Positions 1-57,000 of a stretch of 57,000 nucleotides of DNA are shown here, piece after piece. Source of the DNA: Pirellula staleyi DSM 6068 (GTDB taxonomy: Bacteria; Planctomycetota; Planctomycetia; Pirellulales; Pirellulaceae); NCBI GenBank assembly GCA_945870455.1, contig CAMBSL010000002.1, positions 1 through 57,000 on the forward strand, in the 5' to 3' direction. Below the pieces are notes generated by a model. The model ran no database searches. It was not told where the DNA came from and saw only the letters and a program-made list of their open reading frames with translations. Both the position numbers and the translations under genes were made by a program. Each line of letters starts with the position of its first letter. The first letter of the stretch is position 1.

Positions 1-959
1 AGTTGTCAGAGTTAATTCTGAAGACGGCTCAGGACAAAGACGCCGATGGAACTCGACGCGCAGCGGCAATTCGGGCACTTGCAGGTCTTGCTCCCGATTC
101 GATTCAACCGCTCATCGATACGTTGATTCAGGACGCCAACGCGGATGTCCGAATGGCGAGCTTAGCCGTCCAAGTAAAATCAAACCCCGAGGCATCGATA
201 CCCTCGTTGAGACGAGCGATCGTGTCCGACAAAGTCCGCGAGCGACAATTCGCCTGGGATCAATTGGCAACTCTCGACTCTGGTGGGGCGAAGGAAACTA
301 TTGTTCAAGGCGTAAAATCTTATTTAGATGGTACGCTTGCTCGCGATAACTGGATCAATGTCGTTGAAGCCGCCAACGGAAAACTAGACAATGCGCTCGA
401 AAAGAAATTGGCCGAAAGGATTTCAATTCTCGAAGGAGTCAAGGAATCCGATCCGAAAAAATATTTTGAGGATTGCATTGACGGTGGAGATGTTGGCCGA
501 GGCCGCTTGCTTTTTTTCACCCGCAGCAGCCTATCGTGTGTTCGATGTCACAAAGTAGGACAAACTGGAGGCGACGTTGGCCCTAATTTGAGCGCACTTG
601 GATCCCAGAAGCCACGCGATTATATGCTGGAGGCGATCGTTGCTCCCAATACAGCGATAGCCCAAGGGTATGAGACCGTGGTAATCCTGGATGACAATGG
701 CAACACGTTGTCAGGCATTTTAAAATCGGAAGACGAAGCGATGGTGACGCTGATGGATGCACAAGGTGCTCTTGTCAAAATTGAAAAAAAATCGATGGAA
801 GGTCGCCGAAAGGGAGCGTCGTCTATGCCCGCAGATTTGAGGAAGTACTTGAATAAACGAGAACTGCGAGATTTGGTGGCTTACTTGTCATCTTTGGACG
901 GAAGCGTCAACGCGACCGCAGGACTCGATGATCCCAACGGCGGCCACAAAGTAGAGTAG
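1..959 (+). CDS. PVC-type heme c domain protein with HEAT-like repeats, 3' part only
   Basis: C-terminal part of a secreted planctomycete protein of the membrane-bound dehydrogenase/heme-binding type; the gene is open at the left edge, so the true start lies outside the window. The first ~100 visible residues are helical and HEAT-like. A c-type heme site CVRCH lies at about residues 179-183 of the visible part, followed by the VGPNLSALG segment usual after this motif in PVC-group heme proteins. The last ~100 residues fit the conserved module seen after the heme in this family, ending near LVAYLSSL. Expected role: electron transfer or sugar/polymer oxidation in the periplasm; the substrate cannot be told from this fragment. 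The next gene starts 22 bp downstream on the same strand. Confidence 0.85.
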   Translation, partial: LSELILKTAQDKDADGTRRAAAIRALAGLAPDSIQPLIDTLIQDANADVRMASLAVQVKSNPEASIPSLRRAIVSDKVRERQFAWDQLATLDSGGAKETIVQGVKSYLDGTLARDNWINVVEAANGKLDNALEKKLAERISILEGVKESDPKKYFEDCIDGGDVGRGRLLFFTRSSLSCVRCHKVGQTGGDVGPNLSALGSQKPRDYMLEAIVAPNTAIAQGYETVVILDDNGNTLSGILKSEDEAMVTLMDAQGALVKIEKKSMEGRRKGASSMPADLRKYLNKRELRDLVAYLSSLDGSVNATAGLDDPNGGHKVE

Positions 960-981
960 TTTTGACGATTGATACCAAGCT

Positions 982-1872
982 ATGAAAAACGAAGTTGAAA
1001 TGAATGAGTCGCAACCTCGACAGTCCACTCGGTGGACTCGCCGAAGGATGATGTGCAGCTTGGCTGCAGTCGCTGCGGTAGTCTACACCGACATGCGATT
1101 TGTCGAACCCAATTGGTTGGGCCTGGGAGTGCATCGTGTTCCTTTGTTGCCGGCGGGTTCCGAACGAATCCGGATTTTGCAAATTTCGGATCTGCATGCT
1201 TCGGATGATGTGCCGCTCGACTTCATTGAGCACGCAGTCGAATTGGGACTTCAACAAAAACCAGACGTAGTATGTTTGACGGGGGACTTCATCACTCTGA
1301 GATGGGACGAGTGGAACGCCTATTCACGTATCTTGGAGAGACTTTCCAAGATCGCACCGACGTTTGGGACCACCGGGAACCACGATGGTGGAGAATCGCT
1401 CGTCAGCCGTGGCGGATACCATCGTCCAACTAAAGTGATTGAAATGCTTGAAAAAGCCAATGTGCGGGTCTTGATGAACGCAAGCTGCAACGTCGCGTTA
1501 CCCCACAAAAATCCATTTGAATTAGTTGGATTTGGCGACCTCTGGTCAAATGACTTTGTGCCAGGTGAGTTGCTTTCGCCAAGAAGCGAAAAAATTCCAA
1601 GGATCGTGATGTCTCACAATCCAGACACAAAAGACGATATCGAAAGGTCCGATTGGGACTTGATGCTATCGGGACATACTCACGGCGGGCAGTTGACGCT
1701 GCCATGGGGCAGTACTCCATTTGCACCCGTCAAGGACAAACGCTTCGTGCGAGGACTGCATCAATGGCAGAATCATTGGCTGCACATAACGAAAGGGATC
1801 GGGTCGATGAGGAACATGCGATTGAATTGCTTCCCTGAGATAAGCATGGTGGAATTGGTTCCGATGGCTTAG
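982..1872 (+). CDS. Membrane-anchored metallophosphoesterase (YkuE/YaeI-like)
   Basis: Calcineurin-like phosphoesterase of 296 residues. The metal-binding signature is complete: SDLH (residues 69-72), GD (101-102), GNHD (132-135), a SHNPD histidine, and GHTHGGQ near the C-terminus. An arginine-rich stretch (about residues 16-22) followed by a hydrophobic segment looks like a Tat-type or uncleaved membrane anchor. The family includes membrane phosphoesterases that act on lipid head groups such as UDP-diacylglucosamine; the substrate here is not known. The start is the ATG 22 bp after the preceding stop; a second in-frame ATG lies six codons later. Confidence 0.88.
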   Translation: MKNEVEMNESQPRQSTRWTRRRMMCSLAAVAAVVYTDMRFVEPNWLGLGVHRVPLLPAGSERIRILQISDLHASDDVPLDFIEHAVELGLQQKPDVVCLTGDFITLRWDEWNAYSRILERLSKIAPTFGTTGNHDGGESLVSRGGYHRPTKVIEMLEKANVRVLMNASCNVALPHKNPFELVGFGDLWSNDFVPGELLSPRSEKIPRIVMSHNPDTKDDIERSDWDLMLSGHTHGGQLTLPWGSTPFAPVKDKRFVRGLHQWQNHWLHITKGIGSMRNMRLNCFPEISMVELVPMA

Positions 1873-1960
1873 CTTGATGAAGTGACGCCGCAAAAACTAA
1901 TCTCACCATAGTCGGCTTGACAAAATTGCCGTGCGACTTCTAGACGTCTATTCCGTTTGC

Positions 1961-2431
1961 ATGCCAAAAATGGACCCCCCAACCACCCAAACCTCCCATC
2001 TTCGCCAGCGTTCCGTTCACTTGACCCGAACGGAACGAACAGGTTTCATTTTGCTGGGGGTCGTCTTGGCAATGCTGCTCGCCATCGCCGCTTGGTTAAA
2101 TCCAGACCCGTCGGGAATTGGCACGCATCGTCAGCTCGGTTTGCCAGGCTGCACCATGGTTACCTATTTTGGAATACGATGCCCTGGGTGCGGAATGACT
2201 ACCTCGTGGGCACATACCCTCAATGGCGACATCCAGAGTGGCCTTCGATGCAACACGGCTGGAGTTCTTTTTTGCGTGTTTACGGCGGCAATCATCCCGT
2301 GTCTTCTTGTTTTGGCCATTCGTGGAAAGACGAGCAATCGGAATTGGTTTTCGCGGGTATCGGTTCCTGTACTGATCGCCATTGTGTTGATTTCCATCGC
2401 CGAGTGGCTGATCCGTCTAGCTTTCGCTTAA
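1961..2431 (+). CDS. DUF2752 membrane protein
   Basis: Small membrane protein with the hallmark of DUF2752: a PGC segment followed about 13 residues later by CPGCGMTTSWAH. Three hydrophobic segments are visible, one before the cysteine motif and two after it. Family members are short inner-membrane proteins of unknown function. I chose the ATG at 1961; an in-frame GTG at 1931 would add 10 residues, and neither has a clear ribosome-binding site. It is followed on the same strand by a lipoprotein gene 81 bp downstream. Confidence 0.8.
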   Translation: MPKMDPPTTQTSHLRQRSVHLTRTERTGFILLGVVLAMLLAIAAWLNPDPSGIGTHRQLGLPGCTMVTYFGIRCPGCGMTTSWAHTLNGDIQSGLRCNTAGVLFCVFTAAIIPCLLVLAIRGKTSNRNWFSRVSVPVLIAIVLISIAEWLIRLAFA

Positions 2432-2512
2432 TCGGTTTGATACAAGCACAGACAAAGAGAGAGCTAAACTCAGTTTTCGGCATGGCAAAATGCGATAGGA
2501 AAGGATTCCTGC

Positions 2513-3226
2513 ATGGCTGCAAGCAACCGCACCCACGTTCGACATAAAGAAAATATCACCCCAACGAGAACCTTAGTATTCAGGTTTGGCATCCTCCTGT
2601 TTCTATCCACGACGCTGTTGTGTAGTTCTGGATGCCTCTCATTCGCAGCTAACATGGTGCGAATCATCAAAGGAACGGATGCGCCCGCTGAGTTTGATGA
2701 GTTAAAGGAGAAAAAAGTGGCGGTAGTTGTCAGTACCGTCGCTGGACTCAATGCGGATGCATGTGGAATCATCATGTCCAACCATGTGCATACTCTCCTG
2801 GCCACCAATGTCAAAAAAATCCAAATGGTGAACCAAGAAGAGGTAAGTCGTATTATCAGTGACTTGCCCGCAAACGAACAAGGCATGTCGCTGATTGGCA
2901 GTCGGCTTGGTGCAGACTACGTTGTCGCGATCGACGTTGCAAACCTAAAGCTTCGCGATGGCCAAACGCTCTACAAAGGCTCGAGCACTACCACCGTTAC
3001 GGTTCACAAAGTTTCGGACGGTGGCAGCCCGGTTTTTAGAAAAGCATTTCCTGATTTCGTCTTTCCAAGCATGGGCGTCCCTTTCACCGATTCCGATGAA
3101 GCGACTTTTCAGAGGTTCTATATTTCCGAAATCGCCCAACGCGTCGCTCGCATATTTTATCCCTACGATCCGTCGATCGACGTGGCCAAAGATGCGAGCA
3201 GTGCTTCGATTCAATCCTATCGTTAA
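2513..3226 (+). CDS. Putative lipoprotein
   Basis: Protein of 237 residues with a basic N-terminus, a hydrophobic stretch (residues ~21-36) and a lipobox-like LCSSGC, so Cys41 is the likely lipidated residue. The mature part starts with a beta-strand-like VAVVVSTV segment and has an alternating pattern with LGADYVVAIDVANLKL, reminiscent of small periplasmic lipoproteins of the CsgG/TolB-N type fold; this likeness is only impressionistic. Function not recognised. It begins a same-strand run with two more exported proteins (3256-4083 and 4067-4924), suggesting an envelope operon. Confidence 0.72.
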   Translation: MAASNRTHVRHKENITPTRTLVFRFGILLFLSTTLLCSSGCLSFAANMVRIIKGTDAPAEFDELKEKKVAVVVSTVAGLNADACGIIMSNHVHTLLATNVKKIQMVNQEEVSRIISDLPANEQGMSLIGSRLGADYVVAIDVANLKLRDGQTLYKGSSTTTVTVHKVSDGGSPVFRKAFPDFVFPSMGVPFTDSDEATFQRFYISEIAQRVARIFYPYDPSIDVAKDASSASIQSYR

Positions 3227-3255
3227 CCAGATTCAGCGAACCGAACGTTTCCAAA

Positions 3256-4083
3256 ATGACGTCTTCCAATTTCCCCCTCAAACGGTTGACTATTGCTCGG
3301 CAATCTGTCATTCATTTAGCAATCATGATTTGCATTCTTACGGTCGCGGAAAGGGCTGAAGCACAGCCAAACTCCCAACCACAATCGACAATTCAATTGG
3401 CAGGTTCTCGGAAATTGACCAATGCATTGCCATTGAAAGATTTCCAGATTCGAATTGACATCTACATCGATGACACAAAACCGCCCATATCAAGTGTGCA
3501 GACGATCTTTTCCGATGGCCTAACGATTGAGCTGGATGATTTCGCGGGTCGCCACACGGTGGTTGATTCTGCCAAGGGTCGAATCACTTTGCTTGACGAG
3601 CGAAAACGATCGTTGGTGCATTTGGATATGCAGGTCATTGAGACCCAACTTGAGAAAGCACTAGCGTTGTTAACTCCCCAGCAGCAAGCCGCATTTGCTA
3701 TCCAAGGCCTACCTGAACGAGAAGCAGATAATTTCATTTCCATCAGTAATAAATCGATTCGCTACACGTTCCAGCCTACTGCGGCTAAGCAGGAAATCGC
3801 AGCAAGCTACGGCGAATTTTCAGACTGGGTAACAAGGATCAATGGACTTTATCGCCACGTGCCGCCACAACTGCGTCTCCAATTGAATAAGATGCTGGTC
3901 GATCAATCGCAATTGCCCACTGAACTTCGCAGAACGATTGTTGGTGGCAACAAGCCTGAAGTGGTCATCGCTCGCTTGAACCTGACGGAGTCTTTGTCGG
4001 ACCTCGACCGAAGTCGCATTGCCAAGATCCTGACTTCGATGCAAGAGTTCAAACCGACATCCGAAAATGAATTCTTTAAGTGA
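3256..4083 (+). CDS. Secreted protein of unknown function
   Basis: Protein of 275 residues with a signal peptide (hydrophobic SVIHLAIMICILTVAERAEA, cleavage probably just after it). The mature protein has a beta-rich first half built around repeated short strands and a helical second half containing LTPQQQAAFAIQG. No family recognised. It starts 29 bp after the lipoprotein gene, and its last 17 bp overlap the start of the HExxH gene, so the three are very likely cotranscribed and the last two translationally coupled. Confidence 0.72.
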   Translation: MTSSNFPLKRLTIARQSVIHLAIMICILTVAERAEAQPNSQPQSTIQLAGSRKLTNALPLKDFQIRIDIYIDDTKPPISSVQTIFSDGLTIELDDFAGRHTVVDSAKGRITLLDERKRSLVHLDMQVIETQLEKALALLTPQQQAAFAIQGLPEREADNFISISNKSIRYTFQPTAAKQEIAASYGEFSDWVTRINGLYRHVPPQLRLQLNKMLVDQSQLPTELRRTIVGGNKPEVVIARLNLTESLSDLDRSRIAKILTSMQEFKPTSENEFFK

Positions 4084-4924
4084 CTTTGCGGTGCGAGTTG
4101 ACCTCAGATATGCCTTTCCTGCCTGCCCACGACCTATAGGTACGACTCTGCTGCGACTTTGCCTGATTGCGGCGATAGGGTTTGCAACCGTGATAGCAAG
4201 TTCGGTTTGCTCATGGTCACAAGAACCAACCTGGCCGGTCAAGCACACGGCAGGTCAATTTTGCATTCACAGCACCGTTCCGGCCGCTCAGTTCGAAGCG
4301 TACTTGCCGTCGCTATACAGCTTGCCAGCCGAATTGAGTCAGACTCTGCAGGTATCGGTTGCACAGGAATTGATACAAGTCGTGGTCCTTGAGAATCGTG
4401 AAGCGTTAGATGCTTATGCGCACAGAATATTTCCGAGCGCACCGAATCGCGGAGCGCTGTACATACGACACAGAGGACCTGGGCTGGTACTCACGTATTT
4501 CCATGACGGGTGGATTTGCGATGTTCGGCATGAGTGTACGCACGCCCTTTTGGATGTGAGCGGACTAACCCTGCCTCTTTGGCAAGACGAAGGATTGGCG
4601 GAGTATTTTGAAACGATTGGCGAAAATCCAATTGGGCACACGTCGCATTTGCAAGCGACTCGTTCGCAAGTTCGGTATGGCCAAGTTGTGGATTTGCAAA
4701 AAATGGAGAGGATGGAATTCGGTTCTGGCTTGAACCCCAAAGAGTACCGAGACGCGTGGAGCATCGTGACCTTTTTGCTCCACTCCTCGGAAGAGACTCG
4801 TTCAATGTATCAACAGTATCTGCAGGACCATCAGAGCAAGCGAGCAGTCGGTTTCTTAAGTCATCGACTAGCTCCAAAAATACCATCCTGGCGCGAAGCG
4901 TTTTCGGATTTCTACCGACGCTAA
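4067..4924 (+). CDS. Secreted gluzincin-like metallopeptidase (DUF1570-like)
   Basis: Protein of 285 residues with an N-terminal hydrophobic export signal (about residues 25-45). It carries a zincin motif HECTH at residues 155-159 and, 16 residues later, WQDEGLAEYFE, which supplies the third zinc-ligand glutamate in gluzincins; this spacing is like that in DUF1570-type peptidases. A zinc peptidase acting in the periplasm is therefore likely. Its start lies inside the preceding gene (17-bp overlap). The stop codon TAA at 4922-4924 lies inside the terminal inverted repeat of a dispersed element, so the insertion abuts or created the present 3' end. Confidence 0.75.
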   Translation: MNSLSDFAVRVDLRYAFPACPRPIGTTLLRLCLIAAIGFATVIASSVCSWSQEPTWPVKHTAGQFCIHSTVPAAQFEAYLPSLYSLPAELSQTLQVSVAQELIQVVVLENREALDAYAHRIFPSAPNRGALYIRHRGPGLVLTYFHDGWICDVRHECTHALLDVSGLTLPLWQDEGLAEYFETIGENPIGHTSHLQATRSQVRYGQVVDLQKMERMEFGSGLNPKEYRDAWSIVTFLLHSSEETRSMYQQYLQDHQSKRAVGFLSHRLAPKIPSWREAFSDFYRR

Positions 4925-5068
4925 GCACAACGGTATGAGTCTTCGAGTGAAACAAACCGAGTGCCGAAGGGCGATAGCCTCGGTTCTCGACGAATGTCGA
5001 GCAATTGGAAAACCGGGGCTATCGCCCAACGGCTAATTGGGTTGAAAAACAGTTGCGAATGCGCTAGG
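4920..5068 (+). repeat. MITE-like palindromic element, copy 1
   Basis: About 149 bp. The left end reads gctaagcaca; the right end is a degenerate inverted copy (aatgcgctagg). Between the ends is a long imperfect hairpin: gggcgatagcctcgg pairs with ccggggctatcgccc around a smaller inner stem ctcgac/gtcgag. Two more copies lie at 37768-37917 and 46857-47006, nearly identical over their length. No open frame in it looks coding. It begins at the stop codon of the HExxH gene and lies 155 bp upstream of a solitary DUF1501 gene. Confidence 0.85.
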
Positions 5069-5223
5069 GCAGAGAAACGGAGCGAAGCCAGAGTCCCCTC
5101 GAGAATAGCAAGCGTAGAAATCCTAGTGTCGTATCACTCTCGTGTCGCAATTGTGGTTTTTAGCTGGTAAGATAGAAATCTAGTGACTTGACGATCTCCA
5201 CCTACCTACCACAATGCCTCTCG

Positions 5224-6678
5224 ATGAAATCACATCACTCTTGGCATCATCCCCTGGTTCCGCGACGGACAGCGATTCAAGCAGGAGCCATTGGAATCCT
5301 CGGTCTCGGGTTGAATCATCTGTCGGGGCTGCGTCAAGCCAATGCGGCAGCTCAGTCCATGCTGCCCCTCGGCAAAGCCAAGTCATGCATCTTCATTTTT
5401 TTGTCCGGCGGTCTCGCTCAACACGAGAGCTTCGACATGAAGCCGAACGCTCCGGAAAACATCCGCGGAGAATTCAAGCCGATCGCCACGCGTACGCCCG
5501 GCCTCCAAATTTGCGAACATTTACCGATGCTAGCGGACCGAAGTCCGTTATGGGCCTTATGTCGATCGCTGACGCACGGTTCGAATGATCATTCTGCGGC
5601 ACATCACATCATGCTTACCGGGCATTCGCAACTGCCGACAGGTTTCAACCCGAACGGCTCGAATCGCACCGATCGACCCTCCATTGCTTCGGTCGCCGGT
5701 CGTGCGACCCATCCCCGAAACAATCTGCCCACGGCGGTTATGCTTCCTGAGCGTTTGGTTCATTCCACGGGCAGAATCATTCCTGGCCAACACGCAGGTC
5801 AGATGGGATCGCAACACGACCCGTGGATGATTGAGGCTTCGCCATTTCATAATACTTCATATGGTGCATTCCCCGAGTTTGGCTTTGACCATCAAGATCG
5901 CGGTAAGCCGGACGCGCGCCTCTTCCAAGCTCCACAGCTAACATTGCCCGAGGGCTTAGGCCTCAAGGTGGTGGCGGGACGCCTGCAATTACTCGAATCG
6001 CTGAAGCATCAAAGGAGCGTTTTGTCAGGCTTTGCCGAAACGCAATCATTCGATCGGCTTCGGCAAGGTGCGATTTCACTGCTGACCGAGCAGACCGTAC
6101 AACAAGCGTTGGACGTGACGCATGCGGATGCGAAGACGCTCGACCGCTACGGACGCAATTCCTTTGGTTGGTCTTTGTTGATGGCGCGTCGGTTGGTATC
6201 GTCTGGAGTGAACTTGGTTCAAGTTAATTTAGGGAACGACGAAACGTGGGACACGCACGGCAATGCGTTTCCCCACTTGAAGAACGCCCTCCTACCGCCC
6301 ACGGATCGTGCGGTGTCGGCATTGCTAGACGACCTTCAATCGACAGGTGAACTCGACGAGACACTGATCGTGATGGCGGGTGAGTTTGGTCGTACTCCAC
6401 AGATCACATTGCTTCCATCCCATTACAAATTGCCAGGTCGCGATCATTGGGGAGCAGTCCAATCGGTCTTCTTCGCGGGTGGTGGTGTGCGCGGTGGCAA
6501 CGTGGTTGGGAAATCGGACGCGCATGGTGCATATCCAGCAGAATTACCAGTCAAACCCGAGAATTTTGCGGCCACCATCTACCACGCACTCGGAATTCCC
6601 TCGACTGCCGTTTGGAAAGATGCTGCCGACCGACCGCACCACATTTACCAAGGCGAACCTATCGCCGGCCTTGTTTAA
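5224..6678 (+). CDS. DUF1501 domain protein
   Basis: DUF1501 protein, related to the alkaline-phosphatase/sulfatase fold and abundant in planctomycetes, where it is usually encoded beside DUF1549/DUF1553 cytochrome proteins; this copy stands alone. A Tat-like signal VPRRTAIQAGAIGILGLGL opens the protein, then FIFLSGGLAQHESFDMKP (first conserved block), ICEHLPML, and near the end MAGEFGRTPQI and GRDHWG (metal-site-like blocks). I chose the ATG at 5224; an upstream in-frame TTG at 5188 would add 12 residues that look like leader. Its stop overlaps the convergent nfeD-like stop by three bases. Confidence 0.9.
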   Translation: MKSHHSWHHPLVPRRTAIQAGAIGILGLGLNHLSGLRQANAAAQSMLPLGKAKSCIFIFLSGGLAQHESFDMKPNAPENIRGEFKPIATRTPGLQICEHLPMLADRSPLWALCRSLTHGSNDHSAAHHIMLTGHSQLPTGFNPNGSNRTDRPSIASVAGRATHPRNNLPTAVMLPERLVHSTGRIIPGQHAGQMGSQHDPWMIEASPFHNTSYGAFPEFGFDHQDRGKPDARLFQAPQLTLPEGLGLKVVAGRLQLLESLKHQRSVLSGFAETQSFDRLRQGAISLLTEQTVQQALDVTHADAKTLDRYGRNSFGWSLLMARRLVSSGVNLVQVNLGNDETWDTHGNAFPHLKNALLPPTDRAVSALLDDLQSTGELDETLIVMAGEFGRTPQITLLPSHYKLPGRDHWGAVQSVFFAGGGVRGGNVVGKSDAHGAYPAELPVKPENFAATIYHALGIPSTAVWKDAADRPHHIYQGEPIAGLV

Positions 6679-7250
6679 TCGATCGATTCAAGGTCGAGAT
6701 CCGAGATGGGGCGGTCGAGTCCGGTACCGTGAGACATGGGTGCATCCGTTGGTTTTTTTTCACGGATCACAGCAACTACCAATCGGCCAACATCCAAACG
6801 AACGATTCGAACCGCTTTGCCAGCGTCGATCGGCCCGCTTTCGCTAAAAGCTTCAAAAGTCTGATCGCCGATCTGAACCAAGCCGCTCGGAATCATCTCG
6901 TTTAACACAGTTCCCTCCGCACCGATGAGCGAGCCGGCATTTAATGATTTGGCGGCGTCGGACCAAACATACGTTCCGGACGGTTCGGGCTTGCTGATCA
7001 TTTGCCTCCCGAGCGGAGTCAGTGGCCATACCTCGACAAACAACCACATCATGATCGGAATGGCTCCCATCGAAGCGATGAGCATCCAGATCCCAGAAGT
7101 CGTGCTATGACGAAATGCAAAAACAACTGCCGCAAATGCAAGGCAAGCAGTTACACCGATGAGTACGCCGCCGCTTGGGATCATCAAATCGATTGCAAAG
7201 ATGACCATGGCCGCCAAAAACAACAGCAAGGCTATTGTGATAAATGACAA
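6675..7250 (-). CDS. NfeD-like membrane protein
   Basis: 191 residues: four hydrophobic segments in the first ~75 residues, then a soluble C-terminal domain with the small beta-barrel (OB-fold) pattern GAEGTVLNEMIPSGLVQIGD typical of NfeD proteins. NfeD proteins usually partner a stomatin-like protein or carry a ClpP-class protease domain; neither is visible here, so this is a short stand-alone form. The start is TTG at 7250, preceded by GGAG about 8 nt upstream. It lies 66 bp downstream of ilvB on the same strand and may share its transcript. Tail-to-tail with the DUF1501 gene. Confidence 0.82.
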   Translation of the reverse strand: MSFITIALLLFLAAMVIFAIDLMIPSGGVLIGVTACLAFAAVVFAFRHSTTSGIWMLIASMGAIPIMMWLFVEVWPLTPLGRQMISKPEPSGTYVWSDAAKSLNAGSLIGAEGTVLNEMIPSGLVQIGDQTFEAFSESGPIDAGKAVRIVRLDVGRLVVAVIREKKPTDAPMSHGTGLDRPISDLDLESID

Positions 7251-7316
7251 ATCCTGCTCCTTCTCAATCGGACCTCAATCCCGGTCAACCCTTGTTTCAC
7301 AGACTTTGAAAGGCTC

Positions 7317-9095
7317 TCATTTCAAAATCATGTCGTCGACCGTTTTACCACCCGGAATCATTGGCAATACGTGCTCTTGATACGGCACTTCGACGTCTAA
7401 TACGAACGGTCCGGGGTAACTAATCATTTCTTGCAACGCAGCTTCCAAGTCTGACTTCTTGCGAACCGTCGCCGCACCACATCCGTAACCTTTCGCTATT
7501 TGGACGAAATTCGGATAGCGATTGGACGCATAGGAATGTGCAACCATCGACCCAGGTCCCTTAGCTTCCTCATGATCGATTGGGCCGAGATACGTATGGG
7601 CCCGATTGGCTCCCTCGAATCGATCTTCCCATTGGACCACCATGCCGAGGTGTTGGTTGTTCAGCAACAGCACCTTCACAGGCAGCTTTTCACAGTGCAA
7701 TGTAGCCAGTTCTTGGATGTTCATTTGAAAGGAACCATCGCCATCGATGTCGATTACCAGTGAGCCAGGATTGGCTGCTTGAACTCCCATGGCGGCCGGC
7801 AAGCCGAATCCCATCGTCCCCAGTCCACTGCTGCTATGCCAAGTTCGAGGCCTTCGGAACTGAAAGAACTGCGCTGCCCACATTTGGTGTTGGCCCACAC
7901 CGACCGTGACATAGGTGTCGCGGTTCTTGGTCATGTTCGATAGCGTACGGATCGCATGCTGCTGGAGAATTCCGTCGAAATTGTCGTCGTAAGCGAACGG
8001 GTGTTTTGCCTTGAGCGCACTGCAATTGGTAATCCAAGCAGAGATGTCATCTGGCTTTTCGACGATCTTGTTGAGTTCCGTTAACGCAAAGTTGATTTCG
8101 CTTCGAACCGAGATATGCGCAATCTTGTTCTTGTTGAGTTCGGATGCGTCGATATCGACGTGAATGATTTTTGCATTCTTTGCAAAGGATGCGAGATTTC
8201 CAGTCACCCGGTCGTCAAATCGAACCCCCAGAGCGATCAACAAATCGCAATCACGAACTGCATAGTTTGCGTACGCGCTACCGTGCATCCCCAGCATGTC
8301 GAGCGACAACGGACCATCGGCAGGATAAAGCCCTAGCCCCATAACCGTCATGGTGACTGGGATTCCGGTGTTTTCCGCCAGCAGTCGGAGTTCCGCAGCG
8401 GCTTCACCGGTCACAACCCCTCCACCGCAATAGATTACCGGTCGCTTGCTGTGCTTGATGGCGGCAGCTATTTGTCGGATTTGTTCGGGCTTTGCATTGG
8501 GGTGCTTAGTAGGTTGATAGCCGGGCAAGTTCATTGGCACATTCCAATCCACTTCGCAACTGCTGAGCTGAACATCCTTTGGCATGTCAACCAAGACGGG
8601 ACCAGGTCGCCCTGTCGTCGCAATGTGAAATGCTTCTTTCATCACGCGCGGGACATCCTTTACGTCGGTAACCAAGTAATGGTGCTTGGTGATACCGCGG
8701 CAGACTTCCACGATCGGCGTCTCTTGAAATGCATCGGTGCCGATAACGTGCGTTGGTACCTGTCCGGTAATTGCCAGCAACGGAATGCTATCCATTTTTG
8801 CATCGGCAATACTGGTCACAAGATTCGTGGCACCCGGACCGCTTGTGGCCATAACGACACCGATCTTGCCGGTGGATCGTGCGTAGCCCTGGGCCGCAAA
8901 AGCGCCCCCTTGTTCGTGTCGTGGCAGAATCGTCCTGAGCCGATCGGAGTACCGTGTCAATGCTTGGTGCATCGGCATGCTGCATCCGCCAGGATATGCG
9001 AAAATGACTTCTACGCCGTGGTCCACAAGCGACTTCACCACGATCTCGGCACCGGTCATGACAGTGGTTGCTTGACGGCTAGAAACAGAAGCCAT
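7317..9095 (-). CDS. ilvB: Acetolactate synthase, large subunit
   Basis: 592-residue thiamine-diphosphate enzyme that condenses two pyruvates (or pyruvate and 2-oxobutyrate) in branched-chain amino acid synthesis. Clear blocks in order: [13 protein letters not shown], catalytic-glutamate segment [16 protein letters not shown] (Glu61), [30 protein letters not shown], the central FAD-type domain (RFDDRVTGN), and the TDP-Mg site [12 protein letters not shown] followed by [15 protein letters not shown]. These are features of the biosynthetic enzyme rather than the catabolic one. ATG start with AGGAGA 7 nt upstream. No ilvN regulatory subunit or ilvC is adjacent, unlike in many bacteria. Confidence 0.96.
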
Positions 9096-9389
9096 TCGTT
9101 TTCTCTCCTAAAACTCAGGGGGGAACAGTTTGTTGAAAAAATCTACAATTGAACAAAATTACGATCGCGAACAACTTGCTCCTTAAATACTAAGGAATTC
9201 TCGCGAATTACATGCTGTCGAAGTATACCACGAGGTTGGCCACTCGTCGAATGAACTGTGTTCCGAAAGGAGTCAGCATCGCTGCTTCGGGTTCAGCATC
9301 GCATCGGAAAATGGTTACAATCCTTTTTGCAAGATTTCAATGCCTAGCGATCCAGTTAGCCGCAGTAACTCTCACCGAAACAACCGATT

Positions 9390-10247
9390 ATGGCAAGAAT
9401 GACCCAGGTTCCCATCTTTTTGGCGATTGCGATTACGCTTTTGGGCAACACTTGCTCGCGGGCACAGTTGGATAGCTTGGAGGTAACTCCCGACGTCGTT
9501 TACGGTCACAAGGATGGCATGGCATTGACCTTTGATGTTTTTCAACCAAAGGAAAAAGCGAACGGAGTTGGAGTTCTTTTTATGGTGAGTGGCGGTTGGG
9601 TTTCGACGTGGACTGAGCCGAAACAGATTGCTCCAATGTTTCGAAATCTGTCCGATTCCGGCTACACAGTTTTCGCGGTCAGGCATGGCAGCAGCCCTAG
9701 GTATTTTGTTCCTGAATGCGTTAGCGACGTCCAGCTTGCCCTTAGCTTCATCGCCAAAAACTCGGATAGATGGCAGGTCGATCCGAAACGATTGGGCGTG
9801 TTCGGATTTAGCGCAGGTGGACACCTATCCTTGATGCTTGGAACGGTGGGTGGTTCAAAACAGCAGAACGACTCGATTGCCCGCGTGGCGGCTGTGGTCG
9901 CTGTCTTTCCGCCAACCGATCTAGCTCCTTACGTCGATTTTAAAAGTCCCAGACGCGAGCAATTTCCAGCCCTAAGATTCGAGCCATCGCAAGCGGAGTC
10001 GGTCTCACCACTCATGAAAGTGACTTCAGACGATGCACCCACATTGTTAGTTCACGGAGATCAAGATGAATTGGTTCCGTTGTGGCACAGTGAAAAAATT
10101 AAGGAAGCGTTCGACGGAGTCAAAGTGGATAGTAAATTGGTTGTCATCAAAGGGGCTGCGCACGGATTCGACGCGAACGGGAATCGCTTGCTCGCAAAGG
10201 AAATGGTCGAATGGTTCGACAGCCACTTGGTGAAAGTTCAGAAATAG
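9390..10247 (+). CDS. Secreted alpha/beta-hydrolase (esterase)
   Basis: 285 residues: signal peptide (IFLAIAITLLGNTCSRAQ), then an alpha/beta-hydrolase fold of the BD-FAE/acetyl-esterase type. Nucleophile elbow GFSAGG with Ser141; the acid is probably the Asp of HGDQDELVP and the base the His of GAAHGFDANG near the C-terminus. Expected to cleave ester groups outside the cytoplasm, perhaps on acetylated polysaccharide or on small esters. It starts 294 bp from the divergent ilvB start, so the two presumably have separate promoters in that gap; I see no leader peptide or riboswitch there. An oxidoreductase gene follows 50 bp downstream. Confidence 0.86.
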   Translation: MARMTQVPIFLAIAITLLGNTCSRAQLDSLEVTPDVVYGHKDGMALTFDVFQPKEKANGVGVLFMVSGGWVSTWTEPKQIAPMFRNLSDSGYTVFAVRHGSSPRYFVPECVSDVQLALSFIAKNSDRWQVDPKRLGVFGFSAGGHLSLMLGTVGGSKQQNDSIARVAAVVAVFPPTDLAPYVDFKSPRREQFPALRFEPSQAESVSPLMKVTSDDAPTLLVHGDQDELVPLWHSEKIKEAFDGVKVDSKLVVIKGAAHGFDANGNRLLAKEMVEWFDSHLVKVQK

Positions 10248-10297
10248 AAATAACTTAAATAGGAGACTAATCGCGGAACGCCAACGAACATGATTGC

Positions 10298-11416
10298 ATG
10301 ATGACCCTGAAAGAAACAATGAAAAACATCACTCGACGCGACACGTTGCGATGGATTGGTGCCGGTGTCGCTTATTCATTGGCGAACTCGAAATGCGAAA
10401 AAGGAATGGCTGATTTTGGAGGGGTTAAGCCCAAGATCAAAATCGGCCAGATCGGTGTCGGACACGCACACGCCAATAAACTGGCCGTGTACCGAATGTC
10501 CCCGGACTATGAAGTGGTAGGAATCGTCGAAGCCGATCCGAATCTGCGTCAACAAAGCGAAAATGTTGAGCCCTTTCGAGGACTCACTTGGATGACACAG
10601 GAGCAATTGCTCAATGTTGCGGGACTTCAAGCGGTGTTGGTCGAGACTCGAGTCCGCGATCTACTTAAAAATGCAGAAGCATGTGTCGATGCAGGTAAGC
10701 ATGTCCATATCGACAAGCCGGCGGGAACATCCTTACCGCATTTTCAGCGAGTCCTCGACAAGGCAGCCAAAAAACAGCTTCTCGTACAGATGGGGTACAT
10801 GTATCGCTACAACCCAGCCATCGTATTGCTTCGCGATTTCTTGAAGCGAGGATGGTTGGGGGATGTATTCGAAGTCCACACGGTGATGAGCAAGGTCGTA
10901 ACGCCAGCGAGTCGTCTTGAGTTAGCGGAGTTCCCAGGTGGTATCATGTTCGAACTCGGATGTCATGTTCTCGACTTGGTCATCGGAATTTTGGGGATGC
11001 CCGCCAATGTAACTCCTTTCTCGACGCGAGTTTCGAAATCAGATGATACTCTCAAAGACAATATGCTCAGTGTGCTTGAGTACCCAGGTGCAATTGCAAC
11101 TGTCAAATCCAGCGCCGTGGAAGTGGATGGAGGTGAACGTCGACACTTGACCGTGGCTGGTACCAAAGGGACGTTTCACGTTCAACCGCTCGATAATCCA
11201 GCAGCGATCGTATCCTTCGATGAGCCGCATGACAAGTTCAAGAAAGGCTACCAGAACTTGTCGTTTCCCAAATACACGCGCTATGTCGATGACGCCGCAG
11301 ACATGGCTCGCATCATTCGAGGCGAAAAATTGTCGGACTTTTCGTACGTGCACGACCTGACGGTTCAGAGGACGTTGCTAAAGTCGTGCGGGCTACCCCC
11401 CGAAGCAGTGGGATAG
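10298..11416 (+). CDS. Gfo/Idh/MocA family oxidoreductase, Tat-exported
   Basis: 372 residues. N-terminal Tat-like signal with RRDTLRWIGAG, then an NAD(P)-binding Rossmann start KIGQIGVGHAHANKL and the family's second block containing DKPAGTSLPHF (the EKP-type catalytic lysine motif). The C-terminal domain follows the family pattern. Such secreted planctomycete members are thought to oxidise sugars or sugar derivatives; the substrate is not known. Same strand as the esterase 50 bp upstream. Start is the first of two adjacent ATGs; another ATG at 10319 would put the twin arginine closer to the N-terminus and is equally possible. It ends 12 bp from the convergent purN stop. Confidence 0.85.
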   Translation: MMTLKETMKNITRRDTLRWIGAGVAYSLANSKCEKGMADFGGVKPKIKIGQIGVGHAHANKLAVYRMSPDYEVVGIVEADPNLRQQSENVEPFRGLTWMTQEQLLNVAGLQAVLVETRVRDLLKNAEACVDAGKHVHIDKPAGTSLPHFQRVLDKAAKKQLLVQMGYMYRYNPAIVLLRDFLKRGWLGDVFEVHTVMSKVVTPASRLELAEFPGGIMFELGCHVLDLVIGILGMPANVTPFSTRVSKSDDTLKDNMLSVLEYPGAIATVKSSAVEVDGGERRHLTVAGTKGTFHVQPLDNPAAIVSFDEPHDKFKKGYQNLSFPKYTRYVDDAADMARIIRGEKLSDFSYVHDLTVQRTLLKSCGLPPEAVG

Positions 11417-11428
11417 GCTTCTAGCCTG

Positions 11429-12046
11429 TTATTTTCCTCTGGACAGGCCGGATGCGCTAGATGCCACTCCCGCTATTCGTTTGATCGCGTCTGGCAAGGC
11501 GACACACTCGATTTCAAAGACTCTTTTTTGAAGCGTTTCTGCCGAGTCGTCTTCGCGCACTTCGCATGCTCGTTGCAATATTATCGGCCCATGATCGTAC
11601 TGATTGTCGACATAGTGGACTGTGCAGCCCGTGATCTTGACACCGAAATCGATTGCTGCTCGATGCACCTTTAGTCCATACATCCCTTTTCCGCAAAACG
11701 AGGGAATGAGTGATGGATGAATATTGACAACCCGATTCTCAAAATCATTTGGGATCAAGACGTGATGCAAATAACCGCCCATAACGACAAGCCTTGCACC
11801 CGACTCCCGAATAGGACCAAATACACTTTCCGAATGCTCTTCGGCTGTTTGAATTCGCAGCTTCGGAACAACCAACGTTGGAATCGATGCTTCGGATGCG
11901 AATTGGAGCCCTGTCGCGTCTGGTCTCGAACTGATCACCAAGCGAAACTCCACAGGCAACGTTCCAAGATCTCGACAGCGAATCAGATTTTTTAGTGTTG
12001 TTCCGCCACCGGAAATGAGAACCGCTATGGGGAGTAATTGAGTCAT
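11429..12046 (-). CDS. purN: Phosphoribosylglycinamide formyltransferase
   Basis: 205-residue 10-formyl-THF-dependent transferase of purine synthesis (GAR to FGAR). The nucleotide-binding start VLISGGGTTLKNL, the catalytic NIHPSLIPSF block (Asn108, His110) and the late TVHYVDNQYDHGPII block (catalytic Asp151) are all in place and in order. Length fits the family (about 190-215). ATG start 9 bp after the stop of the upstream tlpA-like gene, so these two are probably cotranscribed. Convergent with the oxidoreductase gene, with only 12 bp between the stops. Confidence 0.93.
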   Translation of the reverse strand: MTQLLPIAVLISGGGTTLKNLIRCRDLGTLPVEFRLVISSRPDATGLQFASEASIPTLVVPKLRIQTAEEHSESVFGPIRESGARLVVMGGYLHHVLIPNDFENRVVNIHPSLIPSFCGKGMYGLKVHRAAIDFGVKITGCTVHYVDNQYDHGPIILQRACEVREDDSAETLQKRVFEIECVALPDAIKRIAGVASSASGLSRGK

Positions 12047-12055
12047 TGCGATTCG

Positions 12056-13195
12056 TTACTTTTTCACTTTCGTGGCTTCCGCCTGCAGTTCTGCCAGGAA
12101 CTCTTGGAAGCTCCCTTGATCGCTCCCATCGGACAGCGTTACGGCTTGCGATTGAGCCTTGATCGCAGCATCAAGATTTCCGATTACAAAATGAAGTCTT
12201 GCAACCGTGTCAAGCATGTTTGCTTTGTCGGCGCCTCGTACACCATCCAAAGCTTTTTCGACCGCAGCGATCGACATTCGTATAATCTCCTTGCTATCGA
12301 ATTTGTCTTCGGTGTATTTCTCAAAGGCACTCCAGGCGACATCCTGGACGAATAGCGGTTCGCTTTCGCAACTTGCAAACAGGTCACTATAAGTCTTTGT
12401 AAGCTGCTTGATATCAGCTTTTGCGAGCAGTTGCATTTCGATCTTCGACTTGTACAACCCGAATTGAAGGCGTTTGTCAGCGACCTTCGCAAGGAAGCCA
12501 TCGATCGCTATGGCAGCTTCTGCGTACTTCTTCTTTCTTGCAAGGCTTCCAACTGTTGTTTGAATCTCCTCCATGAGCTTTTGTTCGGCGATATGTTTTT
12601 CTCGGTCCCATGAATCATCAAGAACAGATTCCAGAATCGCGTCCATCTCCATCGGATGACCAATCCATTCTATTTTGGCGTCTTTGCCAACAATGAACGA
12701 GCAAGGTATACCGTTTTGTTCTGCCGCCAACATATAGTCGACATCGCATGAACCGTCCGGATCGGTTGTCAAACAGTAAGCCTTAGTCAACTCATCAATC
12801 GTCGTTTTTTTTCCAGTCCCATCATCGATTTTATTCTTCAGAAAGTCTTTGACGGTGTCGAGTGGTTCGCTACTGATGCTAACAATTTGAAGCCCCTTGT
12901 CCGCAAACTTGGTTTGCAAGGCAGCCAAATGCGGCATGCTCTGAACACATGGACCGCAAGTCGTTGCCCAAAACTCGACAACGTATACTTTGCCCGCTTG
13001 AAAGGCGGTAACCTTGGGGAATTTTCCGTTCCCATTTTGGACCCAGTGCTCTACGTTGAGTTTTGGAGCGACCGAGCCAACCCCAAGCTTTTCCGAGGCA
13101 ACCGCAGCAAATGGTCGGCTGAGCCAAGATACTGCAACGAACGCGACAAGCGTAACGGGAATCATGGCAGCGACGGTGGAACGTAAAAACGACAT
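12056..13195 (-). CDS. TlpA-like thioredoxin-domain protein with helical C-terminal extension
   Basis: 379 residues from the chosen ATG. N-terminal signal/anchor (VAAMIPVTLVAFVAVSWL), then a TlpA/ResA-type thioredoxin fold with active site CGPC at residues 80-83 preceded by EFWATT, and an IPCSFIVGKDAKIEW block holding the cis-proline region. After ~190 residues comes a helical extension of similar size rich in Lys/Ala, TPR-like, unusual for simple TlpA proteins. Likely a periplasmic thiol-disulfide protein. The ATG at 13195 has GGAG 6 nt upstream; longer in-frame starts (13207, 13264) lack this. It lies about 108 bp downstream of the lptD-like gene and 9 bp before purN. Confidence 0.85.
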   Translation of the reverse strand: MSFLRSTVAAMIPVTLVAFVAVSWLSRPFAAVASEKLGVGSVAPKLNVEHWVQNGNGKFPKVTAFQAGKVYVVEFWATTCGPCVQSMPHLAALQTKFADKGLQIVSISSEPLDTVKDFLKNKIDDGTGKKTTIDELTKAYCLTTDPDGSCDVDYMLAAEQNGIPCSFIVGKDAKIEWIGHPMEMDAILESVLDDSWDREKHIAEQKLMEEIQTTVGSLARKKKYAEAAIAIDGFLAKVADKRLQFGLYKSKIEMQLLAKADIKQLTKTYSDLFASCESEPLFVQDVAWSAFEKYTEDKFDSKEIIRMSIAAVEKALDGVRGADKANMLDTVARLHFVIGNLDAAIKAQSQAVTLSDGSDQGSFQEFLAELQAEATKVKK

Positions 13196-13302
13196 GGAAA
13201 TCTCCATCGAGGAATATAGATGAGCAATTATTGTATTCGATCGGGGCAAATGTTTAACCCCCACAGGTGGCTCGACCTACTTTACTCAAGACAAACCTGG
13301 CT

Positions 13303-16300
13303 TTACTCAAGGCCATACAGACCTGCCGGAGGGATCAACTGTCCGGCGACAGCGCCCAAACCCTTGGTTTGAAAAAATCGAGGTTCAATGCTGAAAGAGT
13401 ACGATGTGTTGTCGCGCCCAGAATCGTACGACGCTCCAACACGTAGGAGGAACGATTCGCCAATGCGAGTGAGACCTATTGTTTGTCCAACGGTACCCGT
13501 AGAACCAAGATCTACCGATGCTCCGCCCATGGCGAGCCATTTCTCATTGAGTCGATAGTTTACCGTAGATGTTAACACAAAGGAACTAACTGGCCCGGAG
13601 AGGCTCGTTGCTCCGAAGTAGACGTCCCCTCGTCCCGGTCTTGAAAGCAAAGTGGCGACGGTTGTGGCCTTGAGTCCTGACTGGAACAAATCGTAATACC
13701 CGTCGCTGAGCAGCGTGACCCGATCACCGATGTGATATCGGAAATCATAGTTGATACCGCCCACTTGTTGGCCAAAGTTGTCGCGATCGGGTTTGGCAAA
13801 GAAAATGGCATCTACGTCAAGTTCGACGACATCGGCAATTCGCTCGCGTCCAGGTACGCCTCGTTTGGTCTGCCACCGCTGATGGATACCAGTACGCGAT
13901 TGAGCTTGATTCATAACGATTTCAGAACCGGAGGCAGAGACATACCGTTGCATCGCTTGCCTCGCCGCATAGTCCGTCGCATCAAATTGAGGTGGAAGCG
14001 CACCCCCGAAAGTATTGTAGACAAGGCGTCGACGGAAGTGTTCCTGAGAATTGTCATCAATCGGATTGTAGAGCGGAAATAAATTCAGGTCTTGCGTTGT
14101 ATCTGCATACAAGAATTCACTTTGAAAGTTAACCTTGTGGGCAAGTCCATTGAGATTGAGAACGCTGCTTTGAACGTCCGGGAACACGCGTACCACCGGC
14201 AAAGACGATCTCAATCCCGCTTGTCCAGTCAATCGCGAGATCTGTTGACCATCGACATCTTCTCCCCATGAACCCGCTTCTCCAGAGATAAACGGCACGA
14301 ACTTGTACAAGCCAGTATCGAACGGCAAACTTAATTCCTGGCGTGTTACCGCCACCAAACCCGACGCGTTTACTTCCCAAGGTTGCAATTGAAATTTGGC
14401 CGCATCCGCAGGGTTAAGTGGAGTGCTTGCAATTTTCTGTTGAGCATAGCCAATGTAGGAGTGTGAATAGTAAGTCAATAAGTCGCCAACCGATTGCCCA
14501 AGCCAATAATGATCCAATCGTGGCAACCACTGGGTCTCCGTGAAAAACGGATTGACGCGAGCTTGTCCCGACAAGTCGAACATCTGCTGATCATGATACT
14601 TTCGTAGACGCAAGGCCGTGGCGTAATCTTTGTGCGTATCCCACTCATTTTCAAAATACTGCTCTAGGAAATTGCGATCGCTGATCAGTCCCACCTCGGC
14701 CCACAATTCCGTGTCGGGCGTTAGATCCTGGCGATGTTGGAATGTGAGTCGTCCTCGCGGGTTACGTTCGGGAAAGAAGTCGATTCGATCGGATCCCAAA
14801 TAGTCGAGCCCGTTATCATAGAGGCCCCATATGTCAAGAAACCCTCTCGCCGGCCCGTGCAACAAATTCGGAACGTTGTAGTTAAAATTCGTGCCGGCCG
14901 CGAATCCACGTTTGCTCAAATAGTCGGTCGAAAAGTTCCATTGTGTACCATCAAGCGCTTCCAGGCCAAATATCTGATAGGCATCCCAATCGACGAAGAC
15001 TTGATTGCCGAAAATCCTATCATTTTTGAATGCGAGTCCGCTCAAATAGAAACTGGATGTATTGATATTGGTGTTGAATACTGGCCAGTACGCAACCGGT
15101 ACGCCTTCAATATATACGAAATTGTTGCGAGCTCTGGCTTGCATACCCGTTTGGTTGCCAAGTTGACCTGCGACGGGCATTCCAAAAATCGAGGTGCGAG
15201 CCTCAGATTTTTTGTCGCTCAACTCGATGCGATCTGATTGCAACCAGTAGCGAGGAACACCAAGGCGACTGCTCGTCAGTGCAGCTCCATAGGCTAAAAA
15301 GCTTTCCCTCGATCTTTGCTGAATGACATCCGCCTTCAGCCGAACAAGCCCTTCGTACTGAGGAGCAGGCGTCAATATTTCCGCGCCCAGGATCATTCCA
15401 TATTCTGCTTGCACGTTGTAGTACATTCGATCGGCGTAGATTCTGCGCTGACCTTGCTGGAAAACTACGTTTCCTTCGATGTACACCTCGACAGGCAAGT
15501 CATCGATTTTCTTGGACATCAATCGCGTCAAATTGGGAGTCCAAATGACAGCTCTGTCCGCTTCGATGAGCACGGTTCCAAGGTCCATAGGGCCCGAACT
15601 GGTTTGGACGGATGCTCCACCAAACATCAGCCGAATGCCACGCGAGATCGTGATCACCGAATCGCCGTTTTCAGGTCTATTTCTGATTTTCAATTCAGGC
15701 TCAATACCGCCGCGTCCGCTAAATGCAAAAGTCCGAGCTCCAATGCTTTGACTACCAGGCGAAACAGGTCCCGACAAGGCAATGGGTGCGACCACAGGCG
15801 CAGGTCCAAATCCACTGGGAACCTGAAACGCTTGAACGGGCTCGGGAGTCGCCAGGGATGGTTTGGGCGGTTGAATGGATTCGAAGAGAGGCAACGAGCC
15901 GGCGTCGAGTACCGTTCCACCTAACTGGGAGTTTCCAATCTCAATGCCTTGGCCTTGTGCATTGTTGGGGATCGCCATTCCACCACGTGGAGGCGATTGA
16001 ACAATAGGGCCCGGCAACGATTCGCCATTTCCAATCGCGGAAAGCCCGGTTATTTGAGACGCAAGGCGGGTGTGTGACGCGTCGTCGGCCGATGTCCATG
16101 CCAAAGCATCGGACACGGGACTTCGCGCATTCCAATTCAGATCCGGTCCAGTTCCAGTCGGTTCAAGCCAAGTGTCCACATGAAAACCAACGTCGAAATG
16201 GCTGAACAGTCTACCCATCCATTGGTCATCCTGAAGCCGTTGTTCATCGGACCATCGCACGTCGCTGTGGCCTACGGTTTGAAGGATGATCTTTTTGGCC

Positions 16301-16770
16301 AACGGTACGCTAGCCTCCCTAGACTCCTTCGCGTCGCTATTTAGCTCTGGCTGAGATCGATCGATCCAAAGGTGAGCCGTCTCACAGGTCGCTGCGAACG
16401 CTCCTTGATAAATGCGGACGCCGCCAGTCAAGGTGACAACCTCGTAAATACCTTGCGTGCGTTTCGTCGCTGAATGCGCAAAAACATCGATCGCAAATTT
16501 TGGATCGGATAGGGGCAAGCCGACTTCTGCTGAGAGGCAGCGTGAGAGTAATGATTCGGGTGATGCGAAGTTTGCAAACAAAACCGCGATCAGTCCAAGC
16601 GCAATCGCCAACGGACCGCCCACGGAGTGAGCAGTTGACGTGGCGTCCGATCGACGCGACCGACTCTTGAACAACGATGGCGTATAAAAAATCGCGTTCA
16701 AAATAACCGGTCGAGACTCTCGGGTTGAATCGGTTAGGGGAGTCCGTTCCACTACCGAGTCGCTCTCCAT
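13303..16770 (-). CDS. LptD-like outer-membrane assembly protein, very large
   Basis: 1155 residues. After a ~50-residue basic N-terminus comes a hydrophobic anchor/signal (PLAIALGLIAVLFANFASP), then beta-rich OstA-like segments (GVRIYQGAFAATCETAHLW; later VEVYIEGNVVFQQGQRRI), a proline-rich linker near residues 270-340, and a long C-terminal region with aromatic alternation and blocks resembling LptD beta-barrels (RGFAAGTNFNYN, FQSEFLYAD, GIHQRWQTKRG). LptD inserts lipopolysaccharide into the outer leaflet; E. coli LptD is about 780 residues, so this form is much larger. The assignment rests on pattern, not on search. Divergent from the small gene at 17025, with about 250 bp of non-coding DNA between them. 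Confidence 0.72.
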   Translation of the reverse strand: MESDSVVERTPLTDSTRESRPVILNAIFYTPSLFKSRSRRSDATSTAHSVGGPLAIALGLIAVLFANFASPESLLSRCLSAEVGLPLSDPKFAIDVFAHSATKRTQGIYEVVTLTGGVRIYQGAFAATCETAHLWIDRSQPELNSDAKESREASVPLAKKIILQTVGHSDVRWSDEQRLQDDQWMGRLFSHFDVGFHVDTWLEPTGTGPDLNWNARSPVSDALAWTSADDASHTRLASQITGLSAIGNGESLPGPIVQSPPRGGMAIPNNAQGQGIEIGNSQLGGTVLDAGSLPLFESIQPPKPSLATPEPVQAFQVPSGFGPAPVVAPIALSGPVSPGSQSIGARTFAFSGRGGIEPELKIRNRPENGDSVITISRGIRLMFGGASVQTSSGPMDLGTVLIEADRAVIWTPNLTRLMSKKIDDLPVEVYIEGNVVFQQGQRRIYADRMYYNVQAEYGMILGAEILTPAPQYEGLVRLKADVIQQRSRESFLAYGAALTSSRLGVPRYWLQSDRIELSDKKSEARTSIFGMPVAGQLGNQTGMQARARNNFVYIEGVPVAYWPVFNTNINTSSFYLSGLAFKNDRIFGNQVFVDWDAYQIFGLEALDGTQWNFSTDYLSKRGFAAGTNFNYNVPNLLHGPARGFLDIWGLYDNGLDYLGSDRIDFFPERNPRGRLTFQHRQDLTPDTELWAEVGLISDRNFLEQYFENEWDTHKDYATALRLRKYHDQQMFDLSGQARVNPFFTETQWLPRLDHYWLGQSVGDLLTYYSHSYIGYAQQKIASTPLNPADAAKFQLQPWEVNASGLVAVTRQELSLPFDTGLYKFVPFISGEAGSWGEDVDGQQISRLTGQAGLRSSLPVVRVFPDVQSSVLNLNGLAHKVNFQSEFLYADTTQDLNLFPLYNPIDDNSQEHFRRRLVYNTFGGALPPQFDATDYAARQAMQRYVSASGSEIVMNQAQSRTGIHQRWQTKRGVPGRERIADVVELDVDAIFFAKPDRDNFGQQVGGINYDFRYHIGDRVTLLSDGYYDLFQSGLKATTVATLLSRPGRGDVYFGATSLSGPVSSFVLTSTVNYRLNEKWLAMGGASVDLGSTGTVGQTIGLTRIGESFLLRVGASYDSGRDNTSYSFSIEPRFFQTKGLGAVAGQLIPPAGLYGLE

Positions 16771-17024
16771 GGGCTTGAGTTAATTGAGGTCTTGAATGCC
16801 GAATGTTCCGTGTCGGAATGCTGGTAAGGCCGTGGAAGTATAGGACTTCAAAAAAATCGTCTCAAGACGAAGGTTTGACTTAAGTCTGCAATTCCAGGGT
16901 GTCGATGCATGGAAACCTCTCAGAAGTTACCGCGTTTTAACATCTTTTCAGCTCCTCATTTGCGCAGACGCACCAGCCAACCCAAATCGCTCAAATTAAC
17001 AGGGTTGCAGCCGAGTAACAAAGC

Positions 17025-17267
17025 ATGTCCAACATAGATTCATTGGCAACACATTTGATCCAACAAGGGCATTGGGCAGAGGCCGTGCACCTTTATCGAG
17101 ACGAGCTTGGGCTATCGATGCAACAAGCGGAACAAATCGTTCTTCAACTTGCGGAAGAGTCCGGGCTCAATTATCCGGGGCGTTTCTTGTCTTGGTTCGC
17201 GCTCGCATTCGCAGGCCTGTCTCTGTTCGGCTTGGCGGGAGTTCTACAGTTTATTATGTCGCGGTAA
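17025..17267 (+). CDS. Small membrane protein with an L7/L12-CTD-like segment
   Basis: 80 residues. The first half, WAEAVHLYRDELGLSMQQAE, resembles the helix-turn-helix pattern found in the C-terminal domain of ribosomal protein L7/L12 and in small stand-alone proteins related to it (consensus A-I-K-L-Y-R, G-L, L-K-E-A-K). The second half is one transmembrane helix (WFALAFAGLSLFGLAGVLQF). The job is unknown; tethering a small protein-interaction domain to the membrane is a guess. ATG start after a GC-poor leader. It is flanked at the 3' end by a 7-bp tandem repeat that begins 3 bp after the stop. Confidence 0.65.
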   Translation: MSNIDSLATHLIQQGHWAEAVHLYRDELGLSMQQAEQIVLQLAEESGLNYPGRFLSWFALAFAGLSLFGLAGVLQFIMSR

Positions 17268-17269
17268 GT

Positions 17270-17296
17270 GAGATTTGAGATTTGAGATTTGAGATT
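17270..17296 (+). repeat. 7-bp tandem repeat after a stop codon
   Basis: The unit gagattt is repeated almost four times, beginning 3 bp after the stop codon of the small membrane protein gene. It lies 18 bp from the convergent stop of the kinase-like gene. One of several short tandem duplications at gene boundaries in this window. Confidence 0.9.
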
Positions 17297-17314
17297 GGTG
17301 ATTGCCCAGGGCAC

Positions 17315-20300
17315 TCACTTCGCCATGAATTCACTTGGCAACGCAACTTTATTCTCCTCCGTCCAGAGCCGAGTCGTTAGCTCGATCTTCTTTTGGATTG
17401 AATTCCCGGCATCGTCGAGTACCACCCATACGACTTTCTGATCAAGCTCGGTGGGCGATTGAACTGTCGTAACAGGATTGGCTCGACGCACTAGATCCGT
17501 GAGAATCGTCCGCAGTGGAACCGCAGCTTGCTTGAATGCGCGAATTTGCTGATTGCGTGTGATCCCCCCTTTTTGAAAGGCCGAACCGTTGATTGCCATT
17601 GAGATGGGTGCGCCGGAAAGCACCGAGTCGGCGACCTCGCCCGCAATCAATTGCAACGCTGTCTCAAGTGACTCTTGTTCAAAAGCAACATTTATCTTGG
17701 AATCAAGTATTTCATCGATCGTTTTGGATTGCGGTTTCACAGCGGGTATGGTTGTCGTCTGCATGGAAGGATTGTTTGTCCCCACCGGAAACTTCATCGC
17801 CATCCAACTTGCGACAGCTAGATTGCTAACGGCATCCGACGGCAAGTAAAAGTTGGCAACAACTTGGCCGTCCTCAATCCCGAATCGCCCGTATTTGTTC
17901 AAGCTGCGGAGCATCTGCGGGTATCGCATCGACAGTGCACGCCAATAAGGATGTGCGGTTGCGTTGAGCATTCCACTCTCTACCTCATCCGGCATCTTCT
18001 CGAGCCTCTGCTTGAGCGATAAAGCGATCTTGCCCGCATCCCGCGTTTCCGATCCAATCATTCGCAACTCCGTATACCAGCGTGGCTCCAACGTTGTCGT
18101 GAGCAACACCGCCTGCATGGTTTCATCGATGCTCGCTTTCAAAAGAGCTTGTCCGGACGGCACAGCGGCAAGCAATTCCCGTGCATCACCGACCAAGAAA
18201 CTTGGAGCAAACAAAAAAGAAATGTCTGCCCGGCTATCGGTGGATAACAATAAAGTTTCGAGCTGGCGTCGGAGCGGCGCTGCGCCTCCGTTCAGCTCAG
18301 ACAGCGTAGCCACCAATTCCTGTGGACCAATCGTTATTCGTTTAATCATGGCTGATGGGTCGGATTGAAGCTCTTCCATGGCGACTGCAACCGCATCCGA
18401 ATCTGCTTCATTGCTCCACAGTCCCTGCTTTCGCGATCCTTTTGAATCCAACAATTGCATTGAGAAGTTCGGCAGTGCTTTGGCGATCGAATCGATGCTC
18501 GTCGTTGCCTTGAGATTAAGGCGAAAGAGAGCCCGCGGAACTCCAGACTGCTTGCTTGGATACAACCCGATCGCAACGGACTCTATTCGGTCGTCACCCA
18601 ACATCGGATAGCTGTCAAATGCTTTTGTTAACGCAGGCTGGGAAGCCAGCCACCATTGACCAAGGTTTGCGAATCCTCCCTGCAGGTGCCACACCTTTCC
18701 AGAAACAAAAACGATTCCTTCAAGGCCGGCAGGCAATAGCTCTAATGAATAGGGTGAGCCCGCTTGCGGCGGCGCCCAAAGCAGTTTCCCATCGTCGGGA
18801 ACGACCGAAAAGTACTCGGCGATCGGATCGAGCGGTTTGGTTCCCTGGGTTGTTGGGTTTCTCCCAATGGACGTGCCACTGGATGTTGGCGATTTTAAGC
18901 CATCACCCGTTTTCTCAGGTATCCCGCTTTTGTCGACGACAACAATCGTTTGTCCCTTGCTTGGAATCGTCGAGCGTCCATTTTGGGTGAGTGCGAAGAT
19001 AAGCACCGCGAAAACAAGACATGCACCGCCAATCATGGACGGTAACAGCCAAACAGGTCGCGACTTTTTCGATTTCTTCTTTTTCGTTGTCTTGGCCCCA
19101 TCTTTTTTGTTCCCGTCTTTTTTGACCCCGCTTTTTTGTGCCGCGGCGGTCTTCTGGATGACCTTGGGTAATGGCCGGGCCTCCTTGGGCGATGGCCGGG
19201 CCGGTTCGGGCAAGGCTTGGGCCCGTTCAGGCAGTGGTTGGGCCCGTTCAGGCAGTGGCTGTGGCACTTCCTGTGGCGAGTCCATAACTGCCTTTGCGGT
19301 CACGTCCGTAACCGGGTCGCAAACCAAAACCGCGACCACCGGCGCATCGTCTTGTTCAGGTTGTGGAACAACGACAGGAACGGAAAGAGCAAATTCGATC
19401 GCCTTGATCAAGTCACTCGCCGTTGCAAATCGCGCTTTTGGATTCTTCGCGAGCAAGTGAGCGAGGCATCGTTGAAGCCTATTCTCCTTTGATTCCGATA
19501 CCAACGATTCAATACTCTCCAGAGCGTGAGCGCGCGCCCATGATTGCGTAGAACCATCAACCTTATCGCCAAAAAGCTTAGTTGCACTAAGGGCTCGGTA
19601 CCACAAACATCCCAACGCATATAAATCGGTTTGAACGGTATGTTTGGCTCCAGGTAGCGTTAGCTCTGGTGCAGATACCGATAGCAACTCCTCATCATTG
19701 TCACCAAAGATCGAAGTTCCTTTGACAACGTAGGGGTTGGAAACCGGAAATAGCGGATCGCGTCGCAAAATATAGGCGCCATCCTCAACATGCCAAACCG
19801 ATTCAGCGCTAATTCGCCCATGCACGAGTCCCGCATCATGCAACTTTTGAAGCCCCGCTGCGACCTGTTCCATCATGACGGCGGTTTCGTTCCAGTTCAT
19901 CGGTTGTTGCAACAACGACGAAGCCAACGATCGGCCCCCTACCGGAGAACAAACCGCCAAGACATAGATGTTGGAAACGCCTGCAAATGACCATTTGTCT
20001 AGCGAAGGATGAGAAACATTGACATGCTTTTCTGCTAAGTTCAGACTGGGTGGGCATTCGCGTTTGTCGGGTTCGCGGAATGACTCTGGGACGAGCAGGT
20101 ACATCCAGTGGTGAACTAACTTTAAATGATTCTTTTCGACAACCTCAAACCAATGCTTGCCGAGTTCCAGTTCTAGCGAACTTTCAAGTCGATAGGGACC
20201 AATCGAAAGCGGGATGGCCAATCCATGAAAAAGGACGTTTGCCTGAAACGAAGTGATGTTACCGATTCGAATCAATTCGGCGACCAAGCTAACCGGATCC

Positions 20301-20419
20301 TGAAGTCTTTCGGGTGCCCCAGCCTGCGAAATGGCTATGGCCCACTGACGGCACTCTTCGGTTGTCGCTAGCCCGGCTGCATGGATTCTCTCCCAAAGTT
20401 GAACCGAGGTTGGAACCAC
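17315..20419 (-). CDS. Membrane pseudokinase with large extracytoplasmic domain
   Basis: 1034 residues. Residues ~70-345 follow a Ser/Thr kinase fold (late kinase blocks TDLYALGCLWYRAL and NPKARFATASDLIKAIEFAL are clear), but the catalytic loop reads LVHGRISAESVW instead of H-R-D-L-K-P-x-N and no DFG or VAIK lysine is recognisable, so it is probably inactive. A linker rich in repeated PLPERAQ units and a lysine-rich stretch lead to one transmembrane helix (about 458-480). The outside part of ~550 residues ends in a segment like the secretin/TonB short N-terminal fold (VAFEQESLETALQLI). GTG start 2 bp after the stop of the deoxyhypusine-synthase-like gene, so probably one operon with it and dnaN. 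Confidence 0.75.
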   Translation of the reverse strand: MVPTSVQLWERIHAAGLATTEECRQWAIAISQAGAPERLQDPVSLVAELIRIGNITSFQANVLFHGLAIPLSIGPYRLESSLELELGKHWFEVVEKNHLKLVHHWMYLLVPESFREPDKRECPPSLNLAEKHVNVSHPSLDKWSFAGVSNIYVLAVCSPVGGRSLASSLLQQPMNWNETAVMMEQVAAGLQKLHDAGLVHGRISAESVWHVEDGAYILRRDPLFPVSNPYVVKGTSIFGDNDEELLSVSAPELTLPGAKHTVQTDLYALGCLWYRALSATKLFGDKVDGSTQSWARAHALESIESLVSESKENRLQRCLAHLLAKNPKARFATASDLIKAIEFALSVPVVVPQPEQDDAPVVAVLVCDPVTDVTAKAVMDSPQEVPQPLPERAQPLPERAQALPEPARPSPKEARPLPKVIQKTAAAQKSGVKKDGNKKDGAKTTKKKKSKKSRPVWLLPSMIGGACLVFAVLIFALTQNGRSTIPSKGQTIVVVDKSGIPEKTGDGLKSPTSSGTSIGRNPTTQGTKPLDPIAEYFSVVPDDGKLLWAPPQAGSPYSLELLPAGLEGIVFVSGKVWHLQGGFANLGQWWLASQPALTKAFDSYPMLGDDRIESVAIGLYPSKQSGVPRALFRLNLKATTSIDSIAKALPNFSMQLLDSKGSRKQGLWSNEADSDAVAVAMEELQSDPSAMIKRITIGPQELVATLSELNGGAAPLRRQLETLLLSTDSRADISFLFAPSFLVGDARELLAAVPSGQALLKASIDETMQAVLLTTTLEPRWYTELRMIGSETRDAGKIALSLKQRLEKMPDEVESGMLNATAHPYWRALSMRYPQMLRSLNKYGRFGIEDGQVVANFYLPSDAVSNLAVASWMAMKFPVGTNNPSMQTTTIPAVKPQSKTIDEILDSKINVAFEQESLETALQLIAGEVADSVLSGAPISMAINGSAFQKGGITRNQQIRAFKQAAVPLRTILTDLVRRANPVTTVQSPTELDQKVVWVVLDDAGNSIQKKIELTTRLWTEENKVALPSEFMAK

Positions 20420-20421
20420 GT

Positions 20422-21390
20422 TTAGTGTCCTAAGACGTAGGCGAAAATGAGAGGAGCGACGATCGTAGCATCACTATGAATCATGAACTTAGGCGATTCC
20501 GCAGTCAACTTGTTCCATGTAATCTTTTCGTTGGGCACTGCTCCACTGTATCCGCCGTAACTGGTTTCAGAGTCGCTGATTTGAGCGAAATACCCCCAGC
20601 GTCGCGTCTCGGATTCGTTCAGATCCTGTAGGAGCAAGGGCACGACACAGATTGCAAAATCACCGGCAATCCCGCCCCCGATTTGAAAGAAACCGACGTC
20701 ACGTTCTTTACTGACAGAACGGTACCACGTTGCCAAATATTCCAATTGTTGCGTTCCGCTCTTGAGAACCTGGTGGTTTGACACGGTTCCATCCATGACT
20801 CGTGCGGTGAACATATTGCCGAGGGTACTGTCCTCGATGCCCGGCGAAAAAACTGGAATGCCAGCTTCCTTGGCAGCGATCATCCAAGAATGTTCGGCGG
20901 GGATTTTGTAATGGGCCCTCAATTCGGGCTCGTCGAGCAGCATGAACATGTATTCAAATGGCAAGTAACTTTTGCCCTCGTCGGCCGCTTGGCACCAGTA
21001 CTTGAGCAATTGTTTTTGCATGTGCTTCATGACTGTCTCAGGAATGCACGTATCCGTCACGCGATTGAAACCCGAGTCTCTCAATGCAAGTTCGTCTTGG
21101 ACGCTCAGTGCACGCCAGTTGTCAATAATCTTGTATTCATCGTGGGCAAAGAGATTGAATAGATCTTCCTCTAAATTGGCGGCGGTGCACGAGATTGCTT
21201 GCACTTTGCCGCAGCGGATCATTTCGGCTAGTGAGACCCCGATTTCGGCAGTGCTCATGGCGCCCGCCAGCGACACAAGCATAATGCCGTTTTGTTCGTC
21301 CACGAATCTCCTGAACGCTTTAGCGGCAGCTAGCGTTTCTCTCGCATTGAAATGGCGGAAATGCTTGTCCATAAACGCGGAAATAGTCAT
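20422..21390 (-). CDS. Deoxyhypusine synthase-like protein
   Basis: 322 residues of the deoxyhypusine synthase superfamily. NAD-fold blocks SLAGAMSTAEIGVSLAEMI and GFFQIGGGIAGDFAICVVPL are clear, and the C-terminal block YSGAVPNEKITWNKLTAE keeps the lysine (Lys294) that corresponds to the enamine-forming lysine of eukaryotic enzymes (W-G-K there). Bacteria have no eIF5A, so it does not make hypusine; bacterial homologues and plant homospermidine synthase suggest aminobutyl or amidino transfer in polyamine metabolism, which is inference. It lies 62 bp downstream of dnaN on the same strand and 2 bp upstream of the pseudokinase gene. Confidence 0.88.
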   Translation of the reverse strand: MTISAFMDKHFRHFNARETLAAAKAFRRFVDEQNGIMLVSLAGAMSTAEIGVSLAEMIRCGKVQAISCTAANLEEDLFNLFAHDEYKIIDNWRALSVQDELALRDSGFNRVTDTCIPETVMKHMQKQLLKYWCQAADEGKSYLPFEYMFMLLDEPELRAHYKIPAEHSWMIAAKEAGIPVFSPGIEDSTLGNMFTARVMDGTVSNHQVLKSGTQQLEYLATWYRSVSKERDVGFFQIGGGIAGDFAICVVPLLLQDLNESETRRWGYFAQISDSETSYGGYSGAVPNEKITWNKLTAESPKFMIHSDATIVAPLIFAYVLGH

Positions 21391-21452
21391 TGATATTATG
21401 TGGGTATTTTGTGCTACGAGGTGGGTGAGACTCCTGATTTCCGTCCAGTCTG

Positions 21453-22565
21453 CTATTGCTTGGCCATCGGCATGACAACATACGTATAACCATCGTCCGT
21501 TGAAAACATAGCTGGTTCGGCGTTGCTGCGGACTTCAATTGCAAATGGCTTTTCCAGGTCTAGGGCCTTGAAGAAGTCCGAAACGAATCGGTAGTCCATT
21601 GTAATTTTGACTTCGTCGCCTGTGTAAGCAATTGGCATCTCAATTCGAGATTGTCCTACGTCCGCCGTTTTGGCAGCAACAACGAGCGTACCGTTTCCAA
21701 AGACAAACTCGACGCCACGGCTATCTGGGTCCGCTACAATCGACGCCTGCCGAATCGCAGCCAAAAAGGGGCCGGCAATTCCTTCGATTCGTGTTTTGTT
21801 TTCGCGACTGGGAATCACTTGACGCCAGTTGGGATATCGACCTTCGACAAGTCTCGAATAGATCGTGCATCTGTTCGTTCGGATCAAGATGTCGTTGCTT
21901 CGTGCTGCGATGTGAACCATATCCTCCTTCTCGCTGATAGACCTGTCCATCAAGTTCAGCGTTTTCGTCGGCACGATCGTCGACATACCCGAATTTTTGA
22001 AACCCCCGATCGAGGTGCCCTTGCCGTTCATGCATGCAAGCCTTCTTCCATCCGTCGCAACCGTCGTGATTTGGTCTCCGTCCATTTCAAATAAAACGCC
22101 TCCGAGTTGGTATCGGGTGCTCTCGTTGTCAGTTGCAAATATGGTCCGTTTGACCAACTCCTTGAACAATCGAGCGGAAACTTCAAAGTAACTGTCTTCC
22201 GCAAATTCGACAACACTTGGAAACTCGTCTGGATTGGCGAGCGGCAAATGAAATTCAGAATGCCCCCCCTGAATGTCCAACGTGTTTTCACTCGTTTCCA
22301 GCGACAGCGTTTCGTCGCTGGCTTCACGAAGAATATTGCCCACTCGTTGGACGTTCAGCAAAGCCCGGCCGGGCACAATGATCTGCACGTCTTCCACCAC
22401 CAATCGAATCCCAGCCTCCAAGTCGGTTGCCATGAGCACCACTCGCCCATCGGTTGCGTCGATCTTGACGTTGTTCAAGACTTCCTTCGGACTACGCGTA
22501 GGCGCGATCCCTGCTGCGATCTGGAATGCAGCGAGAAATTTCTCTCGATTCGTAACAATTTTCAT
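21453..22565 (-). CDS. dnaN: DNA polymerase III beta subunit (sliding clamp)
   Basis: 370 residues, the usual length for the clamp that holds the replicative polymerase on DNA. Start MKIVTNREKFLAAFQIA, the first-domain block LNNVKIDATDGRVVLMATDL, RALLNVQRVGNILREA, and the C-terminal YVVMPMAKQ (clamp proteins end in a V-M-P-[ML] motif) are all recognisable. dnaA, recF and gyrB are not adjacent, unlike in the classical oriC region; downstream is a deoxyhypusine-synthase-like gene. A 16-bp sequence is tandemly duplicated just upstream of the start. Confidence 0.96.
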   Translation of the reverse strand: MKIVTNREKFLAAFQIAAGIAPTRSPKEVLNNVKIDATDGRVVLMATDLEAGIRLVVEDVQIIVPGRALLNVQRVGNILREASDETLSLETSENTLDIQGGHSEFHLPLANPDEFPSVVEFAEDSYFEVSARLFKELVKRTIFATDNESTRYQLGGVLFEMDGDQITTVATDGRRLACMNGKGTSIGGFKNSGMSTIVPTKTLNLMDRSISEKEDMVHIAARSNDILIRTNRCTIYSRLVEGRYPNWRQVIPSRENKTRIEGIAGPFLAAIRQASIVADPDSRGVEFVFGNGTLVVAAKTADVGQSRIEMPIAYTGDEVKITMDYRFVSDFFKALDLEKPFAIEVRSNAEPAMFSTDDGYTYVVMPMAKQ

Positions 22566-22571
22566 AGATCT

Positions 22572-22603
22572 ACACTCTGCCTATGCAACACTCTGCCTAT
22601 GCA
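22572..22603 (-). repeat. 16-bp tandem duplication in the dnaN leader
   Basis: acactctgcctatgca occurs twice without a gap, ending 7 nt from the dnaN start codon on the minus-strand side. It therefore covers the place where the ribosome-binding site should be. No Shine-Dalgarno match is obvious in either copy. Confidence 0.9.
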
Positions 22604-22809
22604 ACTAAACCTGTCCCGCAATTGGGTTCCGACAGCCAATGTTGTAGCGTGAATTGCACAAAAACTGTAGTGGGTAGCATCAGCCTTACCAAACCCGCCT
22701 TCCGCGACAAAAGCCAGCCACTCGATCGGTGGCGTTCTCCAGCAGCAAATTGGAGCTAACCTATTCGAACCCGGAGGGCCAAATGAGTGTAAGATGGATA
22801 GTCCAGTGA

Positions 22810-25638
22810 ATGCCTTCGTCCACTCCTTCCCTTCCATTGCATTTATTTTCCGTGCCATCTCGTTTCCACCCAATGATGCATTGCTACGCCCGAATGATCT
22901 GCATGCTGGTTGCGTTTTCGCACGCGTCATGGCTTCGCGCCCAAACCATTGATTTTGTTCGAGACGTACGTCCTATCTTTCAAAAACACTGCTACGAGTG
23001 TCATGGTGATAAAAAGCAGAAGTCTGGTCTCCGACTGGATGTAAAGCAAGCCGCGTTCCAAGGGGGCGATGGCTACGGTAAAAGTTTCTCGCCGGGAAAG
23101 TCAGGCGAAAGTCCGCTGATTCGGTTGGTCACAAGCAAGGACAAAGACGATCGCATGCCACCCGAAGGCGATGCATTGAAAACAGAAGAGATCCAAACGC
23201 TGATTCAATGGATTGACGAAGGGGCCGTGTGGCCAGACGGAGTGGATGCTGCGTTGTTGAAAAACATTCGCGATCATTGGAGCTTTAAGCCAATCGCGGT
23301 TCCAAAAGGGTCCCATACGATCGATTCGTTTATCCAAGAGAAATTGGAGATGAATGGATTGACGATGTCGCCAGAAGCGAATCGTGTCTCTTGGCTTCGT
23401 CGCGTCACGTTCGATCTTACCGGTCTGCCACCAACCCCGGAGGAAGTTCAAGCTTTTCTAGACGACACAGGTAGCGGTTCTTTTGAGCGTGCCGTCGATT
23501 TACTTCTTCACTCACCTCGTTATGGAGAGCGTTGGGCTCAGCATTGGCTTGACCTCGTTCGATTTGCGGACACGCATGGTTTCGAGGTTAACACCGAGCG
23601 TCCAAACGCTTGGCCTTATCGCGATTACGTCATCCGTGTGTTCAATGAGGACAAGCCATACGACAGGTTCATTCAAGAGCAAATCGCGGGTGACCAATGG
23701 GGCGAGGATGCAGCCACAGGGTTTCTTGTTACTGCGTCGGTACTTTTGCCTGGACAAATCGGCAAGGACGCTCCGTCCATTCGACTCGCCCGCCAGGATT
23801 CCATTGATGAGATTGTCAATAACATTGGCCAGACTTTCCTCGGCCTGAGCATCGGCTGTGCTCGGTGCCACGATCACAAGTTTGATCCGATTAGTGCAAT
23901 GGACTATTACTCGATGCAAGCCTTCGTTTCGGGCGTAGAGTATGAGGACCGCGAGTTGCGCACGCCGGCGGCTGAGGCGCTCAAACAAGAGGCAGCATCG
24001 ATGCGGGTTCGCGTTGCGGAGATCGATGAGCAACTCAACAACTTTATGTTACTCGCACGGCCAAAAACGTTGCCGCAAAGGCCGTCTGTCAGTCCCCGCA
24101 AGAACACGGATCGTTTCGTCGCCCTGATTACGAAACGATTGCGCTTCACCATCATAGCAACGAACGGGCTCGAACCCTGTATTGATGAGCTCGAAGTTTT
24201 CAATGGTCAGGGACAAAACGTTGCCCTCTCAAGTTTCGGTACGCGAGTCAAATCCTCTGGCAACACTCATGTTCCTGATCGACACGAGTTGCGATTCGTC
24301 CATGACGGCTTGTATGGCAATTCGAAAAGCTGGCTTTCCAATGAGCCGGGCAAAGGCTGGGTTGAACTAGAATTTCCGTCAGAACAAGAAGTTTCACAAG
24401 TCGTCTGGGGTCGAGATCGGGAAGGAAAGTTCGAAGACCGCCTCGCGACGGAATACAAAATCGAGACTGCAACGGGCACAGAGAGCAACTGGCAATTGGT
24501 GGCGGATTCAACGGATCGCTTTCCCTGGATTGCAGGCACGGATCGTAACAGAAACTTTACCACGGTTGGACTCTCAGGTGATGACGCCACGAAAGCCACT
24601 CGTTTATTGAATGAGAAAAGTAATCTGGAGGCAAAGATCAAAACCTCAGAGAGTGGACAAAGAGTCTTTGCCGGTACGTTTCGCAAACCGGACGAAATCC
24701 ATTTGCTTAGCCGTGGCGACCCGGAGCAACCACGAGAAGAGGTTGTGCCTGCCGTACTCAGAGCCTTTGGTGACGTCGAGCTCGAAAAGGATTCCTCCGA
24801 GCAGGAACGTCGCCTTGTTCTTGCAAATTGGATCGCAAGTCCAGAGAATCCGTTGACTGCACGCGTGATGGTGAATCGGATCTGGCAGGGGCATTTTGGA
24901 GTTGGAATCGTGCCAACGCCGAGCGACTTTGGCAATAATGGAATAAAGCCTTCGCACCCCGAACTGCTTGATTGGTTGTCAACGGAGTTCGTGCGATCCG
25001 GCTGGTCGATTAAAGCCATGCATCGGCTCATCGTGTTGTCTCGAACGTACCGCCAGTCATCCGCATTGAATACGAGCGGGGTTGAAAAAGACGCCGATGT
25101 CCGATTGCTTTGGCGATATCCATCGCGTCGGATCGAAGCCGAAACAATTCGCGACTCGATGCTCGCCATCAGCGGGCAACTCAACCTTAAAATGCATGGA
25201 CGAGGCTACGATCTATTTGACAAGCGGGGTGGGCTGAGTGGCTACAAGCCCATAGAGTCGTTTCGCGGCGAGGGACTTCGTCGCATGATCTACGCTCACA
25301 AGGTTCGCCGCGAGACCGAAGCCATCTTTGGGGCCTTTGATTGCCCTGATGCGGGGCAGAGCACCGCTATCCGCCGGGAATCCATGACACCCATACAAGC
25401 ACTCAATTTGTTTAACAGCGTCTTTACGCTCGAGCAATCTCAAGCTCTGGCAGAACGCTTGTCGCGTGAAGTTGGCAAAGATATTGAGCAGCAAATCCAG
25501 CGTGCCTATCACTTGGCGCTGAGTCGCGAGCCAAGCATCGACGAGCTTCAAGAAGCTGAGTACGTGGTTCGCGAGTACGGGTTGGAGACCTTTGGCCGAG
25601 CTCTTTTCAATTGCAATGAGGCTTTGTTTCTTCCATGA
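22810..25638 (+). CDS. Planctomycete cytochrome c (PSCyt1)-DUF1549-DUF1553 protein
   Basis: 942 residues with signal peptide. Order: PSCyt1-type heme domain with CYECH at 61-65 and the usual RMPPEGD block; DUF1549 with the second heme-like motif [11 protein letters not shown] (about residue 350); a beta-rich insert (about 440-580, [15 protein letters not shown]) resembling an F5/8-type C carbohydrate-binding module; then DUF1553 ([35 protein letters not shown], ending with the NTLFLP-like NCNEALFLP). Start may also be the ATG at 22873, which puts the signal peptide at the very N-terminus. Stop overlaps the start of the DUF1501 gene (ATGA). Thought to act in the periplasm, possibly in polysaccharide use; not proven. 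Confidence 0.93.
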
Positions 25639-27110
25639 ATTCAAAATCTGGAAACGGCTCACTCCTTGGCCGCGTCTTGCTAAATCGCCAGCAGTTTCTT
25701 TCGAACAGCGCGACGGCAATCGGCTCGATTGCCTTAGCCGATATGCTGTGCGCAGACGGCCTCCTGTTGGATTCTACCGACCAACCTAGGATTGATCCCG
25801 CCCAACCCTATGCTGCCAGGCAACCACACTTCCCAGCCAAAGCGAAAAACGTGATCGTCATTTTTTGCGCTGGAGCTGTCAGTCAGTTAGAAACATGGGA
25901 TTACAAGCCGGAGCTGATCAAATGGGATGACAAGCCCTTGCCGGGTGGACCATCCGTTACTTTTCAAGGTCCAGCAGGCAACTTGGCTCGACCACAATAC
26001 AACTTCCGTCCGCGCGGCCAGACCGGCAAGTGGGTGAGTGACTTGATCCCGCATCTGGCGGAACTCACCGACGACATCGCCTTTGTTCATTCGCTCACCA
26101 GTACCTCGAACACACATGGGCCAGCCGAGAACTTTCTGTCGACGGGCTTTGTTCTCGATGGTTTCCCAAGTCTTGGCTCTTGGGTAACGTATGCACTGGG
26201 GAGCGAGAATCAGAACTTACCCTCTTACGTTGCGATTCCCGACCCGCGGGGTGTACCACAGAACGGATCCAACAATTGGGGACCGGGTTTTTTGCCCACC
26301 GCTTTTCAAGGCACAACGCTGAGTTCCAAGGAACCTGTGCGTCACCTCATCCCGCCCGGCATCGCATCGTCAGCCGACCTAGCATCGCGTTCATTGCTTC
26401 AGAAGATGAATGCTCGGCATCTCGAACAACATCCAGGTGATGGCAAGCTCGCCGCCCGAATCGCAAGTTATGAACTCGCCGCTCGGATGCAACTCAGCGT
26501 GCCCGAGATCAGCGATCTTAGCACTGAATCCGCCCATACTCTGAAAATGTATGGCGCGGACGAAACGCAAAACGCAAACAAGGCCGCGTTCGCCAAAAAC
26601 TGCATCCTTGCTCGTCGCCTGATCGAACGAGGTGTGCGTTTTGTGCAGCTATTCAATGGCGCCTACGCGAGTGGTGGCGTGCTCAATTGGGATGGACATA
26701 ACTCGATAAAAGAACAATACGACCTCCATGCACAAATCCTCGATCAACCCGCAGCCGCTTTGATCCAAGATCTCAAGCAACGAGGCTTGTTAGATGATAC
26801 CCTCGTGATTTGGTGTACCGAGTTCGGCCGCATGCCTTTTTTTCAGAAAGGATCGAAAGGCCGCGATCATAATCCAGACGGCTTCACGTGCTGGATGACC
26901 GGCGCGGGAGTGAAGCCCGGCGTGAGTCATGGTGCAACGGACGACTTGGGCCAGAAAGCGGTTCAAGACATTCATCCCCTAACCCACTTCAACGCAACCA
27001 TCCTCCATCTCCTGGGCCTTGATTTCGAACGACTAAGCTTCGAACATAACGGCATTCAACGTAGACTGACCAACGTAGAGGGAAAGATCATTCCAGAGAT
27101 CCTGGCTTAG
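25635..27110 (+). CDS. DUF1501 domain protein (paired with DUF1549/DUF1553)
   Basis: 491-residue DUF1501 protein. Its start ATG overlaps the stop of the DUF1549/DUF1553 gene by 4 bp, the standard planctomycete pairing. Signal region [22 protein letters not shown], first block [20 protein letters not shown], then [18 protein letters not shown], and late blocks [10 protein letters not shown] and [13 protein letters not shown]. The pair probably works together at the cell envelope. Downstream is 180 bp of non-coding DNA with no clear terminator. Confidence 0.92.
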
Positions 27111-27291
27111 ATCCTCTAGGGTAAACCAAGAGGCGTTCGTCTCATGACACGGGCGTCCAGCTCTCACTTTTCGATCCTAAATTGTTGCGAGCGTGCGTGA
27201 GAAATGGTAACCTCAACTTCACATCGAGAAGCAGTGTCGTGATTCCGATTCGACAGCTATCCTTTAAGCTCCCAGTTTGCGAGGCAAAACG

Positions 27292-27780
27292 ATGACTTCA
27301 ATTGGTTATGCACGCGTGGTCAATAACGCGTTTCTAAACGAGCTCAAAGAATGCAACTCTGCACTTTGGGACGACGTTAACTTGCTGGGGTCCTACGCTC
27401 AAGAGCCATTCTGTAGCGATTGGATTGAGCAAAATAGCGGTTCCGTTTTGAGGCGTCTTCGTGTCGAGCTGTCCGGACAGTTTCGTTTAGAAGAGACATA
27501 TGGCTACGTCGCTGGCCCGAGTCCCATCCAAGATCGCAATGTGTCCAAAGCACTCGATCAGCACTTGAACATCGTCCTCCAATGCGTCGCCCTGAGTGAG
27601 CAATTCGACGATCTCGAATACTGCGGAAAACTATCGTGTGAAACGCTAGAAATTTGGAAGCAAATGAAATGTCTTTTCGAGTGCATTATGGAGCACGAAG
27701 CCTTAGAGCGGAGATTGATTGCTGCCGCTTGGGCCCCTATCTTGCCAGAAGCTTCGTGTGCGCTTGAACCAACACAATAG
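27292..27780 (+). CDS. Hypothetical helical protein
   Basis: 162 residues from the ATG at 27292, which has GAGG 8 nt upstream; a TTG 15 bp earlier would add five residues. All-helical, no signal peptide. The C-terminal part has DQHLNIVLQ and, about 55 residues later, EHEALERRLI, histidine spacing a little like four-helix hemerythrin proteins, but the iron-site pattern is not complete enough to claim it. Function not recognised. Its stop codon lies at the edge of a ~125-bp inverted repeat. Confidence 0.6.
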   Translation: MTSIGYARVVNNAFLNELKECNSALWDDVNLLGSYAQEPFCSDWIEQNSGSVLRRLRVELSGQFRLEETYGYVAGPSPIQDRNVSKALDQHLNIVLQCVALSEQFDDLEYCGKLSCETLEIWKQMKCLFECIMEHEALERRLIAAAWAPILPEASCALEPTQ

Positions 27781-27904
27781 ACACAGCCGACCAAAGTCAA
27801 AGTAGTAAGCACACTCCATGTGCCGTCCACCTGGAATCCTGGCAAATGCTTGACTGTGAACGGCACAGCGGAGCGTGCCTGCACCTTTTGTCGGCTGTGT
27901 CACA
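27777..27904. repeat. Long imperfect palindrome abutting a stop codon
   Basis: The outer arms gacacagccgac and gtcggctgtgtc are perfect inverted copies. Inside them, gcacactccatgtgccgt pairs with acggcacagcggagcgtgc with a few differences, so the arms are about 50 bp each around a ~25-bp centre. The left arm starts at the stop codon of the preceding gene. It could fold in RNA as a transcription barrier, or be a small mobile element. The sequence differs from the 150-bp element found three times elsewhere in the window. Confidence 0.75.
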
Positions 27905-28012
27905 GTAGAGCGAGTGGCCGGGTGAAAGTTACTGGAACGGAGTAGGATGGGACCATTTGTCCCGTCCAAACAAAGGATCGAGACATTGGTCCCAATCTAC
28001 TTCCGGTTCAAC

Positions 28013-30319
28013 TCAATTCGAACCAAGCCTTGCATTAATAATCATTACCAATGTCTTTGCTCGATCTTGTTCGACCGCTTTGAGCAGTTTCTCCGATTCA
28101 TCCCGTTCGTTTTGAGTCGGGAAACGTGAATCACTCACAAGGTATGCATGCTCCAGAAGCATTGGCCAAGACATTTGGCTAGCGGCCAATCGATCCGCAA
28201 TTTCGGAAACTTTACGGTACGGTTTCGATACTGAGACAAAGTACCGGACTTGGTCTTCACTATAGTTTGGCTTACTGGTCTTTGGCAGGCTGTTCGGCGA
28301 TGTCGGGCTTATCGCTCCTTGTGCCAACGCTTGATTGTTCAATTCGTACGAGCGATTCGCCTTGACCCAAGTTGCAACCTGATTCATCGAAGTCCATTTC
28401 GAGTCAAGTATCGGCGATTCGGATGAAACTAAACTTGCGAAAAGCCTTGTTTGTTTTTGAGCTTCGGCGATCTGTTCGGCGGTCGTTTTTAGATACCAGG
28501 GTGAATCCATTTTTTGCCCATCAACACGAAATGCACTCGACAAAACCATCCATCGGACGAGTGCACCCAAGTCTCTCTCGCCGGTTTGCATCTGACTAGC
28601 CAGGAAGTCTCGCAAATCCGCACGGTCGTTGTTGCCTTCCTCTTCCGTTAAACCAAAAATTGGAAATAAAGGTTGCTTGAAAACCTCATTCCATACCAAC
28701 TCGACCATAGCTTGTCTTGGTTCTACGGATGTCCGAAACCAATCCGCCAGTGTACTCCTAGTCGTATTTCCAATGATTTGGGTCGGGGGGCCAGCCAAAG
28801 CCAGCTTCAAGCGTCCTTCTGAATCTTCAAAAAAATACTCGGATGCTTTCACGACCTTTAACGCACGAACGCCTAGAGCTCGACGGTCGAGCGACATGCC
28901 AGATAGACTTGCAGGGACTTTCCAAAAGGAATCCTGACCGCGAACGGTTTGCGTGCTCGCCAGATAGTTACTAAAGTCGTTATTGCGAGATTCGCCATCA
29001 TGACATTGCGAACAAACCATCGACGCGTTTCCACCGATTCGCATCGCTTGCCTTGCGGCCGCGACTAATCCGATGTTCTTTTGCTCGAGCGGCTTCTTTG
29101 AGAGATGCTCAGATGATTCGCGATGGTCAACCTCGGAACGCTCTAGAATGTCCGCAAGCCAAAACGCCGCAGGATCGGTTCGGAGCGACTGACTTTCCAA
29201 TACTGGAGCTGACCTCGGGCCGGAAATCATCTCTCGCTCGATCTCTCCCACAAAAACTTTATTCGACAGCGAATCTGCAATCCATTTCACGAAGGAAAGC
29301 TCGGGACCGGGCTGAGATCGAACACCTAAAACTCGCTTTCCAAGGTAGTGCCCAGCTACCAATTCGGACCATCGCTTTGAAAACTCCTGACTCGATACTA
29401 GCGTGTCCACATAATCAACGTTGCGACTCTCACTTTTGTTAATTCGAAATGCTTCTTTTTCTGCTGCGGTTGGTAGCCGTCCAACAATGGCTAGCGCTGA
29501 TCGCTCCAACCAAAGTTCGGTCTTGATACTCGGTTGCGGTGTCACGCCCACTCGTTTCCAAAGGTGTTTTAACTGATTATCAATGATGCCGATAATGTCG
29601 TTGTCCAACATTCGTTTCGTTGACGAACGTCGCTCTCGGTTGTTTGCATCAATAATTGGCGAGTCCTGAGGTTGGTATGCGTTATCAACTCGATTGCCAG
29701 GGGCGGTAGCAAGCTGCCTTTCGTTTGGAAAAAGTCTTTCGTTCGAATCTGGAGTGGCAACTGTCACCGCTACGGAATTGGGTTGATTGGAAACTTGTGG
29801 CGGAACAGTTGTTTGGTCAACCCCCGTTGCTTGATCCATTTGCGAGACAGCAATGTCATTGTTCTGAAGCACACCGGTCGGCTTGGTTTGAAACCCAGGT
29901 GGAATAAACAGCACAGCCAATACGCATGCTGCAAGCGCCGCAACCAGCATTGTGCCCCGTTGAATCCAAACACTCAATTGCTTATCGGCGAGCTGATTTC
30001 CACCCATTGCGTCGTCTACTGGGGGAGGAACGATCAGTCCGTAGCCTCTGGCTATTTCGCTTGCGGCAAATGCCACGGCTTCGTCATACTCAGAAAGCGA
30101 GAACAAGCTTCCTGACCACCCTTGCGGAGTTGCGAGATTGTTTGTCGAAGAGGAAGCAGACTCGGAGATAATGGCTCGATTGAATTGCGTGACAATTCTG
30201 TTGGTTAAATCTGGCGGATTGTGGTCGCAAACGACATCATTGAGCAAGTTGGACAAAAGGATGTCTGCAGGTTCAAAAGTAGGTTGTTCTTCCGAACTGT
30301 CTCTATCTCGATCAATCAC
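28013..30319 (-). CDS. Membrane-anchored DUF1549/DUF1553 protein, possible anti-sigma regulator
   Basis: 768 residues. Unlike ordinary DUF1549 proteins it has a ~120-residue cytoplasmic N-terminus with an LSNLLNDVV...PPDLTNRI segment (residues 21-42), then one transmembrane helix (122-141), a linker, and the DUF1549-DUF1553 region outside with one heme-like motif CSQCH (about residue 437). Its start overlaps the end of the ECF sigma gene by 8 bp. A cytoplasmic segment plus one membrane span directly after an ECF gene is the classical anti-sigma layout, so the N-terminus may bind the sigma factor; no zinc anti-sigma motif is visible. The gene ends at 28013, about 110 bp from the palindrome at 27777-27904. 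Confidence 0.78.
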   Translation of the reverse strand: MIDRDRDSSEEQPTFEPADILLSNLLNDVVCDHNPPDLTNRIVTQFNRAIISESASSSTNNLATPQGWSGSLFSLSEYDEAVAFAASEIARGYGLIVPPPVDDAMGGNQLADKQLSVWIQRGTMLVAALAACVLAVLFIPPGFQTKPTGVLQNNDIAVSQMDQATGVDQTTVPPQVSNQPNSVAVTVATPDSNERLFPNERQLATAPGNRVDNAYQPQDSPIIDANNRERRSSTKRMLDNDIIGIIDNQLKHLWKRVGVTPQPSIKTELWLERSALAIVGRLPTAAEKEAFRINKSESRNVDYVDTLVSSQEFSKRWSELVAGHYLGKRVLGVRSQPGPELSFVKWIADSLSNKVFVGEIEREMISGPRSAPVLESQSLRTDPAAFWLADILERSEVDHRESSEHLSKKPLEQKNIGLVAAARQAMRIGGNASMVCSQCHDGESRNNDFSNYLASTQTVRGQDSFWKVPASLSGMSLDRRALGVRALKVVKASEYFFEDSEGRLKLALAGPPTQIIGNTTRSTLADWFRTSVEPRQAMVELVWNEVFKQPLFPIFGLTEEEGNNDRADLRDFLASQMQTGERDLGALVRWMVLSSAFRVDGQKMDSPWYLKTTAEQIAEAQKQTRLFASLVSSESPILDSKWTSMNQVATWVKANRSYELNNQALAQGAISPTSPNSLPKTSKPNYSEDQVRYFVSVSKPYRKVSEIADRLAASQMSWPMLLEHAYLVSDSRFPTQNERDESEKLLKAVEQDRAKTLVMIINARLGSN

Positions 30320-30863
30320 GATTCAATTTTCCGTCTAAACACTGTTTAAGTTGTATTTTGGCTCGTTGCATCAGGTTTTTGGCACCGTGCTCTGAAATAC
30401 CGAGTTCCTTTGCGATCAATTCCCGCGTTGCGTTCTCTCCGAAACGCATTTTCAACGACAACTGAGCCCGCTTTGTCAAACGACGAAAGCAATCCTCAAG
30501 CGCCTCCGTGAGGTCACCCCCATCTCCCTCTATGCCAGCCCATCGCATCCACTGCAGGTCTAACTGATCCATCTCGCTAGTAATCAAAACCCTTTTTTGT
30601 CGTCGTCTGAACGAAACGAGTAAGTGGTATGCGACACGTCTCAGATAACTAGAAGTCGCGGCTGGACTGACTTGAATAAAAGGCTTTCGTAGAACTGCGA
30701 CAAACGTTTCTTGCGTCAAATCATCCGCGAGGGAGTGATCGCAGCCAATTGAACGTAAGTACCTCCATACACCGGCTTGATGATTCGTAATCAATACGGA
30801 AGCATCCCAGCTAATATCAGAGGTGGGCGATGAGCCAGGCTGTAACGTCAACTCGTTACCCAA
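30312..30863 (-). CDS. ECF-type RNA polymerase sigma factor
   Basis: 183 residues with sigma region 2 (VWRYLRSIGCDHSLADDLTQ and ETFVAVLRKPF, which bind core polymerase and the -10 element) and region 4 (TRELIAKELGISEHGAKNL, the -35 helix-turn-helix). The linker is a little long and there is no C-terminal extension. The start is taken as TTG at 30863 because it overlaps the DUF1501 stop by 8 bp (ttgggtaa), fitting translational coupling; no better upstream start exists in frame. Downstream the membrane-anchored DUF1549/DUF1553 gene overlaps its stop. It probably controls this four-gene unit, perhaps also its own promoter. Confidence 0.9.
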   Translation of the reverse strand: MGNELTLQPGSSPTSDISWDASVLITNHQAGVWRYLRSIGCDHSLADDLTQETFVAVLRKPFIQVSPAATSSYLRRVAYHLLVSFRRRQKRVLITSEMDQLDLQWMRWAGIEGDGGDLTEALEDCFRRLTKRAQLSLKMRFGENATRELIAKELGISEHGAKNLMQRAKIQLKQCLDGKLNRD

Positions 30864-32130
30864 AAAGATCTTTTATAATTTTGCCACTGTTGGCTATTTT
30901 CATTGGTCTGCCATTTCGGCTGGTAAACGTAGTTTCCAGAGAAATTCCTAAGCCATGGCAAACCGATGCCATCAAATCCTCAGAGGAGTACGGCTCAGTG
31001 ACAACTTGCGTTCCATCCTCGTTGGTAGCTCCAACCGCTTTGCCGCCTTGGATACCAGCTCCTCCAACAACGACACTCCAAGCTCTCGCCCAGTGGTCGC
31101 GTCCGCCTTCTGCATTGATGCGTGGTGTTCTTGCGAATTCACCCATCCAAACAATAGCAGTGTCCTCCAGCAATCCACGTTGGCTGAGGTCGCCCACCAA
31201 TGCGCTCATGGCTTTATCGAGCGTTGGCAATCGATCATTCTCCAACGTCTGAAAAATCCGTTGGTGGTTGTCCCAGCCGCCCAAGTCAACTTCAACGAAC
31301 GGTACGCCCGCTTCGACGAGTCGGCGAGCCAGCAAGCACCCTTGCCCAAAGCCATTTTTGCCATACTTCTCTTTTTCGGCGTCAGGCTCTTTCTCAACAT
31401 TAAAGGCTTCCATTTGGGCGCTGGTTAGCAAATCAAATGTCTTTCCTAGCACCTTCCGATGGTCCTCCAAAACTGTACCCCGCTTTTGAGCGATAAACGA
31501 ATTTTCGATGGTTTCCAGAGCGAATCGTCTTTGGGCGAGTCGTTCTCCCTCTAATTTGGCCTCCATATTGCGGATGCGTCCGGTACTCGAAACATTGAAG
31601 GGTGCCCATGCCATTCCCAAAAACCCAGGTCCTTCGCTCGCTCCTCCAACCGAAACAAAGGGAGGAATCTCAAGGCCGGAACGTTGCGCCATGAGCTCGT
31701 GCGACATCACCGCACCGTAACTTGGATAATCCACATTCGCATCCGGAACATAGCCAGTATGCATATAATATCGGCCCCGATTGTGGTCCGCTTCGCGTGT
31801 GCTCATCGACCGAACAATGCTCATATGATGCATCTGCTTGGCCATCAGTGGCATATGCTCACAGATTTGCATGTCACCCGACGTCGAGATGGCCTTGAAC
31901 GGACCGCCGTTGTCGGTTCCTGGCTTCAGGTCCCAAATATCCATACTGGACGGGCCACCACCCATCCAAAGCATGACACAGGACTTACGGTTTTTTTTGA
32001 GGGTATCCGCGTGCACTCGCAACGAATGACCTAGCGACATCGATGATCCTAGAAGCGCACCGGCACCAGCCATGTGACTCATGAAATGCCGACGGTTCAT
32101 GCCGGATGGTGGAGCAAATCGAGACCACAT
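30856..32130 (-). CDS. DUF1501 domain protein in a sigma-factor operon
   Basis: 424 residues, shorter than the other DUF1501 proteins here. Tat-like start MNRRHFMSHMAGAGALLG (11 residues after the first Met), then CVMLWMGGGPSSMDIWDLKP, MQICEHMPLMAKQMHH, and late MGEFARTPRI and GRDHWARAW. It follows the DUF1549/DUF1553 gene at 32210 by 79 bp and overlaps the sigma factor gene by 8 bp, so this DUF1501 is made with the regulator. An internal Met at residue 11 is an equally good start. Confidence 0.9.
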   Translation of the reverse strand: MWSRFAPPSGMNRRHFMSHMAGAGALLGSSMSLGHSLRVHADTLKKNRKSCVMLWMGGGPSSMDIWDLKPGTDNGGPFKAISTSGDMQICEHMPLMAKQMHHMSIVRSMSTREADHNRGRYYMHTGYVPDANVDYPSYGAVMSHELMAQRSGLEIPPFVSVGGASEGPGFLGMAWAPFNVSSTGRIRNMEAKLEGERLAQRRFALETIENSFIAQKRGTVLEDHRKVLGKTFDLLTSAQMEAFNVEKEPDAEKEKYGKNGFGQGCLLARRLVEAGVPFVEVDLGGWDNHQRIFQTLENDRLPTLDKAMSALVGDLSQRGLLEDTAIVWMGEFARTPRINAEGGRDHWARAWSVVVGGAGIQGGKAVGATNEDGTQVVTEPYSSEDLMASVCHGLGISLETTFTSRNGRPMKIANSGKIIKDLFG

Positions 32131-32209
32131 TTTAATATTCCTTATGACCTTTTCGAACTACTTGTTGATTGAACATCCCGCAAATACTTGAACTACGACA
32201 CGAGCCGCA

Positions 32210-34018
32210 CTAGTGATTGAAAATAAATTCATTGCTATTCAAAATTGCCCACCACATATCCTGAAGCATTCCACCCACTTCATTTTTCCTTTTCACTAGT
32301 ATCTGTTGGGCCACGCTGACTTCTTCCGGTTTTGGTCGTCTGCCTAAACCAGCAATGAACAAATGCTGAATTTTGTCGGTGGGTGAGCTTTTGGCCTGGG
32401 CAAGACCATGCAACCAACTCCCTGTTTCGAGCGAAATGGCTTCTTTGATCAAATCTCCGTTAAAAAGCATTAGGCTTTGTGGGATCGAGCCGTTGAAGGT
32501 TGTCGTCTCATCACCTTCATCGGTACCGAAAGCGATGACGAATTGCTTCATCCACTCTTCGCGTTGTCGATGTTGCTCCTCAAGGCTTCCTTTGCGGTTG
32601 GCTTGTGTTGCTACGGAGAGCGACTGATAAAGTTGCTCTGCACCCATTTGACGCGTGTAGAAGTGAGAAAACTTAGGCGTATCACCCAAAGAAGGTTCAT
32701 CGGACGAATTGTCTTTGGTGATTCTCGAAGAGACCTGATAAGGTTGAGACATCGTAATCCAAACAATCAGTTGTTTGAGGTCGTAACTTGTGTTTCGGAA
32801 GTCCTTCGCAAGCTCATCGAACAACTGCGGCTGGGTGGTGGGGTTATGTGGCCCAAGATCGTCGATTGGCTTGGTGAAACCATAACCCAGGAAATGAGCC
32901 CACATCCGATTCACGATGGCCTTGTCCAGAAATGGACTCTCCATCATGAGCTTGCCCAGTTCGTCACGACGATTGACCTGACTGACATAGCCGCTTTTGC
33001 CAATCTCCGTACCATCCAGAAATACCGGGTAAGCGACTTTGGTTAACCCATTTCGAAGCGAGTAGTAGATTTCCGCTTTTTCCGTGTTGCTACCTTTCCC
33101 TGAAAAATCTTCATTGATCAATTCAACGTGATCCACGTCGCGATTGACAGAGCCAGGCACAAACTTTCTTAAAGCACGAGTCTGTCGGAAGAACGCGTTG
33201 AACTCCCAAAACTTTTGCTGCTTCCACTGGTTGAACGGGTGGTTATGACATTGTGTGCACTGCACTTGAAGTCCCAAGAAAATTCGCGATACGGCCGCAG
33301 TCGCTTGAGTGCCATCTTCTTCATTGACTTTCATCGCCAAAAAATTGGTGGCACCATTGAATCCCTCAACACCAGGCTTGGTCGCTCCGCTGGCAGTCAC
33401 CAGTTCCAAAACCATGTCGTTATAGGGCTTGTTACGGGCGAAGCAGTCTCGTAAATACTTTTGCATCCCCTCGCGGTTGGTCAGACTGCGGTTCTCCATC
33501 CCGCCGTTTCGTCCTATCAAAACATTCGTCCAAACGGATGACCAATTGTTGGCATATTCCTCGGTATAGCGATCCTCATTGATCAATCGATTCACAAGCG
33601 AAAAACGCTTGTCAGCCGCCTTGTCCTTCGCGAACTCAGAGAATTCTTCAAAACTGGGGATTCTGCCTACCACGTCCAGAAACACTCTACGGCACCACTT
33701 CAAATCGTCCTCGACCGGTGATGGCTTGATACCAAACTCGGACCAATTCGCAGACATCGAAAGGTCGATTTTCTCTACTTGTTTTGGAAGTGTTACACGT
33801 TTTGCGTCTTTTCGGACTACCGACTTAACCGTAGGTTCGTCCCCGTAGGCAAAACCAACACTAAATACTAGCAAGAGCCCATACGCGACGCCCAACACAG
33901 CCCTCGAAACATCCGCTCGCCGCCAAAAATCCGCTCGCCGCCAAACGTTTCTAGGCCAAACGTTTCTAGAAACTTCAGCGAAAAAAATTATAATGAGTTT
34001 TTGAGAAATTCCTGCCAT
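32210..34018 (-). CDS. DUF1549-DUF1553 protein
   Basis: 602 residues, first gene of the four-gene minus-strand unit. After an odd N-terminus with in-frame repeats (RNVW and WRRAD units) comes a hydrophobic signal ([19 protein letters not shown]), DUF1549 with the heme-like motif [12 protein letters not shown], and DUF1553 ([35 protein letters not shown]). It lacks the PSCyt1 heme domain of the 942-residue relative in this window. It pairs with the DUF1501 gene 79 bp downstream. Start uncertain: the ATG at 34018 precedes the repeats, and the transport signal proper begins only after about 38 residues. Confidence 0.9.
33911..33969 (-). repeat. Two adjoining in-frame tandem duplications
   Basis: An 18-bp unit (atccgctcgccgccaaa plus one base) occurs twice at 33911-33946, and a 15-bp unit gccaaacgtttctag occurs twice at 33940-33969. 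Both are multiples of three and lie in the N-terminal coding region of the DUF1549/DUF1553 gene, giving [12 protein letters not shown] and RNVWP/RNVW. Since they precede the signal peptide, part of this stretch may be untranslated leader. Confidence 0.9.
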
Positions 34019-34209
34019 GTCCGTTTGCTCGGTTGGTGAAGATTTTCGAGAATGCTCGTCCGTCTGACTTGAGGAGCGAGAAACACCACTGGATTGTACT
34101 CAATTCCTGCGGGAACGAATCGTAAATTGAGCCATTCCTTGAGACCAAACTGATCCGAAACCGAATCTACCCTTGTTTTTTACAAGGTTTTGACAATGCT
34201 AGAGACACT

Positions 34210-35697
34210 ATGACAGAACAAGAATTTCTCACGCACCATCAGCTTACTCGCAACCCTTTCGCCGACGAAGACGCTCAAACGGATTCTGTTTTTCGAGAAT
34301 TCTGCATTTCGGGCACTTTTCACCCCTCTTGGAGCAAGGTGATTGGCGACTCCAAACAACCCGCGACGGCGGTGGTTTTTGGCTCGAAAGGGTCTGGGAA
34401 AACAGCAATGCGGCTCCAGTTGATGCGTCACATCACGGCCCACAACGAGCAGTTCCCCGAGCAGCGAGTATTCCTGGTCGAGTACGCTGATTTCAACGGT
34501 TACCTCGGCGCACTCCAAGAACATCTGCCAGTCCGTCAGCAATCCTATCCAGATAAAGTGCTTAACTCGCTTCGACTATGGGACCATATGGATGCGATCC
34601 TAAGCCAAGGTGTCACGCAACTCGTGGACCGGATCTTGCAAACCAATGCGAGTAACAACATTCCCGCCATGAGTGTGCGACAGGACGAAATCGACCGTCT
34701 AGATCGAGGCCAACGTCGCGATTTACTCCTGCTCACTGCTGCATATGATCATTCGAAAACGGGAACGCTGCACGATCGCTTTGCTGCCGTTGGAAAACGC
34801 CTCCGATTCTTTTCACCCAACACATGGATACCTGTGGCAATCGGTGTCGGGTTGAGCGCTCTGGCTATTTGGCTTTCCTACTTTCTTTATCAATCCGATT
34901 CGGATTGGCTCAAGTACTTGGTCTGGCTATTGCCTGCCGCTTTAGCCTTGGCATGGGGCATGTTCGGCTACCGATGGTTTCGGCACCAATTGCTCGCGAT
35001 TCGAGTCTGCAAAAACCTGCGTGTTCTAAAACGCGATCAAGGCCAACTCAGGCAATTACTGATGCAGTTCTCGGATGCCGAGTTAGATGAACAACCACTC
35101 CCGCAATCGCAACGTTGCGATGATCGCTATGCTCTCTTGGAGAAGCTGCAACTGCTGCTACGTTCCCTCGGGTTCCCTGGCATGATCGTGATTGTGGATC
35201 GAGTGGATGAACCTGAACTGGTGAACGGCCAAGCGGAACGTATGAAGCAATTGGTCTGGCCCTTGCTCGACAACAAACTTCTAAAACACAATGACTTTGG
35301 TATCAAACTGTTGTTGCCGAGCGAGTTGCATTACTTTATCGAGCACGATTCCCGAGAATTCCACGAGCGGGCTCGGCTCGACAAACAAAACGTTGTCGCA
35401 TCGTTCGATTGGACCGGCGAAGCGCTATATGACTTGCTTGCGTCTCGAATGTGGGCATGCGCCATTGCAGACGCTCGACCGAGTCCCCGAGATTTCTTCG
35501 ATGCCGATCTAACCGAAACCCGCTTCATCACTGCCTTGCAATCGCTTACCACACCGCGCAATGTTTTCCGATTTTTGTATCGCTTGATCACCGAACATTG
35601 CAAACGCCATCGATCGGAAACACCACAATTCAAAATATCGTCTGATCTTTTCGAGTCCACTCTCGCCGTCGTTCAAGCGGAAGATCGCCGGCAATAG
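34210..35697 (+). CDS. Membrane-embedded P-loop ATPase
   Basis: 495 residues. Walker A GSKGSGKT (58-65) and Walker B MIVIVDRVDE (about 325-334) enclose an insert with two transmembrane helices (about 206-227 and 233-256), so the NTPase core is split by a hairpin in the membrane. The N-terminal LTRNPF start is like that of Sll1717-type and KAP-type P-loop ATPases. Such STAND/KAP-like proteins are often regulatory or stress-related; the function here is unknown. ATG start with no strong ribosome-binding site. The next gene starts 1 bp after its stop. Divergent from the DUF1549/DUF1553 gene, with 190 bp between them. Confidence 0.75.
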   Translation: MTEQEFLTHHQLTRNPFADEDAQTDSVFREFCISGTFHPSWSKVIGDSKQPATAVVFGSKGSGKTAMRLQLMRHITAHNEQFPEQRVFLVEYADFNGYLGALQEHLPVRQQSYPDKVLNSLRLWDHMDAILSQGVTQLVDRILQTNASNNIPAMSVRQDEIDRLDRGQRRDLLLLTAAYDHSKTGTLHDRFAAVGKRLRFFSPNTWIPVAIGVGLSALAIWLSYFLYQSDSDWLKYLVWLLPAALALAWGMFGYRWFRHQLLAIRVCKNLRVLKRDQGQLRQLLMQFSDAELDEQPLPQSQRCDDRYALLEKLQLLLRSLGFPGMIVIVDRVDEPELVNGQAERMKQLVWPLLDNKLLKHNDFGIKLLLPSELHYFIEHDSREFHERARLDKQNVVASFDWTGEALYDLLASRMWACAIADARPSPRDFFDADLTETRFITALQSLTTPRNVFRFLYRLITEHCKRHRSETPQFKISSDLFESTLAVVQAEDRRQ

Positions 35698-35698
35698 A

Positions 35699-36802
35699 AT
35701 GAATCGTTGCAATAAGGACCGTTCGAGCATTCCCTTTCTGATATCGAGTGTTTGCACAGCTCTGCTTACAGCCGTTAACTCGTTTGCAGAACAACCCTTG
35801 CAAACCTCAACACTTCAACCACAACAGGGCACTGCTTCGTCGCCATTGCAGTCGATGATCCAAACCACACTGGAGAGCAATCTCAAGAATCGATCTCTCG
35901 ACAAAGACCGCAATGGTGCTTGGCAAGTGATTCATGGTGCCGTCGCCTACGGCCCCTCCTTGCCACTCACGGTCGAGGGCAAAGAACTTCTTGCAATCGA
36001 TTTCTTGTTGGATGGTGGCGAGATTCAAGGTTGGGAACTTTCCATCGGGCCCGTTTTACCTGCAACCAAGAAACCCGGAATTATCGCAAGAGTCGATGCC
36101 GGAAGCTTCATTGGACAAGGGCACCCGGACCAGTGGTTGGGCTACTTCTCTCAAATCCCTCTGTCGCTTGAGAGCAAGGTCGTTGTCAGCGGTCAGTCGT
36201 TGCAATTGATGGACTGGGCTAGGCAGGCTCAGTGGGATGTTCCCAACAATTCATTTCGCGAATATTCGTGGACATTGATTGCGTTGACCAACTTTTTCCC
36301 ACAGGATCTGAACTGGCAAGCAAGTGATGGAAACTCATGGACGCTCGAACCCTTGGTCCGATTCGAAGCTCAGCAAGACTTAACCGATAGTCCTTGCGGT
36401 GGTATGCATCGACTGATGGGACTTGCTCATGCAGTTCGCTACCGACAACGTCTCAAAGGGAGTATGGATCAAGGCTGGTTGATGGCAAAAACTGCCGTCG
36501 ATTCGGCGATCGCGTCGGCTCGCAAATTTCAAAACTCCGATGGTTCCTTCTCGACGAATTACACGTCGCGACCAGGAAACACGGTTGACCTGAGCGCCTG
36601 TATCAGCGCTACTGGTCATACGTTGGAGTTTTTGGCGTATGCAGTTGACGAAAAGGAACTCGCGCAACCTTGGATGGAAAGAGCGGTTTCGCGGCTTTGT
36701 TCGATGCTGAAAGCCAGCGAACAGATTGATCTAGAGTGCGGAGGAACCTATCATGCACTGGCTGGACTCAAACTCTATCATCGACGACGATTCGATCGAT
36801 AG
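35699..36802 (+). CDS. Secreted protein, possible alpha/alpha-toroid fold
   Basis: 367 residues with a signal peptide (FLISSVCTALLTAVNSFA). The C-terminal third has CGGMHRLMGLAHAVRYRQ, FQNSDGSFSTNYT and ECGGTYHALAGLKLY, a pattern of repeated helix pairs around Gly-Ser loops like prenyltransferase/squalene-cyclase (alpha/alpha toroid) proteins; no catalytic motif of those enzymes is seen. The gene starts 1 bp after the ATPase stop, so the two are cotranscribed and probably work together across the membrane. Function not recognised. Confidence 0.68.
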   Translation: MNRCNKDRSSIPFLISSVCTALLTAVNSFAEQPLQTSTLQPQQGTASSPLQSMIQTTLESNLKNRSLDKDRNGAWQVIHGAVAYGPSLPLTVEGKELLAIDFLLDGGEIQGWELSIGPVLPATKKPGIIARVDAGSFIGQGHPDQWLGYFSQIPLSLESKVVVSGQSLQLMDWARQAQWDVPNNSFREYSWTLIALTNFFPQDLNWQASDGNSWTLEPLVRFEAQQDLTDSPCGGMHRLMGLAHAVRYRQRLKGSMDQGWLMAKTAVDSAIASARKFQNSDGSFSTNYTSRPGNTVDLSACISATGHTLEFLAYAVDEKELAQPWMERAVSRLCSMLKASEQIDLECGGTYHALAGLKLYHRRRFDR

Positions 36803-36838
36803 CGAATTTTCCCACTCTATCGATTTCGAATCACGGAA

Positions 36839-37786
36839 ATGCAAACAAGAAAACTTGGTAATTCCGACCTGCACATCACCCCGGTTGGAGTTGGCGCTTG
36901 GGCGATGGGGGGTTCTGGATGGGCGTTTTCGTGGAGTCATCAAGATGACAAGGATTCGATCGACGCAATTCATGCAGCCTTGGACGCGGGCATAAACTGG
37001 ATTGATACCGCTGCGGTGTACGGTCTTGGACATTCCGAAGAAGTCGTAGCGAAAGCCCTGGCTTCGTATCGCGGCAAGAAACCGTATGTGTTCACCAAAT
37101 GCGAGAGAGCTTGGGATTCCAACCGTCAGATTGTCAAATCCCTCAAGCCAGACTCCATTCGAGCCGAATGCGAAGCCAGCTTGAAACGCCTCAATGTCGA
37201 CGTAATCGATCTTTATCAAATTCACTGGCCAGAGCCGGATGAAGATATCGAACTCGGTTGGTCGACGCTCGTCGATTTGCAGCAGGAAGGGAAGCTTCGA
37301 TGGATCGGTGTTTCGAATTTTAGCGTTTCTCAAATGAAACGCTTGCAAGCAATTGCACCGATCACTTCCCTACAACCTCCCTACTCATTGATTCGTCCAG
37401 AAGCCGAGTTGGAACTCTTGCCCTACGCGATCGAGAATAACATTGGCGTTATCGTATATTCTCCGATGGGCTCTGGCATGCTTAGCGGTTCGATGACGCG
37501 AGAACGAATCGCAAGTCTTCCGCCAGACGATTGGCGCAATCGAAATGCACACTTTCAAGAGCCGCTTTTGTCGAAGAATTTAGTAGTTGCTCAACGTCTG
37601 AAAGAAATGGGAAATCAACTTGGCAAGAAAGCAGGAGAGCTCGCGATTGCCTACGTTTTGCGGAACCCAGCGGTCACGGCTGCCATCGTGGGATTTCGAA
37701 ACGCTGCTCAAGTTCAAGAACTCGTCGGGGCGATGGACTATCGTTTGCCTGACGATCTTCTCTCGGAACTAAGCACATTGGGTTGA
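36839..37786 (+). CDS. Aldo/keto reductase
   Basis: 315 residues, NADPH-dependent (alpha/beta)8 barrel that reduces carbonyls. The catalytic tetrad is present: Asp56 and Tyr61 in DTAAVYGLGHSE, Lys87 in FTKCER and His129 in LYQIHWPEPD. The late block AIVGFRNAAQV is the usual cofactor region. Substrate not predictable. The last five codons and the stop (cta agc aca ttg ggt tga) come from the left end of a 150-bp MITE-like element, so the element defines this C-terminus. Same strand as the two genes upstream, 36 bp away. Confidence 0.93.
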   Translation: MQTRKLGNSDLHITPVGVGAWAMGGSGWAFSWSHQDDKDSIDAIHAALDAGINWIDTAAVYGLGHSEEVVAKALASYRGKKPYVFTKCERAWDSNRQIVKSLKPDSIRAECEASLKRLNVDVIDLYQIHWPEPDEDIELGWSTLVDLQQEGKLRWIGVSNFSVSQMKRLQAIAPITSLQPPYSLIRPEAELELLPYAIENNIGVIVYSPMGSGMLSGSMTRERIASLPPDDWRNRNAHFQEPLLSKNLVVAQRLKEMGNQLGKKAGELAIAYVLRNPAVTAAIVGFRNAAQVQELVGAMDYRLPDDLLSELSTLG

Positions 37787-37917
37787 GTCTTCGAGTGAAA
37801 CAAAGTGAGTGCCATTGGGCGCTAGCCCCGGTTCTCGACGAACGTCGAGCAATTGGAAAACCGGGGCTAGCGCCCAACGGCTAATTGGGTTGAAAAACAG
37901 TTGCGGATGTGCTTGGC
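37768..37917 (+). repeat. MITE-like palindromic element, copy 2
   Basis: 150 bp, same orientation as copy 1. Left end actaagcacat, right end gatgtgcttggc, i.e. inverted ends with one or two changes. The internal hairpin pairs gggcgctagccccgg with ccggggctagcgccc; relative to the other copies both stems carry a matching change (gggcgc/gcgccc against gggcga/tcgccc), a compensating pair that keeps the stem intact. The left end overlaps the 3' end of the aldo/keto reductase gene. Confidence 0.88.
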
Positions 37918-37984
37918 GACGCGTGTCAAGCTAAACCCGTAAATTCGCCAAGGACAGAACCTTGTTGTCGTTTGCTCCGCTCAA

Positions 37985-38020
37985 AGTCATGCTTGCGAGA
38001 TGAGTCACGCTTGCGAGATG
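37985..38020 (-). repeat. 18-bp tandem duplication spanning the holB stop
   Basis: agtcatgcttgcgagatg is followed directly by agtcacgcttgcgagatg. The second copy contains the stop codon of the holB-like gene (38005-38007, minus strand); the first lies just beyond it and would repeat the last codons and a stop in the same relative position. Confidence 0.9.
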
Positions 38021-39063
38021 ACGGCAAGGTCTGCGGCCCACGCCTCAATGAGCGATGCGGGACTGACCATTCGGTCCAAGTGTTCGCGGGCTTCCATGCA
38101 TCGCTGTACTGCTGCGACCAAGGAGCTACTTCCTAGAGTCATCAAATGGCCGTATTGTTCAACCGCAGCCGATCGACTCGCTTCGTTGTCGATCTCAGCC
38201 AAAATCGTGCGCATCCCGGCTCGATAGAAGTTGAGTGCAAAGTCCAAAATGACTTTTAGTCTTTCGCGGCGTGGTTGCGACTCGGTTCCGACCGATTCCA
38301 TGTTTCCTTGGACAGCCTTGGCGAGTTTCGTGAAATCGAGCGGGCGTTGTCTCAATTGGCGAAATAGCTCCAGCCGAAATGCTCTCAGTTCTTCGTTCGT
38401 CCAGTTCGCGACCGCAGCCATCGATCCGGCTGCTTGCGTCGCAACGGTTAATGCCTCCTCAATATTGTCTGCAATGCCATGTCGAAGAATCAATTGCGAT
38501 AGTTCATCGCTCGTCAGTGGCTGAAACCGCACCATTTGGCAGCGAGATCGAATGGTGGGCAACTGCCTTTGCACGCTGGTACTTATCAAGAAAATCAGCG
38601 ATCCAGGTGGTGGTTCTTCCAGCGTCTTGAGCAAACTATTTGCCCCTTCTTCGGCAATGGTATCCGCATCATCAATAATCGCGATCTTGCGCCGACCAGA
38701 GTAGGGTTTCATGCGCAATTCGTAACACAACCCCTCTCGCATCCTCATCTCGCCTTCACCTACCAATTGCTCCATGATGAGAGCTGTCTTGTCCGGACGG
38801 CGTGCAATTTCAAGCAGGTCCGGATGGGTGCTGGCATCGATCTGCGCACATGCTTCACAATGGCAGCATGGGGCGAAAATCGACGGATCGCTACCGGTAC
38901 ATAGCATGGTTTTTGCAAGGAGTCGAGCAAAGGTTCGTTTGCCAATTCCCTCGGGCCCGACCATCAAGAAAGTGCTAGCCAGACGATTGTTTCGGATCGC
39001 ATTGCGAAACCATGATTGCTGCTTTTCATGGCCGAGAAAAGAGTTCCAGTCCTTTTGCATCAT
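38005..39063 (-). CDS. holB: DNA polymerase III delta' subunit
   Basis: 352 residues from the chosen ATG; clamp-loader AAA+ subunit. Walker A GPEGIGKRT (36-44), the zinc-binding cysteine cluster CCHCEAC (66-72), Walker B-like RRKIAIIDDAD, LLKTLEEPPPG, and the sensor SRC block IRSRCQMVRFQPL are all in order. The ATG at 39063 is preferred to 39099 because the protein homology begins about here (KDWNSFLGHEKQ) and it leaves a 10-bp gap to the upstream stop instead of an overlap. Last gene of a minus-strand unit with DoxX-like, oxidoreductase and a small membrane protein. Confidence 0.92.
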   Translation of the reverse strand: MMQKDWNSFLGHEKQQSWFRNAIRNNRLASTFLMVGPEGIGKRTFARLLAKTMLCTGSDPSIFAPCCHCEACAQIDASTHPDLLEIARRPDKTALIMEQLVGEGEMRMREGLCYELRMKPYSGRRKIAIIDDADTIAEEGANSLLKTLEEPPPGSLIFLISTSVQRQLPTIRSRCQMVRFQPLTSDELSQLILRHGIADNIEEALTVATQAAGSMAAVANWTNEELRAFRLELFRQLRQRPLDFTKLAKAVQGNMESVGTESQPRRERLKVILDFALNFYRAGMRTILAEIDNEASRSAAVEQYGHLMTLGSSSLVAAVQRCMEAREHLDRMVSPASLIEAWAADLAVISQA

Positions 39064-39073
39064 CTTCGGTTTG

Positions 39074-39604
39074 CTAGTGTCCGTTCGGACGTGGATCAAA
39101 AATGGGAGGCAGTTTGAGCCTCAATCCGCTTATAGTAAGCCATCCGATCATACCATCTTGAACTTGCTTTCGCTGCTGGTCCGCGTCAATCAGTTTCGAC
39201 AAGGCGGGTCGTTCAAAATCTTTTATGTTCCAGGCATCACTGCCGACAGCCAAAGCAATCTTCCCTTCCAATTGAGCCGCCGCGACAGATTGCCGATCAA
39301 ACTGGCTGGTCAATTCGAACTCCGCTCGGAGTCGTGAGATATCACTCCTCTCGGAATCGTTGGTTTTCAGATCGCCGAAAGTGGTGATCGCAAGATCGTA
39401 GCGTCGCCTCAGTTCTTGAGAAGCGTTTGGCCAAAGCGAACGCACTACTTCCAAGCGATCCATGATTGTTTGGAATCTTCTACCAACTGCGAAGGTCAAC
39501 GAACCGATGATGATGAGACCAACCACAAATATTAAAACAAAAACGCGGCCAGGGATGCCGCGCATTTGTTTTGCAATAGGAGTTGCAACCGATTCCAAGG
39601 TCAC
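39074..39604 (-). CDS. Single-span membrane protein of unknown function
   Basis: 176 residues with one transmembrane helix (about 20-42) and a helical extracytoplasmic or cytoplasmic domain. The segment after the helix, FQTIMDRLEVVRSLWPNASQ then LRRRYDLAITTFGDL, has a faint likeness to LemA proteins, too weak to assign. Its start overlaps the stop of the oxidoreductase gene by 4 bp (ATGA) and it ends 10 bp before holB. Neighbour context suggests cotranscription, not function. Confidence 0.68.
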   Translation of the reverse strand: MTLESVATPIAKQMRGIPGRVFVLIFVVGLIIIGSLTFAVGRRFQTIMDRLEVVRSLWPNASQELRRRYDLAITTFGDLKTNDSERSDISRLRAEFELTSQFDRQSVAAAQLEGKIALAVGSDAWNIKDFERPALSKLIDADQQRKQVQDGMIGWLTISGLRLKLPPIFDPRPNGH

Positions 39605-41418
39605 GCTGACTGTCCACCTTGGATTTTATAACTCTCCAATTGCTTGGTTTCTTCGGCGACGCTACTGCCGTCGGGAGTTTCGTCCGATTTGGTGTTAAAC
39701 CACGAATCTTCGAATTTAACAAAGCCTGCTTCTCCGCGAGAACCACGCTTCATGGCTACATTGGTTGTCAAAGCGATCACCGCATCGGCCATGGCGACTT
39801 CGGGATAACACTTTGGCCGATTGCTTGGATCAGGATTGCGGATGCAGTAGGCCCAATGCTCAATTTCCTCCGTGTATCCCTTGCTGACGGGCCAGTTGCC
39901 CGTGGCGGCCTTTGCGACGGGTGCAGCAGATCCACCGCTAGCTTGGGTGTCCAACGCATAACCGCCTTTGGTCGATTTCACCCCAGCGGCCGCGGCTGTG
40001 TCCGAACCCGCGTAGAGCAAGACGTCCTGCTCTTTCTCGATGATCATGGTACCCTTGGTTCCCAGCACGACTTCGCCGTAACCGCCATAACCATTTCCAT
40101 TGATGGACGAGTAGGTCACAACAATCTTCTTGTTCGGATCTTCCGAGTAACCAGCGATCTTCTTCATGTTGTTTGGGAGCTTGTAACCCGGTTCGAATTT
40201 TTCGCTGTACTCAGGACCAGGAAACTCGAATGAGCAATAGACGTGATCGTCGCAATCCCGGTCGGCTGGGAAAATATGCCGTCCACCGACTGCATGCACA
40301 GACAGGGGGTGCGCTTTCTTTCCATCGGCTCGCAAAGCACTGCAGAAGATCGTCGCAGCGTCCAACTGGTGGCTACCGAGTTCGGCCATTAGACCGCCGC
40401 CTGTTCGATCAAAGATTCGCCATCGAACTAGTTCTTCCATGGCGGATCTCGTCCGTCCACCCATTTCCCTGTCGAGATATCCGTACTGGGCTGCATCGAA
40501 ATTCTTATCTTCCATCCAAGCTGCCCATTGAGCAACTTTTTTGGCAATCAAGTCTTTTTCCGCTGGGCTGGTGGCTGCATCTAACTCCTTGCGGAATTTT
40601 GCAAGTTCCGTCTCAATCCTGTTCAATCCGCCTTTGGCTGGCTCGTCACCTGGGAGAGGTGGAAACCAAGAGTCGTTGCCGGGCAAATTGCCGCGGTGCC
40701 ATTGTGCGCGGATGTGATGCAACTGACCGATCATGCCCCAACGGAGCAAGTGAACTGCGTTGTCGTAAAGGACGCTGTAGTGACGTTGGTGACCGGTTGC
40801 ACAATGCAGAGGATTGCCACTGGAATCGCTCTTGCTTTCGGCAACACGGGCCATCACCTTGCACTGAGCAATGTTGTGGGCCATGAGTTTTTCGGTCAAA
40901 ACATGTTTGCCCTTCATCATTGCTTTCACCGCGATCGGAGCATGCAAATGCAAAGGCAAGGCGATGATCACGGCTTCGATGGAATCGTCGTCGAGCAAGG
41001 CTTCGATACCGCCATTGCTGCCGTCGTAAACTTTAACGCTTTTACGCGCTTCTGCTTCGCTTGCGTACTTGTATTGTTTGATCAATCCTGGGCGAACGGC
41101 TGCTGCCGCAGGAGAAGACCAGTCGCCATGGAAAGCGCGGTAAATGCTATACGGGCGAATGTCGGCAATGGCGGTCACTTGAACATACTCAGGCGAACAA
41201 CCACCGATCAACACGTTTCCTTCGTCACCAGTGCCGATAACACCGACACGAACTGGGTCACCCACCTTTTGGTAGCCGAAATACATCGCACCAAGGCCCG
41301 CACCGGAGACAGCTCCGGCTGCGACGACGCCCTGCATGAACTCACGGCGAGTGAAGCCAACTGCCTCAAAATAATTGGATTGCCCGGTAGCGCGTTCTTC
41401 AGGAGTAAGCTGATTCAT
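39601..41418 (-). CDS. Large Gfo/Idh/MocA oxidoreductase, Tat-exported
   Basis: 605 residues. Tat signal FTRREFMQGVVAAGAVSGAG, Rossmann start VRVGVIGTGDEGNVLIGG, then IALPLHLHAPIAVKAMMKGK and HVLTEKLMAHN (the EK catalytic block). About 200 residues longer than ordinary members because of extra segments in the middle (around residues 260-330), as in other secreted planctomycete forms. Probably oxidises sugar-like substrates in the periplasm; substrate unknown. Follows the DoxX-like gene by 58 bp and overlaps the next gene by 4 bp. Confidence 0.9.
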   Translation of the reverse strand: MNQLTPEERATGQSNYFEAVGFTRREFMQGVVAAGAVSGAGLGAMYFGYQKVGDPVRVGVIGTGDEGNVLIGGCSPEYVQVTAIADIRPYSIYRAFHGDWSSPAAAAVRPGLIKQYKYASEAEARKSVKVYDGSNGGIEALLDDDSIEAVIIALPLHLHAPIAVKAMMKGKHVLTEKLMAHNIAQCKVMARVAESKSDSSGNPLHCATGHQRHYSVLYDNAVHLLRWGMIGQLHHIRAQWHRGNLPGNDSWFPPLPGDEPAKGGLNRIETELAKFRKELDAATSPAEKDLIAKKVAQWAAWMEDKNFDAAQYGYLDREMGGRTRSAMEELVRWRIFDRTGGGLMAELGSHQLDAATIFCSALRADGKKAHPLSVHAVGGRHIFPADRDCDDHVYCSFEFPGPEYSEKFEPGYKLPNNMKKIAGYSEDPNKKIVVTYSSINGNGYGGYGEVVLGTKGTMIIEKEQDVLLYAGSDTAAAAGVKSTKGGYALDTQASGGSAAPVAKAATGNWPVSKGYTEEIEHWAYCIRNPDPSNRPKCYPEVAMADAVIALTTNVAMKRGSRGEAGFVKFEDSWFNTKSDETPDGSSVAEETKQLESYKIQGGQSA

Positions 41419-41476
41419 TTGAAAAAATCCTATCGATAAAAGATAGTAAAGGGATTGGTTCAGTAATTATTTGCAA

Positions 41477-42439
41477 CTAGATGCGGGGTTGTACGATCGA
41501 TTGACTGTTTCGGTTCCAAAAACTCCATGGAATGAAATCCAGACCAGCGTATCTCCCCGCATCCGAGAATGCGAGAAAGAAACAACTCACCATTTCAATA
41601 GCTTGATAGTAAGTCGGCTGGGAACCATAGCTCCCAGGAAATTGAGTCAAAACAACGGACGCCAAGAAAATTCCGGCCGCCAATGCGGCCAAGGGTGTTA
41701 ACAATCCGAGGATCAAAAGGATGCCAACACACATGTCAAAAATGGGAATGACTTTGTCGATCAGTTTCACATCGATCGGAGGAGAGCCCGGCAACTTGAA
41801 GTTCGCAGCGAGTTTGCCCTTATCGATTTGAACCTCGGTTGCCAGTGCGTTGATGGCCGTTTCGAATTCGTCGTTAATTTTGTCAATGTCATAAAGGGCA
41901 GGTTTTATGAGCGCCTTCCATTTGGTTTCGATTTCATCGCGTTGCTTTCGCATCGACGAAACGTTGGATCTCATGGGGTCGTTTTCCAATTTGGAAACTC
42001 GCGGAATACCGTTTTTGTATTCGTCAATTTGAGGTTTCCACTCTTTGTAAACAGCGCCCAGTTGCTTTCGAGTTGCGCTAACGATGGTTTTGGTCTCGGC
42101 AGTTTGACCCTCGGTAAATTGGAACAATGCCCCCGCTTCCGAAGCGAACGCCTCATAGGCCTGCTTCATTTTTTCGTCATCTAGCCGAACCGAACCGTCA
42201 AAATCTGGCACCATGGCCTGAAACGTTTTCGCCAATGGGCCCTTGGCCCCCGAAAGAAAACCGGTCGACGAGAACCCTCCTTTTTGGACTTTGTCGGTCC
42301 CCTCCATGAAGAAGTGCCAACCGACAACCACCCTCAGTGCTATCAAGGCAAGTATGGCAAGAAAATTGAGCTGCGCTTTACGGAGGAGCATATTAAGCGG
42401 TTGGTGGGGAGGTGGAGTCGCGAAGGGTGCGCGGCTCAT
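41477..42439 (-). CDS. DoxX family membrane protein with large insert
   Basis: 320 residues. First helix LALIALRVVVGWHFFMEGTDKV is the DoxX start; the remaining helices (IPIFDMCVGILLILGLLTPL, AAGIFLASVVLTQFPG, YQAIEMVSCFFLAF) come only after a ~170-residue soluble insert (about 55-225) rich in Lys and Glu. Ordinary DoxX proteins are about 130-180 residues. DoxX proteins are linked to quinone or thiosulfate redox steps; here it precedes an exported oxidoreductase on the same strand, so it may act as its electron partner (inference). Confidence 0.8.
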   Translation of the reverse strand: MSRAPFATPPPHQPLNMLLRKAQLNFLAILALIALRVVVGWHFFMEGTDKVQKGGFSSTGFLSGAKGPLAKTFQAMVPDFDGSVRLDDEKMKQAYEAFASEAGALFQFTEGQTAETKTIVSATRKQLGAVYKEWKPQIDEYKNGIPRVSKLENDPMRSNVSSMRKQRDEIETKWKALIKPALYDIDKINDEFETAINALATEVQIDKGKLAANFKLPGSPPIDVKLIDKVIPIFDMCVGILLILGLLTPLAALAAGIFLASVVLTQFPGSYGSQPTYYQAIEMVSCFFLAFSDAGRYAGLDFIPWSFWNRNSQSIVQPRI

Positions 42440-42557
42440 GGTGCACCAAGTACCGCTTTTTAATCACCGTCATTCACGAATTATGTTCGAAAATCCCCCG
42501 TCAGCCAAGTCCGAATCGCGGATATCGCGTCACCTCTCACGGTTAAAGCCTCCGTCT

Positions 42558-42601
42558 CCACCGTTGAAACCTAACAATTCCATCGTTGAAACCTAACAAT
42601 T
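42558..42601 (+). repeat. 22-bp tandem duplication, intergenic
   Basis: Two 22-bp units with one base difference, sharing the core cgttgaaacctaacaatt. They lie between the divergent DoxX-like gene (42439) and the zinc-ribbon gene (42726). Nothing else was recognised in this 286-bp gap. Confidence 0.9.
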
Positions 42602-42725
42602 CGCGGTCTTAACTCCATTTGCCGACTGTTTTACGCACTTTCAACAAGCAATCGGATTTGCCGAGTGCTATCCTAAAGCTTGATGAATTGAAACATCATC
42701 TCGCAAACACTTCGGCAACTCTCCA

Positions 42726-44315
42726 ATGCAAATGTCTTTCCCTTGCAAATGCGGCAAGCAGATCCAGATTCCAGAACGCTCGTCGGAGGAACAACCGACC
42801 GCTTTCTATCAATGTGACGATTGCGGAATGCAATATCCCCTCCAAGGAGACGATTCCGACCGTCAAGGCGCCCCGGCAACCAGTCAAGGCGCCCTGGCAA
42901 CCGAATCCTCGACAGAGAAGGACGCAGGTCCGCCATCCGATTCTCAAGCCGATTCTCAAGCCGATTCTCAAGCCAATGACTCCCAAGGAGCAACGCCCGA
43001 ATTGGAGCTAGAACTGGAATGGGAGGCTGACGAGGAAGCTGAAGTCGCGTCTGCCGACAAGGGCGCTGGCCCAGAAATCGAGGCTCAAGCTCTACCGCAC
43101 GAATCTTTGCCGCACGAATCTACAGCTGGAGAACAAAATGGACCAGAAAGTGCCGTAGCTCCCTACGAGTTTGAACCGAACTGGAATGTCCTGAGCGCAG
43201 CTACTGCAAAGCGTCCCCGACAGGAAACACCTTTTTTGCGAAAGGTTGTTCCACCGGTTCTCGGTGGATTGGCCGCTTTACCGATCGCAACTGCCATTAT
43301 GTGGTATGGATTTGGGCGAGACATTGGAACGACTGGCCAGTACGTTTCACAGTATGTTCCGTGGATCGTGCCACAAAAACTAAGAGCGAATCGCTGGGAA
43401 ACCTGGGATGAGCCGATGGCGCAGAAGCAATCAGCCAAGCCTCGCCCCAAACGCGAGTCGTTTCCATCGCTCAACCGAAACGAGGACTCATCTAGGCCGC
43501 CCGTAATCGCCGAACGACCGGGATTCGCAACCGAAGACAACGAAAACAACAATAACAACGACGCGAACTCGGCGGTCTCCTCCACGGATTTGCCTGCGTT
43601 GCCATCGTTGCCCTCGTTGCCATCGTCCAACAAGAAGGACAATTTGGAATCGTCCAATAAGATGGAAAAGATGGACAAGATGGACAAGATGGACAAGATA
43701 GAATCGTCCAACAAGTCGGACGACACGAATTCCGAATCTCCCCGATCTCTTCAGAGCCTTGAATCGATCGCGTCAGGTATCTCGGAGTCCATAAGAATGC
43801 TTCGAATGCTCAAAAATGATTTATACGAAGCTCCCAAGAACACGAAAGTTGCCATGATCGGCGATTACTACCGAACGGCCAAGAAGCTCTCGGAGCAATC
43901 GGCATCGTTGCGAGGCCGATCCGCTTCGATCTGGAGAAAAGAACTCGAGAACATCGCGAAGGAGATTCTAAAAGACAAAAACTCAAAAACGGTAATGCAA
44001 TTCGGCCCGATCGGCAAACTGCCAGGGATCAACGCATCAGTAGAAAACGATTTCCTTGTTACGGTACTAAACATTGGCGAACGGGACGAACCTGATTCGA
44101 ACAATCTCTGGACGCTGAATGAGCCGTGGATTCTCGGCGAGCAAAAAGTCTCCGTCCAAATGCTTCCTGGCGCATGGAGGGTAGGTTCTGCAACGGTACC
44201 GACAACTTGCTTAGTTTTCGGTAGACTGATTGCTACTGGTTCGTCGAACGCGGAGTCGTCAACCACGGAGCGAGGCACATTGACGCTACAAGTCCATGCT
44301 GCGTTGCCCGAATAA
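42726..44315 (+). CDS. Zinc-ribbon membrane protein with low-complexity repeats
   Basis: 529 residues. N-terminal zinc ribbon CKCG (Cys7, Cys9) and CDDC (Cys30, Cys33), then an acidic low-complexity region with tandem SQAD units, one transmembrane helix (about 174-197), and a second low-complexity stretch with KMDKMDK units before a helical and a final beta-rich domain (GRLIATG near the end). No family recognised beyond the ribbon. In-frame tandem duplications: 21 bp x2 (42862-42903), 12 bp x3 (42939-42974), 9 bp x3.6 (43668-43699). The stop codon is inside a fourth repeat (44303-44382). ATG at 42726 or 42732. Confidence 0.72.
   Translation: MQMSFPCKCGKQIQIPERSSEEQPTAFYQCDDCGMQYPLQGDDSDRQGAPATSQGALATESSTEKDAGPPSDSQADSQADSQANDSQGATPELELELEWEADEEAEVASADKGAGPEIEAQALPHESLPHESTAGEQNGPESAVAPYEFEPNWNVLSAATAKRPRQETPFLRKVVPPVLGGLAALPIATAIMWYGFGRDIGTTGQYVSQYVPWIVPQKLRANRWETWDEPMAQKQSAKPRPKRESFPSLNRNEDSSRPPVIAERPGFATEDNENNNNNDANSAVSSTDLPALPSLPSLPSSNKKDNLESSNKMEKMDKMDKMDKIESSNKSDDTNSESPRSLQSLESIASGISESIRMLRMLKNDLYEAPKNTKVAMIGDYYRTAKKLSEQSASLRGRSASIWRKELENIAKEILKDKNSKTVMQFGPIGKLPGINASVENDFLVTVLNIGERDEPDSNNLWTLNEPWILGEQKVSVQMLPGAWRVGSATVPTTCLVFGRLIATGSSNAESSTTERGTLTLQVHAALPE
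42862..42974 (+). repeat. In-frame tandem duplications inside the zinc-ribbon gene
   Basis: A 21-bp unit containing gtcaaggcgccc occurs twice (42862-42903), and gattctcaagcc occurs three times (42939-42974). Both are multiples of three and keep the frame. A further 9-bp unit, aagatggac, is repeated at 43668-43699. Confidence 0.9.
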
Positions 44316-44382
44316 AATCACCGTTGCCCGAATAAAATCACCGTTGCCCGAATAAAATCACCGTTGCCCAATTAAAATCATC
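44303..44382 (+). repeat. 20-bp tandem repeat spanning a stop codon
   Basis: gttgcccgaataaaatcacc is repeated four times (the fourth copy with three changes). The first copy holds the last codons and stop of the zinc-ribbon gene (ttg ccc gaa taa). The array ends 28 bp before the next gene's start. Confidence 0.93.
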
Positions 44383-44410
44383 ATTCAGATCAGAAAGTGC
44401 TGGAGAGAGA

Positions 44411-44806
44411 ATGTCGTTAGAATCAGATCGCGATGCAATCTTGGATTTGACCCAAAAACTACTTGTCGCGATTACTTCGGGGGATTGGGATACGTACATC
44501 GTCCTGTGCGATGAATCCCTAACGTGCTTTGAACCCGAAGCGCTGGGCAACCTCGTGGACGGGCTCGAGTTTCACAACTACTACTTCAACCTCCCCTCAC
44601 CTCCAACCTCAGCCCCAGTCCAGTCCACAATCGTGGCGCCCCACATTCGCATCATGGGTGACGTTGCCGTCATCGCCTATGTTCGCTTGACGCAACGGTT
44701 CAACGAAGGCAAGGCGGTTTCGTCTTCGATGGAAGAAACACGAGTTTGGCATCGACAACAAGGCAAGTGGAAACATGTTCATTTTCATCGAAGCCCCGCC
44801 CGCTAA
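44411..44806 (+). CDS. Stand-alone CaMKII-association-domain-like protein
   Basis: 131 residues with the NTF2-like association-domain pattern of calcium/calmodulin-dependent kinase II: DLTQKLLVAITSGDWDTYI, LTCFEPEALGNLVDGLEFH and HIRIMGDVAVIAYVRLTQ, ending with the VWHRQQGKWKHVHFHRS strand pair. In animals this domain multimerises the kinase; bacterial stand-alone versions are of unknown function, perhaps small-molecule binding. ATG start after GGAGAGAG. nadE starts 9 bp after its stop, so the two are likely cotranscribed. Confidence 0.9.
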   Translation: MSLESDRDAILDLTQKLLVAITSGDWDTYIVLCDESLTCFEPEALGNLVDGLEFHNYYFNLPSPPTSAPVQSTIVAPHIRIMGDVAVIAYVRLTQRFNEGKAVSSSMEETRVWHRQQGKWKHVHFHRSPAR

Positions 44807-44815
44807 GCGCCAATC

Positions 44816-46855
44816 ATGCATCCACTAGGCTTCCTGCGAATTACGTCGGTTTGCACACCAACTAGCGTAGCAAATCCGTTGGCAAATCGGCAAGCGATCG
44901 AAAAGGCGATCGGCTTGTTCGCGGATTCGGACGTCCTTGTTTTCGGTGAATTGGGCTTAAGCGGTTACACCTGTGGGGAGCTCTTTACCCAAAAAACGCT
45001 TTTGGATGCGTGCGTTCGGGAGTTGATCCACCTCGCGCAAGCGGTCCAAACTCGGCAGTTCATCGTCGTCGGATTGCCGTTGTCGATCGATGGAAAGTTG
45101 TTCAACGTGGCTGCGGTTATCTCCCAAGGGAAAATCTTGGGAATCGTTCCCAAGCAGCATTTGCCAACTTACCAAGAGTTTTACGAAAGCCGATGGTTTC
45201 AATCGGGCTCGATGCCGCTCCCAAGCGAAGTTCACTTGTCTCTCGCAAGTTCCGAGAGCGGAACCGATTCCTTCTTTCGATCCACTGTTTTGGTTCCCTT
45301 CGGCACGGATCTGTTGTTCACATTCGGCCAAGTTACCGTTGGCATTGAGATTTGCGAAGACCTGTGGGTACCGATTCCGCCCAGCGCATGCCAAGCGATT
45401 GCAGGGGCAAATGTGTTGCTCAACCTATCTGCGAGCAACGAAACGATAGGCAAAGCATCCTATCGAAAACGTTTGGTGGAGACTCAGTCCGGCAAGTGCA
45501 TTGCGGCCTACGTATATGCAAGTGCTGGGCCTTCGGAATCGACGACAGACCTCGTCTTTGGAGGCCACTGTTTGATCGCGGAGAATGGCAGCCTTTTGGC
45601 CGAGTCTCAGCGTATTGGGACGGGTCTCAACATAGCTTCGGCTGCCCGTGAGGATGGAGTGACCAGTTTTGCGACAGCCGAAATCGATATAGATCGACTG
45701 GATCATGATCGTCGTGTCGCAGGTACAATGCCTCAACCCCAATCGCGAGAGTTTCATCGATCGTTTCGCCGCATTGCATTTGAATTGGAAGTCGAATCCA
45801 CTCCACTCAAACGATTCGTAGACGCACACCCGTTTGTACCAAGTGCGTCCACCGAGCTTGAGCAACGATGCGCTGAGATCTTCGAGATCCAATGCGCCGC
45901 GCTTGCAAAACGTGTCTCGCAAATTCCAGTCGACCTGCCCCTCGTGATAGGTGTGTCTGGTGGGCTTGATAGCACGCTTGCATTGATCGTGGCAGCGAAA
46001 ATGTTCGATGCAATGAGCTGGGATCACCGACGCTTGGTTGGCATCACCATGCCAGGTTTCGGCACATCCGCTAAAACCAAAGACAACGCGGTCGAATTGA
46101 CGCGGCTCCTAGGGATGACCTTAGAAACAATCGATATCCGCGATCGTTGCTTCGGTATCTTTCAAGACTTGAAACATAAGCCTTTTGGAATAGCCTTGGG
46201 GGGAAAAACTTGGCAGACACTCCAGCATGAGCTTGAGCAACTGCCACTGGAAAGACGAAACGATCTTGTCTTTGAGAACGTCCAAGCGAGAATGCGAACG
46301 ATGCTTTTAATGAACCGCGGATTTGTGATTGGGACGGGCGACCTGTCGGAGTCAGCGCTGGGTTGGAGCACGTACAACGGTGATCACATGTCGATGTACA
46401 ACGTCAACTGTTCCGTGCCAAAGACACTGGTGAAGTTTCTTGTCCAACATGTGGCCATGAACCGTTACGACGGAGATATCCGAAGAGTTTTGCTCGACAT
46501 CGTCGATACACCGATCTCCCCAGAGCTGTTGCCTCTTTCAGAAAACAAGTCAGTGCACCAGAGTACGGAGGCCACAATCGGCCCCTACGAACTGCATGAT
46601 TTCTTCCTGTACCATTTCGTTCGCGGCGGTGCCTCGCCGGACAAACTTAGGTTTTTGGCAAAGAATGCAAAGTTTTACGTCGCCTATACCGAAGACGAAA
46701 TAGAGAAAGTACTCGCGACATTCTTGCGACGGTTTTTTGCTTCGCAGTTCAAGCGTAGTTGTGTGCCAGACGGCCCAAAGGTGGGGACCGTTTCGCTTTC
46801 GCCGCGTGGGGATTGGCGAATGCCAAGCGACGCCGATCCAGCCGCTTGGCTCTGA
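44816..46855 (+). CDS. nadE: Glutamine-dependent NAD+ synthase
   Basis: 679 residues, fused nitrilase-type glutaminase and synthase that amidates deamido-NAD. Glutaminase triad: Glu in FGELGLSGYTCGEL (about 45), Lys in VPKQHLPTY (about 113), Cys in EICEDLW (about 180). Synthase P-loop VIGVSGGLDSTLAL (about 378-391), the late TGDLSESALGWSTYNGD block and YELHDFFLYHF. Length matches bacterial glutamine-type enzymes. ATG 9 bp after the preceding stop. A MITE-like element starts 1 bp after the stop. Confidence 0.96.
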   Translation: MHPLGFLRITSVCTPTSVANPLANRQAIEKAIGLFADSDVLVFGELGLSGYTCGELFTQKTLLDACVRELIHLAQAVQTRQFIVVGLPLSIDGKLFNVAAVISQGKILGIVPKQHLPTYQEFYESRWFQSGSMPLPSEVHLSLASSESGTDSFFRSTVLVPFGTDLLFTFGQVTVGIEICEDLWVPIPPSACQAIAGANVLLNLSASNETIGKASYRKRLVETQSGKCIAAYVYASAGPSESTTDLVFGGHCLIAENGSLLAESQRIGTGLNIASAAREDGVTSFATAEIDIDRLDHDRRVAGTMPQPQSREFHRSFRRIAFELEVESTPLKRFVDAHPFVPSASTELEQRCAEIFEIQCAALAKRVSQIPVDLPLVIGVSGGLDSTLALIVAAKMFDAMSWDHRRLVGITMPGFGTSAKTKDNAVELTRLLGMTLETIDIRDRCFGIFQDLKHKPFGIALGGKTWQTLQHELEQLPLERRNDLVFENVQARMRTMLLMNRGFVIGTGDLSESALGWSTYNGDHMSMYNVNCSVPKTLVKFLVQHVAMNRYDGDIRRVLLDIVDTPISPELLPLSENKSVHQSTEATIGPYELHDFFLYHFVRGGASPDKLRFLAKNAKFYVAYTEDEIEKVLATFLRRFFASQFKRSCVPDGPKVGTVSLSPRGDWRMPSDADPAAWL

Positions 46856-46856
46856 C

Positions 46857-47006
46857 GCTAAGCACATCCGCAACTGTTTTTCAACCCAATTAGCCGTTGG
46901 GCGATAGCCCCGGTTTCCCAATTGCTCGACATTCGTCGAGAACCGGGGCTATCGCCCTTCGGCTATCAGTTTGTTTCACTCGAAGACTCAACCCGATGTG
47001 CTTAGC
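46857..47006 (-). repeat. MITE-like palindromic element, copy 3 (inverted)
   Basis: 150 bp in opposite orientation to copies 1 and 2. The best-preserved ends: left gctaagcacatc and right gatgtgcttagc are perfect 12-bp inverted repeats. The internal hairpin gggcgatagccccgg / ccggggctatcgccc is complete. It starts 1 bp after the nadE stop and lies 81 bp upstream of a solitary DUF1501 gene. Confidence 0.9.
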
Positions 47007-47087
47007 TTCGTGGAGTTGCAATGAGACAGGCCTCGTTGGTATACTTGGGTTCCCGCCGTTTCCCTACTCACCTGATGGTATTTCAAA

Positions 47088-48470
47088 ATGAATCAGCCGC
47101 TCTATCGACTCGACCGCCGTGGGTTCCTAAGAATGGGTGCGGCTGGCGTCGTTGGAGCGACCGTCCCGTCCAACGCCTATTCGGACGACGACACTTCCAA
47201 CTTGCGATTGGGAAAGGGAGCTGCCAAGTCTGTTCTGATCGTGATGCTAAGTGGTGGCCCAAGCCAGCTCGATACACTGGATCCAAAGCCGGAGTCACCC
47301 ACGGAAGTTCGCGGCGAGTTTTCCCCAATTTCCACTTCGATCCCGGGTGTAGTCGTATGCGAGCATCTACCTAAACTTGCTCGCAAACTGGACCGATGGG
47401 CTTTGATTCGTACATTGGCACATCGTGAACACAATCATTTGCTTGCGACCCACGTTGCGCTGACGGGTCGTCCGACGCCTTTGCCACGAGGTGGTTCGGA
47501 TTTAGATCGAGTCGAGTCTCGCAATGACTTTCCCAATTTCGCATCTGCTCTTGGATACATTAGACCTCGCAACGATGGAATTCCAAACGGAGTGTCTCTG
47601 CCGAATTATCTGATCGAAGGCCCATTGACATGGCCTGGACAGCATGCGGGATTTCTAGGCCCTAGTTACGACCCTTGGCAAATCCAGGGCGATCCTAACG
47701 ACCCGAACTTTCGCATGCAAGCGCTCAGTATGCGCGAAGGAATGTCGCTCTCGCGTATGCAAACGCGTCATGAACTTTTGGAACAATTGGGGCGAGGGCA
47801 CACCAGCCTCGCTGGGGGCGATGCGGACGCCTTTCGAGAACAGCAGCAAATTGCTTTCAATTTGCTTTCTTCCAATAAAATGGCGGATGCATTCGAACTG
47901 AGCCGTGAAGATGCATCCGTTCGGGATCGGTATGGCCGTAACACTTTTGGGCAGTCACTGCTCCTATCTCGGCGGCTTATTGAAGTTGGGGTTCCAATCG
48001 TGCAAGCAACGATGGGAATTGTCCAAACGTGGGACACTCACGTCGACAATTGGGGAAAGCTCAAGAATCAATTACTGCCGCAGTTGGATCAAGGCTTAGA
48101 GGCGCTCGGTGACGATCTCGCAGCCAGTGGGCTGTTCGAACAAACCATGGTGATCGTCATGGGAGAATTCGGACGCACTCCCAAAGTATCGACACTTCCA
48201 GGCCAAACGATACCTGGCCGAGACCATTGGGCTCATACCTATTCGGGCTTAATCGGAGGGGCAGGAGTTATGGGGGGACAAGTGATCGGACAGACCGATT
48301 CTCAAGCCGCTTATCCGATTACGCGATCATGGACGCCGGCCGATGTATGTAGCACCTTGTTTAACGCCTTGGGTGTCAAGCAAGATGCAACGATCACGGA
48401 CCCACTCACACGTCCGCATCATTTGCTCAACGGCACCGTGATTTCACCGCTGTACACTGGCCGCGCTTGA
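47088..48470 (+). CDS. DUF1501 domain protein, solitary
   Basis: 460 residues. Tat signal LDRRGFLRMGAAGVVGA, then SVLIVMLSGGPSQLDTLDPK, VVCEHLPKLARKL, the blocks RNTFGQSLLLSRRLIEVGV, VIVMGEFGRTPKV and GRDHWAHTYSG. No DUF1549/DUF1553 partner adjacent. Closest in layout to the other solitary copy at 5224-6678, and like it lies just downstream of a MITE-like element. Its last codons and stop (ggc cgc gct tga) are the first unit of a 17-bp tandem repeat. Confidence 0.92.
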   Translation: MNQPLYRLDRRGFLRMGAAGVVGATVPSNAYSDDDTSNLRLGKGAAKSVLIVMLSGGPSQLDTLDPKPESPTEVRGEFSPISTSIPGVVVCEHLPKLARKLDRWALIRTLAHREHNHLLATHVALTGRPTPLPRGGSDLDRVESRNDFPNFASALGYIRPRNDGIPNGVSLPNYLIEGPLTWPGQHAGFLGPSYDPWQIQGDPNDPNFRMQALSMREGMSLSRMQTRHELLEQLGRGHTSLAGGDADAFREQQQIAFNLLSSNKMADAFELSREDASVRDRYGRNTFGQSLLLSRRLIEVGVPIVQATMGIVQTWDTHVDNWGKLKNQLLPQLDQGLEALGDDLAASGLFEQTMVIVMGEFGRTPKVSTLPGQTIPGRDHWAHTYSGLIGGAGVMGGQVIGQTDSQAAYPITRSWTPADVCSTLFNALGVKQDATITDPLTRPHHLLNGTVISPLYTGRA

Positions 48471-48526
48471 TCGTTGGCCGCGCTTGATCGTTGGCCGAAG
48501 TTGGTCGTTGGCCGAAGTTGATCGTT
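48459..48526 (+). repeat. 17-bp tandem repeat spanning a stop codon
   Basis: Four units of 17 bp with the pattern ggccgcgcttgatcgtt; units 3 and 4 read ggccgaagttg. The first unit contains the end and stop codon of the DUF1501 gene. 17 is not a multiple of three, so the repeats downstream are out of frame with each other. Confidence 0.92.
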
Positions 48527-48979
48527 CGAGCGTACAAGTTAGGAGAGCCGCACGCCCACATCTTTTGATCTTGCTCCCCTCGCCCCGTACTCGGGGAGAG
48601 GGGCTGGGGGTGAGGGGATTACACTGTGTTTTGATTGGTTTTTTGATCGTGAATTCCGTGTCTATTTGCGTTTACTAAGCGCAAACAAATAACTGAACCG
48701 GAGGCTACCAAGTTAGGGCTCTACCCCTCACCCCCCGACCCGCTCGGCCCCGAGGCGGCAACGCTGTGAAGCATTTTTTCCTGCGGTTCGCTACCACTGG
48801 CTTTATGCCAGTGGGGCGATAATTGGTGGCTACTAGCCGCAGAGACGGGCCATGGCTCTCCACCGGTTTCATACCGGTGGAGAGCGCGAGCCGAGGGCTT
48901 TTGCCTGTAGCTACCAATTGTTGCCTCCGTCGGGACAAGCCCGAACGGAAGGCTTAAATTCAAATAGCGTTCCATTTCA
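48527..48979 (+). repeat. Hairpin-rich repeat region at the left edge of the defence island
   Basis: About 450 bp without a convincing gene. It holds a REP-like stem (ctcgccccgtactcgggga, about 48575-48595) followed by gggggtgagggg; an inverted counterpart near 48719 (cccctcacccccc); hairpin ccactggctttatgccagtgg (about 48797-48817); hairpin ctctccaccggt / accggtggagag with a 5-nt loop (about 48855-48883); and a longer pairing aattggtggctac / gtagctaccaatt enclosing the latter. These are typical dispersed non-coding repeats, here bordering truncated genes. Confidence 0.75.
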
Positions 48980-49939
48980 TTGACGAAAATGCTTCAAAGC
49001 AGTTTCCGAAGCGGGGAGAGGGGGAGAAAACGCGCTGGGATCACGCAAATCCCTTGGGATTTCGAGTCTGGCGTACTGCGAAATGCGGGTAAAGATGAGG
49101 CGAGACGCCTCGGCCCAGCTTTTCGCCCGGGGGGCCATCTCTGGGGGCGATTTTGGCTCTGTGGGGTTTTATTCTTGAGCGGCATTGTTGAAGCTGCGGA
49201 CCATCCTGCATTTCAACCGATTAAAGAACTCTTTGGCTCGAAAGTGCGCAAAGCACTAGTTGATGGTGAAGTAATGACCGTCGGCGAGTTCTTAACGCAT
49301 GTCCGCCGAATGGTCGTTGATTATGTCGTTGGTCAAGTGCTGACAGGTTCCAAAGAAAAAGAGTTGGTTTCCGCCGATCGTTTGGACGAAGTAACTGCAT
49401 ACTATCTACTCCACCGATACGATTTTCAAATGGAAGAAGCACCAATTGGTGCTTGTATCCTTTATGCGACGGCATGTGGACTTAGTGATACTGAGTTGGA
49501 ACGAACTTGGGATATCTTAGTGCGCGGTAATGCTTCATCGGATGAAGATGAAGTTGAAGAAATCGCTCAAGACGACGCGGATGCGGATGCCGAATCGTCG
49601 GGAACCGGAAGCAAGGTGAAGTTGAAAGCCTGGGATCGCCGGACGCATCGGAGTATGGGGTTCGAAGCACCCGAAGGGCGTCCAGTGCCGCTCATCGATC
49701 GTATTCACCGCGTTATGCATCTGTGGAAAAGCGGTGATGTACAAAAGGTCGACGAGTATCTGGATGAACACGGTTTGCGGCGCAATGAGTTGTTCAAACG
49801 CGTGGTCCAGTCGTTGATTGAGTTGTCTTCGAATGGAGAACGCTCGTTGCTGGAAAGCATCAGCAACCACATCGGAGCCAAAGGCGCGATTGCTGATCGC
49901 GGTCCACTCCTCGCTTTTGATTTCGAGGAGGATGAGTGA
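48980..49939 (+). pseudogene. C-terminal remnant of an anti-phage-associated DUF1156 DNA methylase
   Basis: Open frame of 319 residues, of which about 245 (from roughly 49200 on) match my memory of the C-terminal end of anti-phage-associated DUF1156 proteins: RLDEVTAYYLLHRYDFQMEE, APIGACILYATACGLSD and later PLIDRIHRVMHLWKSGDV. Full-length members are around 900-1000 residues with an N-terminal methylase; that part is missing, and the first ~70 codons read through repeat-like DNA (including a gggagaggggg REP piece). No methylase motif (N/D-P-P-Y) is present. So this is a truncated remnant, though the frame stays open and ends 1 bp before yhcG. Confidence 0.65.
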
Positions 49940-49940
49940 T

Positions 49941-51266
49941 ATGGCTAAACGATCGTTTAAGAAAGAGATTGCGACAAATGACAAGTACGGATCATTTCTG
50001 AATACCGTAACGGCATTGCTTGAGCAATCGCGATGTTCGACGGCTCGCGTCGTCAATCAAGTGCTTGTTGCAACTTACTGGCAAGTTGGCCATTACATTG
50101 TCGAGAATGAACAAGGCGGTTCTCATCGAGCAGAGTACGGAACAGAGCTGCTAACTCGGCTTTCAAAGGATTTGACGAAGCAGTTTGGAAGGGGTTTTTC
50201 TCGCGCCAGTCTCCAAAACATGCGGTCGTTCTATTTGGCTTGGGAGATTTGCCAGACACTGTCTGGCAAATTCGAAGCCCGAGTAAGACTTCCGCAAGAG
50301 TTGACCAAAAAGTGCGAGAAATTGCAGAAGCCGTCCGCAATTTTAGAGATTCGCTCAACGGTGTCTGGTGAATTGGGGACGCAGCTAGCGGGGCAGAAAG
50401 TCCAGACATGGTCTGGAATATCTGAGATTTGGCAGACAGTGTCTGCCAATTCCGAGATTTCGCCGACACTGTCGGCCAAATTTGATTCCTCGCTCCTGAC
50501 CGCCTTTCCGCTGTCCTGGTCCCAATACGTTCGGTTGATGTCGGTTGAAAAGCCACACGCCCGAGCATTCTACGAGTCTGAAGCCATACGTGGCGGATGG
50601 TCGGTACGACAACTGGACCGACAAATCGGCACTCAGTTTTTCGAACGAACATCGTCGTCGAAACAACAAGCCGCTATGTTGACGCGGGGACAGAAGCCCA
50701 AGCCTGAAGACGTGATACTCCCGGATGACGAGATTCGCGATCCGTACTTGCTGGAATTCCTAAATCTCAAGGACGAATACAGCGAGAGCGAACTAGAGGA
50801 CGCGCTCGTTAAGCATCTCGAAACGTTCATGCTTGAACTGGGCGCGGGGTTCACGTTTGTCGCTCGGCAGAAACGCATTCGCATTGGAACCGAATGGTAC
50901 CGCATCGACTTGCTGCTTTATCATCGCAGGCTTAGATGCTTGGTTGTGCTTGATTTAAAGATCGGCAAATACACTCATGCCGATGCGGGGCAAATGAGTC
51001 TGTATTTGACCTATGCCCGCGAGCATTTAATGGAGCCAAGTGAAAACGAACCCGTGGGAATCATTCTGTGCAGTGACAAAGATGACGCTGTGGTCCACTA
51101 CTCGATGGGCAGCATCAACGCTCGCGTGTTCGCGTCCAAGTACATGACAGAACTACCTGACGTGGAAACACTTCAGCGCGAGATCGAGGAGACCAAGCTT
51201 GCGCTCGTTCACCGTCAAACCACCAACGAACCAAAACCAACGATATCAACGAAGAGAAAGAAATAA
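49941..51266 (+). CDS. YhcG/DUF1016 PD-(D/E)XK nuclease
   Basis: 441 residues. N-terminal DUF1016 domain (VNQVLVATYWQVGHYIVENE, GRGFSRASLQNMRSFYLAW, LSWSQYVRLM, GGWSVRQLDRQIGTQFFER) and C-terminal nuclease with YRIDLLLYHRRLRCLVVLDL then K, giving the D...D-x-K metal/catalytic pattern. Family members are found in defence and mobile regions; substrate not established. Between the domain's two halves, residues ~102-183 are a low-complexity insert of 10-residue repeats (QTLSGKFEAR, QTWSGISEIW, QTVSANSEIS) encoded by palindromic DNA. ATG at 49941, 1 bp after the preceding stop; the DUF499 gene starts 6 bp after its stop. Apparently the only intact gene of the island core. Confidence 0.92.
   Translation: MAKRSFKKEIATNDKYGSFLNTVTALLEQSRCSTARVVNQVLVATYWQVGHYIVENEQGGSHRAEYGTELLTRLSKDLTKQFGRGFSRASLQNMRSFYLAWEICQTLSGKFEARVRLPQELTKKCEKLQKPSAILEIRSTVSGELGTQLAGQKVQTWSGISEIWQTVSANSEISPTLSAKFDSSLLTAFPLSWSQYVRLMSVEKPHARAFYESEAIRGGWSVRQLDRQIGTQFFERTSSSKQQAAMLTRGQKPKPEDVILPDDEIRDPYLLEFLNLKDEYSESELEDALVKHLETFMLELGAGFTFVARQKRIRIGTEWYRIDLLLYHRRLRCLVVLDLKIGKYTHADAGQMSLYLTYAREHLMEPSENEPVGIILCSDKDDAVVHYSMGSINARVFASKYMTELPDVETLQREIEETKLALVHRQTTNEPKPTISTKRKK
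50247..50476 (+). repeat. Palindromic array inside the yhcG coding sequence
   Basis: Four palindromes of the form CCAGACA-N-TGTCTGG: 50247-50271 (12-nt arms, 1-nt centre), 50401-50417 (7-nt arms), 50429-50449 (10-nt arms) and 50462-50476 (7-nt arms). The centres of the last three are exactly 30 nt apart. Each is followed by a related sequence such as aattccgagattt. All are in frame, giving xTxSxxxExx peptide repeats. Confidence 0.88.
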
Positions 51267-51272
51267 CGAACA

Positions 51273-53650
51273 ATGGCAAAGCAACCTTGGAAAGCCTGGC
51301 ACGAAGTAGTCAAAATCCGCAAGGATTTAGAGAAGGGTGACTTGCCGCTGCACTTGTTCGCAGCGGACCTGTACGAAGTAATGATGCAGAACGGGAAGCG
51401 TCCCATCTACGAGAACGCCGACGAATTTTTTGCACTTACCTACCCTACGCATAACCTGCGTGGACTTGTGCGCGATGTCGTCCTCCGGCTAGCAGGCAAA
51501 AACGATAAGGCGGTACGGCAGCTTGAATTAAACTATGGCAGAGGTAAGACGCATACGTTGATCACGATGCGGCACTTGGTCCACGACCCGGCCAAATTAC
51601 CCGCTGTACCCGCCGTCGCAGAATTTGTTGGACACATTGGGCAAGACCCACCCAAGACCCGCGTGGCGGCACTTTGTTTCGACAAGGTCGACGTAGAAAC
51701 CGGCTGCGATGTACGTTCCCCAGATGGCTCGGTGAGGCGACTGCGAGAACCATGGAGCCTGCTGGCTTACCAAATCGCTGGTGACGAAGGCTTAAAGCTA
51801 CTTCACGCACAGAAGAAAGCTGAAGAACGCAATACGCCACCGGCAGAGAACGTTCTTTCCGATTTGCTTTCTCTACCGCTCAAGGACGGCATGGGAACGC
51901 TTATTCTACTGGACGAAGTGCTGCTCTACGCTAAAGTTCGGGTGCATTCAGAGCCCGGTTGGCTCGAGATGTTGACGGCGTTTTTCCAATACCTTACTCA
52001 GGCGGCGGCCAAGGTTGAGCGATGTTGTATCGTTGCTTCACTGTTGTCGAGCGAACCCAAAGACCAAGCCGATAAGTTAGGCAAAAACATCGTTTCAGCA
52101 CTGAACGATATTTTCCAACGGCAGCGTGAAGAAGCGGTGCAACCGGTTGAAAAAGACGATGTGGCTGAGGTCCTCAGGCGACGTCTGTTTGATCCCGATT
52201 CCATTCAGCACAAGGGTACTTGGCCAACACACATTATCGCCGCGCTTAAGGGTATCAACGCACTTGACGAACAGACAGCCAAGAAAGGGGCAGCGGCTGA
52301 GGAGCGTTATCAGAAGAGTTATCCGTTTCATCCTGAGTTGACCGAAGTGTTTTACTCTAAGTGGTCATCGGGGATCGAACGATTTCAGAAGACGCGTGGT
52401 GTGTTGCGCACGTTTGCGTTGGCGCTACGCGAATCAGTGAAATGGGACGAAAGCCCGCTTGTTGGGCCAGCTGTCTTCCTAAGTGCGCCCAAATCACAAG
52501 GCTTATCACAGCCGACGCGTTGTTACCAGATGGCCCGTACAACCTGTGGCAAGATGGGGACAAGAGCCGACGCGTGAAAGACTTGGCTGGAGCATTTGCT
52601 CAACTTCCACATCTTCCCAAGATGCTCAAATCATCGGCCATCATCGAGACGCTGGTCGAAGGGTGTTTGCAGGGGTCGTTCGTTTTGAAAGTAACGCGGC
52701 CAGATCGTTCGTTTCGGACTTGGTGGCGGGATCGACCGGATGAAGCGGCTCTTGCTGACCCATCGCTTGAGCTCGTTTTACCAGAGCATGCCGAGCTTGC
52801 CGACGTACTACCGAGATTGCTTTCATCGGGGATACTCCCAGGGCTTTGGGCCGGTGAAGAAATCACGGCTCAGAGCGTACTCGACTACTTCAGCGGCAAA
52901 CATAACGTTGAGGTAAATCGTGGCAGTTATAAAGATTCAGTCCACGTTCCGAAAGCAACTCAAGAAGCAATTGAGCTTGCAATCCGGAATGCTGTCGCTG
53001 CTGGCCACGTATGGTTGCTTTCTGGGTCATCGAGCTTGTGGTCAGAGGATGTGCCACAAGGAATCCTAACGCCCGCAGCAAAGTTACGAGTACCTCCAGA
53101 CAGTGTTGCCCCAGCGGCTCTATTACCGGCAACCTTGCCAAGTGCATGGAAGAACGACACGACGAACGCTGTAGCGATCACTACAGCGTTGTCGCATCAA
53201 AGTGGACTTACTTTGCCATGGAAGAATGTCGCATCAGCGATTAGCGTGGCGATCACGGGTCGCTTTCTCTCGTTGGCTGACGATTCAGCCGAATGGCCAT
53301 GCGACTTTGCTATGGCATCAAAAGCCAAGTTCACCGCCGTCAGCAGTTCCAGTGGCAGCGGTACCGGAGGCGTTCCGAGCGGTGGTTACCAAGCACCGTC
53401 CGGCCTTGGGTTAGGAAGCGTGAGTGAAAAGCGTGGAGTAAGAGCTTTTTCGCAACTTGAAGCGTTTGAGTTGCAAGAGCTAGGCGAAGCAGTTGCCACA
53501 TTGCTGGAAATCAAAAACAAATGTGATGCTCCGTTGACCTTTAGCATTCAGATCGACTTCGGCGATGCTCATCACAAGCCATCGCCTAAGATTGTGACGG
53601 CGATGAACGCAGAACTTGCCAAGATTCGTGACGAATTGAAGTTAACATAA
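51273..53650 (+). pseudogene. Anti-phage-associated DUF499 ATPase gene with internal deletion
   Basis: The first ~405 codons (51273 to ~52495) match the N-terminal half of anti-phage-associated DUF499 proteins: LELNYGRGKTHTLITM (P-loop; G-R-G where I expect G-G-G), FDKVDVETGCDVRSPDG, GTLILLDEVLLYA (Walker B), DVAEVLRRRLFDPDSI, FALALRESVKWDESPLVG. After SAPKSQGL the frame soon ends (52577), while another frame from ~52497 continues with the family's C-terminal part: ITADALLPDGPYNLWQDG, LAGAFAQLPHLPKML, VTRPDRSFRTWWRDRPDEAA, to 53650. From memory, ~400-450 residues are missing between them, so a deletion with frameshift joins the two parts. The gene is probably non-functional, though a short N-terminal protein could still be made. 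Confidence 0.82.
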
Positions 53651-53707
53651 ACGTGTCATTTGATTGATTACTAGTTTCAAGTCTCGATTGATTTAAGGGA
53701 GTGCAGT

Positions 53708-54022
53708 ATGACAAACGTTGCCCAAGATGTTCTCTGGCCAACCGATTCAAACGTGTTGATCCGCGTGGGAATGCTCTACGTTGGACAGGGCGATGCATCC
53801 GTCGTCTTGGTCAAGGATGGCTCAACCTACAAGACAATTTTAATTGACATCAATCGCGACGCCGAAGGGTGCAATGGAATCAACGTACCGAAGCTCATGA
53901 AGGATCTGTTAACGGATCAGGACGGTCGACTGGATTTGTTCGTGAACACACACCCGCACAACGATCACCTGGATGATATCACAGAGTTAAGCGATGGATT
54001 CATCGCGACCGTCATCGCTTAA
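53708..54022 (+). pseudogene. Truncated metallo-beta-lactamase-fold protein
   Basis: 104 residues. Begins like ComEC/Rec2-type MBL proteins (MLYVGQGDASVVLV) and reaches the zinc motif HPHNDH (His82, His84, Asp86, His87 pattern HxHxDH) followed by LDDITELSD, where the family normally continues for 200 or more residues. Here it ends eight residues later, at a junction with group II intron 3' sequence. ATG start with GGGAG upstream. Probably the 5' fragment of a gene once cut by the intron or by the deletion that removed most of the intron. Confidence 0.75.
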
Positions 54023-54027
54023 CGGAG

Positions 54028-54094
54028 GAGCCGTATGAGGTAATGCTTCACGTACGGATCTGTGCGGGGGATGGCCAGTAATGGCCATTCCTAC
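54028..54094 (+). mobile_element. Group II intron remnant: domains V and VI
   Basis: 54028-54060 folds as a group II intron domain V: gagccgt pairs with acggatc, an internal two-nt bulge region follows, and tgagg pairs with cttca around a taatg loop; the catalytic AGC triad is present. After a short joining segment (tgtgcggg), 54069-54094 folds as domain VI: ggatggcc with ggccattcc, with an unpaired-position A 8 nt from the expected 3' end ctac. No intron-encoded reverse transcriptase and no 5' end (gtgyg) lie nearby, so only the 3' tail remains. Confidence 0.8.
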
Positions 54095-54206
54095 CGCGAC
54101 CTCATTGTTTTGGTCCAACAGACTGTACCGCGGCTGAACGCGATTGGGGAAGCGGTTTAGTTCAATGGCAAAATTCAGCGAGTGCGAGCAGTTCACTCAA
54201 CGCAAG

Positions 54207-54614
54207 TCAAAGCGGCCGATCAAGCACGATCACCAAATGTGCGCGAATCCAGTCCGCCATTTGGTCAATATCGAACTGGCCATTGGCCAGCGTCATCATC
54301 GCCTCGTGTTTCGCATCCTGCGATGCGACCAAGTTGTAACCGTTGAGCAACAGAAATGTTCGACAAACGACCAGTGCAGTTCGTTTGTTTCCATCGAGAA
54401 AAACTTGATTGCACGCGATGGCGAACGCATATTGCGCCGCCATCGCAGCAATGTCTGGCGTCGGGTTTCCATACGCAAACAGGTTCTGCGGGCTAGCAAT
54501 TGCCGATTCAAGTCCGTTGCGATCCCGCAGGCCGTCTAAACCTCCATGCTCGGCCAGTTGAGCAGCATGGATCGCCAGAACGACGTCTAGTCTGATCCAC
54601 TTCGGTTCGATCAC
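54207..54614 (-). CDS. Doc/death-on-curing-like toxin with altered Fic motif
   Basis: 135 residues, Fic/Doc family toxin (Doc phosphorylates EF-Tu; other Fic proteins transfer AMP). WIRLDVVLAIHAAQLAEHGG and GLDGLRDRNGLESAIASPQN are typical of the chromosomal death-on-curing type. The catalytic motif reads NQVFLDGNKRTA (residues 69-80), where the family has H-P-F-x-D-G-N-K-R; the active-site histidine is Gln70 (codon caa). Such a change should strongly reduce catalysis. Its start overlaps the antitoxin stop by 4 bp (ATGA). Confidence 0.88.
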   Translation of the reverse strand: MIEPKWIRLDVVLAIHAAQLAEHGGLDGLRDRNGLESAIASPQNLFAYGNPTPDIAAMAAQYAFAIACNQVFLDGNKRTALVVCRTFLLLNGYNLVASQDAKHEAMMTLANGQFDIDQMADWIRAHLVIVLDRPL

Positions 54615-54835
54615 TTGGAGAGAGCCCGGAGGGCATCACGATCTTCACGCATCACCATTTTGGCGATTTCCATTTGCTGCTGGAATTCAGGATCGTAGGG
54701 AGTCAACCGAATGCCATCGACCGTTTCTTGGACAAAGAGGATGTCGCCCTTGGCCACTCGCAACCTCGCAATCATTTCCTTCGGAAGAACCACCCCCAAG
54801 GAATTGCCGATACTTCGGATCTTGATCGTAGTCAT
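54611..54835 (-). CDS. AbrB/MazE-like antitoxin
   Basis: 74 residues: SpoVT/AbrB swapped-hairpin DNA-binding fold (TTIKIRSIGNSLGVVLPKEM, LRVAKGDILFV) in the first ~45 residues, then a flexible C-terminal tail that would bind the toxin. The gene precedes the Doc-like toxin and overlaps it by 4 bp, the usual toxin-antitoxin layout. ATG start with gggggt upstream. Probably represses its own promoter through the palindrome at 54878-54889. Confidence 0.9.
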   Translation of the reverse strand: MTTIKIRSIGNSLGVVLPKEMIARLRVAKGDILFVQETVDGIRLTPYDPEFQQQMEIAKMVMREDRDALRALSK

Positions 54836-54877
54836 TGTGTTACCCCCGTGTTACCACCAAAGTTCTAACGTATGTTG

Positions 54878-54889
54878 ACACTATAGTGT
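54878..54889. promoter_or_regulatory. Palindrome upstream of the toxin-antitoxin operon
   Basis: acactatagtgt is a perfect 12-bp palindrome 43 bp upstream of the antitoxin start, a plausible AbrB-type operator. It includes tatagt, which could serve as a -10 element on the minus strand; a matching -35 is not clear. Confidence 0.5.
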
Positions 54890-55749
54890 ACACGCATGAT
54901 CGGCCGGGGAAGTGCAAAACTACAGCATTTCAGCATGTCTTTTCGATCTCAATCCCCCTGAAAGAGTGGCTTTTCCCGGCTAAGAGGTCCTATGCACGTT
55001 TCCGCCGGCAGATCCGAGATAGCAAGATTTTCTAGATTTGAAATCTTTTGATCCATCGGAAATCGTGGCGGTCCATACTATGGCCTTTGCGATGTTGAAG
55101 AAGCACCGAATCGAATACGATCGTTGATACGTCTTCGAGTAGTAGATCGTCGAATGAGGATTCTGTTTGCAGCAAAACGGCGCTCTGACATAGCCACGAA
55201 GTGGCGAAACGTTGTAGCCATGGGCGTAAGCCCATGGAACATCGAGAACACAACGCGAAGTCCTGAAGGGACGAAAGGAACTCGGGCATTCGCTTCCCCT
55301 TTCGGCCTTTCGAGGCTCACCCGTTGTTCGTGGTACCGAATCCATGGGCTCGGGCCCATGAGCGGTCGATAATGGTTAAGGATTTTGGCCGCACATTCAA
55401 GAACGTGGCTGAAAAGCCAACGAGTATCGCGCAAGCTCGCAGCCTAAAATCGCGACACAGATTCTACGTAAGCCGCGTTTAGCAATTCTTGGCAAGGCAA
55501 ATCGAACCGAATCGTTGAGTTCTCAAGCAAGAGTGGGCTAAGTGCTGCGCGAACTCAGCTTGTCTTTGACCTCTTTTCGTGGATTGGGAACTTGTTTCTC
55601 CAATTCGGGCCTGGATTTCAATGCAATTAGAAATCGCCTTGGGTCTAGCCTAAAAACCTGAACCAACCGCCGCACAAGGATGGCGGGATTCGAATCACCC
55701 CAGGCTTGCCCTGGGGATTTGTTATGTTTGTGGCTAATCGACGTCGGCC
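54890..55749. repeat. Non-coding region with hairpin repeats
   Basis: About 860 bp without a convincing gene. From about 55120 to 55380 there are closely spaced inverted repeats: ccatgggcgtaagcccatgg (about 55217-55236), the ccatgggctcgggcccatg stem (about 55342-55360), ctgaagggacgaaagg with the related cccctttcggcctttcg, and tgacatagccacgaagtgg. The stretch can be translated, but only as a by-product of the palindromes. Near the 3' end of the amidohydrolase gene, ccccaggcttgccctgggg (about 55700-55718) may be its terminator stem, without a clear T run. Confidence 0.7.
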
Positions 55750-57000
55750 TTATTGCTTGTACTTGGCCGTGTACTTGTCATTGAGCTGCGTGTGCTTGCT
55801 GGACAAATCTACAGTTCGCCCTTGGATGAACGCCTTGAGTACTTGTGTTGGCGTTTCCAAAATATTTCCATCCGTCACGATGATGGTCGCATCCTTGCCA
55901 ACCGACAACGAACCCATCTGTTCCGAAACACCGAAGATCTCAGCCGGAGACAATGTGATGGATCGCAATGCTTGCTCTTGGGTCAACCCGAACGCAACTG
56001 CCGAGGCTGCGTGATAAGGCAAATTACGAACATTCGAAGCTCCGAATCGACCATCCCCTGCAATGCAGAATGGAATTCCGGCGGCTTGTAGCTCGGCTGG
56101 CAATGCGTACGCTTCGTCGTAGGCTGCATCACGGCGCGTCGGCAACCGATACGTGCTTGATACTACCACCGGCACCTTGGCTTCCTTGATTAGATTCACG
56201 CAATGCATTGCATCCGCGCCGCCGACCAAGATCATTTTCAGCTCATACTGCTTGGCAAAGGCGATTGCAGTCTGAATTTGCTTGACCGAATTAGCCATCA
56301 CCATTACTGGCATTTTGCCCTCAACCACCGGTCGCATTGCGTCTAGGCGAAGATCGATCGGTTGGTCTTGGGGTGCTGAATTGCGAGCTACAGTGTACGC
56401 CTTGACCTCTCGCATCAGTTCGTGCATTGGACCAAGTCGATCGGAATCGTTACTTGGTTCTGCCGCTTCTCTTTGAAACCGCGATCGAGTGGCGGCGAAG
56501 CGTGGCCAAGTGACCACCATGCCAACATCCGCTTTGATGGTCATGCCTTCCCATGTCCAGCCATCGAGCATCATCACAGCGGACCGACCAGCTACCAGCC
56601 CACCATTGGGGACGATGACCGCACTGAGAACCCCGTTGGCGCGAGCGACCGGGATCGCTTCACTGTCCGGATTGAATGCAACGGCAGCTCGGACATTGGG
56701 ATTGAGATTGCCCGTCTCGGTCGTATCGATCGAAGCTCGGATCGAATCGATCTCAATCAAACCAATGCTCGAATACGAGTCAATCAGCCCTGGGTACACA
56801 TGCTGGCCTTTGGCATCAATGGCTTCTGCGTCATCCGGAAAGGAGATATTGACCCCCATCGCTGTGATCTTGCCGTCTTGAAACAGCAAGCTTCCGTTTT
56901 CCATGGTGTCGCCAGAAATCGTATGCAAGGTTGCGTTCCGAAGGATGATCGGTCGTTTTTGCGGTGCGCCGGGAATTTGGTCGGATGCATTGAGGTTTGG
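55750..57000 (-). CDS. Amidohydrolase-like protein, 5' end beyond the window
   Basis: The frame is open to the right edge, reading on upstream through PIILRNATLHTISGDTMENG, so the true start is outside. Imidazolonepropionase-type amidohydrolase fold: N-terminal composite sandwich (ATLHTISG, GKITAMG), VYPGLIDSYSSIGL at the first metal site, LPYHAASAVAFGLTQEQALR and LSVGKDATIIVTDGN at the C-terminus. The HxH of the usual D-x-H-x-H is replaced by S-Y-S, as in some planctomycete/bacteroidete secreted relatives, so it may not bind the usual metal pair. Ends 30 bp after a GC-rich hairpin. Confidence 0.82.
   Translation of the reverse strand, partial: PNLNASDQIPGAPQKRPIILRNATLHTISGDTMENGSLLFQDGKITAMGVNISFPDDAEAIDAKGQHVYPGLIDSYSSIGLIEIDSIRASIDTTETGNLNPNVRAAVAFNPDSEAIPVARANGVLSAVIVPNGGLVAGRSAVMMLDGWTWEGMTIKADVGMVVTWPRFAATRSRFQREAAEPSNDSDRLGPMHELMREVKAYTVARNSAPQDQPIDLRLDAMRPVVEGKMPVMVMANSVKQIQTAIAFAKQYELKMILVGGADAMHCVNLIKEAKVPVVVSSTYRLPTRRDAAYDEAYALPAELQAAGIPFCIAGDGRFGASNVRNLPYHAASAVAFGLTQEQALRSITLSPAEIFGVSEQMGSLSVGKDATIIVTDGNILETPTQVLKAFIQGRTVDLSSKHTQLNDKYTAKYKQ

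Follow-up and report, generated by a model that had tools for sequence, protein, structure and literature searches.

RUP of pneumococcus, an IS630-Spn1-type miniature inverted-repeat transposable element (MITE), is a non-coding sequence of about 107 bp that occurs in more than 100 copies, carries terminal inverted repeats (TIRs) like those of an IS630-family element, has TA in its target and is over-represented between convergent genes (PMC2229807, PMC3049150). Two further pneumococcal repeats are BOX, a modular element that supplies the stop codon to 36 of 58 overlapping coding sequences, and SPRITE, a terminator-like one located near the 3' ends of convergent genes; TA-flanked IS630 ends do not figure in what the consulted part of that paper says of them (PMC3049150). 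GTAG- and CGTC-tagged REPs and REPINs are palindromic sequences located behind genes, for the most part where the neighbouring genes are tandem or convergent, and their ends often supply a stop codon (PMC3733652). The Correia or NEMIS elements of Neisseria are MITEs with 107- and 155-bp forms that form hairpins in transcripts, the 155-bp form being almost only intergenic and the 107-bp form often being fused into reading frames (PMC2229807). Among the matches listed from titles and abstract openings in open-licence PubMed Central, no paper dealt with the planctomycete elements reported here, a result that speaks for those matches and not for the printed literature as a whole.

We analysed a window of 57,000 nucleotides from Pirellula staleyi DSM 6068 (the own genome below), for which a preliminary description had claimed three copies of a MITE-like element, each at a stop codon and the third inverted. 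We located all three repeats, each about 146 bp long, and copy 3 is indeed inverted relative to copies 1 and 2, which are 93% and 92% identical to it, respectively. The features are as follows, where G016 is a 93% identical genome of the same genus and G009 a further genome used for comparison.

4922-5067, + strand: MITE copy 1, both target TAs counted; the right TA has decayed to AG
4922-4924, + strand: TAA stop of the gene at 4067-4924, made of the target TA and the first A of the element
36839-37786, + strand: aldo/keto reductase gene, last codons supplied by copy 2
37770-37915, + strand: MITE copy 2, right TA present as TG; site also occupied in G016 and G009
44816-46855, + strand: NAD synthase / carbon-nitrogen hydrolase gene, preceding copy 3
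46859-47004, - strand: MITE copy 3, with a TA on either side; site unoccupied in G016
46859-46868, + strand: TIR TAAGCACATC, first end of copy 3
46995-47004, - strand: TIR TAAGCACATC, second end of copy 3
46890-46966, no strand: central palindrome of copy 3, common to other MITE types, with arms at 46890-46915 and 46941-46966

The position at a stop codon holds for copies 1 and 3, the target TA of the latter (46859-46860) being separated by three bases from the preceding TGA stop at 46853-46855, but not for copy 2, whose stop came with the element: it interrupts the final codons of the aldo/keto reductase gene, whose reading frame now closes at a new TGA (37784-37786) inside the insertion. All three copies fold more strongly than shuffled sequences (z = -5.6 for copy 1, -7.6 for copy 2 and, for copy 3, -10.6 on one strand and -11.2 on the other), with none of 200 shuffles folding as well, and Rfam at its gathering score gave two matches in the window, neither of them at a MITE copy.

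The expectation of many genomic copies was borne out by 64 full and 21 partial matches in about 1.02 Mb of the own genome, a targeted sample chosen around the listed matches, several of the partial ones being fragments of a single rearranged copy or of one truncated at a contig end. Genome-wide, a pattern of the hairpin arms allowing up to three mismatches gave 185 matches, versus 6 for its reversed control. The ends read TA|AGCACATC, with TA at both ends in 48 of the 64 full copies. Given its length of about 146 bp, its non-coding sequence, its TIR TAAGCACATC, its many copies and the TA duplication that marks IS630-related MITEs, the element is an IS630-type MITE. It is alike in kind only to RUP, as far as the cited accounts describe the latter, belongs to a host of a different phylum, and has a large central palindrome common to other MITE types; its likeness to the Correia elements is again one of description, within the cited account. 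The matched change in the two hairpin arms of copy 2, previously read as a sign that the stem is under selection or gene conversion, is real in that copy, but there is no family-wide covariation. Over 42 of the 64 copies (of the rest, 20 have an unread letter at this pair and 2 a different letter), the variable pair was A-T in 26, A/G in 7, C/T in 6 and C-G in 3 (Fisher p = 0.66); the arm letters thus pair at random across the family, and we rejected compensating stem changes as a sign of selection.

The element duplicates TA upon insertion and has a clear target taste. The joined site is CTAG in 24 of the 48 own copies with TA at both ends, and over 74 distinct sites with TA on both sides, pooled from three genomes, C precedes the TA in 81% and G follows it in 68%; copies in G016 and G009 were dropped when they scored at or below 100 bits, were not near full length or lay less than 60 bp from the end of a stretch, while own copies L006 and the two in L101, which share flanks and are non-independent, were kept in the counts. 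Empty sites in a relative, which the preliminary description had named as support for transposition, were found as an exact single TA in another genome of the genus at six positions. The position of window copy 3 is such a site in G016, the own copies L026, L022, L029 and L134 are likewise empty there (L022 also in G009), and the own genome has an empty single-TA site where G016 carries its copy L194. Twelve stop-codon sites were queried, of which four were clean, two partial (L008 with TT, L112 with its right half only) and six without a spanning match; the stop codon at the four empty stop sites of G016 is TAG.

These sites bear on whether the copies were inherited from long ago and have ceased to move. 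Copy 2 occupies the same site in the own genome, G016 and G009, the left junction of copy 1 is occupied in G009 as well, and no partner transposase was found in the own genome, all of which would suit that reading; vertical divergence only, which would count against transposition, fits copies 1 and 2. However, it fails for copy 3, which together with four stop-codon copies has a clean empty site in the 93% identical relative, while one copy of G016 is absent from the own genome. Copies 1 and 2 are inherited and copy 3 is recent, the element has moved since the split from this close relative, and inheritance as the complete account, which the empty sites refute unless they are clean losses, is hardly credible. 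In principle, clean loss from G016 could also account for a site that is empty in that genome.

As for a transposase with matching ends, an IS630-family element with nearly the same ends exists in G016, but none was found in the own genome. This element (L148:849-2028) has ends TAAGCACGTC, matching those of the MITE except for one base (A/G), the similarity stopping after about 12 bp: its two ends read TAAGCACGTCGG and TAAGCACGTCCG, versus TAAGCACATCGG and TAAGCACATCCG in the MITE. Its target is C[TA]G, and its transposase matches DDE_3 with 98.6 bits and the NCBIfam model transpos_IS630 (NF033545) with 178 bits at a cut-off of 100. Transposases 43-44% identical to it are found in G006 (two copies) and G041 (one, broken by stops), flanked by the ends TAAGCAGGTG and TAAGCACCCG. 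A search for the G016 transposase gave no match in the own genome, assembled to 92.5% completeness in 386 pieces; the partner gene may be missing from the assembly or lost from the genome. The own IS630 copies were rejected as partners: there are two DDE_3 matches, at the ends of contigs C225 and C113, and the visible end in C225, GGACAGAACACTAG, is not the MITE TIR. Of the four DDE_3 loci of G009, three (L152, L154 and L155) have the outer end CTAGTGTCGCG, likewise unlike the MITE TIR. Judging from the terminal sequences, we infer that a transposase of the G016 type moves the MITE in trans.

We hold it very probable that the element is a non-autonomous IS630/Tc1-mariner-type MITE moved by an IS630 transposase of the genus, with a bias to gene 3' ends that stems mostly from selection. 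The DDE transposase of the genus's IS630-family element would bind the ends TA-AGCACRTC and insert the MITE at TA, mostly within CTAG, duplicating the TA. As both ends start with A after the target TA, insertion in a stop codon restores TAA, so that an insertion into TAG or TAA in either orientation leaves the protein unchanged. Selection would then remove insertions within genes and promoter-side spacers, and the survivors would cluster in stop codons and immediately past them, chiefly where two genes converge.

The claimed bias to gene 3' ends is real. With genes called by a home-made codon model, expectations taken from own-genome spacers only and target weights from the same insertions, 54 of the 84 insertions outside coding interiors lie in a stop codon or at most 40 bp behind one (20% expected), and 20 use the TA of the stop codon itself (8% expected); the 21 partial and 17 hairpin-only matches were left out of these statistics. 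Convergent spacers hold 37 of the 84 (18% expected) and divergent spacers 7 (32% expected), while coding interiors hold 7 of 91 insertions, versus 75% expected. However, a preference of transposition for the stop codon itself did not survive a null drawn within the spacers actually hit and with target weights, for which nine G016/G009 copies at shared sites and two edge cases had been excluded: 20 stop-codon insertions were observed against 22.3 expected, a share equal to chance given these spacers and the CTAG-type target. Since stop codons show no excess, tolerance suffices, and the stop codon as the target of the transposase is unneeded; the stop-restoring end, together with how seldom copies lie inside coding sequence or in promoter-side spacers, accounts for the share at stop codons. 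On this basis we infer that most of the position bias is due to selection rather than targeting.

Immediately downstream of stops, a smaller excess persists. Within the spacers hit, 54 insertions lie in a stop or at most 40 bp behind one against 47.4 expected, a number reached in 43 of 5000 draws, and in convergent spacers 16 lie 1-20 bp behind stops against 4.7 expected. Both figures would follow if the transposase or cofactors actively targeted gene 3' ends or stop codons, an explanation we regard as improbable given that stop codons themselves lack an excess once spacer and CTAG taste are allowed for; the stronger folding of target sites over 61 bp (-15.5 versus -13.1 kcal/mol in controls, 300 of the 997 control sites being used) is confounded by their higher G+C, and over 122 bp there is no significant difference from controls.

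Proximity to stops in convergent spacers is only partly explained by plain tolerance. Under the target-weighted null, 34 of the 37 insertions there lie in a stop or at most 40 bp from one against 13.3 expected, and 32 of 33 against 20.1 when spacers are limited to 400 bp. Promoter avoidance cannot act in such spacers. On the putative-benefit reading, the strong, nearly symmetric hairpin ends or protects the transcripts of both convergent genes, and positive selection keeps the copies in short 3' spacers. The strong folding of the window copies fits it, as does the finding that copies near 3' ends have no preferred orientation (29 same, 25 opposite), which is expected of a symmetric hairpin. 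Yet the excess becomes small when positions are redrawn within the convergent spacers actually hit (34 versus a target-weighted 31.7, with 347 of 5000 draws reaching the observed number), the variable arm position does not keep its pairing, orthologous sites open to comparison are few, and a terminator scan of 44500-48600, which covered copy 3 alone among the copies, lists nothing inside it. Hairpins that lack a T run do not necessarily terminate transcription. Because tolerance predicts much of the same pattern, we consider a benefit unlikely, though the least so of the alternatives to selection against harmful insertions.

The central palindrome consists of an arm TNAGCCG-N2..4-GGCGNTAGCCNCGGTT and its inverse, and lies centrally in TA-bounded MITEs with differing ends across the family Pirellulaceae. 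Core-bearing MITEs end in TAAGCACATC, TAGTGCTTTGTC, TAGTGCATCGTCC or TAAGCAGGTAGG; one with ends TAGTGSTGCGTC has one good arm only, and one with ends TAGCGGCTTGTC possibly bears the core. The 21 core identity pairs exclude three of ten hand-picked representatives that failed the core expression, namely those of G044 (without a good second arm), G153 (short second arm) and G139 (changed base). No core was seen in the three IS copies checked, of two kinds. The 3'-end bias in these other MITEs is mixed in small numbers, counted with a gene model trained on the own genome: in G032, whose outer ends are uncertain as the sequence past the supposed TA also recurs between copies, 1 of 15 lies in a stop and 1 of 15 within 40 bp, showing no bias, and the corresponding counts are 0 and 2 of 3 in G139, 1 and 1 of 3 in G044, 0 and 2 of 3 in G197, 0 and 1 of 3 in G194, and 1 and 1 of 2 for a second family of the own genome.

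The core arm resembles the tagged, bulged hairpin of REPs, and each arm can by itself form a bulged hairpin preceded by a TNAG tag, raising the reading that the element is a REP or REPIN moved by a RAYT (Y1) transposase. Y1_Tnp genes are common (13 in the own genome, 27 in G197), at one such locus of G197 (L393) a similar arm occurs as an inverted pair some 330 bp past the domain match, and a location behind genes and the supply of stop codons are known features of REPs, in the part of the literature consulted (PMC3733652). However, GTAG REPs are linked to Y1 tyrosine transposases, unlike the DDE ends and TA duplication of the window MITE, and its ends, duplication and candidate partner are all of IS630 type. 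No exact core arm was seen at the 30 Y1_Tnp loci read, of 58 matches, which argues against a RAYT origin of the core too. The tagged-hairpin motif is present at 2 of these 30 loci versus 3 of 30 and 0 of 38 other loci, and a looser motif at 8 of 30 versus 6 of 30 and 6 of 38, the comparison loci being a non-random draw. With no Y1 transposase flanked by the same palindrome among the loci read, we disfavour the REP/REPIN reading of the 150-bp unit as very improbable.

Under the preferred reading of an IS630-type MITE, most of the element's behaviour is already known from other bacteria, and the core recurring behind different ends is the unexpected part. We tentatively suggest, without giving it even odds, that the constant part of these elements is the inside and that the core is a working module passed between ends, or one working on while the ends follow changing transposases; its role would be, for example, that of a transcript hairpin or a host-factor site. 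The element offers a clean case, with empty sites, in which the end sequence of a transposon decides where its insertion is tolerated, since TA followed by A (or G) renders insertion into a stop codon harmless. It also carries a warning for annotation, as C-terminal and stop codons in these genomes can derive from mobile DNA. If the core is indeed a working module, the Pirellulaceae MITEs, with one inside and differing ends, would be a natural experiment on what the interior of a MITE is for.

Both the positions and the orientations of the three repeats described in the window were confirmed when the window was re-examined (its source genome comprises 5.84 Mb in 386 contigs). With both target TA positions counted, these copies of an IS630-type miniature element (MITE) are:

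4922-5067, MITE copy 1
37770-37915, MITE copy 2
46859-47004, MITE copy 3

Identity to copy 3 is 93% for copy 1 and 92% for copy 2, and all three copies, described as having a long internal hairpin, fold far more stably than shuffled sequences (in each case, none of 200 shuffles did as well). The upstream genes encode a weak DUF1570 match, an aldo/keto reductase and an NAD synthase/carbon-nitrogen hydrolase; two DUF1501 genes are located nearby. Compensating stem changes in copy 2 had been proposed as a sign of selection, a proposal that was not sustained, as the letters of the two arms are not significantly associated (p = 0.66); over the copies of the source genome the variable pair is A-T in 26, A/G in 7, C/T in 6 and C-G in 3, with 22 of 64 copies unscored or carrying other letters. 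The window also contains a dispersed repeat between called genes (48555-48777), with numerous matches in G016 and some in G009, two genomes of the same genus, at 81-90% identity; a match to the Rfam group II intron RF00029 (54026-54100, 45.3 bits, gathering 40); and one to the Acido-Lenti-1 RNA RF01687 (55192-55237, minus strand, 46.7 bits, gathering 37).

BLAST found at least 40 MITE copies with 92-100% identity in the source genome (40 of 123 candidates were scored), and the hairpin-arm pattern with up to 3 mismatches matched 185 times, versus 6 for the reversed pattern. As predicted, copies are numerous genome-wide: about 1.02 Mb of source sequence, picked around listed matches, gave 102 non-overlapping profile matches, namely 64 full, 21 partial and 17 hairpin only, some partial matches being pieces of one copy. 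With at most 10 candidates scored per genome, 16 of 80 genomes, the source genome among them, had any match; the best copies listed elsewhere are 98% (G009 and G016), 87% (G020), 84% (G023) and 76% (G002) identical. Three source-genome copies (L006, L101:2822 and L101:5205) have near-identical flanks, which suggests that the MITE was copied there as part of a larger segment. In three others (L090:77-300, L123:4400-4573 and L139:9580-9694) a hairpin arm is tandemly repeated, a hint that the hairpin causes slippage or disturbs replication.

The IS630 family has a taste for CTAG and duplicates TA. Here, 48 of the 64 full copies have TA at both ends, the rejoined site being CTAG in 24 of these 48, and at 74 distinct TA-TA sites from three genomes the TA has C before it in 81% of cases and G after it in 68%. 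G016 is 93% identical to the window across 14.8 kb and lacks copy 3, its site there being taacgc-TA-gcttc with a single TA; G009 has no clean empty site at this position, where other, unrelated-looking sequence is present. Reciprocally, one G016 copy is absent from the source genome, where the empty site again has a single TA. We queried twelve stop-codon sites outside the window for empty alleles in G016 and G009. Four (L026, L022, L029 and L134) are cleanly empty in G016, one of them also in G009; the L008 site is spanned in G016 but has TT instead of TA, coverage of the L112 site in G009 extends only rightwards from the target, and the remaining six have no spanning match in either genome. 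At all four clean G016 sites the stop codon is TAG, and in the occupied alleles it is TAA, or TGA where TA later became TG (L026 and L134). The reading of the repeats as MITEs is right, and the transposition that had been anticipated is shown by the empty sites in a relative, at copy 3 and at these four stop codons. Copies 1 and 2 are inherited: the source genome, G016 and G009 all carry copy 2 at one and the same position, and G009 shares the left junction of copy 1. When the flanks of copy 2 are rejoined, the reading frame terminates 28 bp past the insertion point, so a few native C-terminal residues of the aldo/keto reductase were probably lost, its terminal residues now being read from the element; this comes from the source genome alone, because the G016 and G009 sites are occupied too.

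A DDE_3 search of six genomes of the genus, following up the suggestion to look for a transposase with matching ends, gave eight matches in four genomes. One, at locus L148 of G016, belongs to a 1,180-bp element that has a CTAG target and the ends TAAGCACGTCGG and, inverted, TAAGCACGTCCG, compared with TAAGCACATCGG and TAAGCACATCCG in the MITE; the two elements also agree in how their left and right ends differ at bases 11-12. Its 373-aa open frame scores 98.6 bits for DDE_3 and 178 bits for NCBIfam transpos_IS630 (cut-off 100). Related transposases with 43-44% identity lie between the ends TAAGCAGGTG and TAAGCACCCG in G006 and G041, that of G041 being interrupted by stops. We infer that the G016 transposase may be the mover of the MITE. 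G016 thus has an IS630-family candidate, and no match to it was found in the source genome; matches occurred in 26 of 99 genomes searched, all at most 44% identical outside G016. Pieces of IS630-family transposases lie at two contig ends of the source genome (L150 at the start of C225, L153 at the end of C113). The visible end of the C225 piece is GGACAGAACACTAG, and an insertion sequence may have caused this assembly break.

For site classification, genes were called with a home-made codon model and MITE flanks were rejoined. The initial TA of a stop codon is used by 13 of 64 copies in the source genome, 6 of 22 in G016 and 3 of 16 in G009. Of the 93 insertions left after nine shared ones were removed, 7 fall in coding interiors, which are avoided (7 of 91, 75% expected), 2 fall at edges and the other 84 lie elsewhere. 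Relative to TA sites in the element-free spacers of the source genome, CTAG-weighted with weights taken from the insertions themselves, the 84 insertions are few in divergent spacers (7, 32% expected) and frequent in convergent ones (37, 18% expected), at stop codons (20, 8.3% expected) and at or within 40 bp behind a stop (54, 20% expected). The preference for stop codons suggested in the preliminary description is real in these data but mostly explained by tolerance. When positions were re-drawn for the 77 tandem- or convergent-spacer insertions, each inside its own spacer, there was no stop-codon excess (20 observed vs 22.3 expected), and the class at or up to 40 bp behind a stop was slightly high (54 vs 47.4, with 43 of 5000 draws reaching this value; for the convergent subset of 37, 34 vs 31.7, 347 of 5000). 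Compared with all convergent spacers, there is a marked excess 1-20 bp behind the stop (16 vs 4.7), with 34 of 37 insertions at or within 40 bp of it (13.3 expected; in spacers of at most 400 bp, 32 of 33 vs 20.1). The excess is weaker in tandem spacers (20 of 40 vs 10.8; up to 400 bp, 19 of 31 vs 14.1, p = 0.056), and orientation relative to the gene is unbiased (29 vs 25). Most of the stop-codon and 3'-end pattern is therefore accounted for by tolerance together with an element end that restores the stop, and there is a further preference for short convergent spacers.

A second MITE family in the source genome has the same central palindrome, or core, of two inverted arms, between the ends TAGTGCTTCGTCC and TAGTGCTTTGTC. 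Its loci are:

L116, second MITE family
L138, second MITE family
L137, second MITE family
L097, second MITE family
L108, second MITE family
L103, second MITE family
L105, second MITE family
L120, second MITE family

Two copies of the first family (L142:4341-4490, common to the source genome and G009, and L093:3679-3725) have a left end, CTAGTGCTTCGG, resembling the second family, as if by an exchange of ends. The core is also present in other genera. Allowing at most 2 mismatches, the arm occurs in 37 of 149 genomes of the taxonomic family, representing 18 of 68 genera, with one control match; the source genome scores 0 here, its arm being shorter by one base. G032 has 79 arm matches versus 0 control matches, and its core MITEs, whose true ends are uncertain, show no 3'-end bias (2 of 15 copies lie in a stop codon or at most 40 bp from one). 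About five core copies were read in each of six genomes, and in four the core lies between clear TA-bounded ends: TAAGCAGGTAGGCAGG in G139, TAGTGCATCGTCC in G197, TAGTGCTGCGTC and TAGTGGTGCGTC in G044 (with a single good arm), and TAGTGGTTTGT and TAGTGCTTTGT in G194. The copies read in G144 and G170 have no clear ends, those of G170 having several arms in tandem. Since the clear ends give TAA or TAG from the target TA onward, each of these MITE types could restore a stop codon. Among 21 pairs from seven hand-picked representatives (three of ten were dropped, the core expression not matching both arms), mean identity is 0.80 in the core (lowest 0.67, shuffled 0.58) and 0.57 in the outer parts (shuffled 0.51). 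A check of three IS630-family copies, representing two kinds, did not find the core arm.

Because each arm alone folds into a tagged, bulged hairpin, we examined a link to RAYTs, the Y1 transposases associated with REP palindromes. Y1_Tnp genes are common, numbering 13 in the source genome, 9 in G016, 5 in G032, 4 in G139 and 27 in G197. The exact arm was seen at none of the 30 Y1_Tnp loci read (of 58 matches), and the tagged-hairpin motif is not commoner there (2 of 30) than at other loci (3 of 30 and 0 of 38), a looser form occurring at 8 of 30 versus 6 of 30 and 6 of 38. At one Y1_Tnp locus (L393), a similar arm occurs as an inverted pair some 330 bp behind the domain match. Separately, a Y1_Tnp gene on contig C99 of G016 (L368:1343-1990) has hairpin repeats TTAGCCCATGGCGTAAGCCATGGG on one side and an inverted variant on the other, likely a REP-RAYT unit.

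In the portions of the literature cited here, pneumococcal RUP is an IS630-type MITE that targets TA (PMC2229807); over-representation between convergent genes is described for RUP, BOX and SPRITE, and 36 of 58 genes overlapping a BOX take their stop codon from it (PMC3049150); and GTAG REPs frequently supply stop codons (PMC3733652); the main text of a review of prokaryotic MITEs (PMC10969869) contains neither "stop codon" nor "IS630". The planctomycete MITE, like RUP, is of IS630 type, targets TA and is common between convergent genes, and like BOX and GTAG REPs it can supply the stop codon of a gene; it therefore belongs to an already known kind. Less usual are the well-documented stop-restoring geometry and the core shared between MITE types, and this core, found in MITEs whose ends differ, is the lead that most deserves following up.
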